Below are positions 1 through 64,000 of a DNA stretch of 64,000 nt, piece by piece. The stretch covers positions 83,110 through 147,109 of the forward strand of contig CAKNFP010000003.1 of assembly GCA_930633525.1 (NCBI GenBank). Reading direction: 5' to 3'. A program made the translations under genes and the position numbers. The notes beneath the pieces were generated by a model. That model did no database searches, was not told where the DNA came from, and saw only the letters and a list, made by a program, of their open reading frames with translations. This DNA is from Hyphomicrobiales bacterium (GTDB lineage: Bacteria > Pseudomonadota > Alphaproteobacteria > Rhizobiales > Beijerinckiaceae). Every line of letters starts with the position of its first letter. The stretch's first letter is position 1.

Positions 1-1
1 G

Positions 2-889
2 GTCCACCGGGTGTTGCAGGCAGAGGGCCACGAAAGCCACATCGTCGATGCTGCGTCGATTGCAACATCACGCCGCAAGCGGCGGGTGAAGACGGACAGA
101 CTGGATGGCGAGACGTTGATCCGTGCCTTGCTCGCGTTCAAGCGCGGCGAACCGCGGGTGTGCTCGATGCTGCGCGTGCCAACTCCCGACGAAGAGGATC
201 GCCGCCGCATCGTGCGGGAGCGCAAGGTCCTAATGGAAGAGCGCATCCGTCACAGCAACCGGATCAAGGGTCTGCTCTTCTCGCAGGGCATTACCGGCTA
301 TGACCCTTTACGTCCCAAGCGCCGCGAGCGGCTGGACGCGCTTCGTACTGGCGATGGGCGGGAATTGCCCGAGAACATGAAGCGCCAGGTCCTGCGCGAG
401 TTAGACCGGATGGAGCTGCTGCTCGATCAGATCAGGGTCGTCGAAGCTGAGCGCGATGCCATGCTCGCCGAAGAACGGCAGTCTGCGCGCGAGGTGGTCA
501 TGCTGTCGAAGGTCGTCGGCATCGGGCCGGAGTTTGCGGCAGTGCTCTGGGGCGAAGGCCTGTTCCGGCACTTCGACAATCGCCGGCAGGTGGCGGCCTA
601 TGCCGGGCTCGCACCAACGCCATGGCAGAGTGGGTCGATCGACCGGGAACAGGGGATCGGCAAGTCCGGGAACCCACGCCTTCGATCAACCTTGCTGGAG
701 ATGGCGTGGCTTTGGCTGCGGCACCAGCCCGGCTCTCAGCTCAGCCGTTGGTTCAACGAGCGCGTCGCCCGGAATAGCGGCCGCTTCAAGAAGGTGATGA
801 TCACCGCGTTGGCTCGCAAGCTTGTGGTGGCCTTGTGGAAGTACGCCAGCGCCGGCGTGGTGATCGAAGGCGCGGTGGTCCGGCCATGA
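2..889 (+). CDS. IS110-family transposase, 5' end cut by window edge
   Basis: The reading frame is open from base 2, so the start lies outside the window. The visible protein ends with a Transposase_20-type segment: helix-hairpin-helix-like VVGIGPEFAAVLWGE, then YAGLAPTPWQSGS and GKSGNPRLRSTLLEMAW, the signature of IS110/IS1111 transposases. The N-terminal RuvC-like DEDD domain is only partly visible (KTDRLDGETLIRALL). These enzymes act without terminal inverted repeats and use an RNA-guided recombination mechanism. No frameshift is seen. Family call is firm; whether the whole element is intact cannot be judged. Confidence 0.9.
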   Translation, partial: VHRVLQAEGHESHIVDAASIATSRRKRRVKTDRLDGETLIRALLAFKRGEPRVCSMLRVPTPDEEDRRRIVRERKVLMEERIRHSNRIKGLLFSQGITGYDPLRPKRRERLDALRTGDGRELPENMKRQVLRELDRMELLLDQIRVVEAERDAMLAEERQSAREVVMLSKVVGIGPEFAAVLWGEGLFRHFDNRRQVAAYAGLAPTPWQSGSIDREQGIGKSGNPRLRSTLLEMAWLWLRHQPGSQLSRWFNERVARNSGRFKKVMITALARKLVVALWKYASAGVVIEGAVVRP

Positions 890-1439
890 CGATCTGATCG
901 CATACGAGTTCGGCCAGGGCCTGATCAGCCTCGCCGGAACCAGGTGGACGACCGCATTGCGGCATGGCTTTGAACGCCGTCATCGAGACTGGTCTCGTCC
1001 TCCTGAGCCCTTGCCGCCGCAGGCGGGATTATGGTGCGGCCGCTCGAGCGGCGACCGGATGTGAGGTTGATACGTGCAAGGCGCGGATCAGGAGTTGGGC
1101 TCAGACCTGAAGTTCATGGCGTGGGGCAGATCCCGCCGCTGATGCCAAATGCATAGCTGAAGGGTGATGGTCGGCATCGCTCCCGTGAGACCGATGCAGA
1201 ATCCCCCTGTACGGCCTCTCTTCTGGCTGGTCTGGCGCCTGTCGGGCCTCGGCCCGCAACGGCTTCGCCAACCTTCTTCCCCTGCGGCTTCGCCACATTC
1301 CTCGCGGGACAACAAGCTTGGCTGCCGCCGTCCTCCGCTGACGCTGCGGTCCCACAGGATGCAGTCGGCCCAACCGTCGCCTCACGACCGCTATCGAGGC
1401 CGCACAGGGCGGCTTCGGCAAACAGTCAGGAGAACGACA
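890..1439. other. Non-coding stretch: IS110 3' flank and DUF736 leader
   Basis: No convincing gene. The first ~200 bases are likely the right end of the IS110 element, which has no inverted repeats to mark it. The rest is GC-rich leader ahead of the first DUF736 gene. Short strings near 1277 (TTCCCCTGC) and 1302 (CATTCCTCGCG) recur in the same order in the leader of ssb (11054-11105), so the two leaders may be related. Confidence 0.5.
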
Positions 1440-1763
1440 ATGGCTACCATCGGCACCTTCCAGCAGTCCGGCAACGAGTTCACCGGCGAGATCGTCACCC
1501 TCTCCCTCCAGGCCAAGAAGGTTCGCATCGTTCCTGACGGGCGTGCCAGCGGCGAAAACGCTCCCAGCCACCGGGTCTTCGTCGGCCGCATCGAAATCGG
1601 CGCCGCCTGGTCCAAGCAGTCCAACGAGGGCCGCAACTACCTGGGTCTCAAGCTCGACGACCCGAGCTTCACCGCTCCGATCTACGCCAACCTAGTCGAG
1701 GACGAGGACGGTCAGAGCCACAGCCTGATCTGGTCGCGACCTAACCGCCGCAACAGCGACTGA
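1440..1763 (+). CDS. DUF736 family protein (copy 1)
   Basis: A 107-residue protein of the DUF736 family, small beta-rich proteins found almost only on alphaproteobacterial plasmids and integrative elements; molecular role unknown. Family hallmarks are the opening MATIGTF, the central [17 protein letters not shown] motif and the ending LIWSRPNR. I start at ATG 1440, behind CAGGAGAACG, because the family always begins here; the open frame extends upstream but is not conserved. A second copy follows 140 bases downstream in the same orientation. Confidence 0.92.
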
Positions 1764-1773
1764 CACCCTCGGC

Positions 1774-1802
1774 AGGACGCCTCGCACGCCGCGGGGCGTC
1801 CT
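1774..1802 (+). terminator. Hairpin after first DUF736 gene
   Basis: Arms AGGACGCC (1774-1781) and GGCGTCCT (1795-1802) form an 8-bp perfect stem just after the stop codon. No T-run follows, so it may be a processing or attenuation hairpin rather than a strong intrinsic terminator. Confidence 0.5.
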
Positions 1803-1902
1803 CGAGACCGACCACTCAGCAGCTCGGAACGACAGCTTGACGAGCACCCCCTCATGTGAGGCCGCGATGGGCGCGGCTCGGAAACCTCAAAAGGACACGA
1901 CA

Positions 1903-2211
1903 ATGGCGACCATCGGCACCTTCACCTCTAACAGCAACGGCTTCACCGGCACGGTTCGCACGCTCGCACTGAACGCCAAGGCCCGGATCATCCGCATCGA
2001 GACCCCCACCGAGAAGGGCCCGCACTTTCGCATCTACGCCGGCGCCGTCGAGCTCGGCGCGGCCTGGCAGAAGACCTCGAACGAGGGCCGCGACTATCTC
2101 TCGGTGAAGCTGGACGACCCGAGCTTCCCTGCTCCGATCTACGCCACCCTGGTCGAGGTCGAAGGCGAGAGCGACCTGCAGCTCATCTGGTCCCGCCCCA
2201 ACCGTGACTGA
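1903..2211 (+). CDS. DUF736 family protein (copy 2)
   Basis: A 102-residue DUF736 paralogue of the gene just upstream, sharing [27 protein letters not shown] and LIWSRPNRD. Start ATG 1903 is chosen by family alignment; AAAAGGACACGACA supplies the ribosome-binding site. The two copies have diverged clearly in the segment after residue 15, so the duplication is not recent. Function is unknown; context (plasmid maintenance region) suggests a role in plasmid biology, which is inference. Confidence 0.92.
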
Positions 2212-2227
2212 TCCCCTCGGATCCAAC

Positions 2228-2249
2228 GGCCTCGCCGAAAAGCGGGGCC
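2228..2249 (+). terminator. Hairpin after second DUF736 gene
   Basis: GGCCTCGC (2228-2235) pairs with GCGGGGCC (2242-2249) around a CGAAAA loop, shortly after the stop codon. There is no following T-run. Confidence 0.5.
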
Positions 2250-2351
2250 TCCCTATCCCGCGGATGACACGAGCCACATGGTGCAAGTCCGCAATGCACG
2301 GTTCGGACGCCACTCTTTAACGCATTTAGTGAAGCCGCGGCGGTCAGATCA

Positions 2352-2615
2352 TTAGCCGGCTTCAGTAGCCCCGGCATCGCGATAGCCTCGTCGCCTTTTG
2401 CTGCGCTCAAGCCGGTTCAGCGCGCCAGCGGCCTCCTCGATCGCGTCAAATGTTTCCATCATCGACCGGCCATAGGTGCCAATGCGCCCCCAGTCGCGGA
2501 TCACCGAGGCGCCGCCGAACAAGGTAGGTTGGATCGCGAGCCCATAGAAGCGCCGCATGTTCCTCGCGGGATCGATGCGATGGAGGTGAAGTGGTCCTGC
2601 CTGTATGTTCGACAT
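2352..2615 (-). CDS. WGR domain protein
   Basis: An 87-residue protein made almost entirely of a WGR domain: RRFYGLAIQPTLFGG, then the diagnostic VIRDWGRIGTYG, then an alpha-helical tail ending in KRRRGY. WGR domains bind nucleic acids; stand-alone WGR proteins are common on alphaproteobacterial plasmids and their role is not established. I chose the start at 2615 (MSNIQAG...) because the family begins there; an upstream ATG at 2657 would add 14 unconserved residues. It stands alone, transcribed toward the DUF736 pair. Confidence 0.85.
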   Translation of the reverse strand: MSNIQAGPLHLHRIDPARNMRRFYGLAIQPTLFGGASVIRDWGRIGTYGRSMMETFDAIEEAAGALNRLERSKRRRGYRDAGATEAG

Positions 2616-2775
2616 GGGCAGGATTCTTGCGCCCACCGGCAGCGGCGTCCAACGCATTCCATGAATCGATCACGCTCGACTGATTCATCTGGCTGATGTT
2701 TCCGTCATGGCGCTATGAACGAGGCACGACCTTGTTGCGCATGCGGGAGCGTCGATAATCGAAGTCGTGGAGACC

Positions 2776-3147
2776 ATGGACCAAACAAAGCCCTTTGATA
2801 CGCTGGTGTTGGCTTCAATCACATCAGGTACCGCCCTGACCGACGACTACGGCGATTTGCATGAGGCCGTGGAGCACATTCTCGGCCATCTGATCTGGCG
2901 GCATGAATATGCAGCGTCCCGCAAGCTCGCCGCCAAGATCATTTGCGCGTGCTATCCCGACCTTCCGACCGACCCCATCGCCGATGTTCCCGCTGTCCAA
3001 GCCGAGCTTTCCAGACGGTACGGTGCGGAATTGGCGATGCCCAAAGGGAGTATCCGCCGCGCAGGATCTCCGCTCGATACGTTGCGGGACCTCTACATCG
3101 CACAGGGCGTGAGGTTTACGCGTCGCGGCGACAAGACCACGCGCTGA
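2776..3147 (+). CDS. Hypothetical protein, possibly DUF7736-like
   Basis: A 123-residue soluble protein. The N-terminal part (LVLASITSGTALTDDYGDLHEAVEHILGHLIWRHE, residues ~10-45) recalls small phage and plasmid proteins that I associate with DUF7736; this is from memory and uncertain. The rest has no motif I recognise. Start ATG 2776 sits behind GGAGA (2768-2772); an in-frame GTG nine bases upstream is possible. No operon partner is obvious. Confidence 0.65.
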   Translation: MDQTKPFDTLVLASITSGTALTDDYGDLHEAVEHILGHLIWRHEYAASRKLAAKIICACYPDLPTDPIADVPAVQAELSRRYGAELAMPKGSIRRAGSPLDTLRDLYIAQGVRFTRRGDKTTR

Positions 3148-3479
3148 GCGGCGGTGTCCGTCATATCTGCGCAACGCAATGCGCCGGCGAATTCGCTGAG
3201 TGGGCAAGTGCGGTCACAATAAAGCTGTGTCGCTGCCGGCGGGTCCGAGGGGAGATGTCAGTTAAAGCGATCTCAAGCGGAGTATATACATGATTATCGA
3301 TAACCAACCCTTATCGATAGTGTTGGACACCCGTCCGCAAATCAGCGATTCTGGCCGTCCTCAGCCCGGAAAATCACGCCCGCCGGGCCTCCGATCGACG
3401 AGAGGACGCACCGCTGCCAGCCCCCTCCCCTCTTCCGGACGCTATCGGCCGCCGCCGGCGCCGATCCTCCGCTCAGATG
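3148..3479. other. Gene-free stretch with a short direct repeat
   Basis: No supported gene. The only structure seen is the paired TTATCGATA repeat described separately; the right half is low-complexity GC-rich sequence. Confidence 0.5.
3294..3319. repeat. Direct repeat TTATCGATA, 17-bp period
   Basis: TTATCGATA occurs at 3294-3302 and again at 3311-3319, start to start 17 bp. The flanks also contain related AACCAAC / GTGTTGG strings. Such spacing suits a protein-binding site (operator, iteron pair or recombinase site); no partner gene can be assigned. Confidence 0.5.
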
Positions 3480-3914
3480 TCACTTGGTGCGCGGCACCTG
3501 GCGCAGGCGGCCGGCCTTGGCGAACTCCCGCAGTTTTTCCCGCGCGGCCGTCGCGAGCTTGGGCGGCAGCGGCCCGTACCAGACGCTCGGCGGCGTCTGG
3601 CGGCCGGCAGCGCGCAGGTCCGGCCCCGGCCAGGCGAAGACGTTCGCCTCGTTGCAGACGATCCAAGACCGCTCCGCGTCAAGCCCGAGACGCGCCTTGG
3701 TCACGGCCGGGATCTCGATCGCGGTCGCAGGATCGGCCGGCGGGCTGTGCGTCACCGGCACCACGATCGCGACAACGCGGTCGCCGTCGCGACGCGTCGC
3801 CGCGATCAGCGCGCAGGGCCGGTTCTTGATCCCCTCCTCCGCGCCGCGGCGGTGTTCGTCGGCCCAGAGGTAACTGTAGTTGAGGAGCCAGCCGACCTTC
3901 GGCTCAAGGCTCAC
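3480..3914 (-). CDS. PemK/MazF-like toxin
   Basis: A 144-residue protein of the PemK-like growth-inhibitor type, expected to be a ribosome-linked or free mRNA endonuclease. Visible features: GWLLNYSYLWADEH, then NRPCALIAATRRDGDRVVAIVVPVTHS (the beta-barrel core with the NRP motif), then EIPAV. Start is GTG 3914, overlapping the antitoxin stop as GTGA, which is typical of translationally coupled toxin-antitoxin pairs. Expected function in this setting is post-segregational stabilisation of the plasmid. Confidence 0.85.
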   Translation of the reverse strand: MSLEPKVGWLLNYSYLWADEHRRGAEEGIKNRPCALIAATRRDGDRVVAIVVPVTHSPPADPATAIEIPAVTKARLGLDAERSWIVCNEANVFAWPGPDLRAAGRQTPPSVWYGPLPPKLATAAREKLREFAKAGRLRQVPRTK

Positions 3915-4177
3915 TTCGGATCGAGCTCGGCGTTCAGATGCTCCAATCCAGGCGCCATCTCGCTCGCCTCCAGGGCGGCGATGTCCTCATCGGTCAGGTC
4001 CTCGGCGCGCACCGCCCGCCGATCGCGGGCGCTGAGCCGCTCGTATTCGTCGTACGACAGGACCACATTGCGCGGTCGGCCGTGCTTGGTGATCAGCACC
4101 GGCTGGCTGAGCGAGCGGTCGAGCGCCTCGCCGACTCGGTCCTGGAACTCGCTGGCACTGAGCGTGACGGTGGCCAT
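3911..4177 (-). CDS. Phd/YefM-type antitoxin
   Basis: An 88-residue antitoxin. The N-terminal Phd/YefM DNA-binding fold is visible as ATVTLSASEFQDRVGEALDR and LITKHGRPRNVVLSYDEYERL (residues 1-50); the acidic C-terminal tail DLTDEDIAALEASEMAP would bind and neutralise the toxin. Start ATG 4177 follows GGAGATTTCTT. It is the first gene of the pair and should autorepress the operon; an AT-rich promoter region lies at 4180-4225. Confidence 0.9.
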   Translation of the reverse strand: MATVTLSASEFQDRVGEALDRSLSQPVLITKHGRPRNVVLSYDEYERLSARDRRAVRAEDLTDEDIAALEASEMAPGLEHLNAELDPK

Positions 4178-4222
4178 AAGAAATCTCCGTTTCCGCCAAA
4201 ATAGCGAAAATCCGGATAAGTT

Positions 4223-4432
4223 TCAAGCTCTACTCGGCGAGCTCCCCTCTCCACGCGCTAGTCGGCCCGCTGCCGTGGGCGCGTTAGGTGGCTCGGCTTC
4301 CGGAGTGAGCTCGGCCGCTTCGACCGCGGCGATCTCCGAATCGTTCAGGTCGACGGTACGCTCGACGCGGCGATTGCCCTTCTCCGGACGAACGGCCTCG
4401 GTGGATGCCTGGGCAGCGCTCTCAGTGACCAT
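4223..4432 (-). CDS. Orphan antitoxin-tail-like small protein
   Basis: A 69-residue frame starting at ATG 4432 behind a good ribosome-binding site (GAGGGGAGA). Residues ~27-44, VDLNDSEIAAVEAAELTP, strongly resemble the toxin-binding tail of the neighbouring antitoxin (EDLTDEDIAALEASEMAP), but the Phd DNA-binding domain is absent. It lies just upstream of the toxin-antitoxin operon on the same strand. It may be a degenerate duplicate or an anti-toxin decoy; coding status is not certain. Confidence 0.5.
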   Translation of the reverse strand: MVTESAAQASTEAVRPEKGNRRVERTVDLNDSEIAAVEAAELTPEAEPPNAPTAAGRLARGEGSSPSRA

Positions 4433-4495
4433 AGGTCTCCCCTCGTTCGCCCCGAAATATGCAGGAATTCCGCTGCGCCCGCCAGAGGTCCATTT

Positions 4496-5587
4496 ATGAC
4501 CCTTCCTCCAATCCGTCTCCCCGATGCCGTCTCGCTGCAAGCCGTGCTCGCTGGCCTCGATCCCGGCTCGGCCGACGCCGACCTTGTCCCCGCCCTCGCC
4601 GCCGCTTTCTCAGGCTTCGACTTCAGCGTCGCCAGGGTCGACGACGATTACTGGCGTGACACCCGATCGGTGATCCGACCGGACGGCACGCCAATCGGCG
4701 AGTTGCGGCCGTGGATGACTGCCGAGCTCGCTAAAGACGGCGGCGACGTCAAGGCGGTCTGGACGCGCCTCAGGGAAACGGACCTGCAGATCACCGAGTG
4801 GCGCGGCACCAGCACCTTCGTATTCGCGGCGACCGGTCCCGCAGCCGCCGACTACATCCAGATCGCGCTCGGTCGCGAGATCGAGTGGCGCGCCGGCCCG
4901 ATCGTCAATCCGGATTACCGGCCCTGGGGTGAGCAGGAATTGCTCGACCCGAGCTGGCCTCGCCGGGATCCCCTGCCCGACACTGACCGACTCGCCGGTC
5001 CGATCTACCGCCTCCTCGACCGCGCCGGCGGCGCGTTCATTCACGTCCGCAGCTTCCTCGATCGCTGCGGCCGCGTCGAGCGGGAGAAGCGCGAAGCTAG
5101 GCGACCCGAGCTGGAGCGGCGCGTCACTCGCGAGGTCGGGCCTGGCGGAACGCGAGAGACGCCGTTCCTCGACGCAGTCCCGGACTATTTCGAGTTCGTA
5201 CCGCGCGAGCTGCGGTTCTTCCGGGACTGGGAGGCCTCGAGCGCCGGGTCGCACCGCGTCTTCGCGCATTGGGCGCTCGACGTTCGCGACTACACCTACA
5301 AGGGCGAACGCGAAGTCGGCTTCATCCCCCGGCCGCTGAGGATGCCGAAAGAGCGCCTGCTGATGACGCCAGAGACCTCGGTCCACCAGCTTATGGACCG
5401 GATCGAGGCTCTCGATCGTGAAGTCGACCTGCCCTTCGGCTGGTTCTTCCTGATGACCCACGGCCACTGGGTTGAACCCGATGTCGGTCTCGCGATCGCC
5501 GAAGGACTAAAGGCGCAGCGCGTGCGCCTGCCCGACCCCGACGCCGCCGTGCTGCTGCGCTGGGCCGAGCGGACCTACGGATTCTGA
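4496..5587 (+). CDS. Conserved hypothetical protein
   Basis: A 363-residue soluble protein with no motif I can name. It is rich in Trp/Tyr (for example YRPWGEQELLDPSW and YFEFVPRELRFFRDW) and has alternating charged and aromatic stretches, which suggests a folded globular domain rather than a linker. ATG 4496 is used. It ends 9 bases before the recombinase gene, so the two are probably co-transcribed. It has no signal peptide or membrane segment. Function unknown. Confidence 0.8.
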   Translation: MTLPPIRLPDAVSLQAVLAGLDPGSADADLVPALAAAFSGFDFSVARVDDDYWRDTRSVIRPDGTPIGELRPWMTAELAKDGGDVKAVWTRLRETDLQITEWRGTSTFVFAATGPAAADYIQIALGREIEWRAGPIVNPDYRPWGEQELLDPSWPRRDPLPDTDRLAGPIYRLLDRAGGAFIHVRSFLDRCGRVEREKREARRPELERRVTREVGPGGTRETPFLDAVPDYFEFVPRELRFFRDWEASSAGSHRVFAHWALDVRDYTYKGEREVGFIPRPLRMPKERLLMTPETSVHQLMDRIEALDREVDLPFGWFFLMTHGHWVEPDVGLAIAEGLKAQRVRLPDPDAAVLLRWAERTYGF

Positions 5588-5596
5588 GGCCCCGGC

Positions 5597-6769
5597 ATGG
5601 ACGACATCGTCAAAGGCCAATCCCTCGACGCTGAGTCCCGGCGCGCCCTTGAACTCGACACGCTGTCGGCCATCCTGCCGATGGACCGACGCGACCGGCT
5701 GGCTCAGCTCCTCACCGACGACGACGTCGCGACACTCAAGCACCTCGCGCGCGAAGGCATGGGCGAGAACAGCCTGCGGGCTCTGGCTTCCGACCTGGCC
5801 TACCTCGAAGGCTGGGCGGCCGCCGCCACGGGCGAGCCGCTGCCGTGGCCGGCAACGGAAGCGCTGGCGCTGAAGTTCGTCGCGCATCATTTGTGGGACC
5901 CTGCAAAGCGCGCGGGCGATCCGCGGCACGGCATGCCGGCCAACGTCGCAGCCGAACTGCACGCCGAGGGCCTGTTACGAAGTGACGGGCCGCATGCGCC
6001 GAATACGGTGAAGCGGCGCCTGGCGAGTTGGGGCACGCTGCATCGCTGGAAGGGGATCGAGAGTCCGCTCAGCGCGCCAAGCGTGCGCTCGGCCGTGCGA
6101 CTGGCGGTGCGCGCTTCGCCGCGGCCGCGGCGCCGCAAGAGCAAGCGGGCCGTGACGCGAGACTTCCTGGACCGGCTGGCGGCGACCTGTACGACGGAGC
6201 GATTGGCCGACACGCGCGACCTCGCGATCCTGCTGCTGGCCTTCGCCTCCGGCGGGCGCCGGCGCAGCGAGGTGGCGGGGCTGCGGCTCGAGCAGCTGAG
6301 CGATGAGCCAGCGGTGCCGCTCGATCCGACGGCCCCGAGGTCGCCAACGTTGCCGTGCGTCTCGATTCAACTCGGCCGTACCAAGACCAGCGACGCCGAC
6401 GACGAGGGCAGGGTATTCCTGGTCGGACCGCCGGTCGAGGCGCTCAGGGAGTGGCTCGAGCGGTCCGGCATCCGGAAGGGGCCGATCTTCCGGGCGATCG
6501 ATCGCTGGGAGGCACTTGAGGAGCGCGCACTGACACCGCAGTCTATCAACCTGATCGTTAAGCGTCGGTGCGCGATGGCCGGCCTTGATCCGAAGGAATT
6601 CGCCGCCCATGGCCTTCGGTCGGGGTATCTCACCGAGGCGGCGCGGCAAGGTGTGGCGTTGCCGGAGGCGATGCAACAGTCGCAGCACCGGTCGGTCCAG
6701 CAAGCGGCGAGCTACTACAACGAGGCGGAGCGCGCGCAGGGGAGGGCGGCGCGCCTCCTGATGAGGTGA
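5597..6769 (+). CDS. Tyrosine recombinase/integrase
   Basis: A 390-residue site-specific recombinase. Residues ~35-165 are the helical core-binding domain and ~175-385 the catalytic domain. Catalytic residues visible: the first Arg in GGRRRSEVAGL (~222), the HGLR box with His 338 and Arg 341, the third His/Trp position in QHRSVQ, and the nucleophile in ASYYNEAER (Tyr 373 or 374). Located directly upstream of the parS sites and repA; a plausible job is multimer resolution of the plasmid, though element excision cannot be excluded. Confidence 0.88.
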   Translation: MDDIVKGQSLDAESRRALELDTLSAILPMDRRDRLAQLLTDDDVATLKHLAREGMGENSLRALASDLAYLEGWAAAATGEPLPWPATEALALKFVAHHLWDPAKRAGDPRHGMPANVAAELHAEGLLRSDGPHAPNTVKRRLASWGTLHRWKGIESPLSAPSVRSAVRLAVRASPRPRRRKSKRAVTRDFLDRLAATCTTERLADTRDLAILLLAFASGGRRRSEVAGLRLEQLSDEPAVPLDPTAPRSPTLPCVSIQLGRTKTSDADDEGRVFLVGPPVEALREWLERSGIRKGPIFRAIDRWEALEERALTPQSINLIVKRRCAMAGLDPKEFAAHGLRSGYLTEAARQGVALPEAMQQSQHRSVQQAASYYNEAERAQGRAARLLMR

Positions 6770-6789
6770 CGGGAGGGGCCGAGAGCCGT

Positions 6790-6805
6790 GTTGTCAGCAG
6801 ACAAC
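6790..6805. promoter_or_regulatory. parS centromere site 1
   Basis: GTTGTCAGCAGACAAC is a 16-bp near-perfect palindrome that matches the repABC parS consensus GTTNNCNGCNGNNAAC at every fixed position. It would be bound by RepB. Confidence 0.88.
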
Positions 6806-6827
6806 ATCGGGAGTGCGGCCCCGAAAT

Positions 6828-6843
6828 GTTGTCAGCAGACAAC
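6828..6843. promoter_or_regulatory. parS centromere site 2
   Basis: An exact second copy of GTTGTCAGCAGACAAC, 38 bp after the first copy and 135 bp ahead of repA. Confidence 0.88.
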
Positions 6844-6931
6844 ATGCCGGGCGTTCCGCTCGGTTCTCGGTGCGTTTACTTTTCATTAACCCTTAAACGC
6901 TTGCGGCGACTCGGGAATCGTGTCTTTCTTG

Positions 6932-6968
6932 AGACGGAAAACTGCCGTCTGACGCAGACAAACCGTCT
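6932..6968. promoter_or_regulatory. Inverted repeat in repA leader, candidate operator
   Basis: AGACGG (6932-6937) is followed by CCGTCT at 6945-6950 and again at 6963-6968, just before the repA start at 6978. RepA proteins of this family autorepress at repeats in this position, so this is a candidate operator; it could also form an mRNA hairpin. Confidence 0.45.
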
Positions 6969-6977
6969 TGAGATCGC

Positions 6978-8192
6978 ATGACGACCCTAGAGGAAGCCAA
7001 ACTGCCGCCGACCGAGACCGCCAGCGGGCGGATCACCCGCCATGCCGGCATCCTCTCCGGCCAGCTCCGCTCGCTCGGAACGGCGCTCTTTCCTCCCGCC
7101 GCGAGCAAGTCGCTCCGCTCCTTTAGCTCAGGCGAAGTCGCGAAGATAGTCCGCGTCTCCGACGGCTACCTTCGCCAGCTGTCCCTCGACGGGCTTGGCC
7201 CAAGCCCCGTCATCGGCCACGGCGGACGCAGGTCATACACCCTGGCACAGATCAACGAGCTGCGCGCCTATCTCGCCCAGGCTCGGCCGCGGGAGGCGTT
7301 GGATTTCTTTCCTCGACGGCGCGATGGCGAGAAGCTCCAGATTATCACCGTCGCCAACTTCAAGGGCGGCTCGGCAAAGACCACGACCGCTCTGTACCTC
7401 GCGCAGTACCTCGCGCTCTCGGGATTACGGGTCCTCGCGATCGACCTCGACCCGCAGGCTTCCCTCTCCGCGATGTTCGGCTACCAGCCAGAATTCGACA
7501 TCGGGCAGAATGAGACGATCTACGGCGCCATCCGATACGATGACCAACGCAGGCCCATGCGCGAGGTCGTGCGGCCAACTTACTTCGACGGAATTGGCCT
7601 GGTCCCCGGCAATCTCGAACTCATGGAGTTCGAACACCACACGCCACGCGCGATGATCGAACGCCGCGAACGGGGTCATGACCTGTTCTTCCGCCGCGTC
7701 GCGACTGCCATCGACCAGGTCGCGGACGACTACGACGTCGTCGTCATCGACTGCCCGCCCCAACTCGGCTACCTGACCATGGGCGCGCTGAACGCTGCTA
7801 CGGCCATGCTCGTGACCATCCATCCCCAAATGGTGGATGTCGCCTCAATGAGCCAGTTTCTCCTGATGACGTCTGACTTGATGTCGGTGATCGAGGAAGC
7901 CGGTGGCCGGCTCGATCATGATTTCATTCGCTACGTCATCACGCGCCACGACCCGAACGACGTTCCCGAAGCTCAAATCGTCGCCCTGCTGCGAAACCTT
8001 TTCGGCTCCGACGTGCTGCAGGCAACCGTCTGGAAGTCGACGGCGATCGCGAACGCCGGTCTGACGAAACAATCGCTCTACGAACTCGATCGCGGGTCGG
8101 TCGGACGCGGCGCGTACGACAGGGCACTGGAGTCGGTCGACGCCGTCAACGCCGAGATCGCGCAGCTCACCAGGAAGGTGTGGGGCCGATGA
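6978..8192 (+). CDS. repA: RepA, ParA-type partition ATPase of repABC
   Basis: A 404-residue ParA-family ATPase that drives plasmid segregation and autorepresses the operon. The N-terminal third carries a winged-helix-type DNA-binding region (FSSGEVAKIVRVSDGYLRQL). The deviant Walker A motif KGGSAKTT is at residues 129-136, the A' motif is LAIDLDPQAS and Walker B is DVVVIDCPPQLG. Length is normal for RepA. Stop overlaps the repB start by four bases (ATGA-type coupling). Confidence 0.96.
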   Translation: MTTLEEAKLPPTETASGRITRHAGILSGQLRSLGTALFPPAASKSLRSFSSGEVAKIVRVSDGYLRQLSLDGLGPSPVIGHGGRRSYTLAQINELRAYLAQARPREALDFFPRRRDGEKLQIITVANFKGGSAKTTTALYLAQYLALSGLRVLAIDLDPQASLSAMFGYQPEFDIGQNETIYGAIRYDDQRRPMREVVRPTYFDGIGLVPGNLELMEFEHHTPRAMIERRERGHDLFFRRVATAIDQVADDYDVVVIDCPPQLGYLTMGALNAATAMLVTIHPQMVDVASMSQFLLMTSDLMSVIEEAGGRLDHDFIRYVITRHDPNDVPEAQIVALLRNLFGSDVLQATVWKSTAIANAGLTKQSLYELDRGSVGRGAYDRALESVDAVNAEIAQLTRKVWGR

Positions 8193-9211
8193 GCAAGCGC
8201 ACCGACACGATCAAGAACCTCTTCACCGCACCCCCGGCGCCCGCGTTGTCCGCTGACAACAATCTCCCGGCGGCGCCAACGCGTGTCTCCTCCGGAGCCG
8301 TCCGCTCGCTCAAGGATTCCTTCTCAGAGGTCGAGCGAGAGAACCAGGAGCTGCGCGACAAAATCGCGGCAGGCGGGATGATCATCGAGATCGACGCCGA
8401 GCTCGTCGATCCGTCACCGGTCAGCGACCGATTCCGTGACGACGACACCACCACCTACGAGCTTCTGAAGCAGTCGATCGCGCAGCGAGGGCAAGAAGTC
8501 CCAGTGCTGGTGCGTGAGCACCCGACAACACGCGGCCGATACCAAAGCGCTTACGGCCATCGCAGAGTCCGGATCGCCCGCGAGCTCGGAATACCCGTGC
8601 GGGCAATCTTGAAGGAATTGAGCGACGAAGCACTCGTGGTCGCCCAAGGCCTGGAAAACGCGCCACGCGAAGACCTGAGCTTCATCGAGCGCGCGATCTT
8701 TGCGGTGCACATCGAAGACGCCGGCCACAAGCGATCCGTCGTCCAGGACGCACTCGCGATCGACAGGGCGGAAGCCTCGAAACTGATTGCGGTCGCTAAC
8801 GCAATCCCACGCGACATCATCGACGCAATCGGCAAGGCCCCGAAAATCGGACGCGGCCGATGGCAGACACTCGCCGACATGCTCGCGGACGGCTCGGCGG
8901 TCAAACGGACCAGAGCGGCGATCAGCGATGGAGCGTTCGCATCCGGGGATTCAGACAGCAGATTTCTTGCCGCGTTCAACGCGGCCGCCCGGCGCACCGA
9001 GTCCGACGCTGCGAAGAAGCCTCGATCCAGACCCGTCGTCGCTCACGACGGGCAGCGCATCGCCCAAGTCCAGCGAGCCGACCGCGCCCTCAAACTCTCT
9101 ATCGACAAGAAGGTGCCTGCTGAGTTCGCAGACTTTCTGGTCAAGCAACTCCCAGACCTGTTCGATGCCTTCACCAAATCGGGCAGGGCGAAGGAGAGCG
9201 ACGAGGCGTAG
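8189..9211 (+). CDS. repB: RepB, ParB-type centromere-binding protein
   Basis: A 340-residue ParB/RepB protein that binds parS and stimulates RepA. Start is ATG 8189 (MSKRTDTIKNLF), overlapping repA. The ParB N-domain is visible as LLKQSIAQRGQEVPVLVREH and YGHRRVRIARELG, including the conserved GHRR-type box, followed by the HTH region VQDALAIDRAEASKLIAVA. The C-terminal part is the dimerisation region. A parS site lies inside its own 5' end (8245-8260). Confidence 0.95.
   Translation: MSKRTDTIKNLFTAPPAPALSADNNLPAAPTRVSSGAVRSLKDSFSEVERENQELRDKIAAGGMIIEIDAELVDPSPVSDRFRDDDTTTYELLKQSIAQRGQEVPVLVREHPTTRGRYQSAYGHRRVRIARELGIPVRAILKELSDEALVVAQGLENAPREDLSFIERAIFAVHIEDAGHKRSVVQDALAIDRAEASKLIAVANAIPRDIIDAIGKAPKIGRGRWQTLADMLADGSAVKRTRAAISDGAFASGDSDSRFLAAFNAAARRTESDAAKKPRSRPVVAHDGQRIAQVQRADRALKLSIDKKVPAEFADFLVKQLPDLFDAFTKSGRAKESDEA
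8245..8260. promoter_or_regulatory. parS site 3, inside repB
   Basis: GTTGTCCGCTGACAAC fits GTTNNCNGCNGNNAAC at all fixed positions and is a perfect palindrome apart from the centre. It lies within the first codons of repB; intragenic parS copies are known in this replicon family. Confidence 0.8.
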
Positions 9212-9250
9212 GCGCCTCACCCGTCAACCGCGAACCAGGAGCAGCACGGC

Positions 9251-9307
9251 AAAAGAAAAAGGCCCCCGAAACGGAGTTCCGGAAGCCCTTCTCTAGTTGT
9301 TTGGCGA
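9251..9307 (-). ncRNA. Candidate counter-transcribed RNA (incA) of repC1
   Basis: Antisense to the repB-repC leader. The minus strand holds a promoter (next entry), then about 50 nt, then a terminator: the stem lies at 9261-9287 (GGCTTCCGGAA paired with TTTCGGGGGCC) and is followed by a T-rich run at 9251-9260. Size, position and terminator fit the ctRNAs that limit RepC synthesis and set copy number and incompatibility in repABC plasmids. The exact 5' end is inferred from promoter spacing. Confidence 0.8.
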
Positions 9308-9312
9308 CACTG

Positions 9313-9341
9313 AGAATCACACTTCCGCGAATCGCAGTCAA
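9313..9341 (-). promoter_or_regulatory. Promoter of ctRNA 1
   Basis: On the minus strand TTGACT (9341-9336) and GATTCT (9318-9313) are separated by exactly 17 bp, giving a good sigma70-type promoter that fires into the repB-repC leader. Confidence 0.75.
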
Positions 9342-9407
9342 GAGTCACGTCGCGATTTTTTCGCCGTTTCGGCGAGCAGATTTCCTTTGCCCGCATGAGG
9401 GCAAGAC

Positions 9408-10640
9408 ATGGAACCACACACACCGACGACGCCCTTCGGGCGGCGATCGCTGACGCTCGCCCACGTGGCAACGCAGATCGCCGCATCATCGCGGCCGCCC
9501 GAGAAGGTCGTACACAAGTGGAAGATCTTCCAGGCGATCTGCCGGGCGCGGCCGAGCCTCGGCGTGACGGAGCGCGCGCTCTCGGTCCTGAACGCGCTTC
9601 TCACGTTCCACCCCGAGACCGCGTTGACGGGCGAGGACGACCTCGTCGTCTTCCCGTCGAACCAACTCCTTTCGCTCCGCGCGCACGGCATGCCGGCGTC
9701 GACGCTGCGACGCCACCTCGCGGTGCTGGTCGACGCCGGACTGATCGTCCGCCGCGACAGCCCCAACGGCAAGCGCTACGCGCGCAAGGGCGCATCGGGC
9801 GAGATCGAGCTGGCGTTCGGCTTCGACCTCTCGCCGCTCGTCGTCCGCTCAGAGGAGTTCGAGGGCCTGGCGGCGGCCGTGGAGGCCGGAGCGCGCGCGA
9901 TCAAGCTCGCACGCGAGCGCATCACGCTGTGCCGGCGCGACATCGCCAAGATGATCGCGACGGGCATCGAGGAGGGCGTTCCGACGCGCAGGGGAGGGCA
10001 GGGGCCTGCGGATTGGGCCGAGGTGCATGCCGGCTTCCGCTCGATCGTCGAGGGGATTCCACGCACAGCGACCCGCATCCAGCTCGAGGCGGCGGCCGAG
10101 GAGCTCTCGCAACTGGCCGACGACGTCCTCAACTTGCTGGAAAGCCATGTCAAAACACAAGATATGAGCGCCAATGAGTCCCGAAGTGAGCGCCATATAC
10201 AGAATTCAAATACAGACCCCTTAATTGATCTTGAACCTGGCTTTCGAGGAAGCCGGGCGGCGAGGGCGGTGCCAGAACCTGAAACGCCGAGGGTTGCCGA
10301 GACAGCCTATCCGCTTGGGTTGGTGATGAAGGCTTGCCCCGACATCGCCGACTACGCCAAGGGCGGGATTTCGAATTGGCGGGACCTGCTGGCGACGGCG
10401 GCCGTGGTGCGGTCGATGCTCGGGATCAGCCCCAGCGCCTGGGAGGAGGCGCAAGCCGTGATGGGCGAAATGCAGGCCGCCGTGGTGGTGGCATGCATCC
10501 TCCAGCGCGGCGCGGCCATCCGATCGGCCGGGGGCTATTTGCGCGGCCTAACCGAGAAGGCGAGGGTGGGCGAGTTCTCGCTTGGGCCGATCCTGATGTC
10601 GCAGGTCAACGCGCAACTGCGCACCAAGCGATCTGCGTGA
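9408..10640 (+). CDS. repC: RepC replication initiator, copy 1 (of repABC)
   Basis: A 410-residue RepC initiator. Family hallmarks: HKWKIFQAICRARPSLG, FPSNQLLSLRAHGMPASTL and the wing GLIVRRDSPNGKRYARKG in the N-terminal DNA-binding half; the C-terminal domain includes GLVMKACPDIADYAKG and ILQRGAAIRSAGGYLRGL. Start ATG 9408 follows GAGGGCAAGAC. It is separated from repB by the 196-bp leader that carries the antisense RNA. A distinctly AT-rich central segment, the usual oriV position, is annotated separately. Confidence 0.95.
   Translation: MEPHTPTTPFGRRSLTLAHVATQIAASSRPPEKVVHKWKIFQAICRARPSLGVTERALSVLNALLTFHPETALTGEDDLVVFPSNQLLSLRAHGMPASTLRRHLAVLVDAGLIVRRDSPNGKRYARKGASGEIELAFGFDLSPLVVRSEEFEGLAAAVEAGARAIKLARERITLCRRDIAKMIATGIEEGVPTRRGGQGPADWAEVHAGFRSIVEGIPRTATRIQLEAAAEELSQLADDVLNLLESHVKTQDMSANESRSERHIQNSNTDPLIDLEPGFRGSRAARAVPEPETPRVAETAYPLGLVMKACPDIADYAKGGISNWRDLLATAAVVRSMLGISPSAWEEAQAVMGEMQAAVVVACILQRGAAIRSAGGYLRGLTEKARVGEFSLGPILMSQVNAQLRTKRSA
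10150..10235. other. Candidate oriV inside repC1 (AT-rich core)
   Basis: Within an otherwise GC-rich gene this stretch is visibly AT-rich (for example CAAAACACAAGATATGAG and the CAAATACAGACC..TTAATTGATC region) and holds two copies of GTGAGCGCC-like sequence (GAGCGCCA twice). RepC of repABC plasmids binds and initiates in such an AT-rich region in the middle of its own gene; the assignment here is by analogy. Confidence 0.6.
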
Positions 10641-11256
10641 GGGCCGTGGCGGTCTTGGGGGAAGCGCGCCCGGCGCCGGCGGGTCGGTTCGAGGTTCGCG
10701 GCGGCGAGGCCGGAATCCCGCGGGCTGGGTTCGGGTCGTGCCCAGGCCGTTTGCGCAGCGGTCCTGCCGTTTCGGTCAGAGCGCATGGCGGCCGGTCGGT
10801 GTTGCTGGTTCGGTTCGATGTGCCGTCGATTGCTGGGATCGCCCCGAAATCCAGCGCGGTGTTTTCTCGCTGCCCACAACGTCCTCGGTCAATTGGCGTC
10901 GACAACGCGGATCCTTTCCGCCGAATTCTGGCCCGGCGTGGGGCGATGACGGCACGGCGACGACTGCTTGCCTCTCCCCGTCGGGCAGCGCTCTCGGTTG
11001 CATGGCTGGATTCCTATGGCCGTCGTCGGCACGGCGGCCCCTCCGCCCGAGAATTTTCCCCTGCCGCCACCCGCGAGCGGGGCCCGGCGGCATTCCTCGC
11101 GCACGCGCCTGCGGCGCCAAAATTCACGGCCTCATGGGGCGCAGCGCTGCGCTCGCCCTCCGCCCGCGTCTCGCGGGCTCCGGCTCTGTGCCGTCTTCCC
11201 GGCCATGACGGATCGCCATCGCAACGGGGCGCAGCCCCACAAGATGGAGAAAGACT
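10641..11256. other. 616-bp gene-free leader of ssb
   Basis: Long open frames here lack conserved sequence and plausible starts, so I see no gene. The stretch is GC-rich with blocks of palindromic sequence (for example near 11040-11110). It precedes ssb; a long structured region ahead of ssb may be part of the conjugative leading region, but no specific element is recognised. Confidence 0.45.
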
Positions 11257-11589
11257 ATGCGCAACATCGCCGAATTCACCCTCATCGGTCGCGTCGGGAC
11301 CATCAAGCAGGTCGGCAAGACAGTCCGCGTCACGGTCTGCGCCAACTACCCCTTCAAGGACAAGGGCGGCGAGTGGAAGGACGACCAGCACTGGAACGAG
11401 GTGACGATCTTCACCAAGTCGATCCAGGACTACGTGAACGAGCACGTCAGCAAGGGCGACCTGGTGCACGTGCGCGGCCGGGTTCGGCAGAACAGCTACG
11501 AGCGCGACGGCCAGCGGATCTACACCGTCGACCTGATCGGCCTCGAGTTCGGCCGGCTCGCCCAGGCCGCCGAGCGGTCCGCCGCCTAA
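11257..11589 (+). CDS. ssb: Single-stranded DNA-binding protein
   Basis: A 110-residue SSB with only the OB fold: AEFTLIGRVGTIKQVGKTVRVTVC, then WNEVTIF and VRGRVRQNSYERDGQRIYTVDL. It lacks the long Gly/Pro-rich linker and the acidic DDDIPF tip of chromosomal SSBs, so it would coat ssDNA but not recruit the usual SSB partners. Start ATG 11257 is preceded by AAGATGGAGAAAGACT. Plasmid SSBs of this type usually assist conjugative transfer or replication. Confidence 0.92.
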   Translation: MRNIAEFTLIGRVGTIKQVGKTVRVTVCANYPFKDKGGEWKDDQHWNEVTIFTKSIQDYVNEHVSKGDLVHVRGRVRQNSYERDGQRIYTVDLIGLEFGRLAQAAERSAA

Positions 11590-11598
11590 GTCAGAGAC

Positions 11599-11618
11599 GG
11601 GGAGGCGCAAGCCTCCCC
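11599..11618 (+). terminator. Terminator of ssb
   Basis: A perfect 8-bp stem GGGGAGGC / GCCTCCCC closes a GCAA tetraloop ten bases after the ssb stop codon. Confidence 0.7.
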
Positions 11619-11638
11619 AGTCCCTTCCACCTTGAGTG

Positions 11639-12010
11639 TCAGGACGGCAGTTTTCGCGACCGCGTCTGGCGCGCCAGCGCGCGATCCGCGCGGTTCTTTT
11701 TCGCGATCGCCGAGACCAGCTCGTCGTAGTTCACGCCGCTCTTCTTGAGCGCGCGCCGCGCGTCCGAGACGTCGAAGCCCAAGAGCTCGAACACGCTCAT
11801 ATTGAGGCTCGACGCGATCCGCTCGATCGTGCGGATGGTCGGATTCCCGATGCCGCGCACCATCGTGTAGTAGGTGTGGCGGGCGAGCCCGGTCTTGGCC
11901 AGGAACGCCTCCGCGCCGCCGTTCTCGATCTCGAGTTGCTGCATTCGAATCGCCAGCATCTCGTTCAGCACCGAGTGATCGAGGGACTGGGGTTTTCGGA
12001 CGGGCGACAT
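11639..12010 (-). CDS. XRE-family helix-turn-helix regulator A
   Basis: A 123-residue regulator. The HTH runs across AEAFLAKTGLARHTYYTMVRG with NPTIRTIERIASSLNMSVFELLG behind it, a Cro/CI-like arrangement; the basic tail KKNRADRALARQTRSRKL is unusual. I start at ATG 12010; upstream starts (12064-12067) would fall on or before the predicted transcription start from the promoter within the operator at 12069-12084. Transcribed toward ssb; probably regulates itself and neighbours through the shared operator. Confidence 0.82.
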   Translation of the reverse strand: MSPVRKPQSLDHSVLNEMLAIRMQQLEIENGGAEAFLAKTGLARHTYYTMVRGIGNPTIRTIERIASSLNMSVFELLGFDVSDARRALKKSGVNYDELVSAIAKKNRADRALARQTRSRKLPS

Positions 12011-12068
12011 CTCGGTCGTCTCTGTTGCGCGTGGAATCCGGGAACCATCACCATACCTCTGCATCAAA

Positions 12069-12084
12069 GTCTAGTATATTGGAC
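12069..12084. promoter_or_regulatory. Shared operator/promoter motif, site A
   Basis: GTCTAGTATATTGGAC, nearly palindromic. Read on the minus strand it contains a TATACT -10 box for regulator A. Two related 16-mers occur ahead of regulator B and the ParA gene (sites B and C). Confidence 0.55.
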
Positions 12085-12120
12085 GTTGGTAAACCGAATT
12101 TTCTATTGCACTGACTCGAC

Positions 12121-12417
12121 TTAGCGCACGTCGACCCTGAAATGGCGGGTGTCGCGGCGGGCGTCCTTCCTCAAAAAGGCGATCGGCTCGACGCCGGCGC
12201 GCTCGGCGATCAGCTCAATGTAGTCGAGGCTCGGGTTCGCCGCTTCGGTCATCAGATGGAAATAGCTCGACCTTGGAATTCCGAGGCGCTCCGCGAAGGC
12301 GCAGCGTGTCAGGCCCATCTCCTTGCGCAGGCGCTCGAGCGCGTCCTGGAAGGCGATGAGCAGTGTGTTGCCATGGGCCGCGTGAGCGGCCTTCCGGCCG
12401 GAAACCTTCGTGTTCAT
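12121..12417 (-). CDS. XRE-family helix-turn-helix regulator B
   Basis: A 98-residue regulator with HTH residues ~28-60: ALERLRKEMGLTRCAFAERLG then IPRSSYFHLMTEAANPSLDYI. Start is ATG 12417 (MNTKVSGRKAAHA); longer upstream frame overlaps the promoter region and is not conserved in type. It resembles regulator A in arrangement only and lies in the same orientation, between ssb and the second repC. Likely target is the operator-like palindromes at 12480-12515. Confidence 0.82.
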   Translation of the reverse strand: MNTKVSGRKAAHAAHGNTLLIAFQDALERLRKEMGLTRCAFAERLGIPRSSYFHLMTEAANPSLDYIELIAERAGVEPIAFLRKDARRDTRHFRVDVR

Positions 12418-12498
12418 CGAGCCGCTCTCGTCCCTTGCTGATCCGAAATCGGCGCTCCTGTGTGTGCGTATAACCCACACATTGGACGGCCGTCTAAC

Positions 12499-12514
12499 AT
12501 TCAATATAATAGAC
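12499..12514. promoter_or_regulatory. Shared operator/promoter motif, site B
   Basis: On the minus strand GTCTATTATATTGAAT, matching site A at 12 of 16 positions, with a TATTAT -10 box about 80 nt ahead of regulator B. A perfect palindrome GACGGCCGTC lies 6-16 bp to its left (12485-12494). Confidence 0.55.
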
Positions 12515-12552
12515 GGATTCGATTCAACCAACAGGAGCGCGCTCGGACAAAG

Positions 12553-12630
12553 AAAAACCCGGCAGAGCCGGGTCTCTCAAGAGGGTCAGCGGGCTGGCGA
12601 CGCCAATCGCCAGCGGTGCCTCGTAAACGC
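12553..12630 (-). ncRNA. Candidate counter-transcribed RNA of repC2
   Basis: Minus-strand transcript opposite the leader of the second repC. It ends at a strong terminator, CCCGGC-TCT-GCCGGG stem (12558-12572) plus a T5 run (12557-12553), and starts from the promoter at 12637-12665. Predicted length ~75-80 nt. An internal stem (GCTGGCGA..TCGCCAGC) lies at about 12592-12615. Sequence differs completely from ctRNA 1, so the two would not cross-inhibit. Ends are inferred. Confidence 0.72.
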
Positions 12631-12636
12631 AATAGA

Positions 12637-12665
12637 ATCCTAGCCCGCGTCACCCGACAGTTCAA
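12637..12665 (-). promoter_or_regulatory. Promoter of ctRNA 2
   Basis: Minus strand TTGAAC (12665-12660) and TAGGAT (12642-12637) with a 17-bp spacer. Confidence 0.7.
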
Positions 12666-12730
12666 GAGACTCGCGCGTGTTCACGCCACGGTCTTTCTTT
12701 GCCACGCGCTCTCGCGAAGAGAGGACGCGA

Positions 12731-13960
12731 ATGCAGATGCTTGGCCTCAATCCTACCGCACCCTTCGGGCCGCGGCCGCTTTCCGCGGCTGCACTGCGCG
12801 TGCAGCGAGACGTCATGCTGTGCCCGGCCGGCAAGGCCGCACACAAGTGGAAGACGTTTCGCCACGTCTGCGAGGCGAGGGCCGAGTTCCGGCTCTCCGA
12901 CCGGTCGCTCACGGTGCTGAATGCGCTGTTGAGTTTCCACCCTGACACCGTTCTCACGCTCGGCACGGACGGCCTGGTGGTCTTCCCCTCGAACCGAGAG
13001 CTATCGCTGCGCGCCCACGGCATTCCCGCCTCGACGCTGCGCAGGCATATTGGCGCGCTGGTGGACGCCGGGCTGATCCTGCGACGCGACAGTCCGAACG
13101 GAAAGCGCTACGCCAGGCGCGCGCCCGGCGGGGGCATCGAGCAGGCTTTCGGGTTCGACCTCGGCCCGCTCGTGGCGCGCGCCGATGAATTGGCCGATCG
13201 CGCTGCACGCCTCGTCGAAGAACGCCGGGCCCTGGACGCGCTGCGCGAACAGATCACGCTTGCCCGACGCGACATCGCGAAGATGCTTTCATTCTGCGTC
13301 GAGCAGCACGTCGAAGCCGACCTTCCGGCGCTTCACCGCGAATACAGGGAACTGCTCGAAGGTCGGCCGCGTCCCGCGAGGCGCGAAACGCTGCAGCCGC
13401 TTGCTGCCGCGCTGGCCGACCTCTCGGGACGGATACTCTGCATCCTCGAAAGCCACGTCGGTCCTGCAACGAATGGTGATGCGAGAGCGGAGTCACAACG
13501 CGCAGCGGCCGAAGGAGAGGACGTCAATGGACTTCCCGACGCGGAAGCTGCGCACGCCGAACCGCAAGATGAGGCGTCGTCCCCGGTCCCCGTCCGGCTC
13601 CTCGCCGAGACATGCCCCGATTTCGTCGACTACGCTCGCGACGGCCTGCGCTCGGCGCGTGACGTCACCGACACAGCGGCGATCGTGCGTCCCTTGCTTG
13701 GCGTCAGCCCGAGCGCGTGGGAGGATGCCTGCGCTGCCATGGGGCATGGTCCGGCGAGCGTCACTCTTGCACTCATCCTGCAACGCGGCAACGCGATCCG
13801 GAATCCCGGCGGCTACCTGAGAACTTTGGCTCGACGCGCATCCGCCGGTCAGTTCTCGGTGTGGCCGATGCTGATGGCGCTCGGCGCCTCGCAACGCCGG
13901 AACGATGCCGCGGGGAGGCGCCCCCCTTCCCCCCCTTCTTTCCCGGACGAAAACGCGTAG
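12731..13960 (+). CDS. repC: RepC replication initiator, copy 2 (no repAB partner)
   Basis: A 409-residue RepC paralogue, nearly the same length as the first copy and colinear with it: HKWKTFRHVCEARAEFRL, FPSNRELSLRAHGIPASTL, GLILRRDSPNGKRYARRA, then ILQRGNAIRNPGGYLRTL. Start ATG 12731 follows GAGAGGACGCGA and aligns with RepC1. The centre of the gene (around 13450-13550) is not AT-rich, unlike copy 1, so it may lack an internal origin. Preceded by its own candidate antisense RNA. No repAB sits directly upstream, but a ParA gene lies just downstream. Confidence 0.94.
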   Translation: MQMLGLNPTAPFGPRPLSAAALRVQRDVMLCPAGKAAHKWKTFRHVCEARAEFRLSDRSLTVLNALLSFHPDTVLTLGTDGLVVFPSNRELSLRAHGIPASTLRRHIGALVDAGLILRRDSPNGKRYARRAPGGGIEQAFGFDLGPLVARADELADRAARLVEERRALDALREQITLARRDIAKMLSFCVEQHVEADLPALHREYRELLEGRPRPARRETLQPLAAALADLSGRILCILESHVGPATNGDARAESQRAAAEGEDVNGLPDAEAAHAEPQDEASSPVPVRLLAETCPDFVDYARDGLRSARDVTDTAAIVRPLLGVSPSAWEDACAAMGHGPASVTLALILQRGNAIRNPGGYLRTLARRASAGQFSVWPMLMALGASQRRNDAAGRRPPSPPSFPDENA

Positions 13961-14000
13961 CGGCCTTTTCCCGCGCGTGATCTTTCATTCGCGCCAACGA

Positions 14001-14423
14001 CTAGGGTTCGTCCACGGGCGGCAACCGGCCGAGCCGTTTGAGGAGATCGTGGATGGCCCGGTGGACGATGCGCAAAGGCTGCGTGCGTTCCTCGGCGGCG
14101 AGCTGGCGAAGCGCGAGGTCAATCGCGTCGGGCAGGCGTAGCGCGTAGGGCCGCGACGACGCACGCTCGCCGTAAGGCTCGAGCGGGTTGCGGTCGCGCT
14201 GCGACCGAGGCGCTTTCTTCGGCTGGACGGGCTCGGTGGCCTCCGACGACGATCTCCTTTGCGCAGGCGGCGCCGGCGTGACCGGGTCGTCATAGGCCGG
14301 GGTGACGACGACGGGCTGGAGCGCGGGCCTCTGTCCTGGCGGCGTGCCGACGCGCTGCGCGCGGAACGCGTCGCGGGGCAGGGGAGGCCGGTCCGGCTTT
14401 TCGCTTGGCGCGCCGTCGCTCAT
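14001..14423 (-). CDS. Small ParA partner, RHH-like
   Basis: A 140-residue protein, start ATG 14423 overlapping the ParA stop (ATGA). The first ~90 residues are Pro/Arg-rich and likely disordered; the C-terminal ~50 (RPYALRLPDAIDLALRQLAA then TQPLRIVHRAIHDLLKRLG) look like a ribbon-helix-helix or similar small DNA-binding dimer. Coupling to ParA suggests it is the centromere-binding protein of a type Ib-like partition system. Domain call is by pattern only. Confidence 0.7.
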   Translation of the reverse strand: MSDGAPSEKPDRPPLPRDAFRAQRVGTPPGQRPALQPVVVTPAYDDPVTPAPPAQRRSSSEATEPVQPKKAPRSQRDRNPLEPYGERASSRPYALRLPDAIDLALRQLAAEERTQPLRIVHRAIHDLLKRLGRLPPVDEP

Positions 14424-15118
14424 GCTGCGCTCTCGTCCGTGGAGCCTTGGCTCGCGGCGAGCAGTTCGCGCACGACTTGGTCGGCGTTGTAGCGCGCCTT
14501 GCGCACGGACTCGTCCTTGTCGCTCATCTGGTAGAGCGTGCCGAAGCCGCTGGTCATCGTGCGGAAGGTCACGCGGCGGTAGAGCGCCGTCGCGCACACC
14601 GGGACATGCTCCGAATCGAGGTAGGCGACGACCTCGCGCAGCGGGCGCGTGTTGCGGTCGAGGCTGTCGTACTCGTTGAACAGCACGCGGTGCTGGCTCA
14701 TCGGCAGCTGCGCGGTGGCGGCGTGCTGCTCGAGGTTGCGGATCGTCCGCACGACCTGCGATGCGTCGAATGTGTGGACCTTGCAGGGCAGCACGACGAG
14801 GTCGGCGCGCAACGCCGACTGGACCAGGACCTCGCCATAGTAGCCGGGCGTGTCGATGACGACGACGTCGTAACCGGCGAGCCGCTCGACAGCCTGGGTC
14901 AACGCCGCCTCGTCAGGCGCGCGGACGAGGTCGACGCCCTGAGGGCTCAGCCCGCGCGCGACGGACGACGCGTGCCACTGGTAGGAGGACCCCTGCGGGT
15001 CGGCGTCGACGATCGCGGCGGAGTAGCCATGCTTGGCGAACTCGCCGGCGAGAATGATCGCGACCGTGGTCTTGCCACTGCCGCCCTTCGGGTTCGCGAC
15101 GGCGAAGACGCTTGGCAC
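14420..15118 (-). CDS. parA: ParA-family partition ATPase (second system)
   Basis: A 232-residue short ParA without the N-terminal HTH of RepA: FAVANPKGGSGKTTVAI (deviant Walker A), AIVDADPQGSS and DVVVIDTPGYYGE. I start at GTG 15118, since AGGAGG at 15124-15129 is ideally spaced and short ParAs begin here; an ATG at 15157 is possible but falls at the predicted transcription start. It is followed by its small partner gene and preceded by a repeat array, together a classical partition cassette layout. Confidence 0.88.
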   Translation of the reverse strand: MPSVFAVANPKGGSGKTTVAIILAGEFAKHGYSAAIVDADPQGSSYQWHASSVARGLSPQGVDLVRAPDEAALTQAVERLAGYDVVVIDTPGYYGEVLVQSALRADLVVLPCKVHTFDASQVVRTIRNLEQHAATAQLPMSQHRVLFNEYDSLDRNTRPLREVVAYLDSEHVPVCATALYRRVTFRTMTSGFGTLYQMSDKDESVRKARYNADQVVRELLAASQGSTDESAA

Positions 15119-15155
15119 GCCGGCCTCCTGCTTCTCGTGGAATCGATCATTTAAC

Positions 15156-15171
15156 ATACGATATAATAGAC
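15156..15171. promoter_or_regulatory. Shared operator/promoter motif, site C
   Basis: Minus strand GTCTATTATATCGTAT, sharing GTCTA.TATAT with sites A and B. The TATTAT box would place the transcription start near 15155, giving a ~37-nt leader to the GTG start of ParA. Confidence 0.55.
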
Positions 15172-15173
15172 AT

Positions 15174-15400
15174 ACCGCAACGCCGCAGTTCGTCATTCCG
15201 GCAGTGCGTGACTGCGGTGTTGCGGCGTTCACGCGTTGCGGTCTTGAGGCAATGCGCTATTGCCGTATTGCGGCAATGTGTGAAGGCGGCAATGCCGCAG
15301 TACAACGCTGCGGTTCTGAGGCATTGCGGTGTTAGCGACGTACATCGTTGCGGGATCGCGGCATTACCGAACGTTGTCATTGCCGAGTTGCGGTGATTTT
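15174..15400. repeat. Degenerate TGCGG/GCAATGCCGC repeat array, candidate centromere
   Basis: The pentamer TGCGG or its complement appears more than a dozen times in about 220 bp, and one longer unit, YTGCGGTYNTGAGGCANTGCG, occurs at about 15236 and 15309. No gene is convincing here; frames read through it give repetitive peptides. Position upstream of parA suggests iterons for the small partner protein, i.e. a second parS-like centromere. Confidence 0.6.
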
Positions 15401-15505
15401 GTCCCGAGGGTTCGTCTCGGCTAGCGGGCTTGCTTCACTGGCCGTGGACGCCCTTCCTAGGATGAGGTCTGATAGTCGATTTATTAGATATTGGTTGACA
15501 AGATA

Positions 15506-15526
15506 CCGGTTTGTGGGCCAAACCGG
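15506..15526. other. Inverted repeat ahead of mobC, candidate oriT element
   Basis: CCGGTTTG (15506-15513) and CAAACCGG (15519-15526) form a perfect 8-bp inverted repeat with a TGGGC loop, about 80 bp before mobC. Relaxase-bound inverted repeats occupy this position next to oriT nic sites. A TTGACA promoter element (15495-15500) lies beside it. No nic consensus is recognised, so this is a guess from position. Confidence 0.4.
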
Positions 15527-15608
15527 GTGACGACTGCTGGACGCAGTCGGAGAGCGCTGACGCGCGATGGCGGCAGAGCCGCGCGAACGGGAAGGAAGGG
15601 GAGCGCCG

Positions 15609-16037
15609 ATGGCCCGCTCCGCCACAGCACCGCGACGCAAGCCGAGGCTTCGAACGGAGCTGTCGGAGGCCGACGCGGCGCGGCTCCAGGCGGCCGTCGT
15701 GCTGTTCGGCGTGCCGAAGGCCGAGGTCGTGCGGCGCCTGATCCGTGCGTCCGTGCAGGCCGGGCCGGCGCTGTCGGCCGAGAACACGCGCGCCGTCGTC
15801 GAGCTCGCCCAGCAGGTCCGGATGGTCGGCCGCAACCTCTCGCAGGTCCTGCGCGCGATCCACCGCGGACAGGCAGTGCGGATAGAAGACACCGAGCCGG
15901 TGTGGCGCGGGCTGCACGAGGTCGTCGCCGCCATCAACGACGAATTGACCGAGATGACCGTGGCCTACGGCTCGAAACTGCGCCGGGAGGCCGGGCTTCC
16001 GCTGCCGTCCGAGATCTCGACCGAGGAGGCGCGATGA
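15609..16037 (+). CDS. mobC: MobC-like relaxosome accessory protein
   Basis: A 142-residue protein with an N-terminal RHH-type DNA-binding region (KPRLRTELSEADAARLQAAV then PKAEVVRRLIRASVQ) and a MobC-like helical segment VRMVGRNLSQVLRAIHRGQ, typical of plasmid mobilisation proteins that melt oriT and assist the relaxase. ATG 15609 is preferred (GGAAGGGGAGCGCCG ahead of it); an upstream ATG at 15567 is possible. The stop overlaps the relaxase start by four bases. Confidence 0.82.
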   Translation: MARSATAPRRKPRLRTELSEADAARLQAAVVLFGVPKAEVVRRLIRASVQAGPALSAENTRAVVELAQQVRMVGRNLSQVLRAIHRGQAVRIEDTEPVWRGLHEVVAAINDELTEMTVAYGSKLRREAGLPLPSEISTEEAR

Positions 16038-18349
16038 ACCGCGCAGCCCAGATCGCCTGGTGGGTGGCGCAAGTCGAAGCGGCCCGGACCGCCGTCGACG
16101 CGGCCGCCCAATCCCGGCGGCAGCCGGGATCCTTCGGCGGCCTCGAGGAGGAGCCGCGAGCCCGCGCGGCGCGCGTCGCGCCGCTTGCCAAGGCGCCTCC
16201 GGCCCACGAGGTCATCCGCGGGCAGACGATCACCGGAGGCCGCGACGAGGAGCGGTCGCGCTCGCTGCCGGGATCGTCGGCGGGCGGAGGCGGCGGTAGT
16301 GCAACCTCACCACGTCCCTCTTCGCCGGCGCCGATCGCAGGCGGGCTCAGTGGGGGAGGGCAGGGCGCCGCCGGGCGCGCCCGCCAGCTCGCTTCCGGCT
16401 ATCAGCCGGCTGTCGTCAAGGTGCTGTCCTGGGCCCACGGCACCGTCCGGGCCACGAAGACGAGCCAGTACGCGCATCGCGAAGACGTGCCGCTCGAGAC
16501 CCACGACGGACGGATGCTGACGGACCGCGAGGCAGTCGCCGACGAGATCAAGGCGTGGTCGGTGAATTTCTCGAAGCGGGCGGAGAGCCAGGACGTCGGC
16601 GCCGTCCGCCTGACACTGCGCGGTGTGAAGGACACCGAAGAGGGCCGCGAGACCTATGAGAAGGCGATCGCGGCCGGCTTCGCCGGACACCGCTACGCCT
16701 ACCGGCTCGACACAACGGAGGCAGGTGAGCTCGAGACGCGCCTGGTCGTCGCCTTGGCGGGGCCGGCGAAGGAGCGGTTCCGCGTCCGCGAGGAGCGGGT
16801 GGGGGACGGCGAGCACGGCTTCACCCGCAAACGCTTCGACATGGCTTCGGAGGGCAAGATCAAGGACCGCATCCACGCGGCGACCGGCCTCGACACGCAG
16901 GCGATCGACGCGTCGCCCGGGATGACCAACCACGGCCGCAACGGCGTCACCTACCGTCTCAACAGGCTGGTCGAGCACGGCGCTGCCGTCGACGACAGGG
17001 GCAAGGCGATCGCCAATGTCGCCGACACCCGGATCGCGGCGCGCGAGTGGGGGCCGTCGCTGCGCTCCCAGTCGGTGCGCGACACGATGCACCTGATGCT
17101 GTCGGCGAAGGCGGGCACCGACGTCGAGGCGCTGCGTCGCGCGGCGCGGAGCTTCCTGCACGAACGCTTCGGCGACCACAAGTTCATGTTCGGCATCCAC
17201 GTCGACAAGGAGGCAGCCGGTCACATCCACGTCCACTCCGTCATCGCCGCGAAGAGCGAGTCCGGCCAGAAATTGCACCCGGGGCCGGAGACGTTCCGCG
17301 AGTGGCGCACGGCCTACGCGCAGCACGCCCAGGCGGAAGGGCTTCGCATCGTCGCCACGTCGGCGCGGGAGCGCGCGTCGTCGCAGAGCTACGGCCCCAA
17401 GGACAAGGCGATCGTCGACGCCGCCGACCGGCCGCGCCCCTCACGCGAGGCGCGGGACCGGGCCTACGCCGCCGACCCGGCCAACCGCAGGCTCATCGAC
17501 AACGCGCGCCAGCGCATCGCGGTCGCCCGGTCGAACCCGATCCGCTTGCCGATGTCGCCGCCGGCGCGCGCGGCAGTTAACGAGAGCGTGGTCGCGTGGC
17601 GCGCCGTTGCGGCCGAGCAGCCCGCAAACCTGCAAGCGAAGGACATGCTCGAGCGGCTGCTCCTGGCACAGGCCGTCGGCGGGATCCTGCAGGCGATCGG
17701 GAAGCGTGTGGAGCACTTGACGAAGGAGGATGCAGCAATGGCGATCACATCCGAGCAGATGGCTAAGGACCTGCGTGTCATGAACGAGGCGGTGTCGCGG
17801 ACAAGTGACCTGCTCGACGGACAGACCAAGCAGCAGTTTCGCGAGACGTCGGCGCGCTACCTGGAGACGCTCGCGAACAGGATCGACCTGCAGCGGGCAC
17901 AAGAGCGCGGCGTGGAGCAACTCAGCCGAACCGAGGTCGAGGCGATCGTCGGCGAGAACGCGGACAGGCTCGTGGCCCGCGCGCAGGAGGTCAGCGCGCA
18001 GGAGCGGCGCGAGGCCGCCGCGGCCGAGCGCATCGCCGACCGCGCTCTCGATGCCGAGCGGCGACAGGAGGCGAACGCAGCCATGGATCCGACATCGCAG
18101 CGAGAGCTCCGCGCCGAGAGGGCGATCGTCACCGGGTCGCAACAGTCGGCCGCGAGGGAAGCCCGCGAAGCCGCCGCCGCTGCGGACGCGGCGCGCATGA
18201 TCGCCGAGCACCCCGGCCAGACCATCCCCAACGCCTTGGTGCAGACCGATGCGCTCGCGAAGCTTCGGGCGGAGCAGGAGCGCATCGTGCGGGAGCTGGA
18301 GGCGGCGAAAGGAGAGACGCAGTCGATCAAGGGCCAGCGGCAGCGTTGA
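16034..18349 (+). CDS. Conjugative relaxase (MOBP/VirD2-like)
   Basis: A 771-residue DNA relaxase expected to nick oriT and pilot the strand through the T4SS. The metal-binding motif HIHVH is at residues 397-401 (with FMFGIHVDKEAAG before it), the relaxase motif III. The central region ~150-420 is the catalytic part; the C-terminal ~250 residues are long charged helices. The N-terminal ~120 residues are Gly/Pro/Ser-rich and low complexity. The catalytic Tyr cannot be placed with certainty. Translationally coupled to mobC. Confidence 0.88.
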   Translation: MNRAAQIAWWVAQVEAARTAVDAAAQSRRQPGSFGGLEEEPRARAARVAPLAKAPPAHEVIRGQTITGGRDEERSRSLPGSSAGGGGGSATSPRPSSPAPIAGGLSGGGQGAAGRARQLASGYQPAVVKVLSWAHGTVRATKTSQYAHREDVPLETHDGRMLTDREAVADEIKAWSVNFSKRAESQDVGAVRLTLRGVKDTEEGRETYEKAIAAGFAGHRYAYRLDTTEAGELETRLVVALAGPAKERFRVREERVGDGEHGFTRKRFDMASEGKIKDRIHAATGLDTQAIDASPGMTNHGRNGVTYRLNRLVEHGAAVDDRGKAIANVADTRIAAREWGPSLRSQSVRDTMHLMLSAKAGTDVEALRRAARSFLHERFGDHKFMFGIHVDKEAAGHIHVHSVIAAKSESGQKLHPGPETFREWRTAYAQHAQAEGLRIVATSARERASSQSYGPKDKAIVDAADRPRPSREARDRAYAADPANRRLIDNARQRIAVARSNPIRLPMSPPARAAVNESVVAWRAVAAEQPANLQAKDMLERLLLAQAVGGILQAIGKRVEHLTKEDAAMAITSEQMAKDLRVMNEAVSRTSDLLDGQTKQQFRETSARYLETLANRIDLQRAQERGVEQLSRTEVEAIVGENADRLVARAQEVSAQERREAAAAERIADRALDAERRQEANAAMDPTSQRELRAERAIVTGSQQSAAREAREAAAAADAARMIAEHPGQTIPNALVQTDALAKLRAEQERIVRELEAAKGETQSIKGQRQR

Positions 18350-18360
18350 TCGCTCTCAAG

Positions 18361-19086
18361 TCAGCGGATGATCTTCTGGCGGATAGCCTCGCCGATGAGG
18401 TGGGCCCGGTTCGTGACGTCGAGCCGCTGTCGTGCCGACAGCAGGTGCTTTGCGACAGTCGGGGGAGAGATGCCCAGGATCACCGAAATCTCCCAGTCCG
18501 TTTTTCCTTCGGAAGCCCACAGAATGCACTCCCGCTCACGCGGTGTTACCATGCGTTCCATGTCCTTAGGCTTGTGGCGCAACCGAAGGAGGTGACCAAT
18601 CGCGAAATTGGCGGCGAAAGCGAGCTCGGCGAGTGCGTCGGGATTCAGATCCGCGTGACAAGCTCCAAATGAGACCGCAGCCAAGAGGCCTCCGACGAGA
18701 TGGATTGGTATGACGTAGCCGGTTCTCAGCCCGAACGCGGCCGCCTCGCCTCCTACCAACTTCACGTCCTCACGCCGCGTCGCGGCTGCATAGGATTCGT
18801 CCCAAGTAAACGGATGTCTCTTGCGCTGGAGATGACGCACGACCGGATCACGCAATGCGTAGTGATTCTTGTTGTAGCGTTCGGCCCAGCCCTCGGGAAA
18901 TTCTTGGAAGAGCACATGAGAAGCAATGTCACGGGGCTTTATCGTCGCGCTCGGAACATGGCCGGCAAATACCCATCTGAATCCCGAGGCAGCCGCCTGT
19001 CTGAGCAAGAGCTGCTGGACCGCCGCCTCGTTGTCGGAGTCCTCGATGGACTTTATGAAATTCCAAGCATTAGAGGTGACGAACAT
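18361..19086 (-). CDS. LuxR-type receptor/regulator 1 (no LuxI nearby)
   Basis: A 241-residue quorum-sensing type regulator. The autoinducer-binding domain (residues ~30-165) keeps the expected aromatic/acid set: FPEGWAERYNKNHYALRDPVV and HPFTWDESY. The C-terminal LuxR HTH is VTPRERECILWASEGKTDWE then ISVILGISPPTVAKHL. It ends 12 bases from the relaxase stop, convergent. It is closely related to the receptor at 58124-58873. No synthase gene is seen in the window, so it may be a solo or use a host signal. Confidence 0.9.
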   Translation of the reverse strand: MFVTSNAWNFIKSIEDSDNEAAVQQLLLRQAAASGFRWVFAGHVPSATIKPRDIASHVLFQEFPEGWAERYNKNHYALRDPVVRHLQRKRHPFTWDESYAAATRREDVKLVGGEAAAFGLRTGYVIPIHLVGGLLAAVSFGACHADLNPDALAELAFAANFAIGHLLRLRHKPKDMERMVTPRERECILWASEGKTDWEISVILGISPPTVAKHLLSARQRLDVTNRAHLIGEAIRQKIIR

Positions 19087-19265
19087 TCCTCATGGATCCC
19101 GCCATCATTGCGTGGGCACGCGACGCTTTTGCCAAGCCATATCGCCAAGGGCGCTGAATACGGTTGTCTCGGCGAGCAGACAAAGCATGTTCCTCAGGTC
19201 GAGATTTTTTCCGGTTGGTCCCGACAGGTTCGAATGTTGGGCCATCGTCAGGTTTGTCGCGAAGT

Positions 19266-19553
19266 CTAATCGCCGGGCCGACGCAACTTTGGCGGCAATG
19301 GTCGTGTGCCGAAATCAACCGTAGTGTGTTGAACGATTTGCCCCGTCCGATTGACCGCGAGGCGGAGCCGGCGGTTCAGATAGAAGAAACTCAGACGGTA
19401 TTGGCCCTCGTGATCGTCGACTCCGCGTTCGCACAAGCTCGTAATTGCTTGGCTGCGCATCAAGTCTGGGAGATCGGCCGCTGAAACGTTCAGCAATTTG
19501 CCCAGCAATTGCGCGTCGACCAGGATATCGCCATCAGTAATTTCAACACGCAT
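19266..19553 (-). CDS. DUF6522-like protein
   Basis: A 95-residue protein: GDILVDAQLLGKLLNVSAADLP, then ITSLCERGVDDHEGQYRLSFFY and NRRLRLAVNRTG. This fits the DUF6522 pattern as I remember it (a small protein often near NO/denitrification genes). A single conserved Cys sits in SLCERG. It follows the small FPASD protein by 11 bases on the same strand, so both probably share the NsrR-box promoter at 19769-19791. Confidence 0.72.
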   Translation of the reverse strand: MRVEITDGDILVDAQLLGKLLNVSAADLPDLMRSQAITSLCERGVDDHEGQYRLSFFYLNRRLRLAVNRTGQIVQHTTVDFGTRPLPPKLRRPGD

Positions 19554-19564
19554 GATACTGATCC

Positions 19565-19744
19565 TTATCGCTTCGGAGCTACCAGATCGCGGCGGGGACG
19601 GCTAATCCAGCTTGGAAGATCGCTGGCGGGGAAAGAGTCCCACGAAGCTTGCGAGACGATATCCGATTTCAGTTCACCGGGAGGAACAGCCCGGTCGGTC
19701 ACGGGCGGAACGCCAACGTCCGACTTCACCATCGCGGCCATCAT
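19565..19744 (-). CDS. Small protein with SFPASDLPSW motif
   Basis: A 59-residue protein; the C-terminal SWDSFPASDLPSWISRPR belongs to a widespread type of tiny proteobacterial protein carrying an FPASDPP-like motif, function unknown. Two adjacent ATGs (19744 and 19741) follow AGGAGG (19753-19748); the second has the better spacing. First gene downstream (minus strand) of an NsrR box. Confidence 0.65.
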   Translation of the reverse strand: MMAAMVKSDVGVPPVTDRAVPPGELKSDIVSQASWDSFPASDLPSWISRPRRDLVAPKR

Positions 19745-19768
19745 GCACCTCCTTGCCAATCGCACTAA

Positions 19769-19791
19769 AAGATATATTCTGGATGTATGTT
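19769..19791. promoter_or_regulatory. NsrR-type box 1 (divergent promoters)
   Basis: 23-bp imperfect palindrome with arms AAGATATATTC and GGATGTATGTT around a central T, close to the NsrR consensus arms AAGATGYATTT / AAATRCATCTT. It lies between the minus-strand FPASD gene and the plus-strand 4-TM pseudogene. Confidence 0.65.
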
Positions 19792-19814
19792 AATCTGCCT
19801 GATGGAAGATTGCA

Positions 19815-20277
19815 ATGACAAACCACGCCGAGAGTCGCATCATTGACGTTGTCGCTCTTGTGATTGTGGTGCTGTGGATTGGCCTGCTCGCCGGCGTGTC
19901 GTTCCTGGCGACGCCCGCCAAATTCCTCGCGCCTAGCCTGATGTTACCCGTGGCCCTCGACGTCGGCCGTCACACTTTTGCGATCTTCAACAAAATGGAA
20001 TGGCTACTGGCGCTCGCCGCGCTGCTTGTTGTTCTGCTTTCCCGGCCGCGGAGTGCAATCGCAAATGCCTGCTGTCCTCGTCGCGCTCCTCGTCGTGCTC
20101 CAAGCGGCGTGGTTGCTGCCCGTGCTCGATCGACGCGTCGGGTTGATCATCGCCGGTCTCCAGCCGCCGGCGTCCAACCTGCACAATGTCTATATCGGCA
20201 TCGAAGTGGCAAAGCTGCTTGGGCTCATTGTCGTCAGCTTCGTGATCGGCCGACGCCTCGCCTACCGATGTTGTTGA
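19815..20277 (+). pseudogene. 4-TM membrane protein, frameshifted
   Basis: Two reading frames together give one plausible membrane protein. Frame one starts at ATG 19815 and encodes VVALVIVVLWIGLLAGVSFLA and MEWLLALAALLVVLLSRPR; the second frame picks up near 20040-20070 and continues with MPAVLVALLVVLQAAWLLPVL and GLIVVSFVIGRRLAYRCC to a stop at 20277. A one-base indel around the RPRSAIA/GRGVQSQ junction explains it. It might be a sequencing error. It lies just downstream of NsrR box 1. Function unknown. Confidence 0.7.
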
Positions 20278-20292
20278 AAGCCGCGGTGGATC

Positions 20293-20601
20293 TCAGGAGG
20301 TGGCGCCACCTTCCGCCTTCCGGTAGAACTCGATGTAGATCCGTCCCGCCTCGGTGAAGGTGACATGATGGGGAATTTCAGCCTCGATCACGATCGTCTC
20401 GCCGGCGCGTGCCCGCCGCTCGCCCCGGTAAGGCGCCTCGAGTTGAAAGAGCACCTCACCCTCAAGGACATGCAGCAATCCCCATGTGCCGGCTTTCGTC
20501 GAATGCGCGGACTGAAGACGGGCAGGCAGCGTCTCGGAAGTAAAATCCGGCGAGCGCCCGTAAGCTTCAAAACCGACCGGTATTTGCAAGGGAATCGTCA
20601 T
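20293..20601 (-). CDS. YeaR/TehB-like (DUF1971) cupin protein
   Basis: A 102-residue single-domain cupin: PVGFEAYGRSPDFTSETLPARL, GTWGLLHVLEGEVLFQLE, and IPHHVTFTEAGRIYIEFYR. DUF1971 includes E. coli YeaR, a nitrate/NO-induced, NsrR-repressed protein, which fits this neighbourhood. Last gene of the long minus-strand operon that begins at 24314. A metal site is likely from the cupin His residues, but the ligand is unknown. Confidence 0.82.
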   Translation of the reverse strand: MTIPLQIPVGFEAYGRSPDFTSETLPARLQSAHSTKAGTWGLLHVLEGEVLFQLEAPYRGERRARAGETIVIEAEIPHHVTFTEAGRIYIEFYRKAEGGATS

Positions 20602-20649
20602 CTTACTGCCACTCCGAGCGTCGCTTTGCTTGCTTTGAACCGCGCCTCG

Positions 20650-20934
20650 TTACGCGGCGCCCTGTCGCTCTGTTGCAACCCACTTCAGAATGGTCTGCAC
20701 GGCCGTCAATCCAGGATCATGCGCCTTGCGGATAACCGTGAGCATCTGGAACCACAGATCATCGTCGGCGCTATCGATAAATGCCCGGACTGCTCCGGCG
20801 ACAAAGTCCGCGGTCGCCATCGATGCGTCGGCCGCACGCATCTCGATGGCAATCGCCAGATCGGGGTCCAGCGTATCCAGCACTTGTGCAGCCAGTTCCG
20901 GCCGATCCAGTTGAGCAATGAGGGCTCCGAGCAT
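20650..20934 (-). CDS. Conserved hypothetical, NO-operon member
   Basis: A 94-residue acidic, mostly helical protein (MLGALIAQLDRPELAAQVLD..., DDDLWFQMLTVIRKA) without a motif I can name. Start ATG 20934 follows CTGAAGGAACGCAA. It lies inside the putative NsrR-controlled operon, 49 bases upstream of the YeaR-like gene. Confidence 0.7.
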   Translation of the reverse strand: MLGALIAQLDRPELAAQVLDTLDPDLAIAIEMRAADASMATADFVAGAVRAFIDSADDDLWFQMLTVIRKAHDPGLTAVQTILKWVATERQGAA

Positions 20935-20999
20935 TTGCGTTCCTTCAGCCGATGGGCGGCTATATTTAGCGCCAAACTCATTCGATGCCTGACTGATGA

Positions 21000-21146
21000 T
21001 TACGTGAAGATCATCACAGCTACCATCCCGATGACGATCAGGAAAAGCCCGCCAATCAACATCGGCAGGAGCGTGGCCGCCGAAGCCGTCTCCGTGTCCT
21101 GCTCCTCGCGACGCCGGTTCTGTTCGTCGCCGTTGTGGTCAGCCAT
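21000..21146 (-). CDS. Small single-TM protein
   Basis: A 48-residue protein: charged N-terminus (DHNGDEQNRRREEQDTETAS) then one membrane helix LLPMLIGGLFLIVIGMVAVMIF. ATG 21146 follows AAAGAGGACGGG. It overlaps the end of the upstream gene by eight bases, so co-translation is likely. Possible small accessory subunit of the 12-TM protein in the same operon; this is inference. Confidence 0.68.
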   Translation of the reverse strand: MADHNGDEQNRRREEQDTETASAATLLPMLIGGLFLIVIGMVAVMIFT

Positions 21147-21405
21147 CCCGTCCTCTTTCCGCGCCGCTTCGGGTTCCGACGTCACCCGTCATCGGACTCA
21201 GCAGATGCAGCAATCCGTTGAACTTACCCCATCGCCCCGGATTCTCCTGGCGCAATGCCGCGCAGGCGCGTGCTGCGAGGTGGCATGCTGCTTCGGACTG
21301 ACCTGCGGCAGCGAGGGCCTGAAGGCTCGCGCGCAGAATCTCGCACAGCTCATCGTCTATCGACGAGGAAGCATTCTCGGCTTCCGTTCGACTATCATGG
21401 CTCAC
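21139..21405 (-). CDS. Small hypothetical protein
   Basis: An 88-residue protein; I start at GTG 21405, overlapping the TAG stop of the upstream gene and preceded by GGAGAGGG. The centre (ELCEILRASLQALAAAGQSEAACHLAARACAALR) is helical and TPR-like; the tail GRWGKFNGLLHLLSPMTG is conserved-looking. Function unknown; operon context is NO response. Confidence 0.65.
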   Translation of the reverse strand: MSHDSRTEAENASSSIDDELCEILRASLQALAAAGQSEAACHLAARACAALRQENPGRWGKFNGLLHLLSPMTGDVGTRSGAERGRDG

Positions 21406-22040
21406 TATCCCTCTCCATCGGAGATGCCGAGGTGGCGCCTCGCCTCTGGGCTCATCATCTCCGGGGTCCATGATGGCTCATAGGTGAGCTTCACCTCGAC
21501 AAATTCGATTCCACTGACCGACCATGCTGCGTCCCGCGCGCCATCCTTGAGATAGTTTGTTGCCGGACAGCCGCGTGTCGTCGTTGTCATGGTGATATTG
21601 GCGACGCGGCCATCTTCGATCGCGATATCGTAGACGAGGCCGAGGTCGACTATATTGTAGCCAAGCTCTGGATCGATCACGAGCCGCAGCGCTTGCTTGA
21701 CAGTTGCGGCGATACTCTGCGTTTGCGCCGAGCCCATGTCCTCGCTGGTGCCGGCGGGATCGAGAACGATCGGCGCCCCCGACATGAAATGCTCCATGAT
21801 GACACCGAGCAGCGCGGGCTTCAGATGTTGCCAGTCGCCGCCGCTTTTCGTGATGGTAATGGAGTCGGCCCCAAAGGAGAGCGCCGTAACGCCGTCGACA
21901 TTAAACAGCCTGACGGCAAGCGGGGATCGGGCCGCCGCCTTCCGATCGGGGATTTGCAGCGTTCCTTGCGCCATGACCTGGCGGCCAGGTAGGAATTTGA
22001 GGCTTGCCGGGTCTGCCGTCGCTTCGGTCTGGATGAACAT
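21405..22040 (-). CDS. NifU_N-DUF59 fusion protein, Fe-S assembly type
   Basis: A 211-residue two-domain protein. Residues 1-90 look like a Nfu/NifU N-terminal scaffold domain (FIQTEATADPASLKFLPGR, FNVDGVTALSFGADSITITK); residues ~110-205 are a DUF59/MIP18-PaaD domain (ALRLVIDPELGYNIVDLGLV, ITMTTTTRGCPATNYL). The single conserved Cys is in TTRGCPA. These domains act in Fe-S cluster assembly or repair. In an NsrR-controlled operon it may repair NO-damaged clusters or mature a partner. Confidence 0.85.
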   Translation of the reverse strand: MFIQTEATADPASLKFLPGRQVMAQGTLQIPDRKAAARSPLAVRLFNVDGVTALSFGADSITITKSGGDWQHLKPALLGVIMEHFMSGAPIVLDPAGTSEDMGSAQTQSIAATVKQALRLVIDPELGYNIVDLGLVYDIAIEDGRVANITMTTTTRGCPATNYLKDGARDAAWSVSGIEFVEVKLTYEPSWTPEMMSPEARRHLGISDGEG

Positions 22041-22069
22041 GTCGCTGTCTCCCGAGAAATCCTTGGGGG

Positions 22070-22615
22070 TCAGGCGGCGGCAGGCGGCGGTGCGCCGCGA
22101 GATCCCCCGATACGCACGAGGATCTTGTAGGTGATGCCGTCGGGCTCAAAACCTCCGTTCCACGCGTGCCCGCGCTTGGCGAGCTCTGGAAGAAGAAATA
22201 TCGGCTCGCGGCAAAGCAGCGCCGACAGCACTTCGCCGGGCGCCATCTCCTCCGTCGCCGCCAGTATCCTGACCATCGGCTCCGGCGGATCGAGGTCACG
22301 ATTGTCCATGTGCCGAAGCGGTTCCGGCCACGCGCCGTCGTTTCGGATTCCTGGTGCACCCGCTTCCGGTTGCGGGCGCGCGGCAACCGACGGCGAGAAC
22401 AGAACTTCCCAGTCGCCATCGCCCAGTTCTCGCATTTCGTGTTCAAACCCCTTGGAGCCGAGTACACTCAGCAAGGGCACCGGCTTGAATGTCGCAAGCA
22501 GGCGCAGGCCTTCGCCAGGTTTGAGTGCGTTCACAGCGTTCATGATCTCGCCGAACGGCTCGCCGCCGGCACGCAGGGTCGGACGTACGTCGACGTCAAT
22601 AAAAGATGTCGTCAT
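22070..22615 (-). CDS. Double DUF2249 protein
   Basis: A 181-residue protein with two DUF2249 modules. Module one: IDVDVRPTLRAGGEPFGEIM then LRLLATFKPVPLLSVLGSKG; module two: LDPPEPMVRILAATEEMAPG then LLPELAKRGHAWNGGFEPDG. DUF2249 is a TusA-like fold common beside NO-related genes. ATG 22615 is chosen (ACAGGAGGTAATC ahead); eight upstream in-frame residues are unlikely to be translated. It follows the 12-TM gene by 16 bases. Confidence 0.85.
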   Translation of the reverse strand: MTTSFIDVDVRPTLRAGGEPFGEIMNAVNALKPGEGLRLLATFKPVPLLSVLGSKGFEHEMRELGDGDWEVLFSPSVAARPQPEAGAPGIRNDGAWPEPLRHMDNRDLDPPEPMVRILAATEEMAPGEVLSALLCREPIFLLPELAKRGHAWNGGFEPDGITYKILVRIGGSRGAPPPAAA

Positions 22616-22631
22616 GATTACCTCCTGTGAT

Positions 22632-24044
22632 CTAGTCATGTTGCGCCGAGCAAAGCAGCAACCGCGGCACGCTTACGCCTGGCGGCAGGCGTAGAGTGAC
22701 GTTGACATCCAGCAACTGGCGGATGCGCACCAATTGAACGATGATGCCGAGGCTGCCGATGAGCATCAGGCCAGCGCAAGCCTGAAACACCGTTGGTATT
22801 TCGAGCAACAATGTAGCGGTCGCGCCCCAAACGCCGAGAAAATAGAGCAGGAACCACCGGATAGCACGGCGTTCGACGGCAAGGTCCTGTACACGCGGCG
22901 TTGCCGTCTTGCCGAGGACCGGCCCGTAACATTCGAGCCAGGTCAGGAAGGCTGCGATTTTGTAAAGCTTGGCCAATCCCAGCCCTGACAGCCATCCGAA
23001 CGCGACCAGAAAAACAACGGCAGCAGCGTGCTGTGCCAGGATGCCGAAACCGGCCAGCGCGGCGATCAAGATCACGCTCGCGGCGAGGCCGGCCATCGCA
23101 AAACCCGCCATCCGGCTGTTCAATTCGATCACACGGCGTTTTCGCGCGCGATAGAGGTGCAGGATGTCAGTGCCGTAAAGAAGAAGCGCACACAGTCCGA
23201 GCAAACCGGCCGCGACCAAGATCAGCGTCAGACTTGCCGCGAGACAGATCGCCGTCACGCCGCCGCCGACGGCAACTGCAAGCGACGCCGTCCCGCAATA
23301 AAAGCCTGCACGCGAACGCCGGCCACCGGGTTCGGGGGCGAGCATGAACATCGCGAGAAGGCGATATGCAACCCCCATGGCGGTGAACGTCAACCAGCCG
23401 CCGAGACCGGCGATTGCATGAAGCGGTACGCCGCTGACGACAATGTCGACAAGATACGGATTGTCGGTAACCCCGCCGAGCACCAGACTGAAAATGATCC
23501 CGAGCGTGACGGTCACAGCAATGCTGCAAAGACCAACGGCGACGAAGCACGCAGGGAGCGGCAATGGACGCGCAGCCCAGAGCGTGCGACCCAGATTCCA
23601 CAAGACAAGGCCGAAGCCGATGGCCAGTAGCGTGGCAGCAGTCGGAAGGAAAGCAAACGCAATGGAGACAGTACCGCCCATCTGCAAGAAGCCGAGAAGA
23701 AGCGCCACAACTCCCGCTACGAGGCACAGGAGGGTCGGGAGTGGCAGCGCGTCGCTGTAGAGGGGACGGGCCACCAGCACCGGGACGAACTGGAACAGCG
23801 CTCCACACATGAGCAGACTGAGCCAGCCCAACGCGACCAGATGCACGAGGACGAGTGTCTGAGCAGATTCCACTGGTGCGTTCGGATAACCGTAACCGAT
23901 CGCCATCAAGAGCTCGGCGGCGACGAGCGCAATCAGCGCAGCCGCGAAGTAAGACATGGTCCAGCGAGAGAGCGTTGCGCCAGGCACGATCGCATTCCTT
24001 CCGTGCGGAGCGATGCCGGCCGCGGAACCTGCCGGCATCGACAT
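22632..24044 (-). CDS. 12-TM membrane protein, NnrS / oxidase-subunit-I-like
   Basis: A 470-residue polytopic protein with about twelve membrane helices. Histidines sit in membrane segments at 68 (LVLVHLVALGWL), 209 (VPLHAIAGLGGWL) and 339 (LAQHAAAVVFLVAFGW), each followed by a GW pair, plus His 296 at a helix end. This recalls NnrS and haem-copper oxidase subunit I relatives. A haem/copper-binding NO-handling role is inferred from motif and NsrR context; the exact family is uncertain. Start ATG 24044 follows GAGGTTCCCGG. Confidence 0.78.
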   Translation of the reverse strand: MSMPAGSAAGIAPHGRNAIVPGATLSRWTMSYFAAALIALVAAELLMAIGYGYPNAPVESAQTLVLVHLVALGWLSLLMCGALFQFVPVLVARPLYSDALPLPTLLCLVAGVVALLLGFLQMGGTVSIAFAFLPTAATLLAIGFGLVLWNLGRTLWAARPLPLPACFVAVGLCSIAVTVTLGIIFSLVLGGVTDNPYLVDIVVSGVPLHAIAGLGGWLTFTAMGVAYRLLAMFMLAPEPGGRRSRAGFYCGTASLAVAVGGGVTAICLAASLTLILVAAGLLGLCALLLYGTDILHLYRARKRRVIELNSRMAGFAMAGLAASVILIAALAGFGILAQHAAAVVFLVAFGWLSGLGLAKLYKIAAFLTWLECYGPVLGKTATPRVQDLAVERRAIRWFLLYFLGVWGATATLLLEIPTVFQACAGLMLIGSLGIIVQLVRIRQLLDVNVTLRLPPGVSVPRLLLCSAQHD

Positions 24045-24053
24045 CCGGGAACC

Positions 24054-24314
24054 TCAAGCTGCTTTCAGCAAGCGTCCAATCTCGACCCGCCATACCTGTG
24101 GACCCTGTTCCAGATAGGTCCAGGAGAACTGCTGCGGATGCTCAGCCTCAAGCTGGTAGTAGAGCGGCTTTGGATCGTGATCATTGACGAGGACAAATGA
24201 CCCGCCCGGTGCGAGCTGACCCACAAGCTCGAAGATTTTTGCGTGCCGCTGCGCTGGAACGAGGCTTCGAACATCGATTTCGCTGACGGCTGGGGCCGTT
24301 TGTGTCTGAGGCAT
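24054..24314 (-). CDS. DUF2249 protein
   Basis: An 86-residue single DUF2249 domain: IDVRSLVPAQRHAKIFELVG, FVLVNDHDPKPLYYQLEAEH and WTYLEQGPQVWRVEIGR. The HDPKPL and YLEQGP motifs are diagnostic. First gene of the minus-strand operon that runs to 20293, with an NsrR box 114 bp upstream. Its closest relative in the window is the gene at 25720. Confidence 0.88.
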   Translation of the reverse strand: MPQTQTAPAVSEIDVRSLVPAQRHAKIFELVGQLAPGGSFVLVNDHDPKPLYYQLEAEHPQQFSWTYLEQGPQVWRVEIGRLLKAA

Positions 24315-24427
24315 GATGGAACTGCTCCTTTGATCGCATCAGCGCCATGCGCGAGACCGGAACCGCGACTGGATGCTGCCCGTCGCCCCCATAACGCGGC
24401 GCTTCGGGGGTATACGTTCGCGCCTAA

Positions 24428-24450
24428 AACATATATTGTCAATGTATCTT
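24428..24450. promoter_or_regulatory. NsrR-type box 2
   Basis: 23-bp palindrome, arms AACATATATTG and CAATGTATCTT around T. Upstream of the DUF2249-led minus-strand operon. Confidence 0.7.
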
Positions 24451-24493
24451 TTTGTGGCGGGTCGGATTCTTGGTGATCGACGCATTATTGCAA

Positions 24494-24516
24494 AAGATAT
24501 CTTGTGCGGTCATCTT
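24494..24516. promoter_or_regulatory. Weaker NsrR-type box 3, ahead of nsrR
   Basis: Arms AAGATATCTTG and GCGGTCATCTT keep the outer AAGAT...ATCTT at the correct 23-bp span but the inner bases deviate. Position 39 bp before the nsrR start suggests autoregulation. Confidence 0.45.
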
Positions 24517-24554
24517 TGGTCATTCGGATTCGTCGGAGTGTAGGAAATAAGCGA

Positions 24555-24983
24555 ATGCGGTTGACCAATTTCTCCGACTACGCGCTGCGCGTGCTGATGT
24601 ACGCGGCGGCGCGGGAGGATCGGCTGATCACGATTGAGGAGACGGCAGAGGTTTACGATATTTCTCGTGCCCATCTGATGAAGGTCGTCAATCAGCTAAC
24701 TCGTGCAGGATTCCTAAAGGCCGTGCGTGGCCGGTCAGGTGGGCTGGCGCTCGCCAAGCGCCCAGGACGCATCAATCTCGGCGATGTTTTGCGCACAACA
24801 GAGCCGGATTTCGCGCTGGTCGAATGCTTCACCAAAGATAATCGCTGTGTGCTGACGCCACGCTGCCGTTTACGGGGCGTGCTCCATGAAGCTCTCGCGG
24901 CGTTCATCGGAACGCTCGACCGCTACACGCTCGCCGACCTCATGCTCAGTCCCGACGACTTCGGTCTCCAACCGGCTGCCTGA
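24555..24983 (+). CDS. nsrR: NsrR, Rrf2-family NO-sensing repressor
   Basis: A 142-residue Rrf2 regulator. N-terminal winged helix: MRLTNFSDYALRVLMYAA and ISRAHLMKVVNQLTRAGFL. The Fe-S ligands characteristic of NsrR are Cys 91, 98 and 104 (ECFTKDNRCVLTPRCRL). NO destroys the cluster and lifts repression. ATG 24555 follows TAGGAAATAAGCGA. It sits between the two operons whose promoters carry matching boxes. Confidence 0.94.
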   Translation: MRLTNFSDYALRVLMYAAAREDRLITIEETAEVYDISRAHLMKVVNQLTRAGFLKAVRGRSGGLALAKRPGRINLGDVLRTTEPDFALVECFTKDNRCVLTPRCRLRGVLHEALAAFIGTLDRYTLADLMLSPDDFGLQPAA

Positions 24984-25168
24984 GTCGACTGAACTCCTCT
25001 GCGACAAGTTCCATAAGACTGGGCGGCACCTTGACGATCGGTTTGCAGCTCGCGACACAACACGCGTGCGCGAGATCATGACTTTCGTTCGTTCAGGGCT
25101 CCTGCCGAGTCGATCTGGAAACACGTCCTCTGCGACCGCGACGATTTTGCCCTTGCGTCTCCTGCTAA

Positions 25169-25191
25169 AAGATATATTCTAAATGCATCTT
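25169..25191. promoter_or_regulatory. NsrR-type box 4 (best match)
   Basis: Arms AAGATATATTC and AAATGCATCTT around T; the right arm matches the consensus exactly. Located 14 bp before the start codon of the first gene of the plus-strand NO operon, next to its AGGAGG. Confidence 0.75.
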
Positions 25192-25204
25192 ATAGGAGGC
25201 GGCT

Positions 25205-25723
25205 ATGCTGCTTGAGATTGAGGCGGTCGCGGATAGCGCGCTTGAGGGCGCGACGCTGAGCCAGGAGACATCGCTGCAGAGCGCGCCAAGGGAAAGTTCA
25301 CGCAGAAGCGCCACGCCTCCTTCTTTCAGGATGACGGTTCCAGAGCTGGCATTTTTCATAGTGGCGGCGTTTCGACGTCATCCGCATATTAACAATGTCC
25401 TGACGCATATCTCCGGCGGCAGTTGGAACCGTATCGAGGAGGCGCTGCGGGTGATCGTCGATCCGGATGCGAGCCCTTGCGATCTCTCTCCACTAGCGCG
25501 CAACATCATCGACTTGATATGCGCAGATCGCGGTGTAACCGGCCGAATTGTCAAACCCTACTATCGGGAGCTGCTGGTTGGGGCGCTGGGCGAAACGGTG
25601 GCAAGGCATTTGATCACTTACGTCACCTGCCTCTTCGTCGAAAGCGAAGCAGCGGCGTGGCAGATCGCGCCGCCGCGCCCCGCAATCGCGGTAACATCTT
25701 CGAGCAAAGGTGTGGATGGATGA
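25205..25723 (+). CDS. Conserved hypothetical, first gene of plus-strand NO operon
   Basis: A 172-residue soluble protein. Segments such as ELAFFIVAAFRRHPHINNVL and LSPLARNIIDLICADRGVTG look folded and conserved, but I do not recognise the family. ATG 25205 follows ATAGGAGGCGGCT directly after NsrR box 4. The stop overlaps the next gene by four bases. Confidence 0.75.
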   Translation: MLLEIEAVADSALEGATLSQETSLQSAPRESSRRSATPPSFRMTVPELAFFIVAAFRRHPHINNVLTHISGGSWNRIEEALRVIVDPDASPCDLSPLARNIIDLICADRGVTGRIVKPYYRELLVGALGETVARHLITYVTCLFVESEAAAWQIAPPRPAIAVTSSSKGVDG

Positions 25724-25980
25724 GAACGATTTCCGCCGCAACGGAACGTGTCATCGACGTCAAGGACATCGATCCGCGGCATCGCCACACGATTATTGAG
25801 CAATTGTTCGCCCATCTCGCGCCGGGCGCAAGCCTTCAACTCGTCGTAGATCACGATCCGAAGCCGTTACGTTTTCAGCTTGAGGCGAAACATGGAGCGC
25901 ACTGTCAATGGATCTATCTTGAACAAGGTCCAGACGTCTGGCGGGTGCGCCTGCAACTGGGAGCGAGCCCGGGAGACTGA
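25720..25980 (+). CDS. DUF2249 protein
   Basis: An 86-residue DUF2249 domain (IDVKDIDPRHRHTIIEQLFA, VVDHDPKPLRFQLEAKHG, WIYLEQGPDVWRVRLQ), clearly paralogous to the gene at 24054-24314. ATG 25720 overlaps the preceding stop (ATGA). Together with the double-domain protein the window holds four DUF2249 modules. Confidence 0.88.
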   Translation: MRTISAATERVIDVKDIDPRHRHTIIEQLFAHLAPGASLQLVVDHDPKPLRFQLEAKHGAHCQWIYLEQGPDVWRVRLQLGASPGD

Positions 25981-25982
25981 TA

Positions 25983-26213
25983 ATGCTTGGATTTCTCACG
26001 AGACAATCGAGCATCTCATCACGGAACGACGTTGTCGCGAACGATCCACATGGGACCGCGCTTTCCTCGAGGCGCGCAGAGCGTCTTGAGATGCTGTTTG
26101 CCGCTGCCAGCCTCGGGATCGGGGAATGCCCGTCATGGATCATCCAAGCTCTGGAAGCTGAGGAGAGAGCGGATCGGGAAAAGTACGCCGAGGAAAGGAG
26201 CAGATCATGTTGA
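25983..26213 (+). CDS. Small hypothetical protein
   Basis: A 76-residue protein starting two bases after the DUF2249 stop. LEMLFAAASLGIGECPSWIIQALEAEERAD is helical with one Cys. The end overlaps the next start. Operon position is the main reason to call it. Confidence 0.6.
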   Translation: MLGFLTRQSSISSRNDVVANDPHGTALSSRRAERLEMLFAAASLGIGECPSWIIQALEAEERADREKYAEERSRSC

Positions 26214-26446
26214 GCAATTCCCACTATTTCGTCCGTCCGAAGGACGACGCCGAACGCGTCTATCTCGAATCGCTGGTTCGCGAGGACTACGATCAATGCC
26301 ATCCTGGTGAGACGTTCGACGACATGAAGCGACGCATCCCATTCTCCAAGGAGGACCGAGGACTGTACCGCGACTGGCTCGCAGTCGCTGCGGGGCGCGA
26401 CGCGGCGCTCACCTCTGAACACCTACCGTTGATCGCCGCCGAATGA
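26207..26446 (+). CDS. Small hypothetical protein
   Basis: A 79-residue protein (SHYFVRPKDDAERVYLESLV, DYDQCHPGETFDDMKRRIPF, SKEDRGLYRDWLAVAA) with ATG 26207 behind AAAGGAGCAGATC. It looks conserved and soluble; the family is not recognised. Overlaps the haemoglobin start. Confidence 0.7.
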   Translation: MLSNSHYFVRPKDDAERVYLESLVREDYDQCHPGETFDDMKRRIPFSKEDRGLYRDWLAVAAGRDAALTSEHLPLIAAE

Positions 26447-26991
26447 CTGGAACGGTACCCAGCAATCCGCAGCCGCCGGTGGCGGGAGCTTCCGGCGATG
26501 AGCCTGCGGGGGCAGCGACACATGAAGGTGGTCCAGCGCGGCGTGCACGCATCACACGGGAGATCATGGAGAGGACCGGTATCGATGAAGCGATGATCGA
26601 ACGTCTCGTGCGTAGGTTCTACCGGCAGGTTCAGGCCGATCCGCTGCTTGGGCCTGTCTTCGCCCCGCGAATCGCCGACTGGGAAAAACATATCGCCAAA
26701 CTCTGCGCATTCTGGTCTTCGGTTGCGTTGATGTCCGGCCGATACCACGGCCAGCCGATGCAAGTGCACGTCGATCTTCCAGTCGACGCCACTCATTTCG
26801 ATCGCTGGATCGCTTTATTCGAAAACACCGCTAACGAGATTTGTCCGCCAACCGCGGCACAACACTTCATCGAGCGTGCGCGGCGCATCGCCGATAGCAT
26901 CGAACTGGCCATGGCGGGTCGCAACGGAAAAATCCAGAGTCCGCGCTTCGCTGCTACGGTAGCCGGCAACAACCCAGCCAAATCGACTTAG
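26443..26991 (+). CDS. Group III truncated haemoglobin
   Basis: A 182-residue protein with a ~40-residue low-complexity N-terminal extension, then a trHb3 fold: MIERLVRRFYRQVQADPLLG, ADWEKHIAKLCAFWSSVALM, GRYHGQPMQVHVDLPVDATH with the proximal His in DATHFDRW. Truncated globins detoxify NO by dioxygenation or bind it; this agrees with NsrR control. ATG 26443 overlaps the previous stop. Extension is longer than typical and may be disordered. Confidence 0.9.
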   Translation: MTGTVPSNPQPPVAGASGDEPAGAATHEGGPARRARITREIMERTGIDEAMIERLVRRFYRQVQADPLLGPVFAPRIADWEKHIAKLCAFWSSVALMSGRYHGQPMQVHVDLPVDATHFDRWIALFENTANEICPPTAAQHFIERARRIADSIELAMAGRNGKIQSPRFAATVAGNNPAKST

Positions 26992-27036
26992 AGGTTACCC
27001 AGGATCTGATCGGCTTCCTCAATCAGGAGACATTCC

Positions 27037-27372
27037 ATGAGCGCGGACATCTGTCCCAAAGCTCCACGTGAATTGGCCGAACTGCGGAGAAGCCTGGGAC
27101 CTGACACCGAGGCCGCATTCCAAGCTTTCAGTAAATCGGTGTTTTCGGAAGGAGCGCTCTCGAGCAAGACTAAGCAGTTGATCGCGGTGGCCGTCGCGCA
27201 CGTTACGCAATGTCCGTATTGCATCACCGGACACACCAAGTCGGCCCAACGCGCGGGTGCGACGGCGCAGGAGTTGATGGAAGCGGTCTCGGTCGCGGCA
27301 GAGATGAGAGCCGGCGCCGCATTTGCGCATTCCACGCTTATGCTGGGCACGCTCGATCAGACAAAGACCTGA
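27037..27372 (+). CDS. AhpD-like / carboxymuconolactone decarboxylase family protein
   Basis: A 111-residue protein with the AhpD-type redox motif in VTQCPYCITGHTKSAQRAG (CxxC plus His) within an all-helical fold; SKTKQLIAVAVAH is the usual preceding helix. Such proteins reduce peroxiredoxin-linked or lipoamide partners. Start ATG 27037 follows CAGGAGACATTCC. Probably in the NO operon, 45 bp after the globin. Confidence 0.88.
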   Translation: MSADICPKAPRELAELRRSLGPDTEAAFQAFSKSVFSEGALSSKTKQLIAVAVAHVTQCPYCITGHTKSAQRAGATAQELMEAVSVAAEMRAGAAFAHSTLMLGTLDQTKT

Positions 27373-27407
27373 AACAACACCAGTCGCACGCCTTGAAGGA
27401 GACATCC

Positions 27408-27941
27408 ATGAAACGGATAGCCGTGGTGAAGGGATCGCCGAGCTCGGTCATTCAGAATCTGTTGCGGGAACTGGCAGAGCGTTGGCAATCCGATATTCGC
27501 ATCGCTGGCGTCGTCGAGGAGCCGCACGGTCTTGCGGATCGGAAATGCAATGCCGGGTATTTGCGCAGCATCGCCAGCGGCACCCTCTATCCGATATTCC
27601 AGGACCTTGGTCGCGGCGCCGAAGCTTGTCATCTGGAGGGCGCTGGCGCCATCTCGGCAACCGAAGCCATCGAACAGGATATCGCCGCCGGGTGCGATCT
27701 CGTCATGTTGAGCAAGTTCGGCAAGCTCGAAGCATCACGAGAAGGCCTCAGCGGAGCGTTTGCTGCGGCCATCGATGCCGGATTGCCCGTTCTCACCTCC
27801 GTCTCACCCGCATTCGAGCAGGCGTGGGAGAAATTTGCCGCGCCTTTGTTCCACGTTCTCCCGGCTGACCCGAATGAGATCGACGCATGGCGCCGAGCCA
27901 TATTCGACGGAGCAGCCGCTGGCAGACGTTTGCAGGCGTGA
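27408..27941 (+). CDS. DUF2478 protein
   Basis: A 177-residue protein: RIAVVKGSPSSVIQNLLREL, IAGVVEEPHG, CNAGYLRSIASGTLYPIFQD and CDLVMLSKFGKLEASREGL. DUF2478 proteins resemble P-loop-like nucleotide binders and often neighbour molybdate or NO genes; here the glycine-rich loop is degenerate. ATG 27408 follows AAGGAGACATCC. Last gene of the plus-strand operon. Confidence 0.82.
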   Translation: MKRIAVVKGSPSSVIQNLLRELAERWQSDIRIAGVVEEPHGLADRKCNAGYLRSIASGTLYPIFQDLGRGAEACHLEGAGAISATEAIEQDIAAGCDLVMLSKFGKLEASREGLSGAFAAAIDAGLPVLTSVSPAFEQAWEKFAAPLFHVLPADPNEIDAWRRAIFDGAAAGRRLQA

Positions 27942-28032
27942 CCAATCCGGTCGAACTTCGGGCCGCTGTCCGACGTGGTGTATCGAGGAAGACAGCTGCT
28001 GGCGTATACCGTGATCAGGCGTCGTCGATCGT

Positions 28033-28678
28033 TTACTGCACGAGGGGGGTTTGGGTGCCATCAAGATCAACCCCTACGAGTTTCGCTTGGCCGGCGAGCA
28101 CCCTGACATACTGTCGAACGGCTTTTTCCTCGACCTTTGCACGCAGTCGCTCGGCGATCTGTCCGCTGACGGTTTCGAAGGGTAATTTCTTGCCTGGGAT
28201 GCTTCGATCGACGGCAACGATATGGAACCCGTAACGCGTCTTAATCAGATCGCGGAGAACCCCTGACGCACCAAACTTGAAAAGGGCCTGTTCAAATTCA
28301 GGCACGGTGTCCCCGCGGCCAATCTGCCCCAAATTGCCGCCTTGTTGCCCTGATGGGCAGTTCGAAAGCTCACGCGCCAGAGCATCGAAGCGGTCGGGAT
28401 CGCGCAGCAAACCGTCGCTTCGACCAAGCTGCTAGTTTTTGTTCGCAGGCCCGGCGCCGCTGTCCGTTCAGATCGGCCTCGTAGATCACGTTGAGCTCTC
28501 GTCGGACGGGATCCCATGTCGCGCGGTCGAGTGTGAACGCAAGCGTGGTCAGCTTGTCGAGTGCCGAACGCCAATAGTGGCTTCCGGCAGTTCGTCGACA
28601 TAGCCGGAGTGCCAGGTCAAGACAGATGTAGGGATAAACGCCGAACAGCAGCGTGTTGACATAAGTGTTGGACAGCAT
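28033..28678 (-). pseudogene. Remnant: NarI-like start joined to PpiC-type parvulin end
   Basis: The 3' part (28033-28410) encodes a parvulin domain: RDPDRFDALARELSNCPSG, GGNLGQIGRGDTVPEFEQAL, and TRYGFHIVAVDRSIPGKKLP. It has no valid start; a TAG lies in frame just upstream. The 5' part, from ATG 28678 in another frame, begins TYVNTLLFGVYPYICLDLAL, like the first membrane helix of nitrate reductase gamma NarI, then drifts. nar operons often end narI-ppiC, so a deletion scar of such an operon is a reasonable inference. Confidence 0.6.
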
Positions 28679-28868
28679 TGCCAGGTCGTCCCCCCGGTGC
28701 GGAAGGACATTGCTCCTTCTAAAGGGGCATCCCTCAGAAGCACGCAGGCGTGTGAGAATTGACGGTCGTCAGGGCGGCTCCCTTTCGTCACGGGCAAACT
28801 ACCGGATGGGTGGCCGGCAGAGGAGGCGACCGCCGCGCAGGTCCAAGACGGGTGCATCGGGAGCTAGC

Positions 28869-29384
28869 ATGTCATCGCCACACAGCAAGGAAGATGAGCT
28901 TGTCGCCACTGACGCTATAGACGCTGCAACGTTGCTAGCTGAGAACGCCGCACTTCGAGATCGATTGCTGCGAGCACTAGCAGAAGCTGAAAACGTTCGG
29001 CGACGGGCTGAGCGAGAGGCTGAGGAGACGCGCAAGTTTGCGGTTGCGGAGTTCGCGCGAGAGCTGCTGCCTGTCGTAGACAATCTCCAACGCGTAATCG
29101 ATGCCAAGACGGCCGCACCAAGCGAGCCCGGCGATGCGTTGACGCAGGGCGTGGCCACCACCTTACGGCTCTTTCTCCAAACGCTTGAGCGCTTTGGAAT
29201 CAAAAAGATTTCGGCTCTCGGGACGCGTTTCGATCCAACCAGTCATGAAGCCCTTATGGAATCGGCCGATCAGTCGCATCCGCCAGGAACGGTAACGAAC
29301 GTCCTGGAGGACGGTTTTACTATTGGCGGACGTCTTCTCCGACCGGCGCGGGTATCGGTGGCCAAGGAGCAGGCCGATGACTGA
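28869..29384 (+). CDS. grpE: GrpE nucleotide exchange factor
   Basis: A 171-residue GrpE. N-terminal coiled coil: LLAENAALRDRLLRALAEAE then NVRRRAEREAEETRKFAVAE; C-terminal beta wing: RFDPTSHEALMESADQSHPP and GTVTNVLEDGFTIGGRLLRP. It exchanges ADP on DnaK; a plasmid DnaK is encoded at 52127. ATG 28869 (MSSPHSKEDE) is preferred because upstream in-frame sequence is not GrpE-like. Confidence 0.93.
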   Translation: MSSPHSKEDELVATDAIDAATLLAENAALRDRLLRALAEAENVRRRAEREAEETRKFAVAEFARELLPVVDNLQRVIDAKTAAPSEPGDALTQGVATTLRLFLQTLERFGIKKISALGTRFDPTSHEALMESADQSHPPGTVTNVLEDGFTIGGRLLRPARVSVAKEQADD

Positions 29385-29714
29385 TGTCAAGGGCAAAGAG
29401 AGTGCTGCTCGTCCACCAGCGCGAGCCGGCGCCGCCGGAGCGCTCACCCCGCGTCCGGAAAGACATTGCGTTGCGCCCCCGGGTCGGCTCTGCCCCAGAT
29501 CGCCTCCGGGCTCAAGAAAGACTTCCGAAGGAAAACGCTCTGCAGAGCAAACCACGGAAATGCTGTGGCAACGCTCATATGCGAGATGAAAACGATGTTG
29601 AGAACTGTCTGCGTCAACAAAGAGAAGAATTACCTGTGTGTTGGGCACGAGATCTCACACGAGGTCACGTCGGCGCGTTTTGACAGACGTTTCGCCATCT
29701 GCTGGTGAAGTATC
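29385..29714. other. Intergenic stretch after grpE
   Basis: Short frames exist (for example from ATG 29377 and near 29594) but none has recognisable family sequence or convincing codon pattern. No hairpin stands out. Confidence 0.4.
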
Positions 29715-30053
29715 ATGCTGTCTGTGCTCCAAGGAGCCGCTGTGTCCCTTGTGGTTCTGACGGGAGGGTCCGTACCAAATTATAGCGCCGAACGCTTCTG
29801 TCGGGGGATCGCGGAGCTTCTTCACGAACCCGACTACCGGCAGCCATGCATCGAACGCGAGCGTGAGGCACTCAACAGTCTGAAGGCATCATGGTCGAAA
29901 TTCGACGCGCGGGATCGCTCCAGTTGCGTCAGCCTTAGCTCGCTGGGTGCCACGCCCAGCTATGTGGAACTGCTCACCTGCCTCGAGACCGCACAGGAGA
30001 TCCGGGAACGCGAGACGCGGGAGCACCTGAAGCAGCGCCGTCGTCGTCCTTGA
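29715..30053 (+). CDS. Secreted conserved hypothetical protein
   Basis: A 112-residue protein with a signal-peptide-like start (LSVLQGAAVSLVVLTGGSVPNYSA), then CIEREREALNSLKASWSKFD, RDRSSCVSLSSLGATPSYVE and LLTCLETAQEIRE. Conserved Cys pairs and the PSYVELLTCLE motif occur in small periplasmic proteins of rhizobia that I know only as hypothetical. The charged tail REHLKQRRRRP ends it. Confidence 0.72.
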   Translation: MLSVLQGAAVSLVVLTGGSVPNYSAERFCRGIAELLHEPDYRQPCIEREREALNSLKASWSKFDARDRSSCVSLSSLGATPSYVELLTCLETAQEIRERETREHLKQRRRRP

Positions 30054-30210
30054 AGCGCCGTGGTGCGCGTGACGTCTGTTTCGACCCGATGGCGACAAAT
30101 CGCTGGCGCCGCCTGCGTTTCGATTCACGCCCATCTCCGATGCGCGCAACGCGCGACCCGAGCAGCCGAGACTTTGATCTCGGCCGCTGGTCTGCTTGTT
30201 GGAACGCGGT

Positions 30211-30501
30211 TCAACGGTATCCGGCCCGGCTCAAGGCCCAATCGAGTTCACGCAACGATGGTTGGACGAGGACCTGGCCCCCGATCGTGACCGTCGGGCT
30301 TCCGATCCGGCCACCCGCGATCCATTCGAGCTGGGTTCTTGTTTCTGGATAGGCCTCCCAGTCGATGAATCGATAAGGTACTCCGGCGCGATCGAGATGC
30401 CGGCGCACCATCATGGTGATGCCGCACCATCTGCTGCCGTAAACCGCTACATCTGCGGTCTGTGGCCGCCTACGAACTGGAGAGTACGCCGACGCATACA
30501 T
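30211..30501 (-). CDS. Glutaredoxin-like protein with single active-site Cys
   Basis: A 96-residue glutaredoxin-fold protein: VAVYGSRWCGITMMVRRHLD, VPYRFIDWEAYPE and GSPTVTIGGQVLVQPS (the TVP-like cis-Pro loop is GSPT). The active site is WCGIT: Cys 26 is present but the second Cys of CxxC is Thr, so it is monothiol-like and may transfer Fe-S or glutathione rather than reduce disulfides. It follows the peroxiredoxin gene by 12 bases and is probably its redox partner or operon mate. Confidence 0.82.
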   Translation of the reverse strand: MYASAYSPVRRRPQTADVAVYGSRWCGITMMVRRHLDRAGVPYRFIDWEAYPETRTQLEWIAGGRIGSPTVTIGGQVLVQPSLRELDWALSRAGYR

Positions 30502-30513
30502 GGTGCATCCTCC

Positions 30514-31245
30514 TCAAGCTGCCTTGGGGGTTGCCAGCCGATCCAGCGCCTCGAACAGCTCGTAGATGTCCGGCACGTGCTGGAGTTTCGGTGACACTTG
30601 AGAGTGGCGAATAACCCCATTCTCATCGACGACGTATAGGGCTCGTTCAGAAAATCCCTCAGCCTCGCGCCAGACCTTATATCGCCGGGCAACATCCCCT
30701 TTCGGATTGAAGTCGGCCAGCAGCGGGAAGGTCAAGCCGCGCACAGCCGCCCAGGCCCCGTGGCTGTACAGACTGTCGACGGAAATGCCGACCACATCGG
30801 CGCCACGCTTGCCGAACTCATCGAGCTCGTGCTGATAGAGATCAAGCTGGCGACTGCAGCCTGGGCTCCAGTCGAGCGGATAGAAGGCGAGAACGACGCG
30901 ACGCCCTCTATAATCGGACAAGCGCACGATCCGACCATTTGCATCAGGGAGCGCGAAGTCGGGCGCTTGTTCTCCCACGGCGAGCGGGGTGTTGCGTGCG
31001 TCGCCTTCCATCGCGGGTGCGTGCTCATGGAGGTCGACAATGTCCTCGATGGTGGGTCCCGACCGGGATTGGTTCCCGCTGCCCAACGTCTGGACTCGCC
31101 AGAGCTCCTGAACCATCCCGTGGAGCAGCGAAAGCGCCTTCCTTTCGGCGCCGTCCGGTAACTTCGGTGCGAGTGCGGCGAAATCGGCTTCGAGCTGCTC
31201 AATACGGCTCGGCCGGACATTCAACTGACCAGTGTGGCTGTCCAT
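30514..31245 (-). CDS. Peroxiredoxin (AhpC/TSA family) with N-terminal extension
   Basis: A 243-residue protein. Residues ~88-235 form the peroxiredoxin domain: GEQAPDFALPDANGRIVRLS, VVLAFYPLDWSPGCSRQLDL with peroxidatic Cys 130, then VVGISVDSLYSHGAW. The first ~85 residues are an additional helical region not usual for the family. Expected role is reduction of peroxides or peroxynitrite. Divergent from the thioredoxin gene at 31424, a possible reductant. Confidence 0.9.
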   Translation of the reverse strand: MDSHTGQLNVRPSRIEQLEADFAALAPKLPDGAERKALSLLHGMVQELWRVQTLGSGNQSRSGPTIEDIVDLHEHAPAMEGDARNTPLAVGEQAPDFALPDANGRIVRLSDYRGRRVVLAFYPLDWSPGCSRQLDLYQHELDEFGKRGADVVGISVDSLYSHGAWAAVRGLTFPLLADFNPKGDVARRYKVWREAEGFSERALYVVDENGVIRHSQVSPKLQHVPDIYELFEALDRLATPKAA

Positions 31246-31423
31246 AGCTAAACCTCTTCAATTAGATCCTTTCCGTTGGTTGACGATGTGCCGTGGTTGT
31301 CCGCCGGCACCACGACATCGATATAAGTGCGGTCCACGGCACATGCCAATGAAGCAGCCCGAGGAAACAACGCAATTTCTGACCAGATGTGATGGCAAGA
31401 CGTCTTGTACAAGGAGACCGAAG

Positions 31424-31861
31424 ATGACGGAGAAACGCCGGGTCGTATGCCCGAACTGCGACAGTATCAACGCCGTACCGACCGATCGGCCAGCCGAAGC
31501 CGCAAAGTGTGGGCGTTGCCACGCTAAGTTATTCCAGGGCTTTCCAATCGATCTAAGTTCCGAGCGATTGGAGAGGCACGTCGCGAATTCAGACATTCCG
31601 ATTGTGGTAGATTTCTGGGCTCCCTGGTGCGGCCCATGCCGTGCGATGGGGCCAATCTATGCACAGACTACGAAATCGATAGAGCCCAGGGTTCGGTTCG
31701 CCAAGGTGAATGTTGACGAAAACCCCCAGGCTGCGGCGCGATATAGCATCCAGGGGATTCCGGCTTTGGTGGCCTTTCGGGAAGGCAAAGTCGTGGCGCG
31801 TCAGGCGGGCCTGACAGATGCCCAGGCGCTCCGCGGATGGGTGGAGCGGCTGGCGGCCTGA
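31424..31861 (+). CDS. trxC: Thioredoxin 2 (TrxC type)
   Basis: A 145-residue thioredoxin with an N-terminal zinc finger (Cys 9, 12, 29, 32: VVCPNCDS and AKCGRCHA) and a thioredoxin domain with VVDFWAPWCGPCRAMGP, active site Cys 69 and 72. The cis-Pro loop is GIPAL. ATG 31424 follows CAAGGAGACCGAAG. Thioredoxin is also a standard member of transmissible stress-tolerance loci. Confidence 0.94.
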   Translation: MTEKRRVVCPNCDSINAVPTDRPAEAAKCGRCHAKLFQGFPIDLSSERLERHVANSDIPIVVDFWAPWCGPCRAMGPIYAQTTKSIEPRVRFAKVNVDENPQAAARYSIQGIPALVAFREGKVVARQAGLTDAQALRGWVERLAA

Positions 31862-32035
31862 TCGGGTAATAGTAGGTGTCAGAAAAGTGACCGTGCCTCT
31901 TGAACCGGTAACGGGTTGAACTAAATCACCGAACGCCGGCTGCCACTGTCGGGGCCGGCAGGATCGAGTGGCTGAATCGCCTCATCGATCTGGAATCGAT
32001 CTTGTATCCATGTTGCTCAAAGGGAGAATGTGGCT

Positions 32036-32515
32036 ATGAGCACTGCGTTTGATCTATCTCCGCTGTATCGGTCGAGCGTCGGCTTCGACCGAATTCTTAA
32101 CAGTCTCGGAAATGCCGGTCGCTTCGCGACAATCGATGCTTGGCCGCCCTACGACATCGTCAAGACAGGTGACGACGATTATCGCATCGAGATGGCGGTG
32201 GCTGGATTCACCGAAGACGAGCTGACCGTCACGCAGGAGCAGAGCATGCTCATCGTTGCAGGGCAGAAGTCCGGCGACGATCAGAGCGGACGATATCTGC
32301 ACCGAGGCATTGCGGCTAGGTCTTTCCAACGCCGCTTCGAGCTGGCTGACCACGTGAAGGTCGCAGGCGCGAGCCTAGTCAACGGTCTGCTGACGATCAG
32401 CCTGCAGCGCGAAATCCCCGAGGAAATGAAGCCGCGCCGCATCGCGATCGCGACCACTGACGGGATGGCGAAGGGTAACCGCGATCAACCCGAACCTCAC
32501 AAACTAGCCGCCTAA
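32036..32515 (+). CDS. Small heat shock protein Hsp20, copy 1 (IbpA class)
   Basis: A 159-residue class A small heat shock protein: PPYDIVKTGDDDYRIEMAVA, GFTEDELTVTQEQSMLIVAG, RGIAARSFQRRFELADHVKV and NGLLTISLQREIPEEMKPR. The IxI-like tail is RRIAIAT. Start ATG 32036 follows AAAGGGAGAATGTGGCT; a GTG six bases upstream is possible. It prevents aggregation of unfolding proteins for later rescue by DnaK or a disaggregase. Confidence 0.93.
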   Translation: MSTAFDLSPLYRSSVGFDRILNSLGNAGRFATIDAWPPYDIVKTGDDDYRIEMAVAGFTEDELTVTQEQSMLIVAGQKSGDDQSGRYLHRGIAARSFQRRFELADHVKVAGASLVNGLLTISLQREIPEEMKPRRIAIATTDGMAKGNRDQPEPHKLAA

Positions 32516-32611
32516 AGCTTCTGCCAGAGGGGGTTTCTTCACGGCGCTGGACGGTACGTCCGGTGCCAACGGCAGAACTTTGCAAACCAGCTAAGAGAAA
32601 GGAGAACAATC

Positions 32612-33118
32612 ATGAGTGTCCGTGACCTTATTCCGTGGGGTCGGAATAACAATCAGGCCCCTTCTGTTTATCGCGACGAGGATCGCAATCCGTTCCTTTC
32701 GTTGCATCGCGAGGTGAACCGCCTGTTCGACGACGTGTTTCGGGGCTTCGACAGCCGGCTGCCCGCGTTTGGTTCGCTCTCGTCGTTCGCCGGCAGTTGG
32801 CCGAGCGTCGAAATCTCCGAAACTGACAAGGAGATCAAAGTGACGGCCGAAATCCCTGGCCTCGAGGAGAAGGACGTCGAGGTTCTGATCGATGACGGCG
32901 TGCTGACACTGAAAGGCGAGAAGCGTTCCGAGACCGAGGACAAGGAGAAGCAGTTCTCCGAACGCTTTTATGGACGTTTCGAGCGCCGCATCCCCCTGGG
33001 GGTTGAGGTCGAGGAGGACAAGATCGACGCGCGCTTCAAGAGCGGTGTGCTGAGCATCGTGCTCCCCAAGAGCGCCAAGGCCCAGTCGCAGGTGAAGCGT
33101 ATCGCGATCAAGAGCTAA
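32612..33118 (+). CDS. Small heat shock protein Hsp20, copy 2
   Basis: A 168-residue Hsp20 of the general bacterial class: MSVRDLIPWGRNNN, NPFLSLHREVNRLFDDVFRG, WPSVEISETDKEIKVTAEIP, GLEEKDVEVLIDDGVLTLKG and SGVLSIVLPKSAKAQ. AAGAGAAAGGAGAACAATC precedes ATG 32612. Clearly a relative of the copy at 44840 (both open with DLIPW). Second gene of an hsp20 pair. Confidence 0.94.
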   Translation: MSVRDLIPWGRNNNQAPSVYRDEDRNPFLSLHREVNRLFDDVFRGFDSRLPAFGSLSSFAGSWPSVEISETDKEIKVTAEIPGLEEKDVEVLIDDGVLTLKGEKRSETEDKEKQFSERFYGRFERRIPLGVEVEEDKIDARFKSGVLSIVLPKSAKAQSQVKRIAIKS

Positions 33119-33128
33119 CGTATATCGC

Positions 33129-33159
33129 GTCGGTGGCGGGCCAGCGGGCCGCCACCGAC
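33129..33159 (+). terminator. Terminator after hsp20 copy 2
   Basis: GTCGGTGGCGG (33129-33139) pairs with CCGCCACCGAC (33149-33159), an 11-bp perfect stem eleven bases after the stop codon. Confidence 0.7.
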
Positions 33160-33190
33160 GAGATCCTTCGCCAAATTGGGAGGGATAGCA

Positions 33191-33928
33191 ATGACGGAGA
33201 ATATCAGACACACCTTGAATACTGGATCGGTTGGACCGACGCGGTCACAGTTCTCTAACGACAACCGCGCGTCGCCACTATCGATGGGGCGCTCGTTGTT
33301 CCCCGAAGACGCGCTCGCGCACATCTACAAGCCGTCCCGCTCGGTGATGACGTCGGGTACGGCTCGCACTAAGGGCTGGAAGCTGCGCTTCGAGCCGCGG
33401 AGCGCGCCTTTCATCGAGCCCCTGATGGGCTGGACGGGCAGTGAGGATACACTGACTCAGGTCGAGCTCAGCTTTCCGACTCTGAAGTCAGCGGTTCATT
33501 ACGCGGAGCGGCAAGGCTTGTCCTATGTCATCGAGAGAGGGCGGCAGGCCCCCCGGCATACGAGCACACCAGGGGCGCACATAAACCATCCCTTCTCCGA
33601 CGCGACGCTGGCGAAGCTTGGGTTATCGCACCTGCAGCGAAAGTACGGACAGGCTATGGAGGACGCCGCGAATCGGAACGATCCTGCGGGTCCGGAAACA
33701 TGGGCGTCGCCGATGGATGTCTTGGCGGACGCGGCGCTGTCGCTAGAGGCCAAACGATCGATTCTAATGAACTGGGCTTACACCGAGTACTTGATCGATC
33801 TGGCGACGAACGAGGGCATGCCCGAGAACAATCGCCCGACGCGACTTGATGAGGTCGAACAGGCGCTGCTTGCGCTCGAATGTCGCGTCGCTGCGGACGA
33901 TGCCCGCTCGACACGAAAGGTCGCGTGA
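33191..33928 (+). CDS. NDUFS4-like (ETC complex I subunit) protein with helical C-terminal extension
   Basis: A 245-residue protein. Residues ~42-115 match the ETC complex I subunit (NDUFS4) domain: AHIYKPSRSVMTSGTARTKG, WKLRFEPRSAPFIEPLMGWT, and VELSFPTLKSAVHYAERQGL. The C-terminal half adds SPMDVLADAALSLEAKRSIL then LDEVEQALLALE, a helical module found in small stress-locus proteins. ATG 33191 follows GGGAGGGATAGCA. Role could be to stabilise complex I under stress; the fusion is unusual. Confidence 0.82.
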   Translation: MTENIRHTLNTGSVGPTRSQFSNDNRASPLSMGRSLFPEDALAHIYKPSRSVMTSGTARTKGWKLRFEPRSAPFIEPLMGWTGSEDTLTQVELSFPTLKSAVHYAERQGLSYVIERGRQAPRHTSTPGAHINHPFSDATLAKLGLSHLQRKYGQAMEDAANRNDPAGPETWASPMDVLADAALSLEAKRSILMNWAYTEYLIDLATNEGMPENNRPTRLDEVEQALLALECRVAADDARSTRKVA

Positions 33929-33937
33929 GGTGCGACC

Positions 33938-34246
33938 GTGGACCCATTCGTCGTCTTCGATTGCGAGAAGGTCCTGCGGAATCGCTTCGCGCTGACGGTC
34001 GTCGCGGCAGCGCGGAGCAGGGCGCTCAAGACGGGGAGCGCCCCTCGGCTCAAGCGGCCTACCACCGACATCCTCGACCTCGCCCTGCAAGAGATCGCCG
34101 CCGGCGTCTTCACGAGGGACGAGCTTGACCCGTGCCAGCTTGATCGCGACGCCGCGCGGTCGCTGCCGTCGCCGGCCCGCCACCAGCTCCCTGGCCACGC
34201 GGCGGGTGCCACTGCAGCGGTCTCTGGAAGCCAGAACTTTCATTGA
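33938..34246 (+). CDS. RNA polymerase omega-subunit-like protein
   Basis: A 102-residue protein. Residues ~5-63 resemble RpoZ: VVFDCEKVLRNRFALTVVAA, ARSRALKTGSAPRLKRPTTD, and LALQEIAAGVFTRDEL. The C-terminal third is unconserved. Start is GTG 33938, nine bases after the preceding stop. A plasmid-borne accessory omega subunit could modify host polymerase or ppGpp response; this is inference. It could be a degenerate paralogue. Confidence 0.72.
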   Translation: MDPFVVFDCEKVLRNRFALTVVAAARSRALKTGSAPRLKRPTTDILDLALQEIAAGVFTRDELDPCQLDRDAARSLPSPARHQLPGHAAGATAAVSGSQNFH

Positions 34247-34330
34247 TGATCGTCATCGCGGGAGCACTTTTCGGTGGGGCAATTAACGATCTGCGGATGA
34301 TGGATCCAACCGACAAGGAGGAAATAACCA

Positions 34331-34696
34331 ATGGTGAAATCGTTGTCGTCAAACGGCCGGCGGGCCCTCGATGTCGTTAGTCTCGTTGCCGGTCTCGGTC
34401 TTCTGCTGTCGCCCTGGTATCTCGGCTTCACCTCTGACGCCTATGCCGCCTGGAATGCCTGGATCATCGGCGCAGCAATCTCGGTAATCGCGGTTGTAGC
34501 CCTTCTTGCGTTCCACGAGGCCGAGGAGTGGATCAACGGGGTGGCTGGCCTGTGGGCACTCGTTGCACCGTGGGCCCTCGGGTTCTCGGCCCTAACGGGC
34601 GCCATGTGGGCCCACGTAATCGCCGGCGTCGTGGTGGCCTTGGCTTCGGGCGCCTGCATTTGGTTTGCCCACAACCGTATTTGGTCCGCTGTATGA
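34331..34696 (+). CDS. SPW-repeat membrane protein
   Basis: A 121-residue protein with four membrane helices and two SPW-type repeats: LLLSPWYLGFTSDAYAAWNA and ALVAPWALGFSALTGAMWAH. The second repeat has AP in place of SP. Family function is unknown. ATG 34331 follows CAAGGAGGAAATAACC; a strong terminator follows. Confidence 0.9.
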   Translation: MVKSLSSNGRRALDVVSLVAGLGLLLSPWYLGFTSDAYAAWNAWIIGAAISVIAVVALLAFHEAEEWINGVAGLWALVAPWALGFSALTGAMWAHVIAGVVVALASGACIWFAHNRIWSAV

Positions 34697-34705
34697 CGGA
34701 TTGCC

Positions 34706-34737
34706 AAGCTCGGCCCGGTTCATTCCGGGCCGAGCTT
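34706..34737 (+). terminator. Strong hairpin after SPW protein
   Basis: A perfect 13-bp stem AAGCTCGGCCCGG / CCGGGCCGAGCTT with a TTCATT loop, ten bases after the stop codon. Confidence 0.78.
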
Positions 34738-34803
34738 CAGGCGTCCCGTCTGACCGCAAGCGGAAAGGACGAACCCGATCGTAGAGCTATCATGGGGGTA
34801 TTC

Positions 34804-35170
34804 ATGAGCAAGAGAGTCACAGTCGTACATCGTTCGATCATTGTTCTCTGCACGATCTTCGTAGCCGCGGTGGGCATTCCTCCTAGCGCCTTTGGACAGG
34901 TCGTTCCCGGATTGGCAGGGCAACTTCCTACGCTCGCGCCGTTGCTAGAGCGCGTTACCCCGGCGGTGGTCGATATCTCCGTCATCTCGGAAACGCCGAC
35001 CGCCTCGGGCCGCGCGCGCTGGTCTGATGCGCGGAGATATGATTTTGGCGATCAATCGCACACCGGTGACATCGATCAATGATGTCCGTCGCTGGACCGC
35101 CGATCGGAAGAGCACCCTCGCCGTTGAACTTGTGCGCAACGGCGCGCGTATGCGTCTGATCATCAGGTAA
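34804..35170 (+). pseudogene. DegP/DegQ serine protease, internal deletion
   Basis: The 5' end gives a signal peptide (IVLCTIFVAAVGIPPSAFG) and LPTLAPLLERVTPAVVDISV, the start of a Do-type protease. At about 35011-35020 it jumps, with a frame change, to the end of a PDZ domain: ARAGLMRGDMILAINRTPVT then LAVELVRNGARMRLIIR and TAA at 35170. The His-Asp-Ser catalytic domain and most of both PDZ domains are missing. Directly upstream of ftsH, as degP/ftsH neighbours occur in stress loci. Confidence 0.85.
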
Positions 35171-35184
35171 TCGGAGCACACTGA

Positions 35185-37050
35185 ATGGAGATGGACAGGA
35201 AGACCCAGTTCAATATTTGGTACTGGATCGGCGCGTTCTTTTTACTGATGGCGTTTCAGTACCTTTACGCGAGCGCCACTCAAATTGCTCAAATTCCCTA
35301 CAGTCAATTCGAGACTTATGTTCGTGATGGCAGGATCGCAGAGGTGGCAGTATCGGACCGGTTTATCCAAGGGCGTTTCAAGGAGCCCGTCGAGGGCCGG
35401 TCCTTCTTCATCACGACGCGCGTCGAGCCCGACCTTGCCCGCGAGCTTCAGCAGCACGGTACCGTCGTCAGCGGCCAGATCGAGAGCACGTTCCTGCGAG
35501 ACCTCCTGTCCTGGGTTGTCCCGGTCGTAATCTTCCTTGGCATCTGGATGTTCATGCTCAAACGGGTGGGTGGCGGCATCGGCGGGGGGCTGATGCAGAT
35601 CGGCAAGTCCAGAGCAAAAATCTATGTCGAGAAGGACACCGGCGTCACCTTCGAGGACGTCGCCGGCGTCGATGAGGCCAAAGATGAACTCAAGGAGATC
35701 ATTGACTTCCTAAGAGATCCCCGCGGGTACGGCCGGCTTGGCGGACGCATGCCGAAGGGCGTGCTGCTCGTCGGTCCGCCTGGAACGGGTAAAACGCTGC
35801 TCGCTAAGGCGGTGGCCGGCGAGGCCGGCGTGCCCTTCTTCTCCATCTCAGGTTCTGAGTTCGTCGAGATGTTCGTCGGCGTAGGCGCAGCGCGGGTTCG
35901 CGATCTGTTCGAGCAGGCGCGTGCCAAGGCGCCTGCGATCATCTTTATCGATGAACTCGACGCGCTCGGCCGCGCGCGGGGCCTCGGACCTCTTGTGGGT
36001 GGCCACGACGAGAAAGAACAGACGCTTAACCAGTTGCTGGTCGAGCTCGACGGTTTCGACTCCTCGACTGGTCTCGTTCTTTTAGCAGCGACGAACCGCC
36101 CGGAAATCCTTGACCCAGCCCTGCTGCGCGCCGGCCGCTTCGACCGTCAGGTCTTGGTCGACCGGCCCGACAAATCCGGCCGTATCCAGATCCTGAACGT
36201 GCACCTGAAGAAAGCCAAGCTCGCGTCCGACGTTGACGCGGATAAGATCGCCGCACTCTCGCCCGGTTTCACCGGAGCCGATCTGGCCAACCTCGTAAAT
36301 GAGGCGACGCTGCTGGCAACCCGGCGCAAAGCCGATGCAGTGAGCATGGAAGACTTCAACAACGCCGTCGAACGCATTGTTGCAGGGTTGGAGAAGCGCA
36401 ACCGGCTGCTCAACCCGAGAGAACGCGAGATCGTCGCCTATCATGAGACAGGCCACGCGCTGGTCGCCATGGCGCTGCCTGGGGTCGATCCGGTGCACAA
36501 GGTCTCAATAATCCCACGTGGGGTGGGCGCCCTTGGGTACACGATACAGCGCCCGACCGAGGATCGCTTCTTGATGACCCGCGAAGAGTTGGAGAACAAG
36601 ATGGCGGTACTGCTTGGCGGAAGGGCTGCCGAGCACATCATCTACGGCCACCTTTCAACGGGCGCCGCCGACGATCTAGCTAAGGTCACTGATATCGCGC
36701 GCGCCATCGTCACGCGATATGGCATGACCGAAAGGCTCGGCCACGTGGCCCTTGAAAGGGACCGCCGTTCATTTATTGGAACCGATCAGCCCTACTACGG
36801 ACCGGAGGAACGCTCCTATTCTGAAAAGACGGCCGCCGAAATTGACGAAGAGGTGAAGCGCATCGTGGAAGAAGCCTTCGCAAGGACCGTCAGCCTGTTG
36901 CAGCAGCGACGCGAGTCATTGGACCGGGTGGCCCGGACGCTGCTCGAAAAAGAGACTCTCGAAGAAAGCGAACTCACCGAGCTAGCGGGACAGACGTCCC
37001 CTAGAGAAGGCACTCAAGTACGCACAGTTGGAAGCGTACGCGAAAAGTGA
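35185..37050 (+). CDS. ftsH: FtsH AAA+ membrane metalloprotease
   Basis: A 621-residue FtsH. Two N-terminal membrane helices (~11-30 and ~107-125), Walker A GPPGTGKT at 197-204, Walker [35 protein letters not shown], and zinc site HETGH at 420-424. It degrades unfolded membrane proteins and short-lived regulators. Somewhat shorter at the C-terminus than chromosomal FtsH. ATG 35185 lies 14 bases after the degP remnant. A second, mobile FtsH is a hallmark of TLQ/LHR islands. Confidence 0.96.
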
Positions 37051-37470
37051 GAAGGACCGCGCAGCAAGGACGGCAAGATCATGCGTGACGGAGGTTGCGT
37101 CATAGGGTCGGTTCCGTATCGGTCTATTAAATGGAGGACTTTGTCGATGACCTCAGGCCTCCATGGCTTCTCAATGGCGCCCAAGGCGCACGCAGAATCC
37201 CCCGGGATGGCCTCCGGATTAGCGGTCACAAAAACCACAGGCTTTTTCGTCTCCCTAACAACCGCCGATGAGATACTCGTCCCCCAAGGCCCGTCACGAA
37301 GATTGACATCAACGAACGCCAAGTCGGGCGAAGTTTGCAGCGCCGCTACGAGTGCCTCGGTTGCGTCTGCGCCGTTCCTACAACCTCGTGCCCGCGTCGC
37401 TCGAGCACGCTCTTCAGATCCAACGCGAGAAGCCAGTCGTCTTCAACAACCAGGATGCGCAACGGTTTCA
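37014..37470 (-). pseudogene. Receiver-domain response regulator, frameshifted
   Basis: From ATG 37470 the frame reads MKPLRILVVEDDWLLALDLK then ERRGHEVVGTA and stops early. In the next frame NGADATEALVAALQTSPDLAF continues into VDVNLRDGPWG (phospho-acceptor Asp), VVFVTANPEA and AIEKPWRPEV (conserved Lys). One missing or extra base near 37355-37375 explains both. All receiver residues survive otherwise; there is no output domain. The end overlaps the 3' end of ftsH. A sequencing error is possible. Confidence 0.75.
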
Positions 37471-37720
37471 TTGCACGTCCTCCACTCGGCACTGTCATGG
37501 GTCTAAATCACCGACATAGTGGTCCTTGCCATTCCGGCTATTTAACGGCCGTCATTTCTACTTGGTTCCCCCCGTCGAAGAGACGCGGACGCTTTCGCGA
37601 TGCGTCGACGCCCGCCCGCAGGGGGCAAGGTGGGTCGCAAGGGACACCTGACGAGGCAAGCCACGGCGTGAGCACCTATGCGAGCGATTGCGACGCTTCA
37701 TGCGCGGAGAGCGATTTCTG

Positions 37721-38032
37721 ATGGCTGGTCACCCGGGAGATGGTCCCACGCCACGTGTTCTTCGGTTGTTCATAGCCGACGGAACCCCGGGTGGGCGAAG
37801 GGCGCAGATCAGTCGAAATCGCCTCGCAGCTGCGCTCGACGAGCACAAGTGCCGCATCGAAGTCATCGACGTTCTAACGAGCCCAGAAACGGCGGAGAGT
37901 GCTGGGGTTCTCGCAACCCCGACGCTTTCGGATGACTCAGCAACACCGCCTCGTCGAATTATTGGTGACTTCAGTAACGTCGACCAGATCATCGCGTTCT
38001 TTGGGTGCCCAAGAAAGGAAAAACACCGATGA
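37721..38032 (+). CDS. KaiB-like protein
   Basis: A 103-residue thioredoxin-like KaiB-fold protein: LRLFIADGTPGGRRAQISRN, LDEHKCRIEVIDVLTSPETA, GVLATPTLSDDS and PPRRIIGDFSNVDQIIAFFG. Non-cyanobacterial KaiB proteins often act with histidine kinases in stress signalling. ATG 37721 behind GCGGAGAGCGATTTCTG is preferred to ATG 37700. The histidine kinase gene follows 73 bp downstream. Confidence 0.85.
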   Translation: MAGHPGDGPTPRVLRLFIADGTPGGRRAQISRNRLAAALDEHKCRIEVIDVLTSPETAESAGVLATPTLSDDSATPPRRIIGDFSNVDQIIAFFGCPRKEKHR

Positions 38033-38105
38033 CATCCCGCTCGCGTGAGGGAGAGACCTTCGGCGACGCCGCGGGTGGCGTGTTCGATCACGCTGCTCAT
38101 TCAAT

Positions 38106-39224
38106 ATGACGAACAATCTCACGCGCACCGGATCGGCAGGCGAACGCCTGGAGATCGATGACGGCGACAGCCACTTTGGCCTCGCGCCCTCCTCGATTCG
38201 TCTGCTCGTGGAGAACACGGCTGACGGAATACTGCTCGTCGATCCCGACGGAGCCGTGCTCTATGCCAATGCGGCAGCGGCCAGGATTTTCGGCCGACGC
38301 AGGCGCGATCTTCTTGACGTGTCGCTCGGCCGTCCCATCGTTGAAGGAGAAGCGACCGAGATCACAGTTAGGCGCCCCAACCTGAGTCCGGCTGCGGTGG
38401 AGCTCAGAGTTGTGGAGGTGGAATGGAATGGCGAGCATGCCCTGCTCGCCAATCTGAGGGACGTGTCCTTGCAACGCGCCAATGAACAAAGACTGCGCGA
38501 ACTTCAAAAACTGGAGGCTCTCGGTAAACTTGCGGCTAGCATAGCTCACGACTTCAGGAACCTGATCATGGTCGTCCAGGCTGGACTTCGGCTGATCGGC
38601 TCAAAGATACGAGAGGGCGGCCCACCTGAAGATGTGGCGATACTCATTCAAGAGATTATGCAGCGCACGCACAACGCCGAGGCGCTCACCGGGCAGCTGC
38701 TGACGTTCTCGCGAAAGCAAGTCCTCTCACCAAAGCTCGTCGACATCAACGAGCGAATCTTGTCGATGGCATCCATCCTCGGACCAACCCTCGGCAGGGG
38801 GATATCAATTCGGACGGAGCTGGACGACAATGTCGGAACCCTAGAAATTGACTCGGACCAGCTCGACGTCGCCTTGCTTAATCTTGCTGTCAACGCGCGA
38901 GATGCGATGGACGGACGCGGCACGCTCTCGATTGCAACTGGCGTTGTGGCCGGCGGAGCCGCCAGCAGTTCACATCTGATCCGCATCACCGTCACGGATA
39001 CAGGCGTTGGCATGGACGCCCAAACTAAGGCGAGGGCCTTCGAGCCGTTCTTTACAACGAAGGGCGACGGAAAAGGCACGGGGCTCGGACTCAGCCAAGT
39101 GTACGGGTTTGTCGCGCAATCCGGCGGGCAGGTCCGCATTGACAGTGAGCCCGGGGCTGGCACCCGCGTCAATTTGCTCCTGCCGAGGAACCCGCCAGAC
39201 CCTGACCCGCCTGCGGGCGAGTGA
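38106..39224 (+). CDS. PAS-domain sensor histidine kinase
   Basis: A 372-residue soluble kinase. PAS domain ~30-125 (RLLVENTADGILLVDPDGAV); HisKA with phospho-His 148 in LAASIAHDFRNLIMV; HATPase with NLAVNARDAMDG (N box), VTDTGVGMD (G1) and GKGTGLGLSQVYGF (G2). No membrane segment, so the signal is cytoplasmic. With KaiB-like and receiver neighbours it forms a plausible two-component module, but the receiver gene is frameshifted. Confidence 0.92.
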   Translation: MTNNLTRTGSAGERLEIDDGDSHFGLAPSSIRLLVENTADGILLVDPDGAVLYANAAAARIFGRRRRDLLDVSLGRPIVEGEATEITVRRPNLSPAAVELRVVEVEWNGEHALLANLRDVSLQRANEQRLRELQKLEALGKLAASIAHDFRNLIMVVQAGLRLIGSKIREGGPPEDVAILIQEIMQRTHNAEALTGQLLTFSRKQVLSPKLVDINERILSMASILGPTLGRGISIRTELDDNVGTLEIDSDQLDVALLNLAVNARDAMDGRGTLSIATGVVAGGAASSSHLIRITVTDTGVGMDAQTKARAFEPFFTTKGDGKGTGLGLSQVYGFVAQSGGQVRIDSEPGAGTRVNLLLPRNPPDPDPPAGE

Positions 39225-39386
39225 GAGGGAATGGTTGATGGCGCCGGCACCCGCCAAATATCGTGACTCACGAGGGCTGAGATCAATGCGGAAGCCGCGA
39301 GCGGGCGATAACGCTGTCGATCGTCAGTGCAAGTCTCGTGCGAGAATGCTTATCTTTTTCGTTGCCAACCGACCCCGACCGGAACC

Positions 39387-41201
39387 ATGCCGCAGCACCA
39401 AACAGAACTTATCACAATGCTGGCGCTCGGAGTCGTGCTTGCCTTCGGCTTCGGACTGGCCGCGCGATTCTTGCGCCTGCCGGCTCTGATCGGCTATTTG
39501 CTTGCCGGAATCGCGATTGGTCCGAATACACCCGGCATTGTGGGCAATGTCGAGTTGGCGCGCCAGATGTCGGAACTGGGCGTCATCCTGCTGATGTTCG
39601 GCGTGGGGCTGCATTTCTCCCTGAACGATCTTCTCGTCGTGCGTCGGATCGCTGTGCCAGGCGCGATGATCCAGATCTTGACCGCAACTCTCATTGGAAC
39701 CCTCGTATCGAGGGCATGGGGCTGGAATTGGAGTGCGGGCCTGGTGTTTGGCCTTGCCCTTTCAGTGGCAAGCACGGTGGTTCTGCTACGTGCGCTGGAT
39801 GAAGTAAGTCTGCTGGACTCCCCCAATGGCAGGATCGCCGTCGGTTGGCTGGTCGTCGAGGACATCGCCATGGTGTTGGCCTTGGTAGTGCTCCCCTCGT
39901 TCGCGGCACCGGTCGGCGCGGACGCCCCGGCGGCGCCTATCGGCGCCGGGACGGCAGGTGTTGGGCTCGCGCTTGGACTCACGCTGATCAAGGTCAGCGC
40001 CTTCGTTGCGGTCGTGTTGGTCTTCGGGCGGCGTGCCGTGCCGTGGCTGCTCAGGCAGGCAGCGCGCTCAGGATCGAGGGAACTCTTTACGCTGGCGGTG
40101 CTGGCGATAGCACTGGGCATCGCTTACGGGTCGGCGGCGCTGTTCGGCGTCTCCTTTGCACTTGGCGCATTCTTTGCGGGGGTGGTGCTCAGCGAGTCCG
40201 AGCTCAGTCACCGGGCCGCTACCGAGTCGCTGCCGCTTCAGGATGCGTTCGCGGTGCTATTCTTTGTTTCGGTCGGGATGCTCTTTGACCCCTCAATCCT
40301 TGTGAATGATACGCTGTCGGTGATCGCAGTCGTCCTAGTGATTGTGCTCGGCAAGGCTCTTACCGCTACGGGGATCGTGCTCGCACTCGGCTATCCAATG
40401 TCGACCGCTTTGGTCGTATCCGCGGCGTTAGCCCAGATTGGGGAATTTTCTTTTATTCTCGCCGATTTCGGGGTGTCCCTGGGGCTTATGCCGATGGAGG
40501 GCCGTGATCTGATCCTCGCCGGAGCGTTGCTCTCGATCACTCTCAATCCATTTGCGTTTGCGGCTGCTAAGCTCATGGCGCCTTTGCTAACCGCATCCAC
40601 GCCGGGAGGTGGCGAGGGTCGTCACTTCGATCCCTTGTTGGGTCTGCATGTGGAAGATCGTCCCACGGCGCAGGCGGACCACGTTATTGTCGTGGGGGCC
40701 GGCCGAGTCGGACGCACGATCGTCGCGGCGCTGCGCAAGGCAGGAACTCCGTATGTTATAATTGAGCGAGATCGGCGACGTGCCGAAAAGGCTCGTGAGG
40801 AGGGCGCAGCGGTGAAGCACGGCGATGCTGCGGCCCCGGGCGTCCTTGAGGATGCGGGTGCGGAGCGTGCGCGACTTATCGTCATTGCCGTTCCAGATGG
40901 CTACGAAGCGCGGCGCGTGCTCGAGCGCGCTCGTGAGATAGATGCGCTCGCCGAAGTTCTCGTGCGCGCTCACGGCGATGCTGACCGCACGTATCTTCAA
41001 GAACGCGGTGCGACCCGGGCAATCTCAGCCGAATACAACGTAGGCCCGGCAATGGCAGAGGCAACCCTCAGCGGCTTGGGCGTCGCTCCGGCGGCAACCT
41101 CAACTACCGTCGACCAACTACAGGAGGCGGAAAGCTCAAATGTTGAAGACTCCGGTACGGATATGCACGGCGCCCCTGAGCTGCGTCCTCATCCAGAATA
41201 G
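39387..41201 (+). CDS. CPA2 cation:proton antiporter, YbaL/KefB type
   Basis: A 604-residue transporter: about twelve membrane helices (LGVVLAFGFGLAARFLRLPA, IGYLLAGIAIGPNTPGIVG, LSVASTVVLLRALDE) followed by a cytosolic RCK/TrkA-N domain with the Rossmann motif VIVVGAGRVGRTIV. It probably exchanges K+ for H+ under electrophile or acid stress. ATG 39387 (MPQHQTELITM) is preferred. KefB-type antiporters are standard in transmissible stress-tolerance loci. Confidence 0.92.
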   Translation: MPQHQTELITMLALGVVLAFGFGLAARFLRLPALIGYLLAGIAIGPNTPGIVGNVELARQMSELGVILLMFGVGLHFSLNDLLVVRRIAVPGAMIQILTATLIGTLVSRAWGWNWSAGLVFGLALSVASTVVLLRALDEVSLLDSPNGRIAVGWLVVEDIAMVLALVVLPSFAAPVGADAPAAPIGAGTAGVGLALGLTLIKVSAFVAVVLVFGRRAVPWLLRQAARSGSRELFTLAVLAIALGIAYGSAALFGVSFALGAFFAGVVLSESELSHRAATESLPLQDAFAVLFFVSVGMLFDPSILVNDTLSVIAVVLVIVLGKALTATGIVLALGYPMSTALVVSAALAQIGEFSFILADFGVSLGLMPMEGRDLILAGALLSITLNPFAFAAAKLMAPLLTASTPGGGEGRHFDPLLGLHVEDRPTAQADHVIVVGAGRVGRTIVAALRKAGTPYVIIERDRRRAEKAREEGAAVKHGDAAAPGVLEDAGAERARLIVIAVPDGYEARRVLERAREIDALAEVLVRAHGDADRTYLQERGATRAISAEYNVGPAMAEATLSGLGVAPAATSTTVDQLQEAESSNVEDSGTDMHGAPELRPHPE

Positions 41202-41229
41202 AGAAGAGAGGTCCTGTGCTTGAGACTCC

Positions 41230-41874
41230 CTAAGGCCGAATGATCGTGACGTTTCGGGGACCTTCCAGAGAAATTGCGCCGCGCTCGCGGAGATCCGTAA
41301 ACGCTCGACAGACTGTCTCGGTCGAGAGCCCGAGCAGATCGGCGATGTCGTAGCGTGTAATGGGCAGAGCTAGATCGCTTTCGCCAGATCGGCCGATCCT
41401 ATCTCTAAAATGGACCAGGAAAGCTCGCACCCGTTCCGGAGCCGACATTGTGCTCACTACGAAAATTTGCTGCTCCAGCCTTTCAATTGCCGCGAAGGTT
41501 CCCAGTCGGATGAGCTTGGCAGTCGCCGGATCAGAGTCCGCGAGAGCCTCAATTGCCGCTCGGGGATAACAGGCAACTATTGTTCCCTCCACAATTGCTT
41601 GCACCGAGGACGCGTGCGCGTCGGATGATGAGAATCCAAAGAAGTCACCTGGGAGGTTAATGTCCGCAATTTGCCGTCGTCCATCACTGCGGATACGATA
41701 TTTGCGTGTCGCTCCGGAAACGATGCGATACCACCAGTCACAACGATGGTAATGTTCGAAGATGTCCTGATCACGCTGGAACGTCCTGAGGATGGCGATA
41801 GAGTTTAGGTCTCTCGGACTCTTGTTGATCCGTGGCTCGCAGTCCGAGCCGTCAAACCGCGATGAACGTTCCAT
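41230..41874 (-). CDS. Crp/Fnr-family regulator (FixK-like)
   Basis: A 214-residue regulator: cAMP-type beta-barrel (IFEHYHRCDWWYRIVSGATR, LPGDFFGF) and HTH ITRYDIADLLGLSTETVCRA followed by FTDLRERGAISLEG. There is no Fnr-type N-terminal Cys cluster, so it is FixK-like rather than an oxygen sensor itself. I start at ATG 41874 (MERSSRF) behind GAAGGGGTGTCG. It could control stress or microaerobic genes in the island. Confidence 0.88.
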   Translation of the reverse strand: MERSSRFDGSDCEPRINKSPRDLNSIAILRTFQRDQDIFEHYHRCDWWYRIVSGATRKYRIRSDGRRQIADINLPGDFFGFSSSDAHASSVQAIVEGTIVACYPRAAIEALADSDPATAKLIRLGTFAAIERLEQQIFVVSTMSAPERVRAFLVHFRDRIGRSGESDLALPITRYDIADLLGLSTETVCRAFTDLRERGAISLEGPRNVTIIRP

Positions 41875-42100
41875 CGACACCCCTTCAGAACGGAACCGTC
41901 CAGGCAATTGGACGACCGTGGTGACGATAGAAAAACGTGCGGGTAAGGAGCTATTTGTGGATTCACCTTATGGGAATTCTCGTAAAGGGAAATGGCCCGC
42001 TCAGAGAGTGGACGAGGTGGCGCGTCGTTACTGGGCGGGAGTCACATCTTGCCTTGCACGACCCGTTTTTCAGCACTTAGAGGTGGATCATCACTTGGCA

Positions 42101-43192
42101 CTACTCCTTTAAGCCAGCAAGAACCGCGAGCTTAATCGCCTCCGCGACGGTTTTCACTCCTAGCCGCCGCAACATGCGGGAACGATGAACTTCAACGGTT
42201 CGGACACTTATGCCGAGTTCGTGGGCAATCTCCTTGTGAGCCTGACCGTCGGCGAGCCGGACGAGCACCTGCCGCTCACGCTCGCTTAGCGTTTGCACGC
42301 GAGCTGCCGCCTGGTCGCGCTCGTCGGTGACCTCAGAGGATCCTCCCTCCTTTGAATCGGTCAACGTCTTTGACGTACTCGCAACCTCCTTGCCGACGAC
42401 GCCAATCGCGACCGGTCCAGCCGGGGGAAGATCGAGGCGGTAGAAATCGAACAGGAAAGGTCGGCTATCCTTCGACTTGGTGTGGAGCAGCCGTAGCACT
42501 CCCGTCCAACGCCCGTCGGAGAGAATCCGATGCCAAACGCCATAACGCAGCTGATCGCGGTCTCCGAGCGCCAGAAAATCGGCAATATGAAGCTCGGACG
42601 CCTCACGCAAATCAGCCAACCCGACATGTTCAAGGCCAGCGTGGTTCACGAAGAGCGGCCGGCCCTGAAGATTCACGATTCCGATGAAGTCGGACGATGC
42701 GGCGATGAGCCTTGCGAGATATGCGTTTGGAGCAGTTTTCTCGCGGCGTCGCAATTCCAACATGGCTTGGCTTGCGGCCATGCGCTGAAGGAGTGTTTCC
42801 ACCTCAGTTGGGAAATCTGGCCGATCCGACGCGACTATCACGGTCGCCTCGCCGTGATTGCCGATGGGCGTTGCTTGGACAGTGACCTTATTGCCGCTGA
42901 CCGGGCTGACGATCTCTCCCCCGTCCGTAATGGCTGCCAATAGGGAGTTGCGGACAGTCGGAACGAATGGCGGCGGCAGACGTCCGTTGGGCCCATACAC
43001 GAGCTCAACGACGACTTGCAGCGTCGCTATCGACATATATACAAAGTCGGCGTTGAGGGTCTTCACAAGGACCGAGGCCAGGCTTTCGACGACCGCGTCC
43101 TCCTCCAGGTCCTTCCAGTCCGCTTGCAGAGCGGAGAGGCGAAAGAGGTCGTCGAGCGCGCGGACCAGCTTTTGATTTTCCTCCACAGGCAT
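42101..43192 (-). CDS. GAF-PAS-LuxR regulator
   Basis: A 363-residue regulator. A GAF-like region (~35-145: TLNADFVYMSIATLQVVVEL), a PAS region (~160-265: LIAASSDFIGIVNLQGRPLF), and a LuxR/FixJ HTH at the end (LSERERQVLVRLADGQAHKE then IAHELGISVRTVEVHRSRML). No receiver domain, so it likely senses a cytoplasmic ligand or redox state. ATG 43192 follows GCGGAGACGCAA. It lies upstream of and in line with the Crp/Fnr gene. Confidence 0.88.
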   Translation of the reverse strand: MPVEENQKLVRALDDLFRLSALQADWKDLEEDAVVESLASVLVKTLNADFVYMSIATLQVVVELVYGPNGRLPPPFVPTVRNSLLAAITDGGEIVSPVSGNKVTVQATPIGNHGEATVIVASDRPDFPTEVETLLQRMAASQAMLELRRREKTAPNAYLARLIAASSDFIGIVNLQGRPLFVNHAGLEHVGLADLREASELHIADFLALGDRDQLRYGVWHRILSDGRWTGVLRLLHTKSKDSRPFLFDFYRLDLPPAGPVAIGVVGKEVASTSKTLTDSKEGGSSEVTDERDQAAARVQTLSERERQVLVRLADGQAHKEIAHELGISVRTVEVHRSRMLRRLGVKTVAEAIKLAVLAGLKE

Positions 43193-43417
43193 TTGCGTCT
43201 CCGCCGATCACGGTCTGACAGATCCTGCGGATCGGCTCTTGCCTGCTACAATCAGGATCGGTTTTCGGCTACAGTTGGGTTCGTGTCAGCCGAGTGCAAC
43301 TAGCCATAGCAGATGCAGCAGGCAGTTGTCAGGCTCGCTCCACGGACTAAATTTGCAGCGGCGGCTAGGTTCTGTCCAGAGACGGAGCGGTGAGAAGTGT
43401 GAACCCGAAAGTGAGAC

Positions 43418-43741
43418 ATGAGGTTGGACACGAACGTGACTGCGAAGAAGCGACCCAGATATACCCTCCTCGATGATCCCGGGTCAGCTGCCGGGAACGA
43501 GATCATCGTCACAATTTTCGACTGGCAAGGAAAGGCCCCCATCCGGGCCACCCTCGGATGGATGGCGCATTCTCGAGAAGGCGCTCACATTGGCCCGGAC
43601 GAGAGCGAGGAGGTCGATGTAGGCCTTGCGCTCGCTCAGGCGCAGCGCCTGCTTCAGCGTTACGGTTTTCAAAGGATCGTGATCGTGCTTGAGCACGAAG
43701 ACCTATGGGATCCCGCGTGGGGCGATCTCGTCCGCCGCTAA
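43418..43741 (+). CDS. Small conserved hypothetical protein
   Basis: A 107-residue protein: NEIIVTIFDWQGKAPIRATL, VDVGLALAQAQRLLQRYGFQ and RIVIVLEHEDLWDPAWGDLV. It looks like a single alpha/beta domain. I do not recognise the family. ATG 43418 is preceded by GAAAGTGAGAC. Confidence 0.65.
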   Translation: MRLDTNVTAKKRPRYTLLDDPGSAAGNEIIVTIFDWQGKAPIRATLGWMAHSREGAHIGPDESEEVDVGLALAQAQRLLQRYGFQRIVIVLEHEDLWDPAWGDLVRR

Positions 43742-43995
43742 CGCCGGGCTAGCGACTATTGGGGCCGGACCGGGAACCTCGAGAGTCAAGCACCGCCGCG
43801 GCCCTTTTTGCACGCTGGAACGATCATCCCTTCCGGTGAAACCTTGGGCGGCGACCCCGTCTAGGCCGATGGGCGGTCGGTCCCCCTTTGGTCATGCCCC
43901 AGCGCCGACAAATCGCGAAATAACTGACGGTCATCAGTGCCAATCCGGCGGAGAGTCGCCACGATCCCTTCAACGTCAGTAAAGGGAGTTGGCAA

Positions 43996-44436
43996 ATGCT
44001 CGCCTATCCAGGAAATGCGGGGCGCACGTTCGATCCATTTCGGCAGATGCGACTCATGCAACAGGATGTGAATCGCGTGATGAACAACCTGCGAGCCCCC
44101 ACAACGTCTGAATTTCCCCCAATCAATATTTGGACGGGCCCCGACGGCGCCGTGATCACTGCGGAGATTCCTGGCGTCGCTGCCGATGACCTCGACATCG
44201 CGGTCCATCAGAACACCGTAACCCTTCGTGGAAAACGGGACATCGACCCGGTCGCCGAAGGCGCGGTTGTTCATCGCCAAGAGCGCGTTGCGGGTTCCTT
44301 TGCCCGCAGCCTTGTCCTTCCGTTCCGCGTCGATGGGGAGAAGGCCGCCGCAGCGTTCCGGAACGGGCTGCTTCGGCTCGAGCTCCCTCGCCCCGACGCT
44401 GATCGCCCTCGCAAAATCGCTATAAGCCGGACTTGA
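43996..44436 (+). CDS. Small heat shock protein Hsp20, copy 3
   Basis: A 146-residue Hsp20: DPFRQMRLMQQDVNRVMNNL, PPINIWTGPDGAVITAEIPG, VAADDLDIAVHQNTVTLRGK and NGLLRLELPRPDADRPRKIA. Start ATG 43996 follows AAAGGGAGTTGGCAA. First gene of a three-gene hsp20 operon; 12 bases separate it from copy 4. Confidence 0.94.
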   Translation: MLAYPGNAGRTFDPFRQMRLMQQDVNRVMNNLRAPTTSEFPPINIWTGPDGAVITAEIPGVAADDLDIAVHQNTVTLRGKRDIDPVAEGAVVHRQERVAGSFARSLVLPFRVDGEKAAAAFRNGLLRLELPRPDADRPRKIAISRT

Positions 44437-44448
44437 AGGAGACCCGTC

Positions 44449-44832
44449 ATGGCCGCTCAGGACACCAGCATAAGCGAGGCCGCCGAAGCCACACGAGATG
44501 CGCCGGTCTTCGTCCCTCCAGCAGATATAATCGAGGACCAGTCCAGCCTGTTGATGGTTTTGGACCTCCCCGGCGCCGATCCCGAAAGCCTCGATGTGAC
44601 GCTCGACAAGCGGCTCTTGCGGATCGCGGCGCGCTCGGTGCCGAGCCGCCCCGAAGGCTACACACTGCAGCACGCCGAGTATTGGGATGGCAATTACGAG
44701 CGGAGTTTTGTCATCTCAGAGCCAGTCGACGTGGCAAAAATCGAAGCGATTTTCAAAGACGGCGTTCTGCGGCTGACGCTGCCAAAGGCGACACCGGCGC
44801 CGGCTGCCAAGATTTCCGTCAAGGCGGCGTGA
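44449..44832 (+). CDS. Small heat shock protein Hsp20, copy 4 (short form)
   Basis: A 127-residue Hsp20 with almost no N-terminal arm: PADIIEDQSSLLMVLDLPGA, DPESLDVTLDKRLLRIAARS, YWDGNYERSFVISEPVDVAK and DGVLRLTLPKATPAPAAKIS. The short arm suggests smaller oligomers or mixed assembly with copies 3 and 5. ATG 44449 follows GAAGGAGACCCGTC. Confidence 0.93.
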   Translation: MAAQDTSISEAAEATRDAPVFVPPADIIEDQSSLLMVLDLPGADPESLDVTLDKRLLRIAARSVPSRPEGYTLQHAEYWDGNYERSFVISEPVDVAKIEAIFKDGVLRLTLPKATPAPAAKISVKAA

Positions 44833-44839
44833 GGCGACG

Positions 44840-45340
44840 ATGAAAATCACCGACCTCATTCCTTGGAGCGGCACCGGGCGGGACGTGGGTCCGCAAACGG
44901 GACCGGTGGACCCGCTTCGTGCGCTGCGGCAGGACATTGACCACGCATTTGAGCAATTCTGGAGGATGCTGCCATCGCCATTTCCGGAGTTCGCACCCTC
45001 CGCACCCGATTCCGTCCGGCTGGATGTCAGCGATAGCGACAAGGCGATAACGGTCACCGCTGAATTGCCTGGCCTCTCTGAGGATGACATCGAGCTTTCG
45101 ATCAGTGAGGGCTCTCTGACAATCCGCGGCGAAAGGAGTACCGACCGAAAAACTGAAGACGGAGGACTCATCGTTCGCGAGCGAACATACGGCTCCTTCC
45201 AACGCACCCTGCAGCTTCCAGACAGTGTCGATGCCGACGCGGCAAGCGCGACATTCAAGAACGGTATATTGACCATCAAGGTCCCGAAAACGGCTGAGTC
45301 CATCGCCAGTATTCAACGCATCCCTGTGCAGACGGGTTAA
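44840..45340 (+). CDS. Small heat shock protein Hsp20, copy 5
   Basis: A 166-residue Hsp20: MKITDLIPWSGTGR, DPLRALRQDIDHAFEQFWRM, VRLDVSDSDKAITVTAELPG, LSEDDIELSISEGSLTIRG and KNGILTIKVPKTAES. It starts seven bases after copy 4. The DLIPW opening links it to copy 2. A terminator follows at 45371. Confidence 0.94.
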   Translation: MKITDLIPWSGTGRDVGPQTGPVDPLRALRQDIDHAFEQFWRMLPSPFPEFAPSAPDSVRLDVSDSDKAITVTAELPGLSEDDIELSISEGSLTIRGERSTDRKTEDGGLIVRERTYGSFQRTLQLPDSVDADAASATFKNGILTIKVPKTAESIASIQRIPVQTG

Positions 45341-45370
45341 TATCGCCGCTCCGAGCCCACCCGCCTTGCC

Positions 45371-45401
45371 TGCCCGCCATCCTCCCCCGGGGTGGCGGGC
45401 A
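45371..45401 (+). terminator. Terminator of hsp20 operon
   Basis: TGCCCGCCA (45371-45379) and TGGCGGGCA (45393-45401) form a 9-bp stem about 30 bases after the last stop; CTTTG follows. Confidence 0.68.
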
Positions 45402-45917
45402 CCTTTGTGACCGCACGAGCTCATCATTGGCCGGCGGTGATCCCGGTGAAATTCCGGATTCCGCTCCTGCCTGGTTTGCCGGATGAAGATCGAGATCGAC
45501 GACATTGGAAATGACCGGGCGGATCGTGCCGCCCATAGCGGAGGCGTCATGCCAATATGTGCCATTGGCACCGATAACGACGGAGCCGTTACCTCCGCCA
45601 CCGAGCGACCAGCGGGGCGGCGCATCGTCGAGTGATGAAGGCGAAATGCTCATGGGTCACGAGCCGTAATTTAAGCTGAGACATTATCTCGGTCTGTTGC
45701 GGATTGATCGCCAAGACGCTATCCAGCCGGTGTCGGAAAAGGCAGACTTGGTTTGGTAAGCCCAAGTCCTTTCGGTAACGAAAGCTCTGGTCTTTGGCCT
45801 CGTGTCGGAGATCCCCACGACGAGCATGGGACGCTCCCGGGCGTCCCGATTGTTCGTCCGTGAGGTCGCTCATTCGAGGAACGCTCCGGTCGAACGTGAT
45901 CGACACAGGAGCGTTTC
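45402..45917. other. Gene-poor stretch before the monooxygenase
   Basis: A minus-strand frame from ATG 45653 and another from 45906 exist, but neither has family-like sequence or a clear ribosome-binding site. I see no supported gene. Confidence 0.4.
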
Positions 45918-47474
45918 ATGCCCAATTCCCAACCCATCTACGAAGTCGTAATCGCCGGCGGCGGCCCGGTCGGGCTCTTCCTTGCCTGCGAGTTGCGTCT
46001 CGCAGGCGTCTTCGTCCTTGTCCTGGAGCAGGCTGCCGATCCGCTGTCTCCTTTGAAGGCATTGCCGTTCGGAATGCGCGGTCTGTCCGCGCCGACCCTT
46101 GAGGTCCTCGATCGCCGCGGCCTGCTCGACGACGTCAGGGAGGCGAGCCAAGCGAACAATGCCTCGGGCGCCACCAAGGCCTTCGCGCATTGGATGCAGC
46201 AACAGCAGCAGCGCCGGCCTGCCGGCCATTTCGCCGGCATCCAGTTCTTTAACGAGGACATCGACGTCTCGCGGTGGCCGTACCGGCTGCCGAGTCTGGC
46301 CGGGGTCAATCTAGCCGTGGACATGCAGTCCCTGGAAACCGTCCTCGCTGCCCGGGCGACCGCAATGGGGGCGGAGATCCAGCGTGGCGTCGGCGTCGAA
46401 GCTTTCGAGCAGACCGACAACACCGTGATCGTCCGCGCTGGCGGCCAGACCTTCCACTCGCGATGGCTAGTGGCCTGCGATGGCGGGCGCAGCGCCGTGC
46501 GCAAGGCTGGCGGCTTCGAATTCGCCGGCACCGATCCCGAATTCACCGGCTACTCGGTCGAGGTGGAACTGGCAAACCCGGAGACGCTCCGCGTCGGACG
46601 CACCTATACCCGGACGGGCATGTACACCTACGCGCAGCCCGGCACGATCGCGATGGTCGACTTCGATCGCGGCGCCTTCCACCGCACACAGCCGATCACG
46701 ATGGACCACGTGCAGGTTGTTTTGCGCCGGATCTCCGGCGCCGACGTCACCTTGACCGCCCTCCGGCTCGCGACCACATGGACGGACCGAGCCCGCCAGG
46801 CGACGGCCTACCGCAACGGACGGGTGATGCTTGCCGGCGACGCCGCGCACACGCATTCGCCGCTGGGCGGTCAGGGTCTCAATCTAGGCCTCGGCGACGC
46901 AACAAACCTGGGCTGGAAGCTGGCGGCCACCATCCATGGGCGCGCCCCGGCCGGATTGCTCGATAGCTATTTCGCTGAACGCCATCCCGAGGGCGCGCGG
47001 ATTCTCGACTGGTCCCGCGCTCAGGTCGCGCTTATGCGCCCTACGCCGAGCACCCGAGCGCTCGAATCTATCATCCGCGATCTCATCGGAACGCGTGACG
47101 GCGCGACCTACTTCGCCGAAAAGGTATGGGGCCTGTCGCTGCGCTATGATCTCGGCGGCGGTCACCCTTTGGTGGGCCGGAGCGCTCCCGATTTTACGCT
47201 GATCGATGGAACGAGGGTGGGGAAACTCCTGCAGGACGGCCGTGGCCTGCTGCTGGATTTTGCTCCAGGCGCGCCGCTGCGGCCGCTGGCCGACCGCTGG
47301 CAGAGGCGGTTCAACTACATTTCGGGGGACGCCGAGAACCGGCTCGGATTACGCGCCATCCTCATCCGTCCCGATGGTATGGTTGCCTCAGCGATTGAGA
47401 GCGCCGCAGACGATCAAGGCGTTCGCCAGGCGGCCGAGCGCTGGTTCGGTGAGCCTGACGGGCCGCCTAGCTAA
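45918..47474 (+). CDS. FAD-dependent aromatic monooxygenase family protein
   Basis: A 518-residue class A flavoprotein: dinucleotide-binding VVIAGGGPVGLFLACELRLA, the DG motif LVACDGGRSAVRKAGG, the FAD-ribityl motif GDAAHTHSPLGGQGLNLGLG, and a C-terminal thioredoxin-like domain (APDFTLIDGTRVGKLL). It hydroxylates aromatic or polyketide-type substrates, including drugs such as rifampicin in some relatives; the substrate here is unknown. ATG 45918 follows ACAGGAGCGTTTC. Confidence 0.88.
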   Translation: MPNSQPIYEVVIAGGGPVGLFLACELRLAGVFVLVLEQAADPLSPLKALPFGMRGLSAPTLEVLDRRGLLDDVREASQANNASGATKAFAHWMQQQQQRRPAGHFAGIQFFNEDIDVSRWPYRLPSLAGVNLAVDMQSLETVLAARATAMGAEIQRGVGVEAFEQTDNTVIVRAGGQTFHSRWLVACDGGRSAVRKAGGFEFAGTDPEFTGYSVEVELANPETLRVGRTYTRTGMYTYAQPGTIAMVDFDRGAFHRTQPITMDHVQVVLRRISGADVTLTALRLATTWTDRARQATAYRNGRVMLAGDAAHTHSPLGGQGLNLGLGDATNLGWKLAATIHGRAPAGLLDSYFAERHPEGARILDWSRAQVALMRPTPSTRALESIIRDLIGTRDGATYFAEKVWGLSLRYDLGGGHPLVGRSAPDFTLIDGTRVGKLLQDGRGLLLDFAPGAPLRPLADRWQRRFNYISGDAENRLGLRAILIRPDGMVASAIESAADDQGVRQAAERWFGEPDGPPS

Positions 47475-48298
47475 GTCGTGCTGCGCGGCATGGCGAAGAT
47501 GCGATCGAGTTCAACCAGATCTGCCGGGGCAAGTCGCAGATCGAGCGCGTCGCGGTTCTCCCTCACATGCCGTACGTTTCCTGCTTTCGGAATCGCGACA
47601 ATTCCGTCCTGTCTCAAGACCCAGGCGAGGGCCAGCTGGGCGCGGCTACAGCCGTACCGCTCTGCCGCGCGGGCAAGCCGCCCGTCCCTAGCGAGATGAC
47701 CTCCGCAGATGGGAGAATGTGCCATGATCGGAACACCCCGCTCCCTGCACCATGGAAGAAGGTCGCACTCGATGTCTCGCCGGCACAGATTGTAGGCGAT
47801 CTGATTTACCTGCACCAATTTTCCCACGGGAATGGCCGCGAGGTCCTTCAAATCGCGGATGAGGAAATTTCCGACACCCCAATAGCGTATTTTTCCGGCG
47901 CTTCTGAGTGCCTCAAAGCCGTCGAGCGTTTCGGCGAGAGGGACGTTGCCTCGCCAATGCAGCAGAAAAAGATCAATTCGGTCCGTACGAAGTCTTCTCA
48001 GGCTGCGTTCGCAAGACGTAACGACACCGAGGCGGGAAGCGTGGTGCGGATGAACCTTGCTCACAATGAACACCTTCTCGCGCTGCCCGTCGATCGCCTC
48101 CGCCACCACCTGCTCCGCTCCACCGTCCGCATAAGACTCCGCGGTGTCGATTAGCGTCATCCCGAGATCGATGCCCGTCTTCAACGCGGCGATCTCGTCG
48201 CGAGATGAACCGCTGTGCTCCCCAATTCCAGCTGTGCCTTGTCCGAGCACCGGTATAGCCTCGCCCGCCGGCAAGGTGGTCTTCCTGCTCGCTGACAT
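47471..48298 (-). CDS. Aldo/keto reductase
   Basis: A 275-residue NADPH-dependent oxidoreductase: MTLIDTAESYADGGAEQVV (catalytic Asp and Tyr), VFIVSKVHPHH (Lys) and DLFLLHWRGNVPL (His), the full AKR tetrad. ATG 48298 (MSASRKTTLP) is chosen over an upstream ATG. The 3' end overlaps that of the monooxygenase by four bases (convergent). Likely role: removal of reactive carbonyls such as methylglyoxal. Confidence 0.9.
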   Translation of the reverse strand: MSASRKTTLPAGEAIPVLGQGTAGIGEHSGSSRDEIAALKTGIDLGMTLIDTAESYADGGAEQVVAEAIDGQREKVFIVSKVHPHHASRLGVVTSCERSLRRLRTDRIDLFLLHWRGNVPLAETLDGFEALRSAGKIRYWGVGNFLIRDLKDLAAIPVGKLVQVNQIAYNLCRRDIECDLLPWCRERGVPIMAHSPICGGHLARDGRLARAAERYGCSRAQLALAWVLRQDGIVAIPKAGNVRHVRENRDALDLRLAPADLVELDRIFAMPRSTT

Positions 48299-48654
48299 GG
48301 GGTTTCCTAACTGGCACGGTGACAAGAGCGCGCACAAATTGAGGCTAACTGATCTCGTAGGGCTGGGAACTGACGACCGTCACGCTGGGTTGGAGACGGC
48401 GCCCGCGTGGATGGGTATTTTTGAGGACTGACTACGCCTACGACCCTCGCCCCGACATGTGGGAATCCCTTATCGTAAGAACCCGTAATGGCAGGTCTCG
48501 GCAGATGACGGCGGCAGGATCTGAGTAATAGTCTACGAGCGAACGCTCCGGGCCGGCAGATCACGCGCACTGTTCGGAGGTCGAATGCTCGGTACTCACC
48601 AAATAGTTGCGATGCCCTGGACCGATGGGGAATTCGACGCAACGATCCCATGCC
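48299..48654. other. Intergenic stretch between two reductases
   Basis: No gene or clear hairpin. Probably holds the promoter of the aldo/keto reductase (minus strand), not identifiable with confidence. Confidence 0.4.
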
Positions 48655-49695
48655 TTAGACTGCCTCGATGATCACCTTTAGCGCTCGTGTGTCCGCAGCG
48701 TTCGAGAAAGTGTCATATGCATCAAGGATATCGTCGAGCTTAAAACGATGGGTAATCAACTGCTTAGGATCGATCTTTCCGGATCGTACCGTCTTGAGCA
48801 ACATAGGCGTGCTGACCGTGTCCACTAAACGGGTAGTGATGGCGATATTATGAGACCAGAGCTTCTCGAGATGCAGGTCGGCCTTGAAGCCATGAACCCC
48901 GACATTAGCGATAACACCTCCGGCCGCGATGATCTCCTGGCAGAGCTCGAACGTCGGTGCGATACCTACTGCCTCTATGACCGTATCAACGCCTTTGTTT
49001 TCCGTCAGCTCGAAGACCCTCTGCTTCGCCTCTTCTCCGGTAGCTCTTATCGTGTTTGTCGCGCCGAAGCGCTTTGCAGCCTGCAGCCGATTCTCATCAA
49101 GATCGATGACGATGAGTTCCGCCGGTGAATAGAACTGCGCAGTGAGTAACGCAGCTAATCCGACCGGCCCGGCGCCGACGATGGCAACGGACCCGCCAGG
49201 TTGCACTTTGCCGTTGAGAACACCGCATTCGAAGCCAGTCGGCAAGATGTCGCTCAACATGACGAGGGCGTCTTCGTCGGCCCCGTCCGGGATCGGATAA
49301 AGGCTGGTGTCGGCGTGAGGAATACGAACGTACTCGGCCTGAGTCCCGTCGATCGTATTGCCAAGAATCCAGCCTCCGGTTGTGCAGTGAGAATACATTC
49401 CACGCCGGCAGTACTCGCACTTCCCGCAGGACGAGATGCAGAAAATCAACACGGAGTCGCCCTTCTTGAACTGGGTTACACCCGCGCCAACCTGCTCTAT
49501 GACGCCTACGCCCTCATGGCCAAGGATACGTCCAGGAGTGCACGACGGCACGTCTCCTTTGAGGATATGGAGATCGGTGCCACAGATAGTGGTCTTCGTC
49601 ATCCTTACAATTGCGTCGGTCGCGCTGTCGATCACCGGGATGTTGCGGTCCTTCAACGTCTTTCGGCCCGGTCCCTCAAAGATAAGAGCTTTCAC
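48655..49695 (-). CDS. Zinc-dependent alcohol dehydrogenase (MDR family)
   Basis: A 346-residue medium-chain dehydrogenase: catalytic zinc motif TTICGTDLHILKG and RILGHEGVGVIEQVG; structural zinc Cys set in SSCGKCEYCRRGMYSHC; Rossmann motif VAIVGAGPVGLAALL. Length is typical. Substrate not certain; family members oxidise alcohols, glycols or S-hydroxymethyl adducts. Start ATG 49695. Confidence 0.92.
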   Translation of the reverse strand: MKALIFEGPGRKTLKDRNIPVIDSATDAIVRMTKTTICGTDLHILKGDVPSCTPGRILGHEGVGVIEQVGAGVTQFKKGDSVLIFCISSCGKCEYCRRGMYSHCTTGGWILGNTIDGTQAEYVRIPHADTSLYPIPDGADEDALVMLSDILPTGFECGVLNGKVQPGGSVAIVGAGPVGLAALLTAQFYSPAELIVIDLDENRLQAAKRFGATNTIRATGEEAKQRVFELTENKGVDTVIEAVGIAPTFELCQEIIAAGGVIANVGVHGFKADLHLEKLWSHNIAITTRLVDTVSTPMLLKTVRSGKIDPKQLITHRFKLDDILDAYDTFSNAADTRALKVIIEAV

Positions 49696-49942
49696 AGCAG
49701 TCTCCGCGTCTGACTTTCTTCAAGTGCGGTGGCCAGGATAGGTAAGCCTCGACCACCGTGCACTGACGTTGATCATTTTCCAAAGCAAGTCCCAAAGCCC
49801 ACGGTCCGGGTCTCGGTCTGATGATCGGAAAAGCTACGGCAATGGAGATTAGCTCGCTGAACAGAACCAGCCTGAGGCGGCGCAGGTGTGCCTCCGAGTG
49901 CGGGTCGTAATCAAACAGCGGCGTCGGATTCTGAGGCGCCAT
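49676..49942 (-). CDS. Doubtful small membrane ORF
   Basis: An 88-residue frame from ATG 49942 with one hydrophobic segment (LVLFSELISIAVAFPII). It overlaps the dehydrogenase start by 20 bases and lacks a ribosome-binding site. Codon pattern is unremarkable; I would not rely on it. Confidence 0.25.
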   Translation of the reverse strand: MAPQNPTPLFDYDPHSEAHLRRLRLVLFSELISIAVAFPIIRPRPGPWALGLALENDQRQCTVVEAYLSWPPHLKKVRRGDCCESSYL

Positions 49943-50088
49943 GGTCGGGCTTCCGCAGTTTAAGGCGCGCTCATGGGCAAAAGGGCGGCGAAGCTGACGA
50001 GCGTCAATGTGTTCGCACGGTCGAGGTCTCATCCTACTGGGCCGACCGTCGACATAGGTCAAACCGTTGCCACAGCTTGGAGGCGAGA

Positions 50089-50925
50089 ATGATAAAGGTC
50101 TTGGTTGTCAGAGTTGACGGAACCAGTGGCGACGAATTCCGCCTCGCAGCCGCAGAAAGTTTGGCGAAACTCTTCGAAGCGCATGTTGTTGGCCTGATCA
50201 TCAATGTTTTGCCCGAACCGATCATCGTAGAGACCATGACCAGCGTAACAAACTGGTCAGAGAGCCTTGAACACGCACGCGCTCAAGGACGGCAATTCGA
50301 AGAGCGGACGAAGGAGCGGCTGAAGAGCCTCGCTCCATCGTCGGAGGTGCGTCGTATCGATGCATATTCCCATGAGCGGGCGTTCCTCACCGCCCGGGAA
50401 TGTCGGAGCGCAGACGTACTCGTCGGTCTTCGACTGAGCGACGATGATGATACAATTGAACTGCATGACGTGATCGAGGAGACGCTATTCGAGGCGGGCT
50501 GACACATCTTTCTCGTGGCCGACCAGAAGACCTTCGATGGAGGCTTCGAGCATTCAGTTGTCGCCTGGAACGGGAGCCGCGAGGCAACGCGTGCAGTGGC
50601 GGAGGCCTTGCCGTATCTGAAAAAATCAAAGGCGGTAACTGTTCTGCGCATAGGCGCCGAAACAGAATCAATCCTCTCGGCTGTGCAGGATGACAGGCTG
50701 GTCGCATACCTCCGGAAACATGGCATTAGCGCTTTGCTGGAGCGAGTTCCGCACAAGGGGTTCCAGGACATTGCGACAGTGCTCATCGATGAAGTGGTCG
50801 CCCGTAAGGGCGATCTGCTTGTGATGGGTGGTTACGGTCATTCGCGCCTGCGCGAATGGTTGCTCGGAGGCACTACATACAGGTTACTTCGTAAGTGCCC
50901 GATCTCGCTTGTGATGGCGCACTGA
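50089..50925 (+). pseudogene. Tandem universal stress protein split by in-frame TGA
   Basis: From ATG 50089 (MIKVLVVRVDGTSGDEF) one UspA-like domain runs to TGA 50500-50502. The same frame then continues without interruption: HIFLVADQKTFDGG, then a second domain VVAWNGSREATRAVAEALPY ending GDLLVMGGYGHSRLREWLLG and stop at 50925. The TGA stands where an Arg (CGA) would complete FEAGRHIFLV. A CGA-to-TGA change thus splits a two-domain protein. The second half could be re-initiated from GTG 50515 without its own ribosome-binding site. Confidence 0.82.
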
Positions 50926-51169
50926 GACGGCCTTGTACACTACCGACCGCATTGAAGAATGTTTCGAACGCTATGCGCGGTGTCGCTGTGTCCGTGAACA
51001 AGCAAACTAGTTCACGCATCCCTTTACTCATAGGATGTGCTGTCGCGTCTTTGCATTGGTAGCAATAGCGGGCGTCGGGAGTACCTCCGTCCCTGCGGCG
51101 TCTTGGGTTCACGCCGGAGGGTTGCATCAATGAAATGCAGGTCTGCCATAAGGGTTGAGGCGCGGTGAG

Positions 51170-51817
51170 ATGACCACTCTTGATGACGAAGAAATTCTCG
51201 AGACCCGAAGGGTGCGCGAGGTGGCGGGTGTGTTTCACAAATCGGATGTCCTTGAGGACACGATTGAATCCCTTTTGCTCGCGGGCTTCGACCGGTCAGA
51301 CGTGGATATCATGGGTGAAGTTGAAGCCGTCAGACGCCGTCTCGGCCAGCTCTATATTCCACCAGAGGAGCTTGCCGATGTGCCGGGAACACCGCGCCGT
51401 GCATTCGTCGCGCGAGATGACCTCGCATTGGCGACCGCAGGTGTCGCTGGAATTCTTTTCTATGTCGGCGCGGCGGCCACAGTCATGTCTATCGTCGCTT
51501 CCGGAGGAAGCCTTGCGGTTATAGCAGCGGCTGCGATGGCCGCCGGGACGGTTGGAGCAGGTGTCGGCGCGGCAGCGGTGCGGCTGCTCGGAAAAAAGCA
51601 GGCGGAGGAACTCGATCTCCAGCTGATGTCAGGGGGAATTGTGCTCTGGGTGCGCGTACGAACGGCGGAAAAGGAAGCGGAAGCGCAGGAAATCCTAGCA
51701 AAGTTTGGCGCTGAAGCGATTCGTGTTCATGAGATAGATATCGCGAAGCGCCTCGAGGACGTTCCGCTTGCGAATGTCCACCCGGACCCGTGGCTCGAAA
51801 AGGACGTGCGGGGTTAG
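51170..51817 (+). CDS. Hypothetical membrane protein with Gly/Ala-rich hairpin
   Basis: A 215-residue protein: soluble N-terminal ~85 residues, then LATAGVAGILFYVGAAATVM and LAVIAAAAMAAGTVGAGVGA, a two-helix membrane hairpin with glycine-zipper character, then a soluble C-terminal part (ELDLQLMSGGIVLWVRVRTA). ATG 51170 follows GAGGCGCGGTGAG. Similar layouts occur in stress-related inner-membrane proteins; the family is not identified. Confidence 0.75.
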   Translation: MTTLDDEEILETRRVREVAGVFHKSDVLEDTIESLLLAGFDRSDVDIMGEVEAVRRRLGQLYIPPEELADVPGTPRRAFVARDDLALATAGVAGILFYVGAAATVMSIVASGGSLAVIAAAAMAAGTVGAGVGAAAVRLLGKKQAEELDLQLMSGGIVLWVRVRTAEKEAEAQEILAKFGAEAIRVHEIDIAKRLEDVPLANVHPDPWLEKDVRG

Positions 51818-54049
<2,232 letters not shown>

Positions 54050-54488
54050 AGGCATGCGCATCCGCTCCGGTATTTCTCCTGCTAGTTCCGACGAGGGCGC
54101 CCACGGAGGCCCGCGAGCTCGATCGACGCGTTGACGCGCCACGGCCGCCGCTTGGGATAGTTGGTCCTTGCGATTTGCGCGGCCATGGAATCAGAACACG
54201 TCTACGGAGACGGAGTCGAGCCTAACGATCCAAGTTAAGGGTATGGAGATAGGCGCAAAACATGTCTGCCATGGCCTGTGCAAACTCTTCGATTTCCACC
54301 GCCGTATGAGGCCTTTCCGAAAAGCATTTTTCCAGCTGCGGTCAGCTACGCGATCACCCAATCAGATCACGTGGATTTCGGCGACATCGTGATCTGACCA
54401 ACGGTGCCCAACTGACTGGACATGGACGTGGTCCAGGTAACGGCTTGGGGCTCCGCGCGGCGTAGCCCCTCACCCTCGATCCGCCGTG
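54050..54488. other. Intergenic stretch after dnaK
   Basis: No supported gene or clear terminator. Possibly remnant sequence linked to the hydrolase fragment next to it. Confidence 0.4.
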
Positions 54489-54625
54489 TCAAGCGACGAA
54501 CCGCTCAAACCACTCGAGCATCAGCTTGGGGTTGTTGGGCAGGTAGTAGTAGCCGTCGGAGCGCCGGTTCGTGCCGTCGATCCAAATCAGGTCCTTCTGG
54601 TCGGCCGGCACGGCGTCAACGCGGA
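54489..54625 (-). pseudogene. C-terminal fragment of an alpha/beta hydrolase
   Basis: The minus strand reads VDAVPADQKDLIWIDGTNRR then SDGYYYLPNNPKLMLEWFER and FVA-stop (TGA at 54491-54489). This resembles the end of alpha/beta hydrolases that carry a DL.WI.GT.RRF.GY motif. No start and no upstream domain remain, so it is a truncated relic. Confidence 0.55.
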
Positions 54626-54663
54626 TTGGACGACCCCGAGCTGCAACAGGGCGCGAGCCGCTC

Positions 54664-55311
54664 CTATGCGCGCGATTCAGAATAGTGCCTCTTCTCCGCG
54701 TCAGACGTAGATGCCCCCGATGACTTTCGCAGCTTCAGTCCGAGCGTGATGAGGACGACCCCAAGGATCGCGGCATAGATGCCGAGCAGCCAGCCCAGTG
54801 CGAGGAAGGTCTCAAACGGCCGCGTTACCAGAAGCCAAATGACGAGTATGCTGAGCGCGACAGAAAGAAGGCCGCTGATAAACAGCCAAACCTCACCCTT
54901 AATCTCGTTTCTCAAGCGAATTGCAGCAGCTATTTCAAACACACCGGAGAGCATCGACCAGAACGCAATGCTCACCCATAGAAACGTTGCAAGCACCAGC
55001 GTGGCGACAAATGGCGATACCACCACGATAATGCCGGTCAAGACGCCAAGCGCGCCGCTGAAGGCAAGCCATCCCCATCGTTCCTCCTTACGGATCCGTC
55101 GAATGGCGGAGACGAGTTCGAACGCGCCGTCGACGAAGGAGTACGCACCGAATATGAGCGTCAGCGCGAGCAGAGAGTCTGCCGGCATTACGAAAGCGAT
55201 TACGGCGATGATTAAAGCCAAAGCTCCGCGGAGTACAAAGACCCACCAGTTTTTTTGCAACGTGCAGATTAGAACTCCTGTTGCAGGCAGGGGAAGCGTA
55301 TCTTGGTTCAT
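54664..55311 (-). CDS. hdeD: HdeD-family acid-resistance membrane protein
   Basis: A 215-residue protein with six membrane helices in three hairpins: WWVFVLRGALALIIAVIAFV, LTLIFGAYSFVDGAFELVSA, GWLAFSGALGVLTGIIVVVS and ALGWLLGIYAAILGVVLITL. The G-x3-G and FGAY..DG motifs are typical of HdeD. ATG 55311 follows AAAAGGAAATCGAC. HdeD and YfdX, its neighbour, form the conserved hdeD-yfdX pair of tLST/TLQ loci. Confidence 0.92.
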   Translation of the reverse strand: MNQDTLPLPATGVLICTLQKNWWVFVLRGALALIIAVIAFVMPADSLLALTLIFGAYSFVDGAFELVSAIRRIRKEERWGWLAFSGALGVLTGIIVVVSPFVATLVLATFLWVSIAFWSMLSGVFEIAAAIRLRNEIKGEVWLFISGLLSVALSILVIWLLVTRPFETFLALGWLLGIYAAILGVVLITLGLKLRKSSGASTSDAEKRHYSESRA

Positions 55312-55643
55312 GTCGATTTCCTTTTTTGGATCGTCCTGAGGTTTCCCCGGTGGGTTTAGCCAAGGCTCTGCGCGGGGTTGCCGCATCCGGGGGGAGTGGG
55401 AGCCGCTTGGCGGGCCGTATTGCCGCTAGTTCCAGAGTATATCCCGCGGATGGGTCCGCTCGGTCCTAGCATGCAGCTCCGCCACCTCCTCCGCTTCGAG
55501 CAGCGTTTGCCGCTCGAAGCTATTGGCTTCTTGTTCCACCCGGAGCCAGAGTCAGAGCGAAGTGCTGCTCAAGCTGCTGGCGGACGAGCCGTGTACGAAT
55601 TTGCGGAGGGGTGGAGGTCCCGGTCTGCCGAGCCGACGTTGCA
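55312..55643. other. Region between hdeD and yfdX
   Basis: Contains the hdeD leader. Short frames have no family-like sequence. No gene seen. Confidence 0.4.
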
Positions 55644-56561
55644 TCAAAACAGGTCTGAGACCTGCTTCTTGATCCTGTCGAACCAGCCCTTGCCGCTCTT
55701 CCCACCACTTGACTTCTGTTCGATCTCTTTGATCTGCTCGAATATCGGCTCGAAGTCCGCCTTCTTGCCGTAACCCAAAGCCTCCGCCATTCTGATCTGC
55801 TTCCGGGCTTCGTCGAGTTGCGCGGCGAGCGATTTGTTGCCCTCTTCCGAGCGCTTATCGTCTTCCGCGAGCTTTTCAGCATCTTTTAAAAGAACCTGCG
55901 CGCGCAGTACGGGCAGTGGCACGGCCACCTCCGTAATGACCAGCGTGTTCAACGCCGCCTGAAGGGCGTCTTTTGCTTCATCCACCTTGCTCTTGGCGAT
56001 GAGGCCGGCCGCGGACTTGATCGCCGTAGGATAGGCAGCGAGTGGCAAATTCGTGGTCTGGAACACCACCTCGCTGGCGAGGTTACTGACCAACGGGCGT
56101 GCCTTTTGAACTTCTCCGTCGCCGAGCAGTCTCCGCGCCTCCTTGATCGCGTCTCTTACGGCATTGGGATCCGCGTATAGATCGCGGACGACGACCCCGG
56201 TATCCACTGGCGCTAGTGCGAGCTTGGGGTCCCGCGCCAGGATAAGTTCGAGCTTCCCGGTAGCGACTTCAAGCGCCTCGAGGGCCTCTTGTGTCTTCTT
56301 GTCGCCGAGCAGCGCCAATGCCTTCTTCGTTTGGTCGAGCGCTGTCTCGGCGTCGACGACGATCTTCTTGCGTTCTTCTTCTGACCGTTTGGCGACGTCA
56401 GCATCCACTTCGGGTTGTGCTGACTTCGCCGTCGGCGATTGCTCCTGCGCCGGGTTCGCCTGAGACTGGGACTGTTCCTGCCCACGGGCTGGAACCCCAT
56501 GTGCGGCGACCAGGCTCAGCGCCGCCGCGGAAAGCAGTATACTTTTAAGATTGGTTGTCAT
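55644..56561 (-). CDS. yfdX: YfdX-family stress protein, secreted
   Basis: A 305-residue protein: signal peptide SILLSAAALSLVAAHGVPARG, a ~40-residue Gln/Ser-rich linker, then the YfdX domain (EEERKKIVVDAETALDQTKK, LALLGDKKTQEALEALEVAT, ALAPVDTGVVVRDLYADPNA). YfdX proteins are periplasmic, acid- and antibiotic-linked chaperone-like factors. ATG 56561 follows AAGGGAGATCATCA. It lies beside hdeD as in gammaproteobacterial islands. Confidence 0.92.
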   Translation of the reverse strand: MTTNLKSILLSAAALSLVAAHGVPARGQEQSQSQANPAQEQSPTAKSAQPEVDADVAKRSEEERKKIVVDAETALDQTKKALALLGDKKTQEALEALEVATGKLELILARDPKLALAPVDTGVVVRDLYADPNAVRDAIKEARRLLGDGEVQKARPLVSNLASEVVFQTTNLPLAAYPTAIKSAAGLIAKSKVDEAKDALQAALNTLVITEVAVPLPVLRAQVLLKDAEKLAEDDKRSEEGNKSLAAQLDEARKQIRMAEALGYGKKADFEPIFEQIKEIEQKSSGGKSGKGWFDRIKKQVSDLF

Positions 56562-57073
56562 TGATGATCTCCCTTGTTGCAGCGTGGTTGAATCAGCGCG
56601 GGCTCACGGTTGCACCGGCAATCGCTACGGATCTGCACATCGGCCTCAACCTGATGCGTCAGGTCCAGCTCACGGTCCCTTTCTCTTGGCGGGCAGGCGC
56701 CGCGGAGCTGTCGGCAGACAAAGAGCATTGATGGCAACTCCGCCTCCGACCGACACTGACAATCGACAGTTTTCGCGAGATACGGCGCTCGAAGCGCGGA
56801 CGGCTGTTTCCGAAGGCCCGCTCACGCGGCGTGACAGGGGGCGCTCCACGGATTGCAGCCTGCCTGCCCCTGAAGGTCGGACGTTTGTTTTCCTGCCAAG
56901 TGGCGGTTCGTCGCGAGAGCAGCTTCGTGCTGAATCTGCGTCCACATCGAAAACTGACGCCTGTCAGCGCGCGCCATCATGCCCGGCGTAGCGTGGTTAC
57001 GCCGTAAGTTGCGGAGGACCGACCAGGGGCCTCGCAGCGCGGCCATGCTCAATTGGCAGAAGGAAATAGAACA
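56562..57073. other. Gene-free stretch, divergent leader of yfdX and BON genes
   Basis: Should hold both divergent promoters. No gene is supported; no box was recognised. Confidence 0.4.
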
Positions 57074-57727
57074 ATGAGATCTGACAGTGACATCAAGCGC
57101 GACGTGGAATTCGAGCTGAAGTGGGACCCCGACATCGATGCCACCGACATCGGCGTTGCGGTCAAGTCCGGCGTCGTGACGCTCACGGGTTTCGTCCGCA
57201 GCTATCTGCAAAAGTACGAAGCAGAGCGGGCCGCAAAGCGTGTGTCCGGAGTTCTCGGGCTGGCGAACGACATCGAAGTGCGGCTTCCCACCGAGAGTCA
57301 GCGTACGGATCCAGAGCTGGCGCGCGACGCCGTTGCCGCGATCAAGACCGAGCTCCCCTACGCGCACGAAAATATCAAGGTGCTGGTGAAGACTGGCTGG
57401 GCAACGCTTGAGGGCACCGTCGAATGGGACTACCAGCGCACGCGCGCTGAACGTGCGGTCCGGGCACTGAAAGGCATAAAGGGTATCAGTAACCTGATCA
57501 CGCTGAAGCCCCGCGTCGCGCCGTCCGAAATCAAGTCGAAGATCGAGGATGCGTTCAAGCGGAGCGCCGAGATTGACGCCAATCGGATCGTTGTGACCGC
57601 AAATGGCGGCGAAGTGACGCTCACGGGCGCGGTTCGCTCGTGGGCCGAACGCCAGGAGGCCGAGCGGGCCGCCTGGCGCGCACCTGGTGTGACGAAGGTG
57701 GACAACCGCATCACCATTGCTCCCTGA
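57074..57727 (+). CDS. Triple BON-domain protein
   Basis: A 217-residue protein with three BON domains in a row, each with a conserved Gly pattern: [40 protein letters not shown] and [20 protein letters not shown]. There is no signal peptide, so it is cytoplasmic unless secreted otherwise; most BON proteins (OsmY) are periplasmic. ATG 57074 follows AGAAGGAAATAGAACA. Role: osmotic/membrane stress protection by family analogy. Confidence 0.9.
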
Positions 57728-57742
57728 CGCAATCCAATGAGT

Positions 57743-57780
57743 AAGCGGAGAGCGGCTATGCACCATCCCGCTCTCCGCTT
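57743..57780 (+). terminator. Strong hairpin after BON gene
   Basis: A perfect 13-bp stem, AAGCGGAGAGCGG (57743-57755) with CCGCTCTCCGCTT (57768-57780), 15 bases after the stop. Confidence 0.78.
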
Positions 57781-58123
57781 GTCGGAAACCTGAGTGCGAC
57801 GAAAGTGTGACAAAGCGAAGGTTCCCGGGCGCCCTCGGTAGGCTCGGTAGCAATCGCAAGCCCAGAATCTTTCCATGCAGGTGATCGACCTTCGTGGATC
57901 CCAATCACCGTGGGACATCGAGCACGACGTCCAAGGCCGGCGCCGAGGTCCCTCTGGAAACGCCCGAAGATGGACATAGCCTCCTGTCGGAGCGGGTCTG
58001 CGCGCAGCTCAAACCACGTTCTCTCGACGCGAGGTCGCACGCCTTGCCGATTTGATCGACTGAAACCGCCCTCTTGCGAGTTCCTCCATTCAGAATGGAT
58101 CGAGCTATCCCCAAGGGAGACGC
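57781..58123. other. Intergenic leader of the second LuxR gene
   Basis: No gene recognised. Candidate lux-box palindromes were not found by eye. Confidence 0.4.
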
Positions 58124-58873
58124 ATGAAAAAGGAGGAACGGAAGGTGCCCGACCGATTCAACCAAACAGTGGGCTTTATCGAAGCAGTCGAGAAAGCGCA
58201 GAGCGCGATAGAAGTCGAAGCGTGTCTACTCGCATTTGCTGCGACCCTTGGTTTCACATCTGTGTTTGGCGGCATCGTTCCGTTGTGGCCGGTCCCGCTA
58301 GACGAAATGCCAAAACGCATTTTGTTCCAGCGATTTCCGGAAGGTTGGGCGGAGCGATACAACGATAGCGGCTATGTACTACGTGACCCCATCGTCTCGC
58401 GGTTACTGTATGACCGGGCGCCGTTTGCATGGTCTGATGCCTACAGGACTGATAGAGAACGGGAGAACGTCAAACTGATAAGCGGAGAGGCGACAGAGTT
58501 CGGGCTCCGGGACGGCTACGTCGTTCCAATTCCAACGATCGAAGGTGACCTTGCCGCCGTTTCTTTCGGAGGTCCGGCGAACGCTATCGAGCCTAGCGAG
58601 GTTGCTGCGCTTAATTTCGCTGCAAGCTACGCGGTTGGGAGCTATCTCCATCACCGAATCGCACGCAGACGACTCTCCGCAGCTTTGACCCCCCGAGAGT
58701 CCGACTGTCTTTTATGGGCGGGGGAAGGAAAAACGGATTGGGAGATTTCGGTTATTCTAGGCATCTCCCGCGCAACGGTTTTGAAGCACGTTGCCGCCGC
58801 GCGCGAGAAGCTCGGAGCGGTAAATAAGGCGCACGCCATTGCGACGGCGATCCGAATCAAACTCCTCGCGTAA
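58124..58873 (+). CDS. LuxR-type receptor/regulator 2 (no LuxI nearby)
   Basis: A 249-residue LuxR protein very similar to the one at 18361: FPEGWAERYNDSGYVLRDPI, APFAWSDAYR, LTPRESDCLLWAGEGKTDWE and ISVILGISRATVLKHVA. All ligand-pocket positions normally conserved in AHL receptors are kept. Start ATG 58124 (GGGAGACGC ahead) or GTG 58145 behind AGGAGG are both plausible. It precedes the T4SS genes, which face it. Confidence 0.9.
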   Translation: MKKEERKVPDRFNQTVGFIEAVEKAQSAIEVEACLLAFAATLGFTSVFGGIVPLWPVPLDEMPKRILFQRFPEGWAERYNDSGYVLRDPIVSRLLYDRAPFAWSDAYRTDRERENVKLISGEATEFGLRDGYVVPIPTIEGDLAAVSFGGPANAIEPSEVAALNFAASYAVGSYLHHRIARRRLSAALTPRESDCLLWAGEGKTDWEISVILGISRATVLKHVAAAREKLGAVNKAHAIATAIRIKLLA

Positions 58874-59019
58874 AACCATGGCAGCGTCTGAGAATTGATA
58901 AGACGCACGACTCAGCGAAATGAATTAGCGACGTAAGGGAGCTTTTGAGTCTGTCGCTGCCCGGGCTCTTAGAAGCATCTAGCGTCCCTCGCGGCGCGCT
59001 CTGTAGCCGCCTCAAAGCC

Positions 59020-61164
59020 TCAGCGCTCTTCTTTTCCGAACGCACCATGTAGTTCTTTAAGGGTCTGCTCTGCCTGATGAAGCCTGGGTCCAGGTGCATC
59101 CACTACGATATTGATCATTGCCGCGAAATCGTCGTCCTGGTCGGCGGCCGCCGCCGCAAGGATCTCCCGCACATCGCAGGTCTCTCCCGGAGGAGCGGTG
59201 GGCCCGGCGCCGAGCGCGAGCGCCTTGCGGGGCTGCGGCCGCGCCGGCGCCCGCGCCGTGGTTAGAACAAGCGGCGCAGGGTCTTCCTTCGCGGCAGCGC
59301 GGGGCTTCTTTGCCTTCGGCGCGCTGGATTGAGCCGGGCGGCGGGACGAGGCTTTGCGGGATCGCGCCGCTGCGGCGGCAGCGGCCGCCTCCGTTGGCTC
59401 CGGATCTGACGTCTCGGGAGCGGGGTTGATCGCGCCCTGAAGGGACTCGTCCTGCCACACCCTCAATCTCGGCAGAAGCGGCGGGGCGCTCTTCGCGCGC
59501 TCGTAGTAACCGCGATATGGCTTGTCCAAATAGTGCCTGATCTTCGTCAGCTCGAACGACGGAGAATTTTTTACCATCAGGATGGACAGGCGCGCCGACA
59601 TTTCCCGTAGCTCGAGCGGGCTGCGCAGCGGGCGCGGCGTGTAGTGCGGCGACCAGACTCGCGGCGCGAAAATGCCCTGGCCCGGCCGCTGGATCGGCGT
59701 CTTATAGACTTGCGTGGTCTCACCAAGCATTTCGGAAACGAAGTCCGAAGTCTCAAGATCGTTGATCTGGATGAACAGCTTGATCTGCGAGCCAGAGACT
59801 GTGGTGATGCGGGTGTTCTTGCCGTAAAGCTCGTCGAGCTGCGCGAGGTCCTGCATGACGATTGCCATCCGAAAGCCATATCCGGCGCTGATGGTGATCT
59901 TGGAAATCAGCGAATCCATTCGGCCGACGTGATAGAACTCGTCGAGCATCAGCAGAACCTGATGCGGCTCGTCGTCGCCGGGAATCTTGACCATCAGAAG
60001 GTCGTGGATTTGCTGGAACAAGATGCGAATGAGGGGCCGGAAGATTGAAAGCTCGGCGATCGTGCATCCGATGAAGATTGTCATCGGCGTGCGCCGCAGC
60101 TCCCGGATGTCGAAGTCCGAGGTTTCCGTCGCGGCCGAGATGAGACCGTTGTTCCAAAGGCTCATCGCCATGTTGACGTTGAAGACCGCGCTGTTGCGCG
60201 TCTCCGGCTCGAGCGCGATGTATTGATTGAAGCTGTCGACCACCCATGTCGGCAGATTTTGTCGCTCGGTGCGGACGATGGCCCGCAGCACCGTCGAGAT
60301 GTCCTTCCCGGTGGTCGTCATACGGGCCACCGTGCGCATGTGCTGAGCGCCCTCGATCAGCGGCGAGGAAAGCACATAGCCGATCAGGGCGGAGAGCAAG
60401 AGCCGACCGGCGCCGGCCCAAGTGTCGTCGGCCTTTTCTGGAATGACGAAGGAGGCGACCACGAGACAGTCGGTAGCCATGCGCTCGTCGCGGCGCACGA
60501 AGTCGAGAGGATTGTAGCGGTGTGTGTCGTTCGATCCCGGCGAGAACATGAAAACCTTATTGCCCATCGCCGTGCGATGGTTGGCGAGGGCCTCGAAGTT
60601 CTCGCGCTTCGGGTCGAAGAAGACTGCCGAACCTTGCCACACATAACCATTGGGCAGGACGAAGCCCGTCCCTTTGCCGGACCGCGATGGTCCGACCACG
60701 AGGATATGCGCAGGTTCGTCGGAACGGATGGTGACACCACTGAGCAATCCGAGGACGATTCCACGTTTGCTGGTCAAACCCCGCTTCGCCGCTTCCATCA
60801 GATTGCCGAAGCGAGCCGCTCCGTACGGCATCTGTCGACGGTTGATGTAGGCGAAGAGCGCGCCGGCCAGGCCAAGGGCGACCACTGCGGCGGCGGCGTA
60901 TCCGGCACGGATGAGTGCCTCGGCGCGCGTCGGCGGATACACCAGCCGCTCATAAAAATGGCGCCATGCCACCAGGAAAAAGTCGGCGGAGCGGTCGGCA
61001 TTCTGCATCGCGAACAGCGCCCAGCGGCTGGCGCCCTCGCTCGGGAACCGGTGGGGCGCCCAGCGCAGCGCGACCACCACCTCATACGCCAGGCTCCACA
61101 ACAAGCAGAACGCCAGAAGCACGAGAAGCCCGATGCCGATGCGGAATGCGATGATGCGGCTCAT
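59020..61164 (-). CDS. virD4: VirD4/TraG type IV coupling protein
   Basis: A 714-residue coupling ATPase. Two N-terminal membrane helices (~8-30, ~85-108), Walker A VVGPSRSGKGTG at 158-166, Walker B VLLMLDEFYHVG, TraG motif SPHYTPRPLRSPLELREMSA. The C-terminal ~170 residues are Ala/Pro/Lys-rich and disordered, an unusually long tail. It links the relaxosome to the secretion channel. The start overlaps the virB11 stop by four bases. Confidence 0.95.
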   Translation of the reverse strand: MSRIIAFRIGIGLLVLLAFCLLWSLAYEVVVALRWAPHRFPSEGASRWALFAMQNADRSADFFLVAWRHFYERLVYPPTRAEALIRAGYAAAAVVALGLAGALFAYINRRQMPYGAARFGNLMEAAKRGLTSKRGIVLGLLSGVTIRSDEPAHILVVGPSRSGKGTGFVLPNGYVWQGSAVFFDPKRENFEALANHRTAMGNKVFMFSPGSNDTHRYNPLDFVRRDERMATDCLVVASFVIPEKADDTWAGAGRLLLSALIGYVLSSPLIEGAQHMRTVARMTTTGKDISTVLRAIVRTERQNLPTWVVDSFNQYIALEPETRNSAVFNVNMAMSLWNNGLISAATETSDFDIRELRRTPMTIFIGCTIAELSIFRPLIRILFQQIHDLLMVKIPGDDEPHQVLLMLDEFYHVGRMDSLISKITISAGYGFRMAIVMQDLAQLDELYGKNTRITTVSGSQIKLFIQINDLETSDFVSEMLGETTQVYKTPIQRPGQGIFAPRVWSPHYTPRPLRSPLELREMSARLSILMVKNSPSFELTKIRHYLDKPYRGYYERAKSAPPLLPRLRVWQDESLQGAINPAPETSDPEPTEAAAAAAAARSRKASSRRPAQSSAPKAKKPRAAAKEDPAPLVLTTARAPARPQPRKALALGAGPTAPPGETCDVREILAAAAADQDDDFAAMINIVVDAPGPRLHQAEQTLKELHGAFGKEER

Positions 61165-62198
61165 CGGTCATACCTCGCGGCGTGCTCGCGTCGCCAGTCG
61201 GGCATGCGCGAGAAATAGATCTCGGATGTGCCGCGCCAGCCGCCAACCTTGGTTTGTTGAACCACGATCGGAAGAACGGACTTGATGTACGCGATGATCT
61301 CGTCACGCCGCAGACCAAGCCCGGCCTGCATCACCATCAGCGCCAGCTGTTCGAAGGCGCCGGCCGAACTGTCCGCATGGACCGTCGTGATGCTGCCGGG
61401 ATGTCCCGTATTGATCGCGCGCAGAAACGAATAGGCTTCGGCGCCGCGGATCTCGCCGAGAAAAATGCGGTCCGGTCGCAGCCGCATGGAAGCTTGCAGG
61501 AGCATTTCGACCGTAACTCGGGCTTCGCCCTGGTCCCCCTTCGAGGCCACCAAGGGAAGGTAGTTCTTCTGGATCGGATTGACCTCACGCGTGTCCTCAA
61601 TCGTGATGATGCGCTCGTCGGCCGGCACTTCCTTGAGTATCGCGTTCAGGAACGTCGTCTTTCCGGAGCTTGTCCCTCCCGAAAGCAGGATCGAATATCG
61701 ACTGACAACGGCCAGCTTGATAAAGTCCTCGATGCGGCCTGCGTCGAGATGCTCGCACAGGCGGCGATCGACGTCGGACAAGGCGCCCTCTTCGGCCATC
61801 GCGACCTTGTCGAACGATCCCATGCGGCGATAATCGTCGAGCCGCATCTCCTTGATGACCTGCTTGCGGATGGCAAACGCACCGCCCGAGGTCGTCGCTG
61901 GGGGAATGACGCCTTGGAAGCGCTCCCCCGTTGGCAAGGCCGCGGACAGGAGCGGATGTTCTTCGTTGACGCTTTGCCCCGAATGACCCGCGACGCGCTC
62001 GGCCAAGTGGCGGATCGCGTGTTCGCTGAGCGCTGGCACCTCGTGCCTTTCCATCGCCGATTGTCCAAACCGTTCGACCCAGACTTCCCCAGGCCCATTG
62101 GCGCAGATCTCGACGACCTGGTCGTCCTCGAGCCAAGGTCGGATCGGCTCCAGCGCGCGATCAATGAAGACCGTCAGGCTTCGCGCCACTACGCTCAC
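61161..62198 (-). CDS. virB11: VirB11 secretion ATPase
   Basis: A 345-residue hexameric traffic ATPase. Walker A LLSGGTSSGKTTF at residues 172-183, Asp box ITIEDTREV, His box GHPGSITTVHADS with Arg pattern RPDRIFLGEIRGAEAY. Length and motifs are complete. It powers pilus assembly and substrate transfer. Overlaps virB10 by 38 bases. Confidence 0.96.
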   Translation of the reverse strand: MSVVARSLTVFIDRALEPIRPWLEDDQVVEICANGPGEVWVERFGQSAMERHEVPALSEHAIRHLAERVAGHSGQSVNEEHPLLSAALPTGERFQGVIPPATTSGGAFAIRKQVIKEMRLDDYRRMGSFDKVAMAEEGALSDVDRRLCEHLDAGRIEDFIKLAVVSRYSILLSGGTSSGKTTFLNAILKEVPADERIITIEDTREVNPIQKNYLPLVASKGDQGEARVTVEMLLQASMRLRPDRIFLGEIRGAEAYSFLRAINTGHPGSITTVHADSSAGAFEQLALMVMQAGLGLRRDEIIAYIKSVLPIVVQQTKVGGWRGTSEIYFSRMPDWRREHAARYDR

Positions 62199-63507
62199 GC
62201 TTCAGCTCCCTGAGGGCTTCCTTGACCGGATCGGGATACAGTGCCGAGAAATCGAGATCGCGCCGCACGAACACGATAATCCGCGTTCCCTGGTCGAGGT
62301 AAATCGTCGGTGGAATGTTGATCGAGTTGCGCAGGGCCTCCTGAGCGATGTTGGTCAGAGTTTGGGAGATGTTCTGTGCGGCGATCTGACGGGCCTGCAG
62401 GGGAAGCTGGTTCTGGTTCACGCCGGTTTGGGTCTGCGTCACAACGCCGGTCACGGGGTCGGTGGTCGTGATGACCGTGCCGTTGCCATAGCCGTCGGTG
62501 TTCTGTCCGTATGCGCTGAGGAATTGTGCTCCCCCGCCGACCAGCGACAGCACGATCGCCGAGCCGAAGCGCTCGAGATAATGATTGTCGACGAAGCCAG
62601 CGTTGCCGGCACGGCCGAGCTCGTCGGCGCCGTTCGAACCGAGTTGCACCGACACGCCGTCGGACCGCAACATTCGGGTCCAGACGATAAAGACCCGGGT
62701 CTGGCCCTGGGCGATGCCGGACCGATACTCGCCGATCAGGCGGCTGCCCGATGGAATAAGCACGCGTCGGCCGTCGAACGACCAGACATTCTCGGTCACG
62801 ACAGCCCGCACCATGCCGGGCAGATCGCTCTGTACGGCCGTTTCCAGCACGCCGCGGATCAGCGTGCCCTGCGCCACCAGCGCGTCGATGCGGTCGTTCT
62901 TTGATGCGCGGGCCACTTCGACCCCTGCGGCGGAGACCGATGCGAGGAAGCGCCTATTGGGACCGTCTTCGTTGCCTGCCGGACCACGAGGTCCGTCCTC
63001 GCCATTCGTAGCGGCGGCCGCCGAGGCGTTGTCAGCGATCACCTGTGGCGCGCGCAGCCGCTCCCAGCGCCGTCGCTCTTCCTCCTGGCGTTGCCGCTCG
63101 AGCTCCGCGAGCCGCCGCGCCTCGTCATCGTTGGGCGGTGCCGCGACAAGGGGCGGTTCCGGTGCCGGCGGCGGCGGCAGCGCCAGGGGCGGTGCGACCG
63201 GAGGAGCAGGCGGAGCGGGTTCGGGCGGCGCCGGCGGCACGACGATCGTGCCCTGATCGGTTTGCGGACGGGGCGTCGAAAGCGAAGGCGCCGGAAACTG
63301 GGTGGTCGTGAATTCTTCTTTGTCAGGCGTCGTAAACGTGGGAGTCCGGCGGGCCAGCGATCCGTAGATGAGCCAGGCGGCAATCGCCAGCGCCCCAAGC
63401 GGTATGGCGATCTTCAAAAAACCGCCGAGAGCGGTTCGCCCCCGGGCGACAGAGCTGGCGGCGGCCGCCTCGAGCTCCAGTGAACGATAATCGTCGGCCG
63501 TCGGCAT
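62161..63507 (-). CDS. virB10: VirB10 scaffold of the T4SS core
   Basis: A 448-residue bitopic protein: short cytosolic N-terminus, one membrane helix (FLKIAIPLGALAIAAWLIYG), a Pro-rich periplasmic linker, and the C-terminal TrbI/VirB10 domain (LIRGVLETAVQSDLPGMVRA, VLIPSGSRLIGEYRSGIAQG, RVFIVWTRMLRSDGVSVQLG). It spans both membranes and senses ATPase energy. Overlaps virB11. Confidence 0.95.
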   Translation of the reverse strand: MPTADDYRSLELEAAAASSVARGRTALGGFLKIAIPLGALAIAAWLIYGSLARRTPTFTTPDKEEFTTTQFPAPSLSTPRPQTDQGTIVVPPAPPEPAPPAPPVAPPLALPPPPAPEPPLVAAPPNDDEARRLAELERQRQEEERRRWERLRAPQVIADNASAAAATNGEDGPRGPAGNEDGPNRRFLASVSAAGVEVARASKNDRIDALVAQGTLIRGVLETAVQSDLPGMVRAVVTENVWSFDGRRVLIPSGSRLIGEYRSGIAQGQTRVFIVWTRMLRSDGVSVQLGSNGADELGRAGNAGFVDNHYLERFGSAIVLSLVGGGAQFLSAYGQNTDGYGNGTVITTTDPVTGVVTQTQTGVNQNQLPLQARQIAAQNISQTLTNIAQEALRNSINIPPTIYLDQGTRIIVFVRRDLDFSALYPDPVKEALRELKRERSGAKPDGLH

Positions 63508-63513
63508 GCGCGC

Positions 63514-64000
63514 TCAACCTCCCGAGGCGGTGGCCGCGCCCACGCGCTGCGGCGCGTAAGGCTCAAGGCCTGTCGGCTCATGCACGTTGGTCAGACGGCG
63601 GTTGAAGATGCAGGTCGATTCCTGGCCGTTGCGCAGGGTCCATTGCGCGGAGACCTTGTCGACGACGACATAGGGTCCCTCTGTCCGGAAATTGACGAGG
63701 CTCTCATTGCGATCCGCGTCGACGATGAAGATCGCCGGTGTCTCGCCCTCGAACCGAAACCAGGTCTTGGTGCCGTCGTCGAAGACGGCGACCGGCTTGT
63801 TGGTGGAAGACCCCTTGTAGCCGTAGTTGCTGTTGGCGTTCGCGATGTTGAGCGCCTTCAAGTTCGGATTGGCGGCGCGCTCCTTGGCTTCGGCAAGCAG
63901 CCGGGCGCTGGCTTCGTCATCCGGGAAGCGAAACCGCACGGCGTAGATCTGATTCGATGGCGGGCGCGTGTTCGAGCGCAGCAGGAACGAGTAGACTCGC
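63514..64000 (-). CDS. virB9: VirB9, start cut by window edge
   Basis: The frame runs open to the window end, so the 5' part is missing. Visible: YSFLLRSNTRPPSNQIYAVR, FRFPDD, YGYKGSSTNKPVAVFDDGTK, and FIVDADRNESLVNFRTEGPY, the VirB9 C-terminal domain that clasps VirB7. It is six bases upstream of virB10 in the same operon. Family call is firm. Confidence 0.93.
   Translation of the reverse strand, partial: RVYSFLLRSNTRPPSNQIYAVRFRFPDDEASARLLAEAKERAANPNLKALNIANANSNYGYKGSSTNKPVAVFDDGTKTWFRFEGETPAIFIVDADRNESLVNFRTEGPYVVVDKVSAQWTLRNGQESTCIFNRRLTNVHEPTGLEPYAPQRVGAATASGG

Follow-up and report, generated by a model that had tools for sequence, protein, structure and literature searches.

A putative ClpG-less protein-quality-control and redox island, a probable cousin of the tLST, on a repABC plasmid of Hyphomicrobiales

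Introduction

Transmissible stress-tolerance loci (tLST, also named LHR or TLQ) are known from Enterobacteriaceae, such as E. coli and Klebsiella, and from Pseudomonas, and raise survival under heat, pressure and chlorine. The tLST report PMC8290217 gives dna-hsp20-clpG as their core genes and already records tLST genes in Alphaproteobacteria. Another chaperone-rich element is the plasmid of Phenylobacterium zucineum which, according to PMC2529317, carries two rpoH genes and 17 of the 33 chaperones of this bacterium; two dnaK-grpE clusters are also reported.

Here, we analyze a 64,000-nucleotide stretch of DNA (the window) from a Hyphomicrobiales bacterium, of which a preliminary description had taken positions 18361-58873 for a single locus, an alphaproteobacterial version of the tLST. 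The explanation that, as a whole, we consider probable from sequence comparisons is that of a protein-quality-control and redox island, accessory and horizontally shared in Hyphomicrobiales, which would be a ClpG-less cousin of the tLST with partly common ancestry and would have gained a tLST-type hdeD-yfdX pair.

Results and Discussion

Extent, gene content and recurrence of the island

The window covers the end of a circular repABC plasmid of 147 kb (contig C3). As previously described, the stress genes are clustered between a relaxase gene (15491-18349) and T4SS genes (59020-63507). The carrier, a repABC-type plasmid with these relaxase and T4SS genes, is predicted to be mobile. All the genes listed in the preliminary description (five hsp20, dnaK, grpE, ftsH, trx2, an antiporter gene, hdeD, yfdX, KaiB and NDUFS4-like genes) are present, but they do not form one locus over 18361-58873: the unit whose gene order is kept in Hyphomicrobiales extends from about 28688 to 57727 (about 30 kb, 31 ORFs). 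Its G+C content is 0.60 vs 0.66 for the rep/relaxase region and 0.64 for the T4SS region.

The left end of the island is grpE (28665-29384, + strand; Pfam GrpE, 155 bits), for which the start of the longest ORF probably lies too far upstream, the match with a sister contig beginning at 28688. Genes encoding an AhpC/TSA peroxiredoxin (30514-31245, -; 87-88% identical in Propylenella and Prosthecomicrobium) and the thioredoxin TrxC (trx2; 31232-31861, +; above the NCBIfam TrxC cut-off, 81-82% in the sister islands) precede a core module ending with ftsH. Beyond it lie genes for a KaiB-domain protein (37688-38032, +), a PAS histidine kinase (38106-39224, +), a CPA2 antiporter (39327-41201, +), a Crp/Fnr-type regulator (41230-41907, -) and a PAS-LuxR regulator (42101-43192, -), then an hsp20 triplet A, B, C (43996-44436, 44449-44832, 44840-45340, +). 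They are followed by genes for a FAD-dependent monooxygenase-like protein (45918-47474, +), an aldo/keto reductase and a zinc alcohol dehydrogenase (47471-49695, -), a universal stress protein (50515-50925, +) and DnaK (52127-54049, +; 911 bits, 88% in the Propylenella and Prosthecomicrobium islands). The hdeD (HdeD-like DUF308, 54664-55386) and yfdX (55644-56561) genes, both on the - strand, lie between dnaK and the gene of a triple-BON-domain protein (57053-57727, +; 89-91% in sister islands), which is the right end. The five Hsp20 proteins score 48-79 bits against Pfam PF00011 (cut-off 20.8).

The island recurs in relatives, with 26 of its 31 ORFs collinear in Propylenella and 25 in Prosthecomicrobium; the KaiB-domain and monooxygenase-like proteins have copies in the window and in MAG AWTP1-3, and were not found in these two islands. 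A 153-kb contig of MAG AWTP1-3 matches the window at 98.5% DNA identity over 25.3 kb (28688-54003), whereas the rep/relaxase regions are only 75-85% identical. This implies that the cargo was exchanged between backbones, or that the backbone was swapped. One point against our explanation is that the sharing goes far beyond the island: on C3, the segment 1-3.9 kb matches this contig at 98.8% identity and the segment 17.2-44.0 kb at 91-98%. Furthermore, a megablast search with positions 18361-43360 of the window retrieved 19 records, all alphaproteobacterial plasmids. The refuting result named in the preliminary description, absence of the cluster from other plasmids, did not occur: the island or its core is found in other genomes and plasmids.

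The nitric-oxide/Fe-S genes that adjoin the island (18361-28687; DUF2249, Rrf2, globin, DUF2478, DUF1971 and Nfu) are a separate cargo outside the conserved unit. Together with the Crp-type regulator and the PAS kinase inside the island, this neighboring block would fit a microoxia/nitric-oxide regulon island of FixK/FNR type, in which the chaperones would be passengers. However, none of the seven block proteins tested was found in the three sister stretches (MAG contig, Propylenella, Prosthecomicrobium). Moreover, FNR-like boxes are not clearly enriched (three vs 0.96 expected, nine of 100 shuffles reaching three), and this idea, which we regard as very unlikely, was dropped.

Relationship of the island with tLSTs

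Neither ClpG nor ClpK was found on the plasmid. ClpG was not found in the rest of the genome either, where its nearest relatives (42-53% identity) are frames of 918 and 843 aa on contig C1, taken as ClpB and ClpA. Hence, the earlier remark that no ClpG/ClpK was in view holds for both plasmid and genome. Of the two tLST core genes looked for, clpG is absent and hsp20 present. PsiE and HtpX were not found on the plasmid either; from the PsiE-HtpX-DegP end of tLSTs, the window has only a degQ relic. The conservation above 80% at the DNA level with the archetypal tLST was not observed: none of the 19 plasmid records retrieved by megablast with 18361-43360 is enterobacterial. What decides against the island being the alphaproteobacterial tLST is that the MAG AWTP1-3 contig holds, about 85 kb from its copy of the island, a separate ClpG-bearing alphaproteobacterial tLST (13.4-28.4 kb). 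Therefore, the island is not a tLST and most likely not a tLST remnant either, although this contig could be mis-assembled.

Trees were built for FtsH, YfdX and Hsp20. FtsH from the island and from tLSTs fall in one accessory clade, which a 100/100 split sets apart from chromosomal FtsH; in this tree, which the preliminary description had suggested as a check, the island FtsH does not group with the chromosomal copy of its host. Within the clade, FtsH of the module forms its own group with moderate support (86/55), as does FtsH of tLSTs (87/64). Given the open fork above these two groups, a sister relationship was dropped in favor of membership in the same accessory clade. In the Hsp20 tree, triplet proteins A and B match those of the alphaproteobacterial tLST triplet position by position; C is not firmly placed. 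Common descent with the tLST thus appears supported for FtsH and for Hsp20 A and B. The stress genes could also have been recruited from the host chromosome and clustered by chance, given that alphaproteobacterial plasmids can gather chaperones (17 of 33 in P. zucineum, PMC2529317). However, FtsH shares 48% identity with the host copy vs 84-90% with those in the modules of four other genomes, which refutes this for FtsH, and gene order is kept across genera; we consider such a chance origin extremely improbable.

The single YfdX of the island belongs to the tLST YfdX1 set (99/99) in a tree where 24 of the 34 rows were chosen by likeness to the query, so that the YfdX tree check also points to tLSTs. 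HdeD is 54-57% identical to gammaproteobacterial HdeD_GI and 62-71% to alphaproteobacterial plasmid HdeD (25 listed of 325 records). Neither was found in the Propylenella and Prosthecomicrobium islands, and YfdX was found nowhere in these two genomes; it was dropped as a marker, since it occurs in two of 385 genomes of the class, one being the own genome. YfdX, of tLST YfdX1 type, appears to have arrived together with HdeD as an insertion. The antiporter, previously described as KefB-type, is instead YbaL-type: YbaL is its best NCBIfam model (590 bits, cut-off 700; KefC 238, KefB 199, all below cut-offs), and it is 29-30% identical to tLST KefB. TrxC is 40-47% identical to tLST thioredoxins.

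The proposed equivalence with tLST/TLQ/LHR thus stands in part: the FtsH clade, the YfdX1-type YfdX and triplet A/B favor it, and the lack of ClpG, the other antiporter subfamily, the distance of TrxC and the lack of HdeD-YfdX in two relatives do not. The same likenesses, and that of HdeD to alphaproteobacterial plasmid HdeD, could be explained by loss of ClpG from a tLST and its reshuffling in Alphaproteobacteria. PsiE-like ORFs adjoining grpE in MAG AWTP1-3 (49%), Prosthecomicrobium (49%) and Propylenella (32%), and the location of Propylenella ClpG on another contig than its island, also agree with such a loss. However, the island lacks ClpG, HdeD and YfdX in two other genera and coexists with a different ClpG-bearing tLST on one contig. 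In addition, its antiporter and TrxC are distant from those of tLSTs and its 19 megablast records (18361-43360) are alphaproteobacterial plasmids only. We therefore consider this loss unlikely, and prefer a ClpG-less cousin that would have gained the hdeD-yfdX pair.

A core module led by a ROSE element

Both Hyphomicrobiales and Rhodobacterales have further copies of the core of the island, whose order is ROSE-hsp20-hsp20-NDUFS4-like-omega-like-SPW-(degQ)-ftsH. A ROSE RNA thermometer (31936-32042, +; Rfam RF00435, 53.2 bits, gathering score 45) overlaps the start of hsp20_1 (32030-32515, +; PF00011), which is probably the ATG at 32036. Owing to this match above the gathering score, hsp20_1 is a candidate thermometer-controlled heat-shock gene. 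It is followed on the same strand by hsp20_2 (32612-33118; PF00011) and by genes encoding a two-domain NDUFS4-like protein (33176-33928; NDUFS4 domain at about residues 48-125, second conserved domain at about 140-236), an omega-like paralogue of the RNA polymerase subunit (33938-34246) and an SPW-repeat membrane protein (34331-34696). Then come the degQ relic (34798-35167) and ftsH (35185-37050), and the genes downstream of ROSE presumably form one operon. The ROSE element and the omega-like gene had been missed in the preliminary description.

The degP relic proposed there is real: two pieces are left (34798-35007 and 35021-35167), which align at 63% and 69% identity close to either end of Propylenella DegQ, the middle being lost, with a best score of 87.4 bits vs at most 25.4 in 100 shuffles. 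Propylenella and Prosthecomicrobium have a full-length-looking degQ at this place, and another DegQ-like ORF lies elsewhere on the plasmid.

Since the second NDUFS4 domain, which has no Pfam match, occurs in one of 385 genomes of an even class sample (the own genome), we describe the distribution from a pattern scan, which gave 40 stretches and 25 confirmed loci, and from plasmid records, of which 107 have a match and 27 a coverage of at least 80%. Among the 25 related loci, which include several near-identical ones so that counts are not independent, ROSE is at the matching place in 24, hsp20_1 is near the NDUFS4-like gene in 24, and omega and SPW are near it in 21. ROSE also precedes the first hsp20 in both named rhizobial plasmids scanned. 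A count of the hsp20 triplet (16/25) was discarded owing to cross-matches to hsp20_2. A strict alphaproteobacterial RpoH promoter pattern has no match in the window; hence, we make no sigma-32 claim. The core module is not named in the papers found by literature search.

Omega-like and NDUFS4-like proteins and a possible heat programme

The omega-like protein (Pfam Rpb6, 32.8 bits, cut-off 26; TIGR00690, 20.5 bits, below the cut-off of 23.6) is, judging from profile and structure comparisons, a homologue of RNA polymerase omega. A profile search of the PDB found 23 sequences, all omega (best 1.3e-11), and the 50 Foldseek matches listed of 136 are RNA polymerase or RpoZ chains (best E 2.2e-3, probability 0.99-1.00). 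Its genes are mostly intact, with dN/dS of 0.05-0.41, which indicates purifying selection. All 15 omega-like proteins aligned have MDP, MNP or MDS instead of the N-terminal MARVT; MARVT is retained in all seven chromosomal omega copies read, including that of the own genome. According to PMC7676912, omega residues 2-5 bind ppGpp at site 1. The most novel point may be this omega-like protein, which is devoid of the N-terminal residues that contact ppGpp. For the NDUFS4-like protein, the AlphaFold model had a mean pLDDT of 60 and was dropped as a basis for fold search.

The anatomy, recurrence, thermometer match and relationships are observed directly; operon structure, expression, phenotype and what the omega-like and NDUFS4-like proteins do are inferred, as is the following mechanism. 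Heating would melt the ROSE hairpin, allowing translation of hsp20_1 and its downstream partners, and the five small Hsps would hold unfolding proteins. Plasmid DnaK/GrpE would refold these clients, relying, because there is no ClpG, on host ClpB and presumably host DnaJ. FtsH would clear damaged membrane proteins; peroxiredoxin/TrxC, Usp, the YbaL-type antiporter and HdeD/YfdX would act against redox, ion and envelope stress. The NDUFS4-like protein may bind respiratory complex I and the omega-like protein RNA polymerase, each adjusting its target in heat. More tentatively, and in our opinion rather doubtfully, the core operon could be a mobile heat programme shipping, in addition to chaperones and proteases, a replacement omega that leaves ppGpp site 1 empty and a two-domain NDUFS4 that caps complex I, by which the plasmid would retune host transcription and respiration. 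If so, polymerase assembled during heat would remain active despite ppGpp. The recurrent thermometer operon thus raises the question of whether a mobile element swaps a subunit of RNA polymerase or complex I in heat shock.

Comparison with known systems

The core genes and their order are the same in plasmid p4 of Rhizobium bangladeshense, where ROSE again precedes the first hsp20 and degQ has the annotation of a complete gene. Neither the grpE-peroxiredoxin-trxC part nor the kinase-antiporter-triplet-dnaK part is annotated in the surroundings of this module. A Neorhizobium petrolearium plasmid has the same core module with ROSE, without ftsH. The chaperone plasmid of P. zucineum HLK1 resembles the island by an hsp20 pair, an NDUFS4 gene, a Do protease, a peroxiredoxin and GroESL, with identities of 76% for FtsH, 51% for YbaL and 65% for TrxC, but its gene order differs.

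Alphaproteobacterial tLSTs (Paracoccus yeei pYEE3, Agrobacterium pusense pAtCFBP5496 and the MAG AWTP1-3 contig at 13.4-28.4 kb) share with the island the A-B-C order of the hsp20 triplet, FtsH (67-69%), HdeD (about 62%), an NDUFS4-domain gene, TrxC and an antiporter. However, they have MarR, ClpG, rhomboid, ClpP and PsiE, and the island has another antiporter (29-30%). In pYEE3 and pAtCFBP5496, ClpG is annotated as AAA ATPase, and no DnaK or omega gene is annotated in either stretch. Our analysis thus sets apart ClpG-bearing tLSTs, present in Alphaproteobacteria, from a ClpG-less island that can share a plasmid with a tLST and carries a tLST-type gene pair; a reading by gene content would merge both. 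Finally, plasmid-borne tLST/LHR/TLQ of Enterobacteriaceae and Pseudomonas (E. coli NZ_KY887595, NZ_CP034659) are alike in sHsps, accessory-clade FtsH, YfdX1-type YfdX, HdeD, thioredoxin, CPA2 antiporter and plasmid location. Compared with them, the island has no ClpG/ClpK, one YfdX, a YbaL-type antiporter and a TrxC at 47%, and it carries in addition DnaK/GrpE, the NDUFS4-like, omega-like and SPW proteins, peroxiredoxin, Usp, dehydrogenases and ROSE.

Extent and conservation of the island

The window is the terminal 64 kb (positions 83,110-147,109) of C3, a contig of 147,109 bases in a genome of 7.16 Mb and six contigs. A pattern scan with its NDUFS4-like protein as query, covering one genome per GTDB species, gave 25 confirmed loci. 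The top match (100% identical) lies on RXJA01000108.1, a contig of 152,997 bases from MAG AWTP1-3, recorded as Hyphomicrobiales, that we compared with C3. Since this sister contig spans the end and start of C3 in one uninterrupted match (147109|1 corresponding to 149062|149063), C3 is circular. It is a plasmid of the repABC type, with RepC and a ctRNA_p42d antisense RNA (9249-9292 of the window). The chromosomal FtsH of the host shows 97% identity to that of Chelatococcus asaccharovorans, the closest named protein among the matches listed, which makes a Chelatococcus-like bacterium of the Hyphomicrobiales the likely host. The two contigs share 28688-54003 of the window at 98.5% identity and 54668-64000 at 98.9%. 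Further stretches are also common to both, the rep/relaxase region at 75-85% and C3 17.2-44.0 kb, in pieces, at 91-98%; both plasmids are therefore mosaics.

Two species of the Hyphomicrobiales, Propylenella binzhouense and Prosthecomicrobium pneumaticum, also carry the stress and protein-quality-control island, from grpE to a BON gene (about 28.69-57.73 kb). Among its 31 ORFs, which include some short, doubtful genes, 26 and 25, respectively, are kept collinear at 55-91% identity. Both islands carry a degQ gene (68-69% identity to a Neorhizobium protein) where the window has a degQ relic. The genes orf37081, KaiB, FAD3, HdeD and YfdX were found in neither island, nor was orf29384 in that of Prosthecomicrobium. 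HdeD-YfdX, which resembles tLST more than any other pair does, was thus apparently inserted between dnaK and the BON gene.

The preliminary description had treated 18361-58873 as one unit. This does not hold for its nitric-oxide/Fe-S part, as only 137 bases (28441-28577) of the 18.4-28.7 kb block match the sister contig. This part (20293-28234) encodes DUF1971, Nfu/FeS, DUF2249, a 470-aa membrane protein, Rrf2, a globin and DUF2478, and none of these seven proteins had a match in the stretches from the MAG, Propylenella and Prosthecomicrobium. Two autoinducer-binding LuxR regulators (18361-19086 and 58124-58873; 48.7% identical to each other) flank the cargo.

The core operon and its thermometer

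The 25 loci encode, no more than 5 kb from the NDUFS4-like gene, hsp20_1 (24 loci), omega (21), SPW (21), hsp20_2 (15), FtsH (11) and DegQ (8); these counts are conditional and not independent, the loci having been found via NDUFS4 and several being near-identical. A ROSE RNA thermometer lies at the start of hsp20_1 in all loci except L032, as well as in both named rhizobial plasmids scanned, and occurs once in the window. No publication naming this operon was found in a literature search that reached few subscription journals.

Ten loci (L038 and L040-L048), which we take to be Rhodobacterales (two checked by name), have ClpG in the examined flank. They also carry an antiporter, a glycosyltransferase, an amylo-glucosidase-like gene, ROSE-hsp20, NDUFS4-like, omega and SPW. 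In these loci the core operon is thus combined with a ClpG locus.

The NDUFS4-like and omega-like proteins

Over positions 43-122, the NDUFS4-like profile matches 8qby chain Q ('ETC complex I subunit conserved region'; 1.5e-21). Across four genomes, four NDUFS4 matches, including the one from the window's genome that lies on contig C1, extend to profile position 94-95; another seven, which come from C3 and from contigs with a module or a tLST, stop at 78-81. The long form (33176-33928) has a second conserved domain downstream (residues about 140-236), for which no Pfam match was found. The role of this protein is putative.

The 15 omega-like proteins (33938-34246 in the window) align with an invariant R-F-A-L core. 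All 23 sequences that their profile retrieved from solved structures were omega chains (best 1.3e-11). With an AlphaFold model (mean pLDDT 71), all 50 structure matches listed, of 136, were RNA polymerase or RpoZ entries, the best E being 2.2e-3 and none of those listed reaching 0.001. Their N-termini read MDP, MNP or MDS, versus MARVT in all seven chromosomal copies read. According to one study, residues 2-5 of E. coli omega contribute to ppGpp binding at site 1; binding falls to background level when omega lacks them, and one omega mutant with additional changes retained it (PMC7676912). In all nine chosen pairs, dN/dS lies between 0.05 and 0.41 across the first 66 codons, with dS saturated in some. 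Counting against function, three loci (L032, L039 and L049) have an apparently broken copy, L023 has a truncated one and L035 gave no match. We infer the role of this protein, as well as the expression and phenotype of the island. In MAG AWTP1-3, the search found the plasmid omega-like gene alone and no chromosomal rpoZ, most likely owing to incompleteness of the MAG.

Ancestry of individual genes

The FtsH tree holds 33 rows (13 module, 8 ClpG-adjacent/tLST, 4 further and 8 chromosomal copies). Module copies form one group (86/55) and ClpG-adjacent/tLST copies another (87/64); with the 4 further rows they make a clade of 25, split from the chromosomal copies at 100/100, with its internal order unresolved. 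Thus, FtsH does not join the chromosomal copies, an outcome that would have spoken against the initial reading; it lies in one accessory clade with tLST FtsH, in which module copies form a group of their own. For YfdX, the proposed tLST affinity was borne out: it falls in a 14-row set (99/99) that also holds YfdX1 of the E. coli tLST; E. coli YfdX2 and the YfdX of P. yeei, Roseovarius and Sphingomonas lie outside this set. The tree is arbitrarily rooted and has 34 rows, 24 of them taken from a similarity list. In the Hsp20 tree (37 rows), triplet members A join A (93/88) and B join B (100/98), and C falls with hsp20_2-like rows in a set that the tree does not resolve. In the 25 records listed, of 325, HdeD shows 62-71% identity to alphaproteobacterial plasmid copies, 54-57% to gammaproteobacterial HdeD_GI and 53% to Pseudomonas fragi. 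TrxC is 81-82% identical in the sister islands versus 40-47% to tLST TrxC, and the antiporter ("KefB") is of the YbaL type.

Relationship to tLST and other stress blocks

A second stress block lies on the same plasmid outside the window (C3 44331-56860). It encodes an HtpG-like protein (read by eye), hsp20, GroES, GroEL, a glycosyltransferase, an amylo-glucosidase-like protein, a DegQ-like ORF, SPW, NDUFS4-like and two hsp20, a content much like that on a Neorhizobium petrolearium plasmid. The plasmid carries eight of the 11 hsp20 matches of the genome. A further block, on a Sphingomonas koreensis plasmid typed as conjugative (86000-135500), encodes DnaK/GrpE, ClpB, TrxC, YfdX, BON, Dps, PsiE, an antiporter and pentose-phosphate genes.

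The absence of ClpG/ClpK noted in the window extends to its whole genome, in which no ClpG was found. Furthermore, the sister contig carries, besides the island, a separate ClpG-bearing locus (13.4-28.4 kb), in the order degP, psiE, hsp20 triplet, MarR, ftsH, ClpG, sigma-70-like ORF, HdeD, hypothetical ORF, NDUFS4, rhomboid, ClpP, TrxC and antiporter. The island is therefore not a tLST, contrary to its initial equation with an alphaproteobacterial version of that locus. Since six of 13 genomes searched (the window's own included, L036 left out) have a nearly full-length ClpK match of at least 71%, one with an internal stop, the module and ClpG often occur in one cell.

tLST genes in Alphaproteobacteria have already been noted, with dna-hsp20-clpG as the tLST core, in PMC8290217. 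The ClpG of the MAG is 72% identical to E. coli ClpK, and its locus has the same order as that of Paracoccus yeei pYEE3 (57-94% identity across the 15 genes compared), differing by the lack of YfdX and the addition of degP; Agrobacterium pusense carries a locus of this same type.
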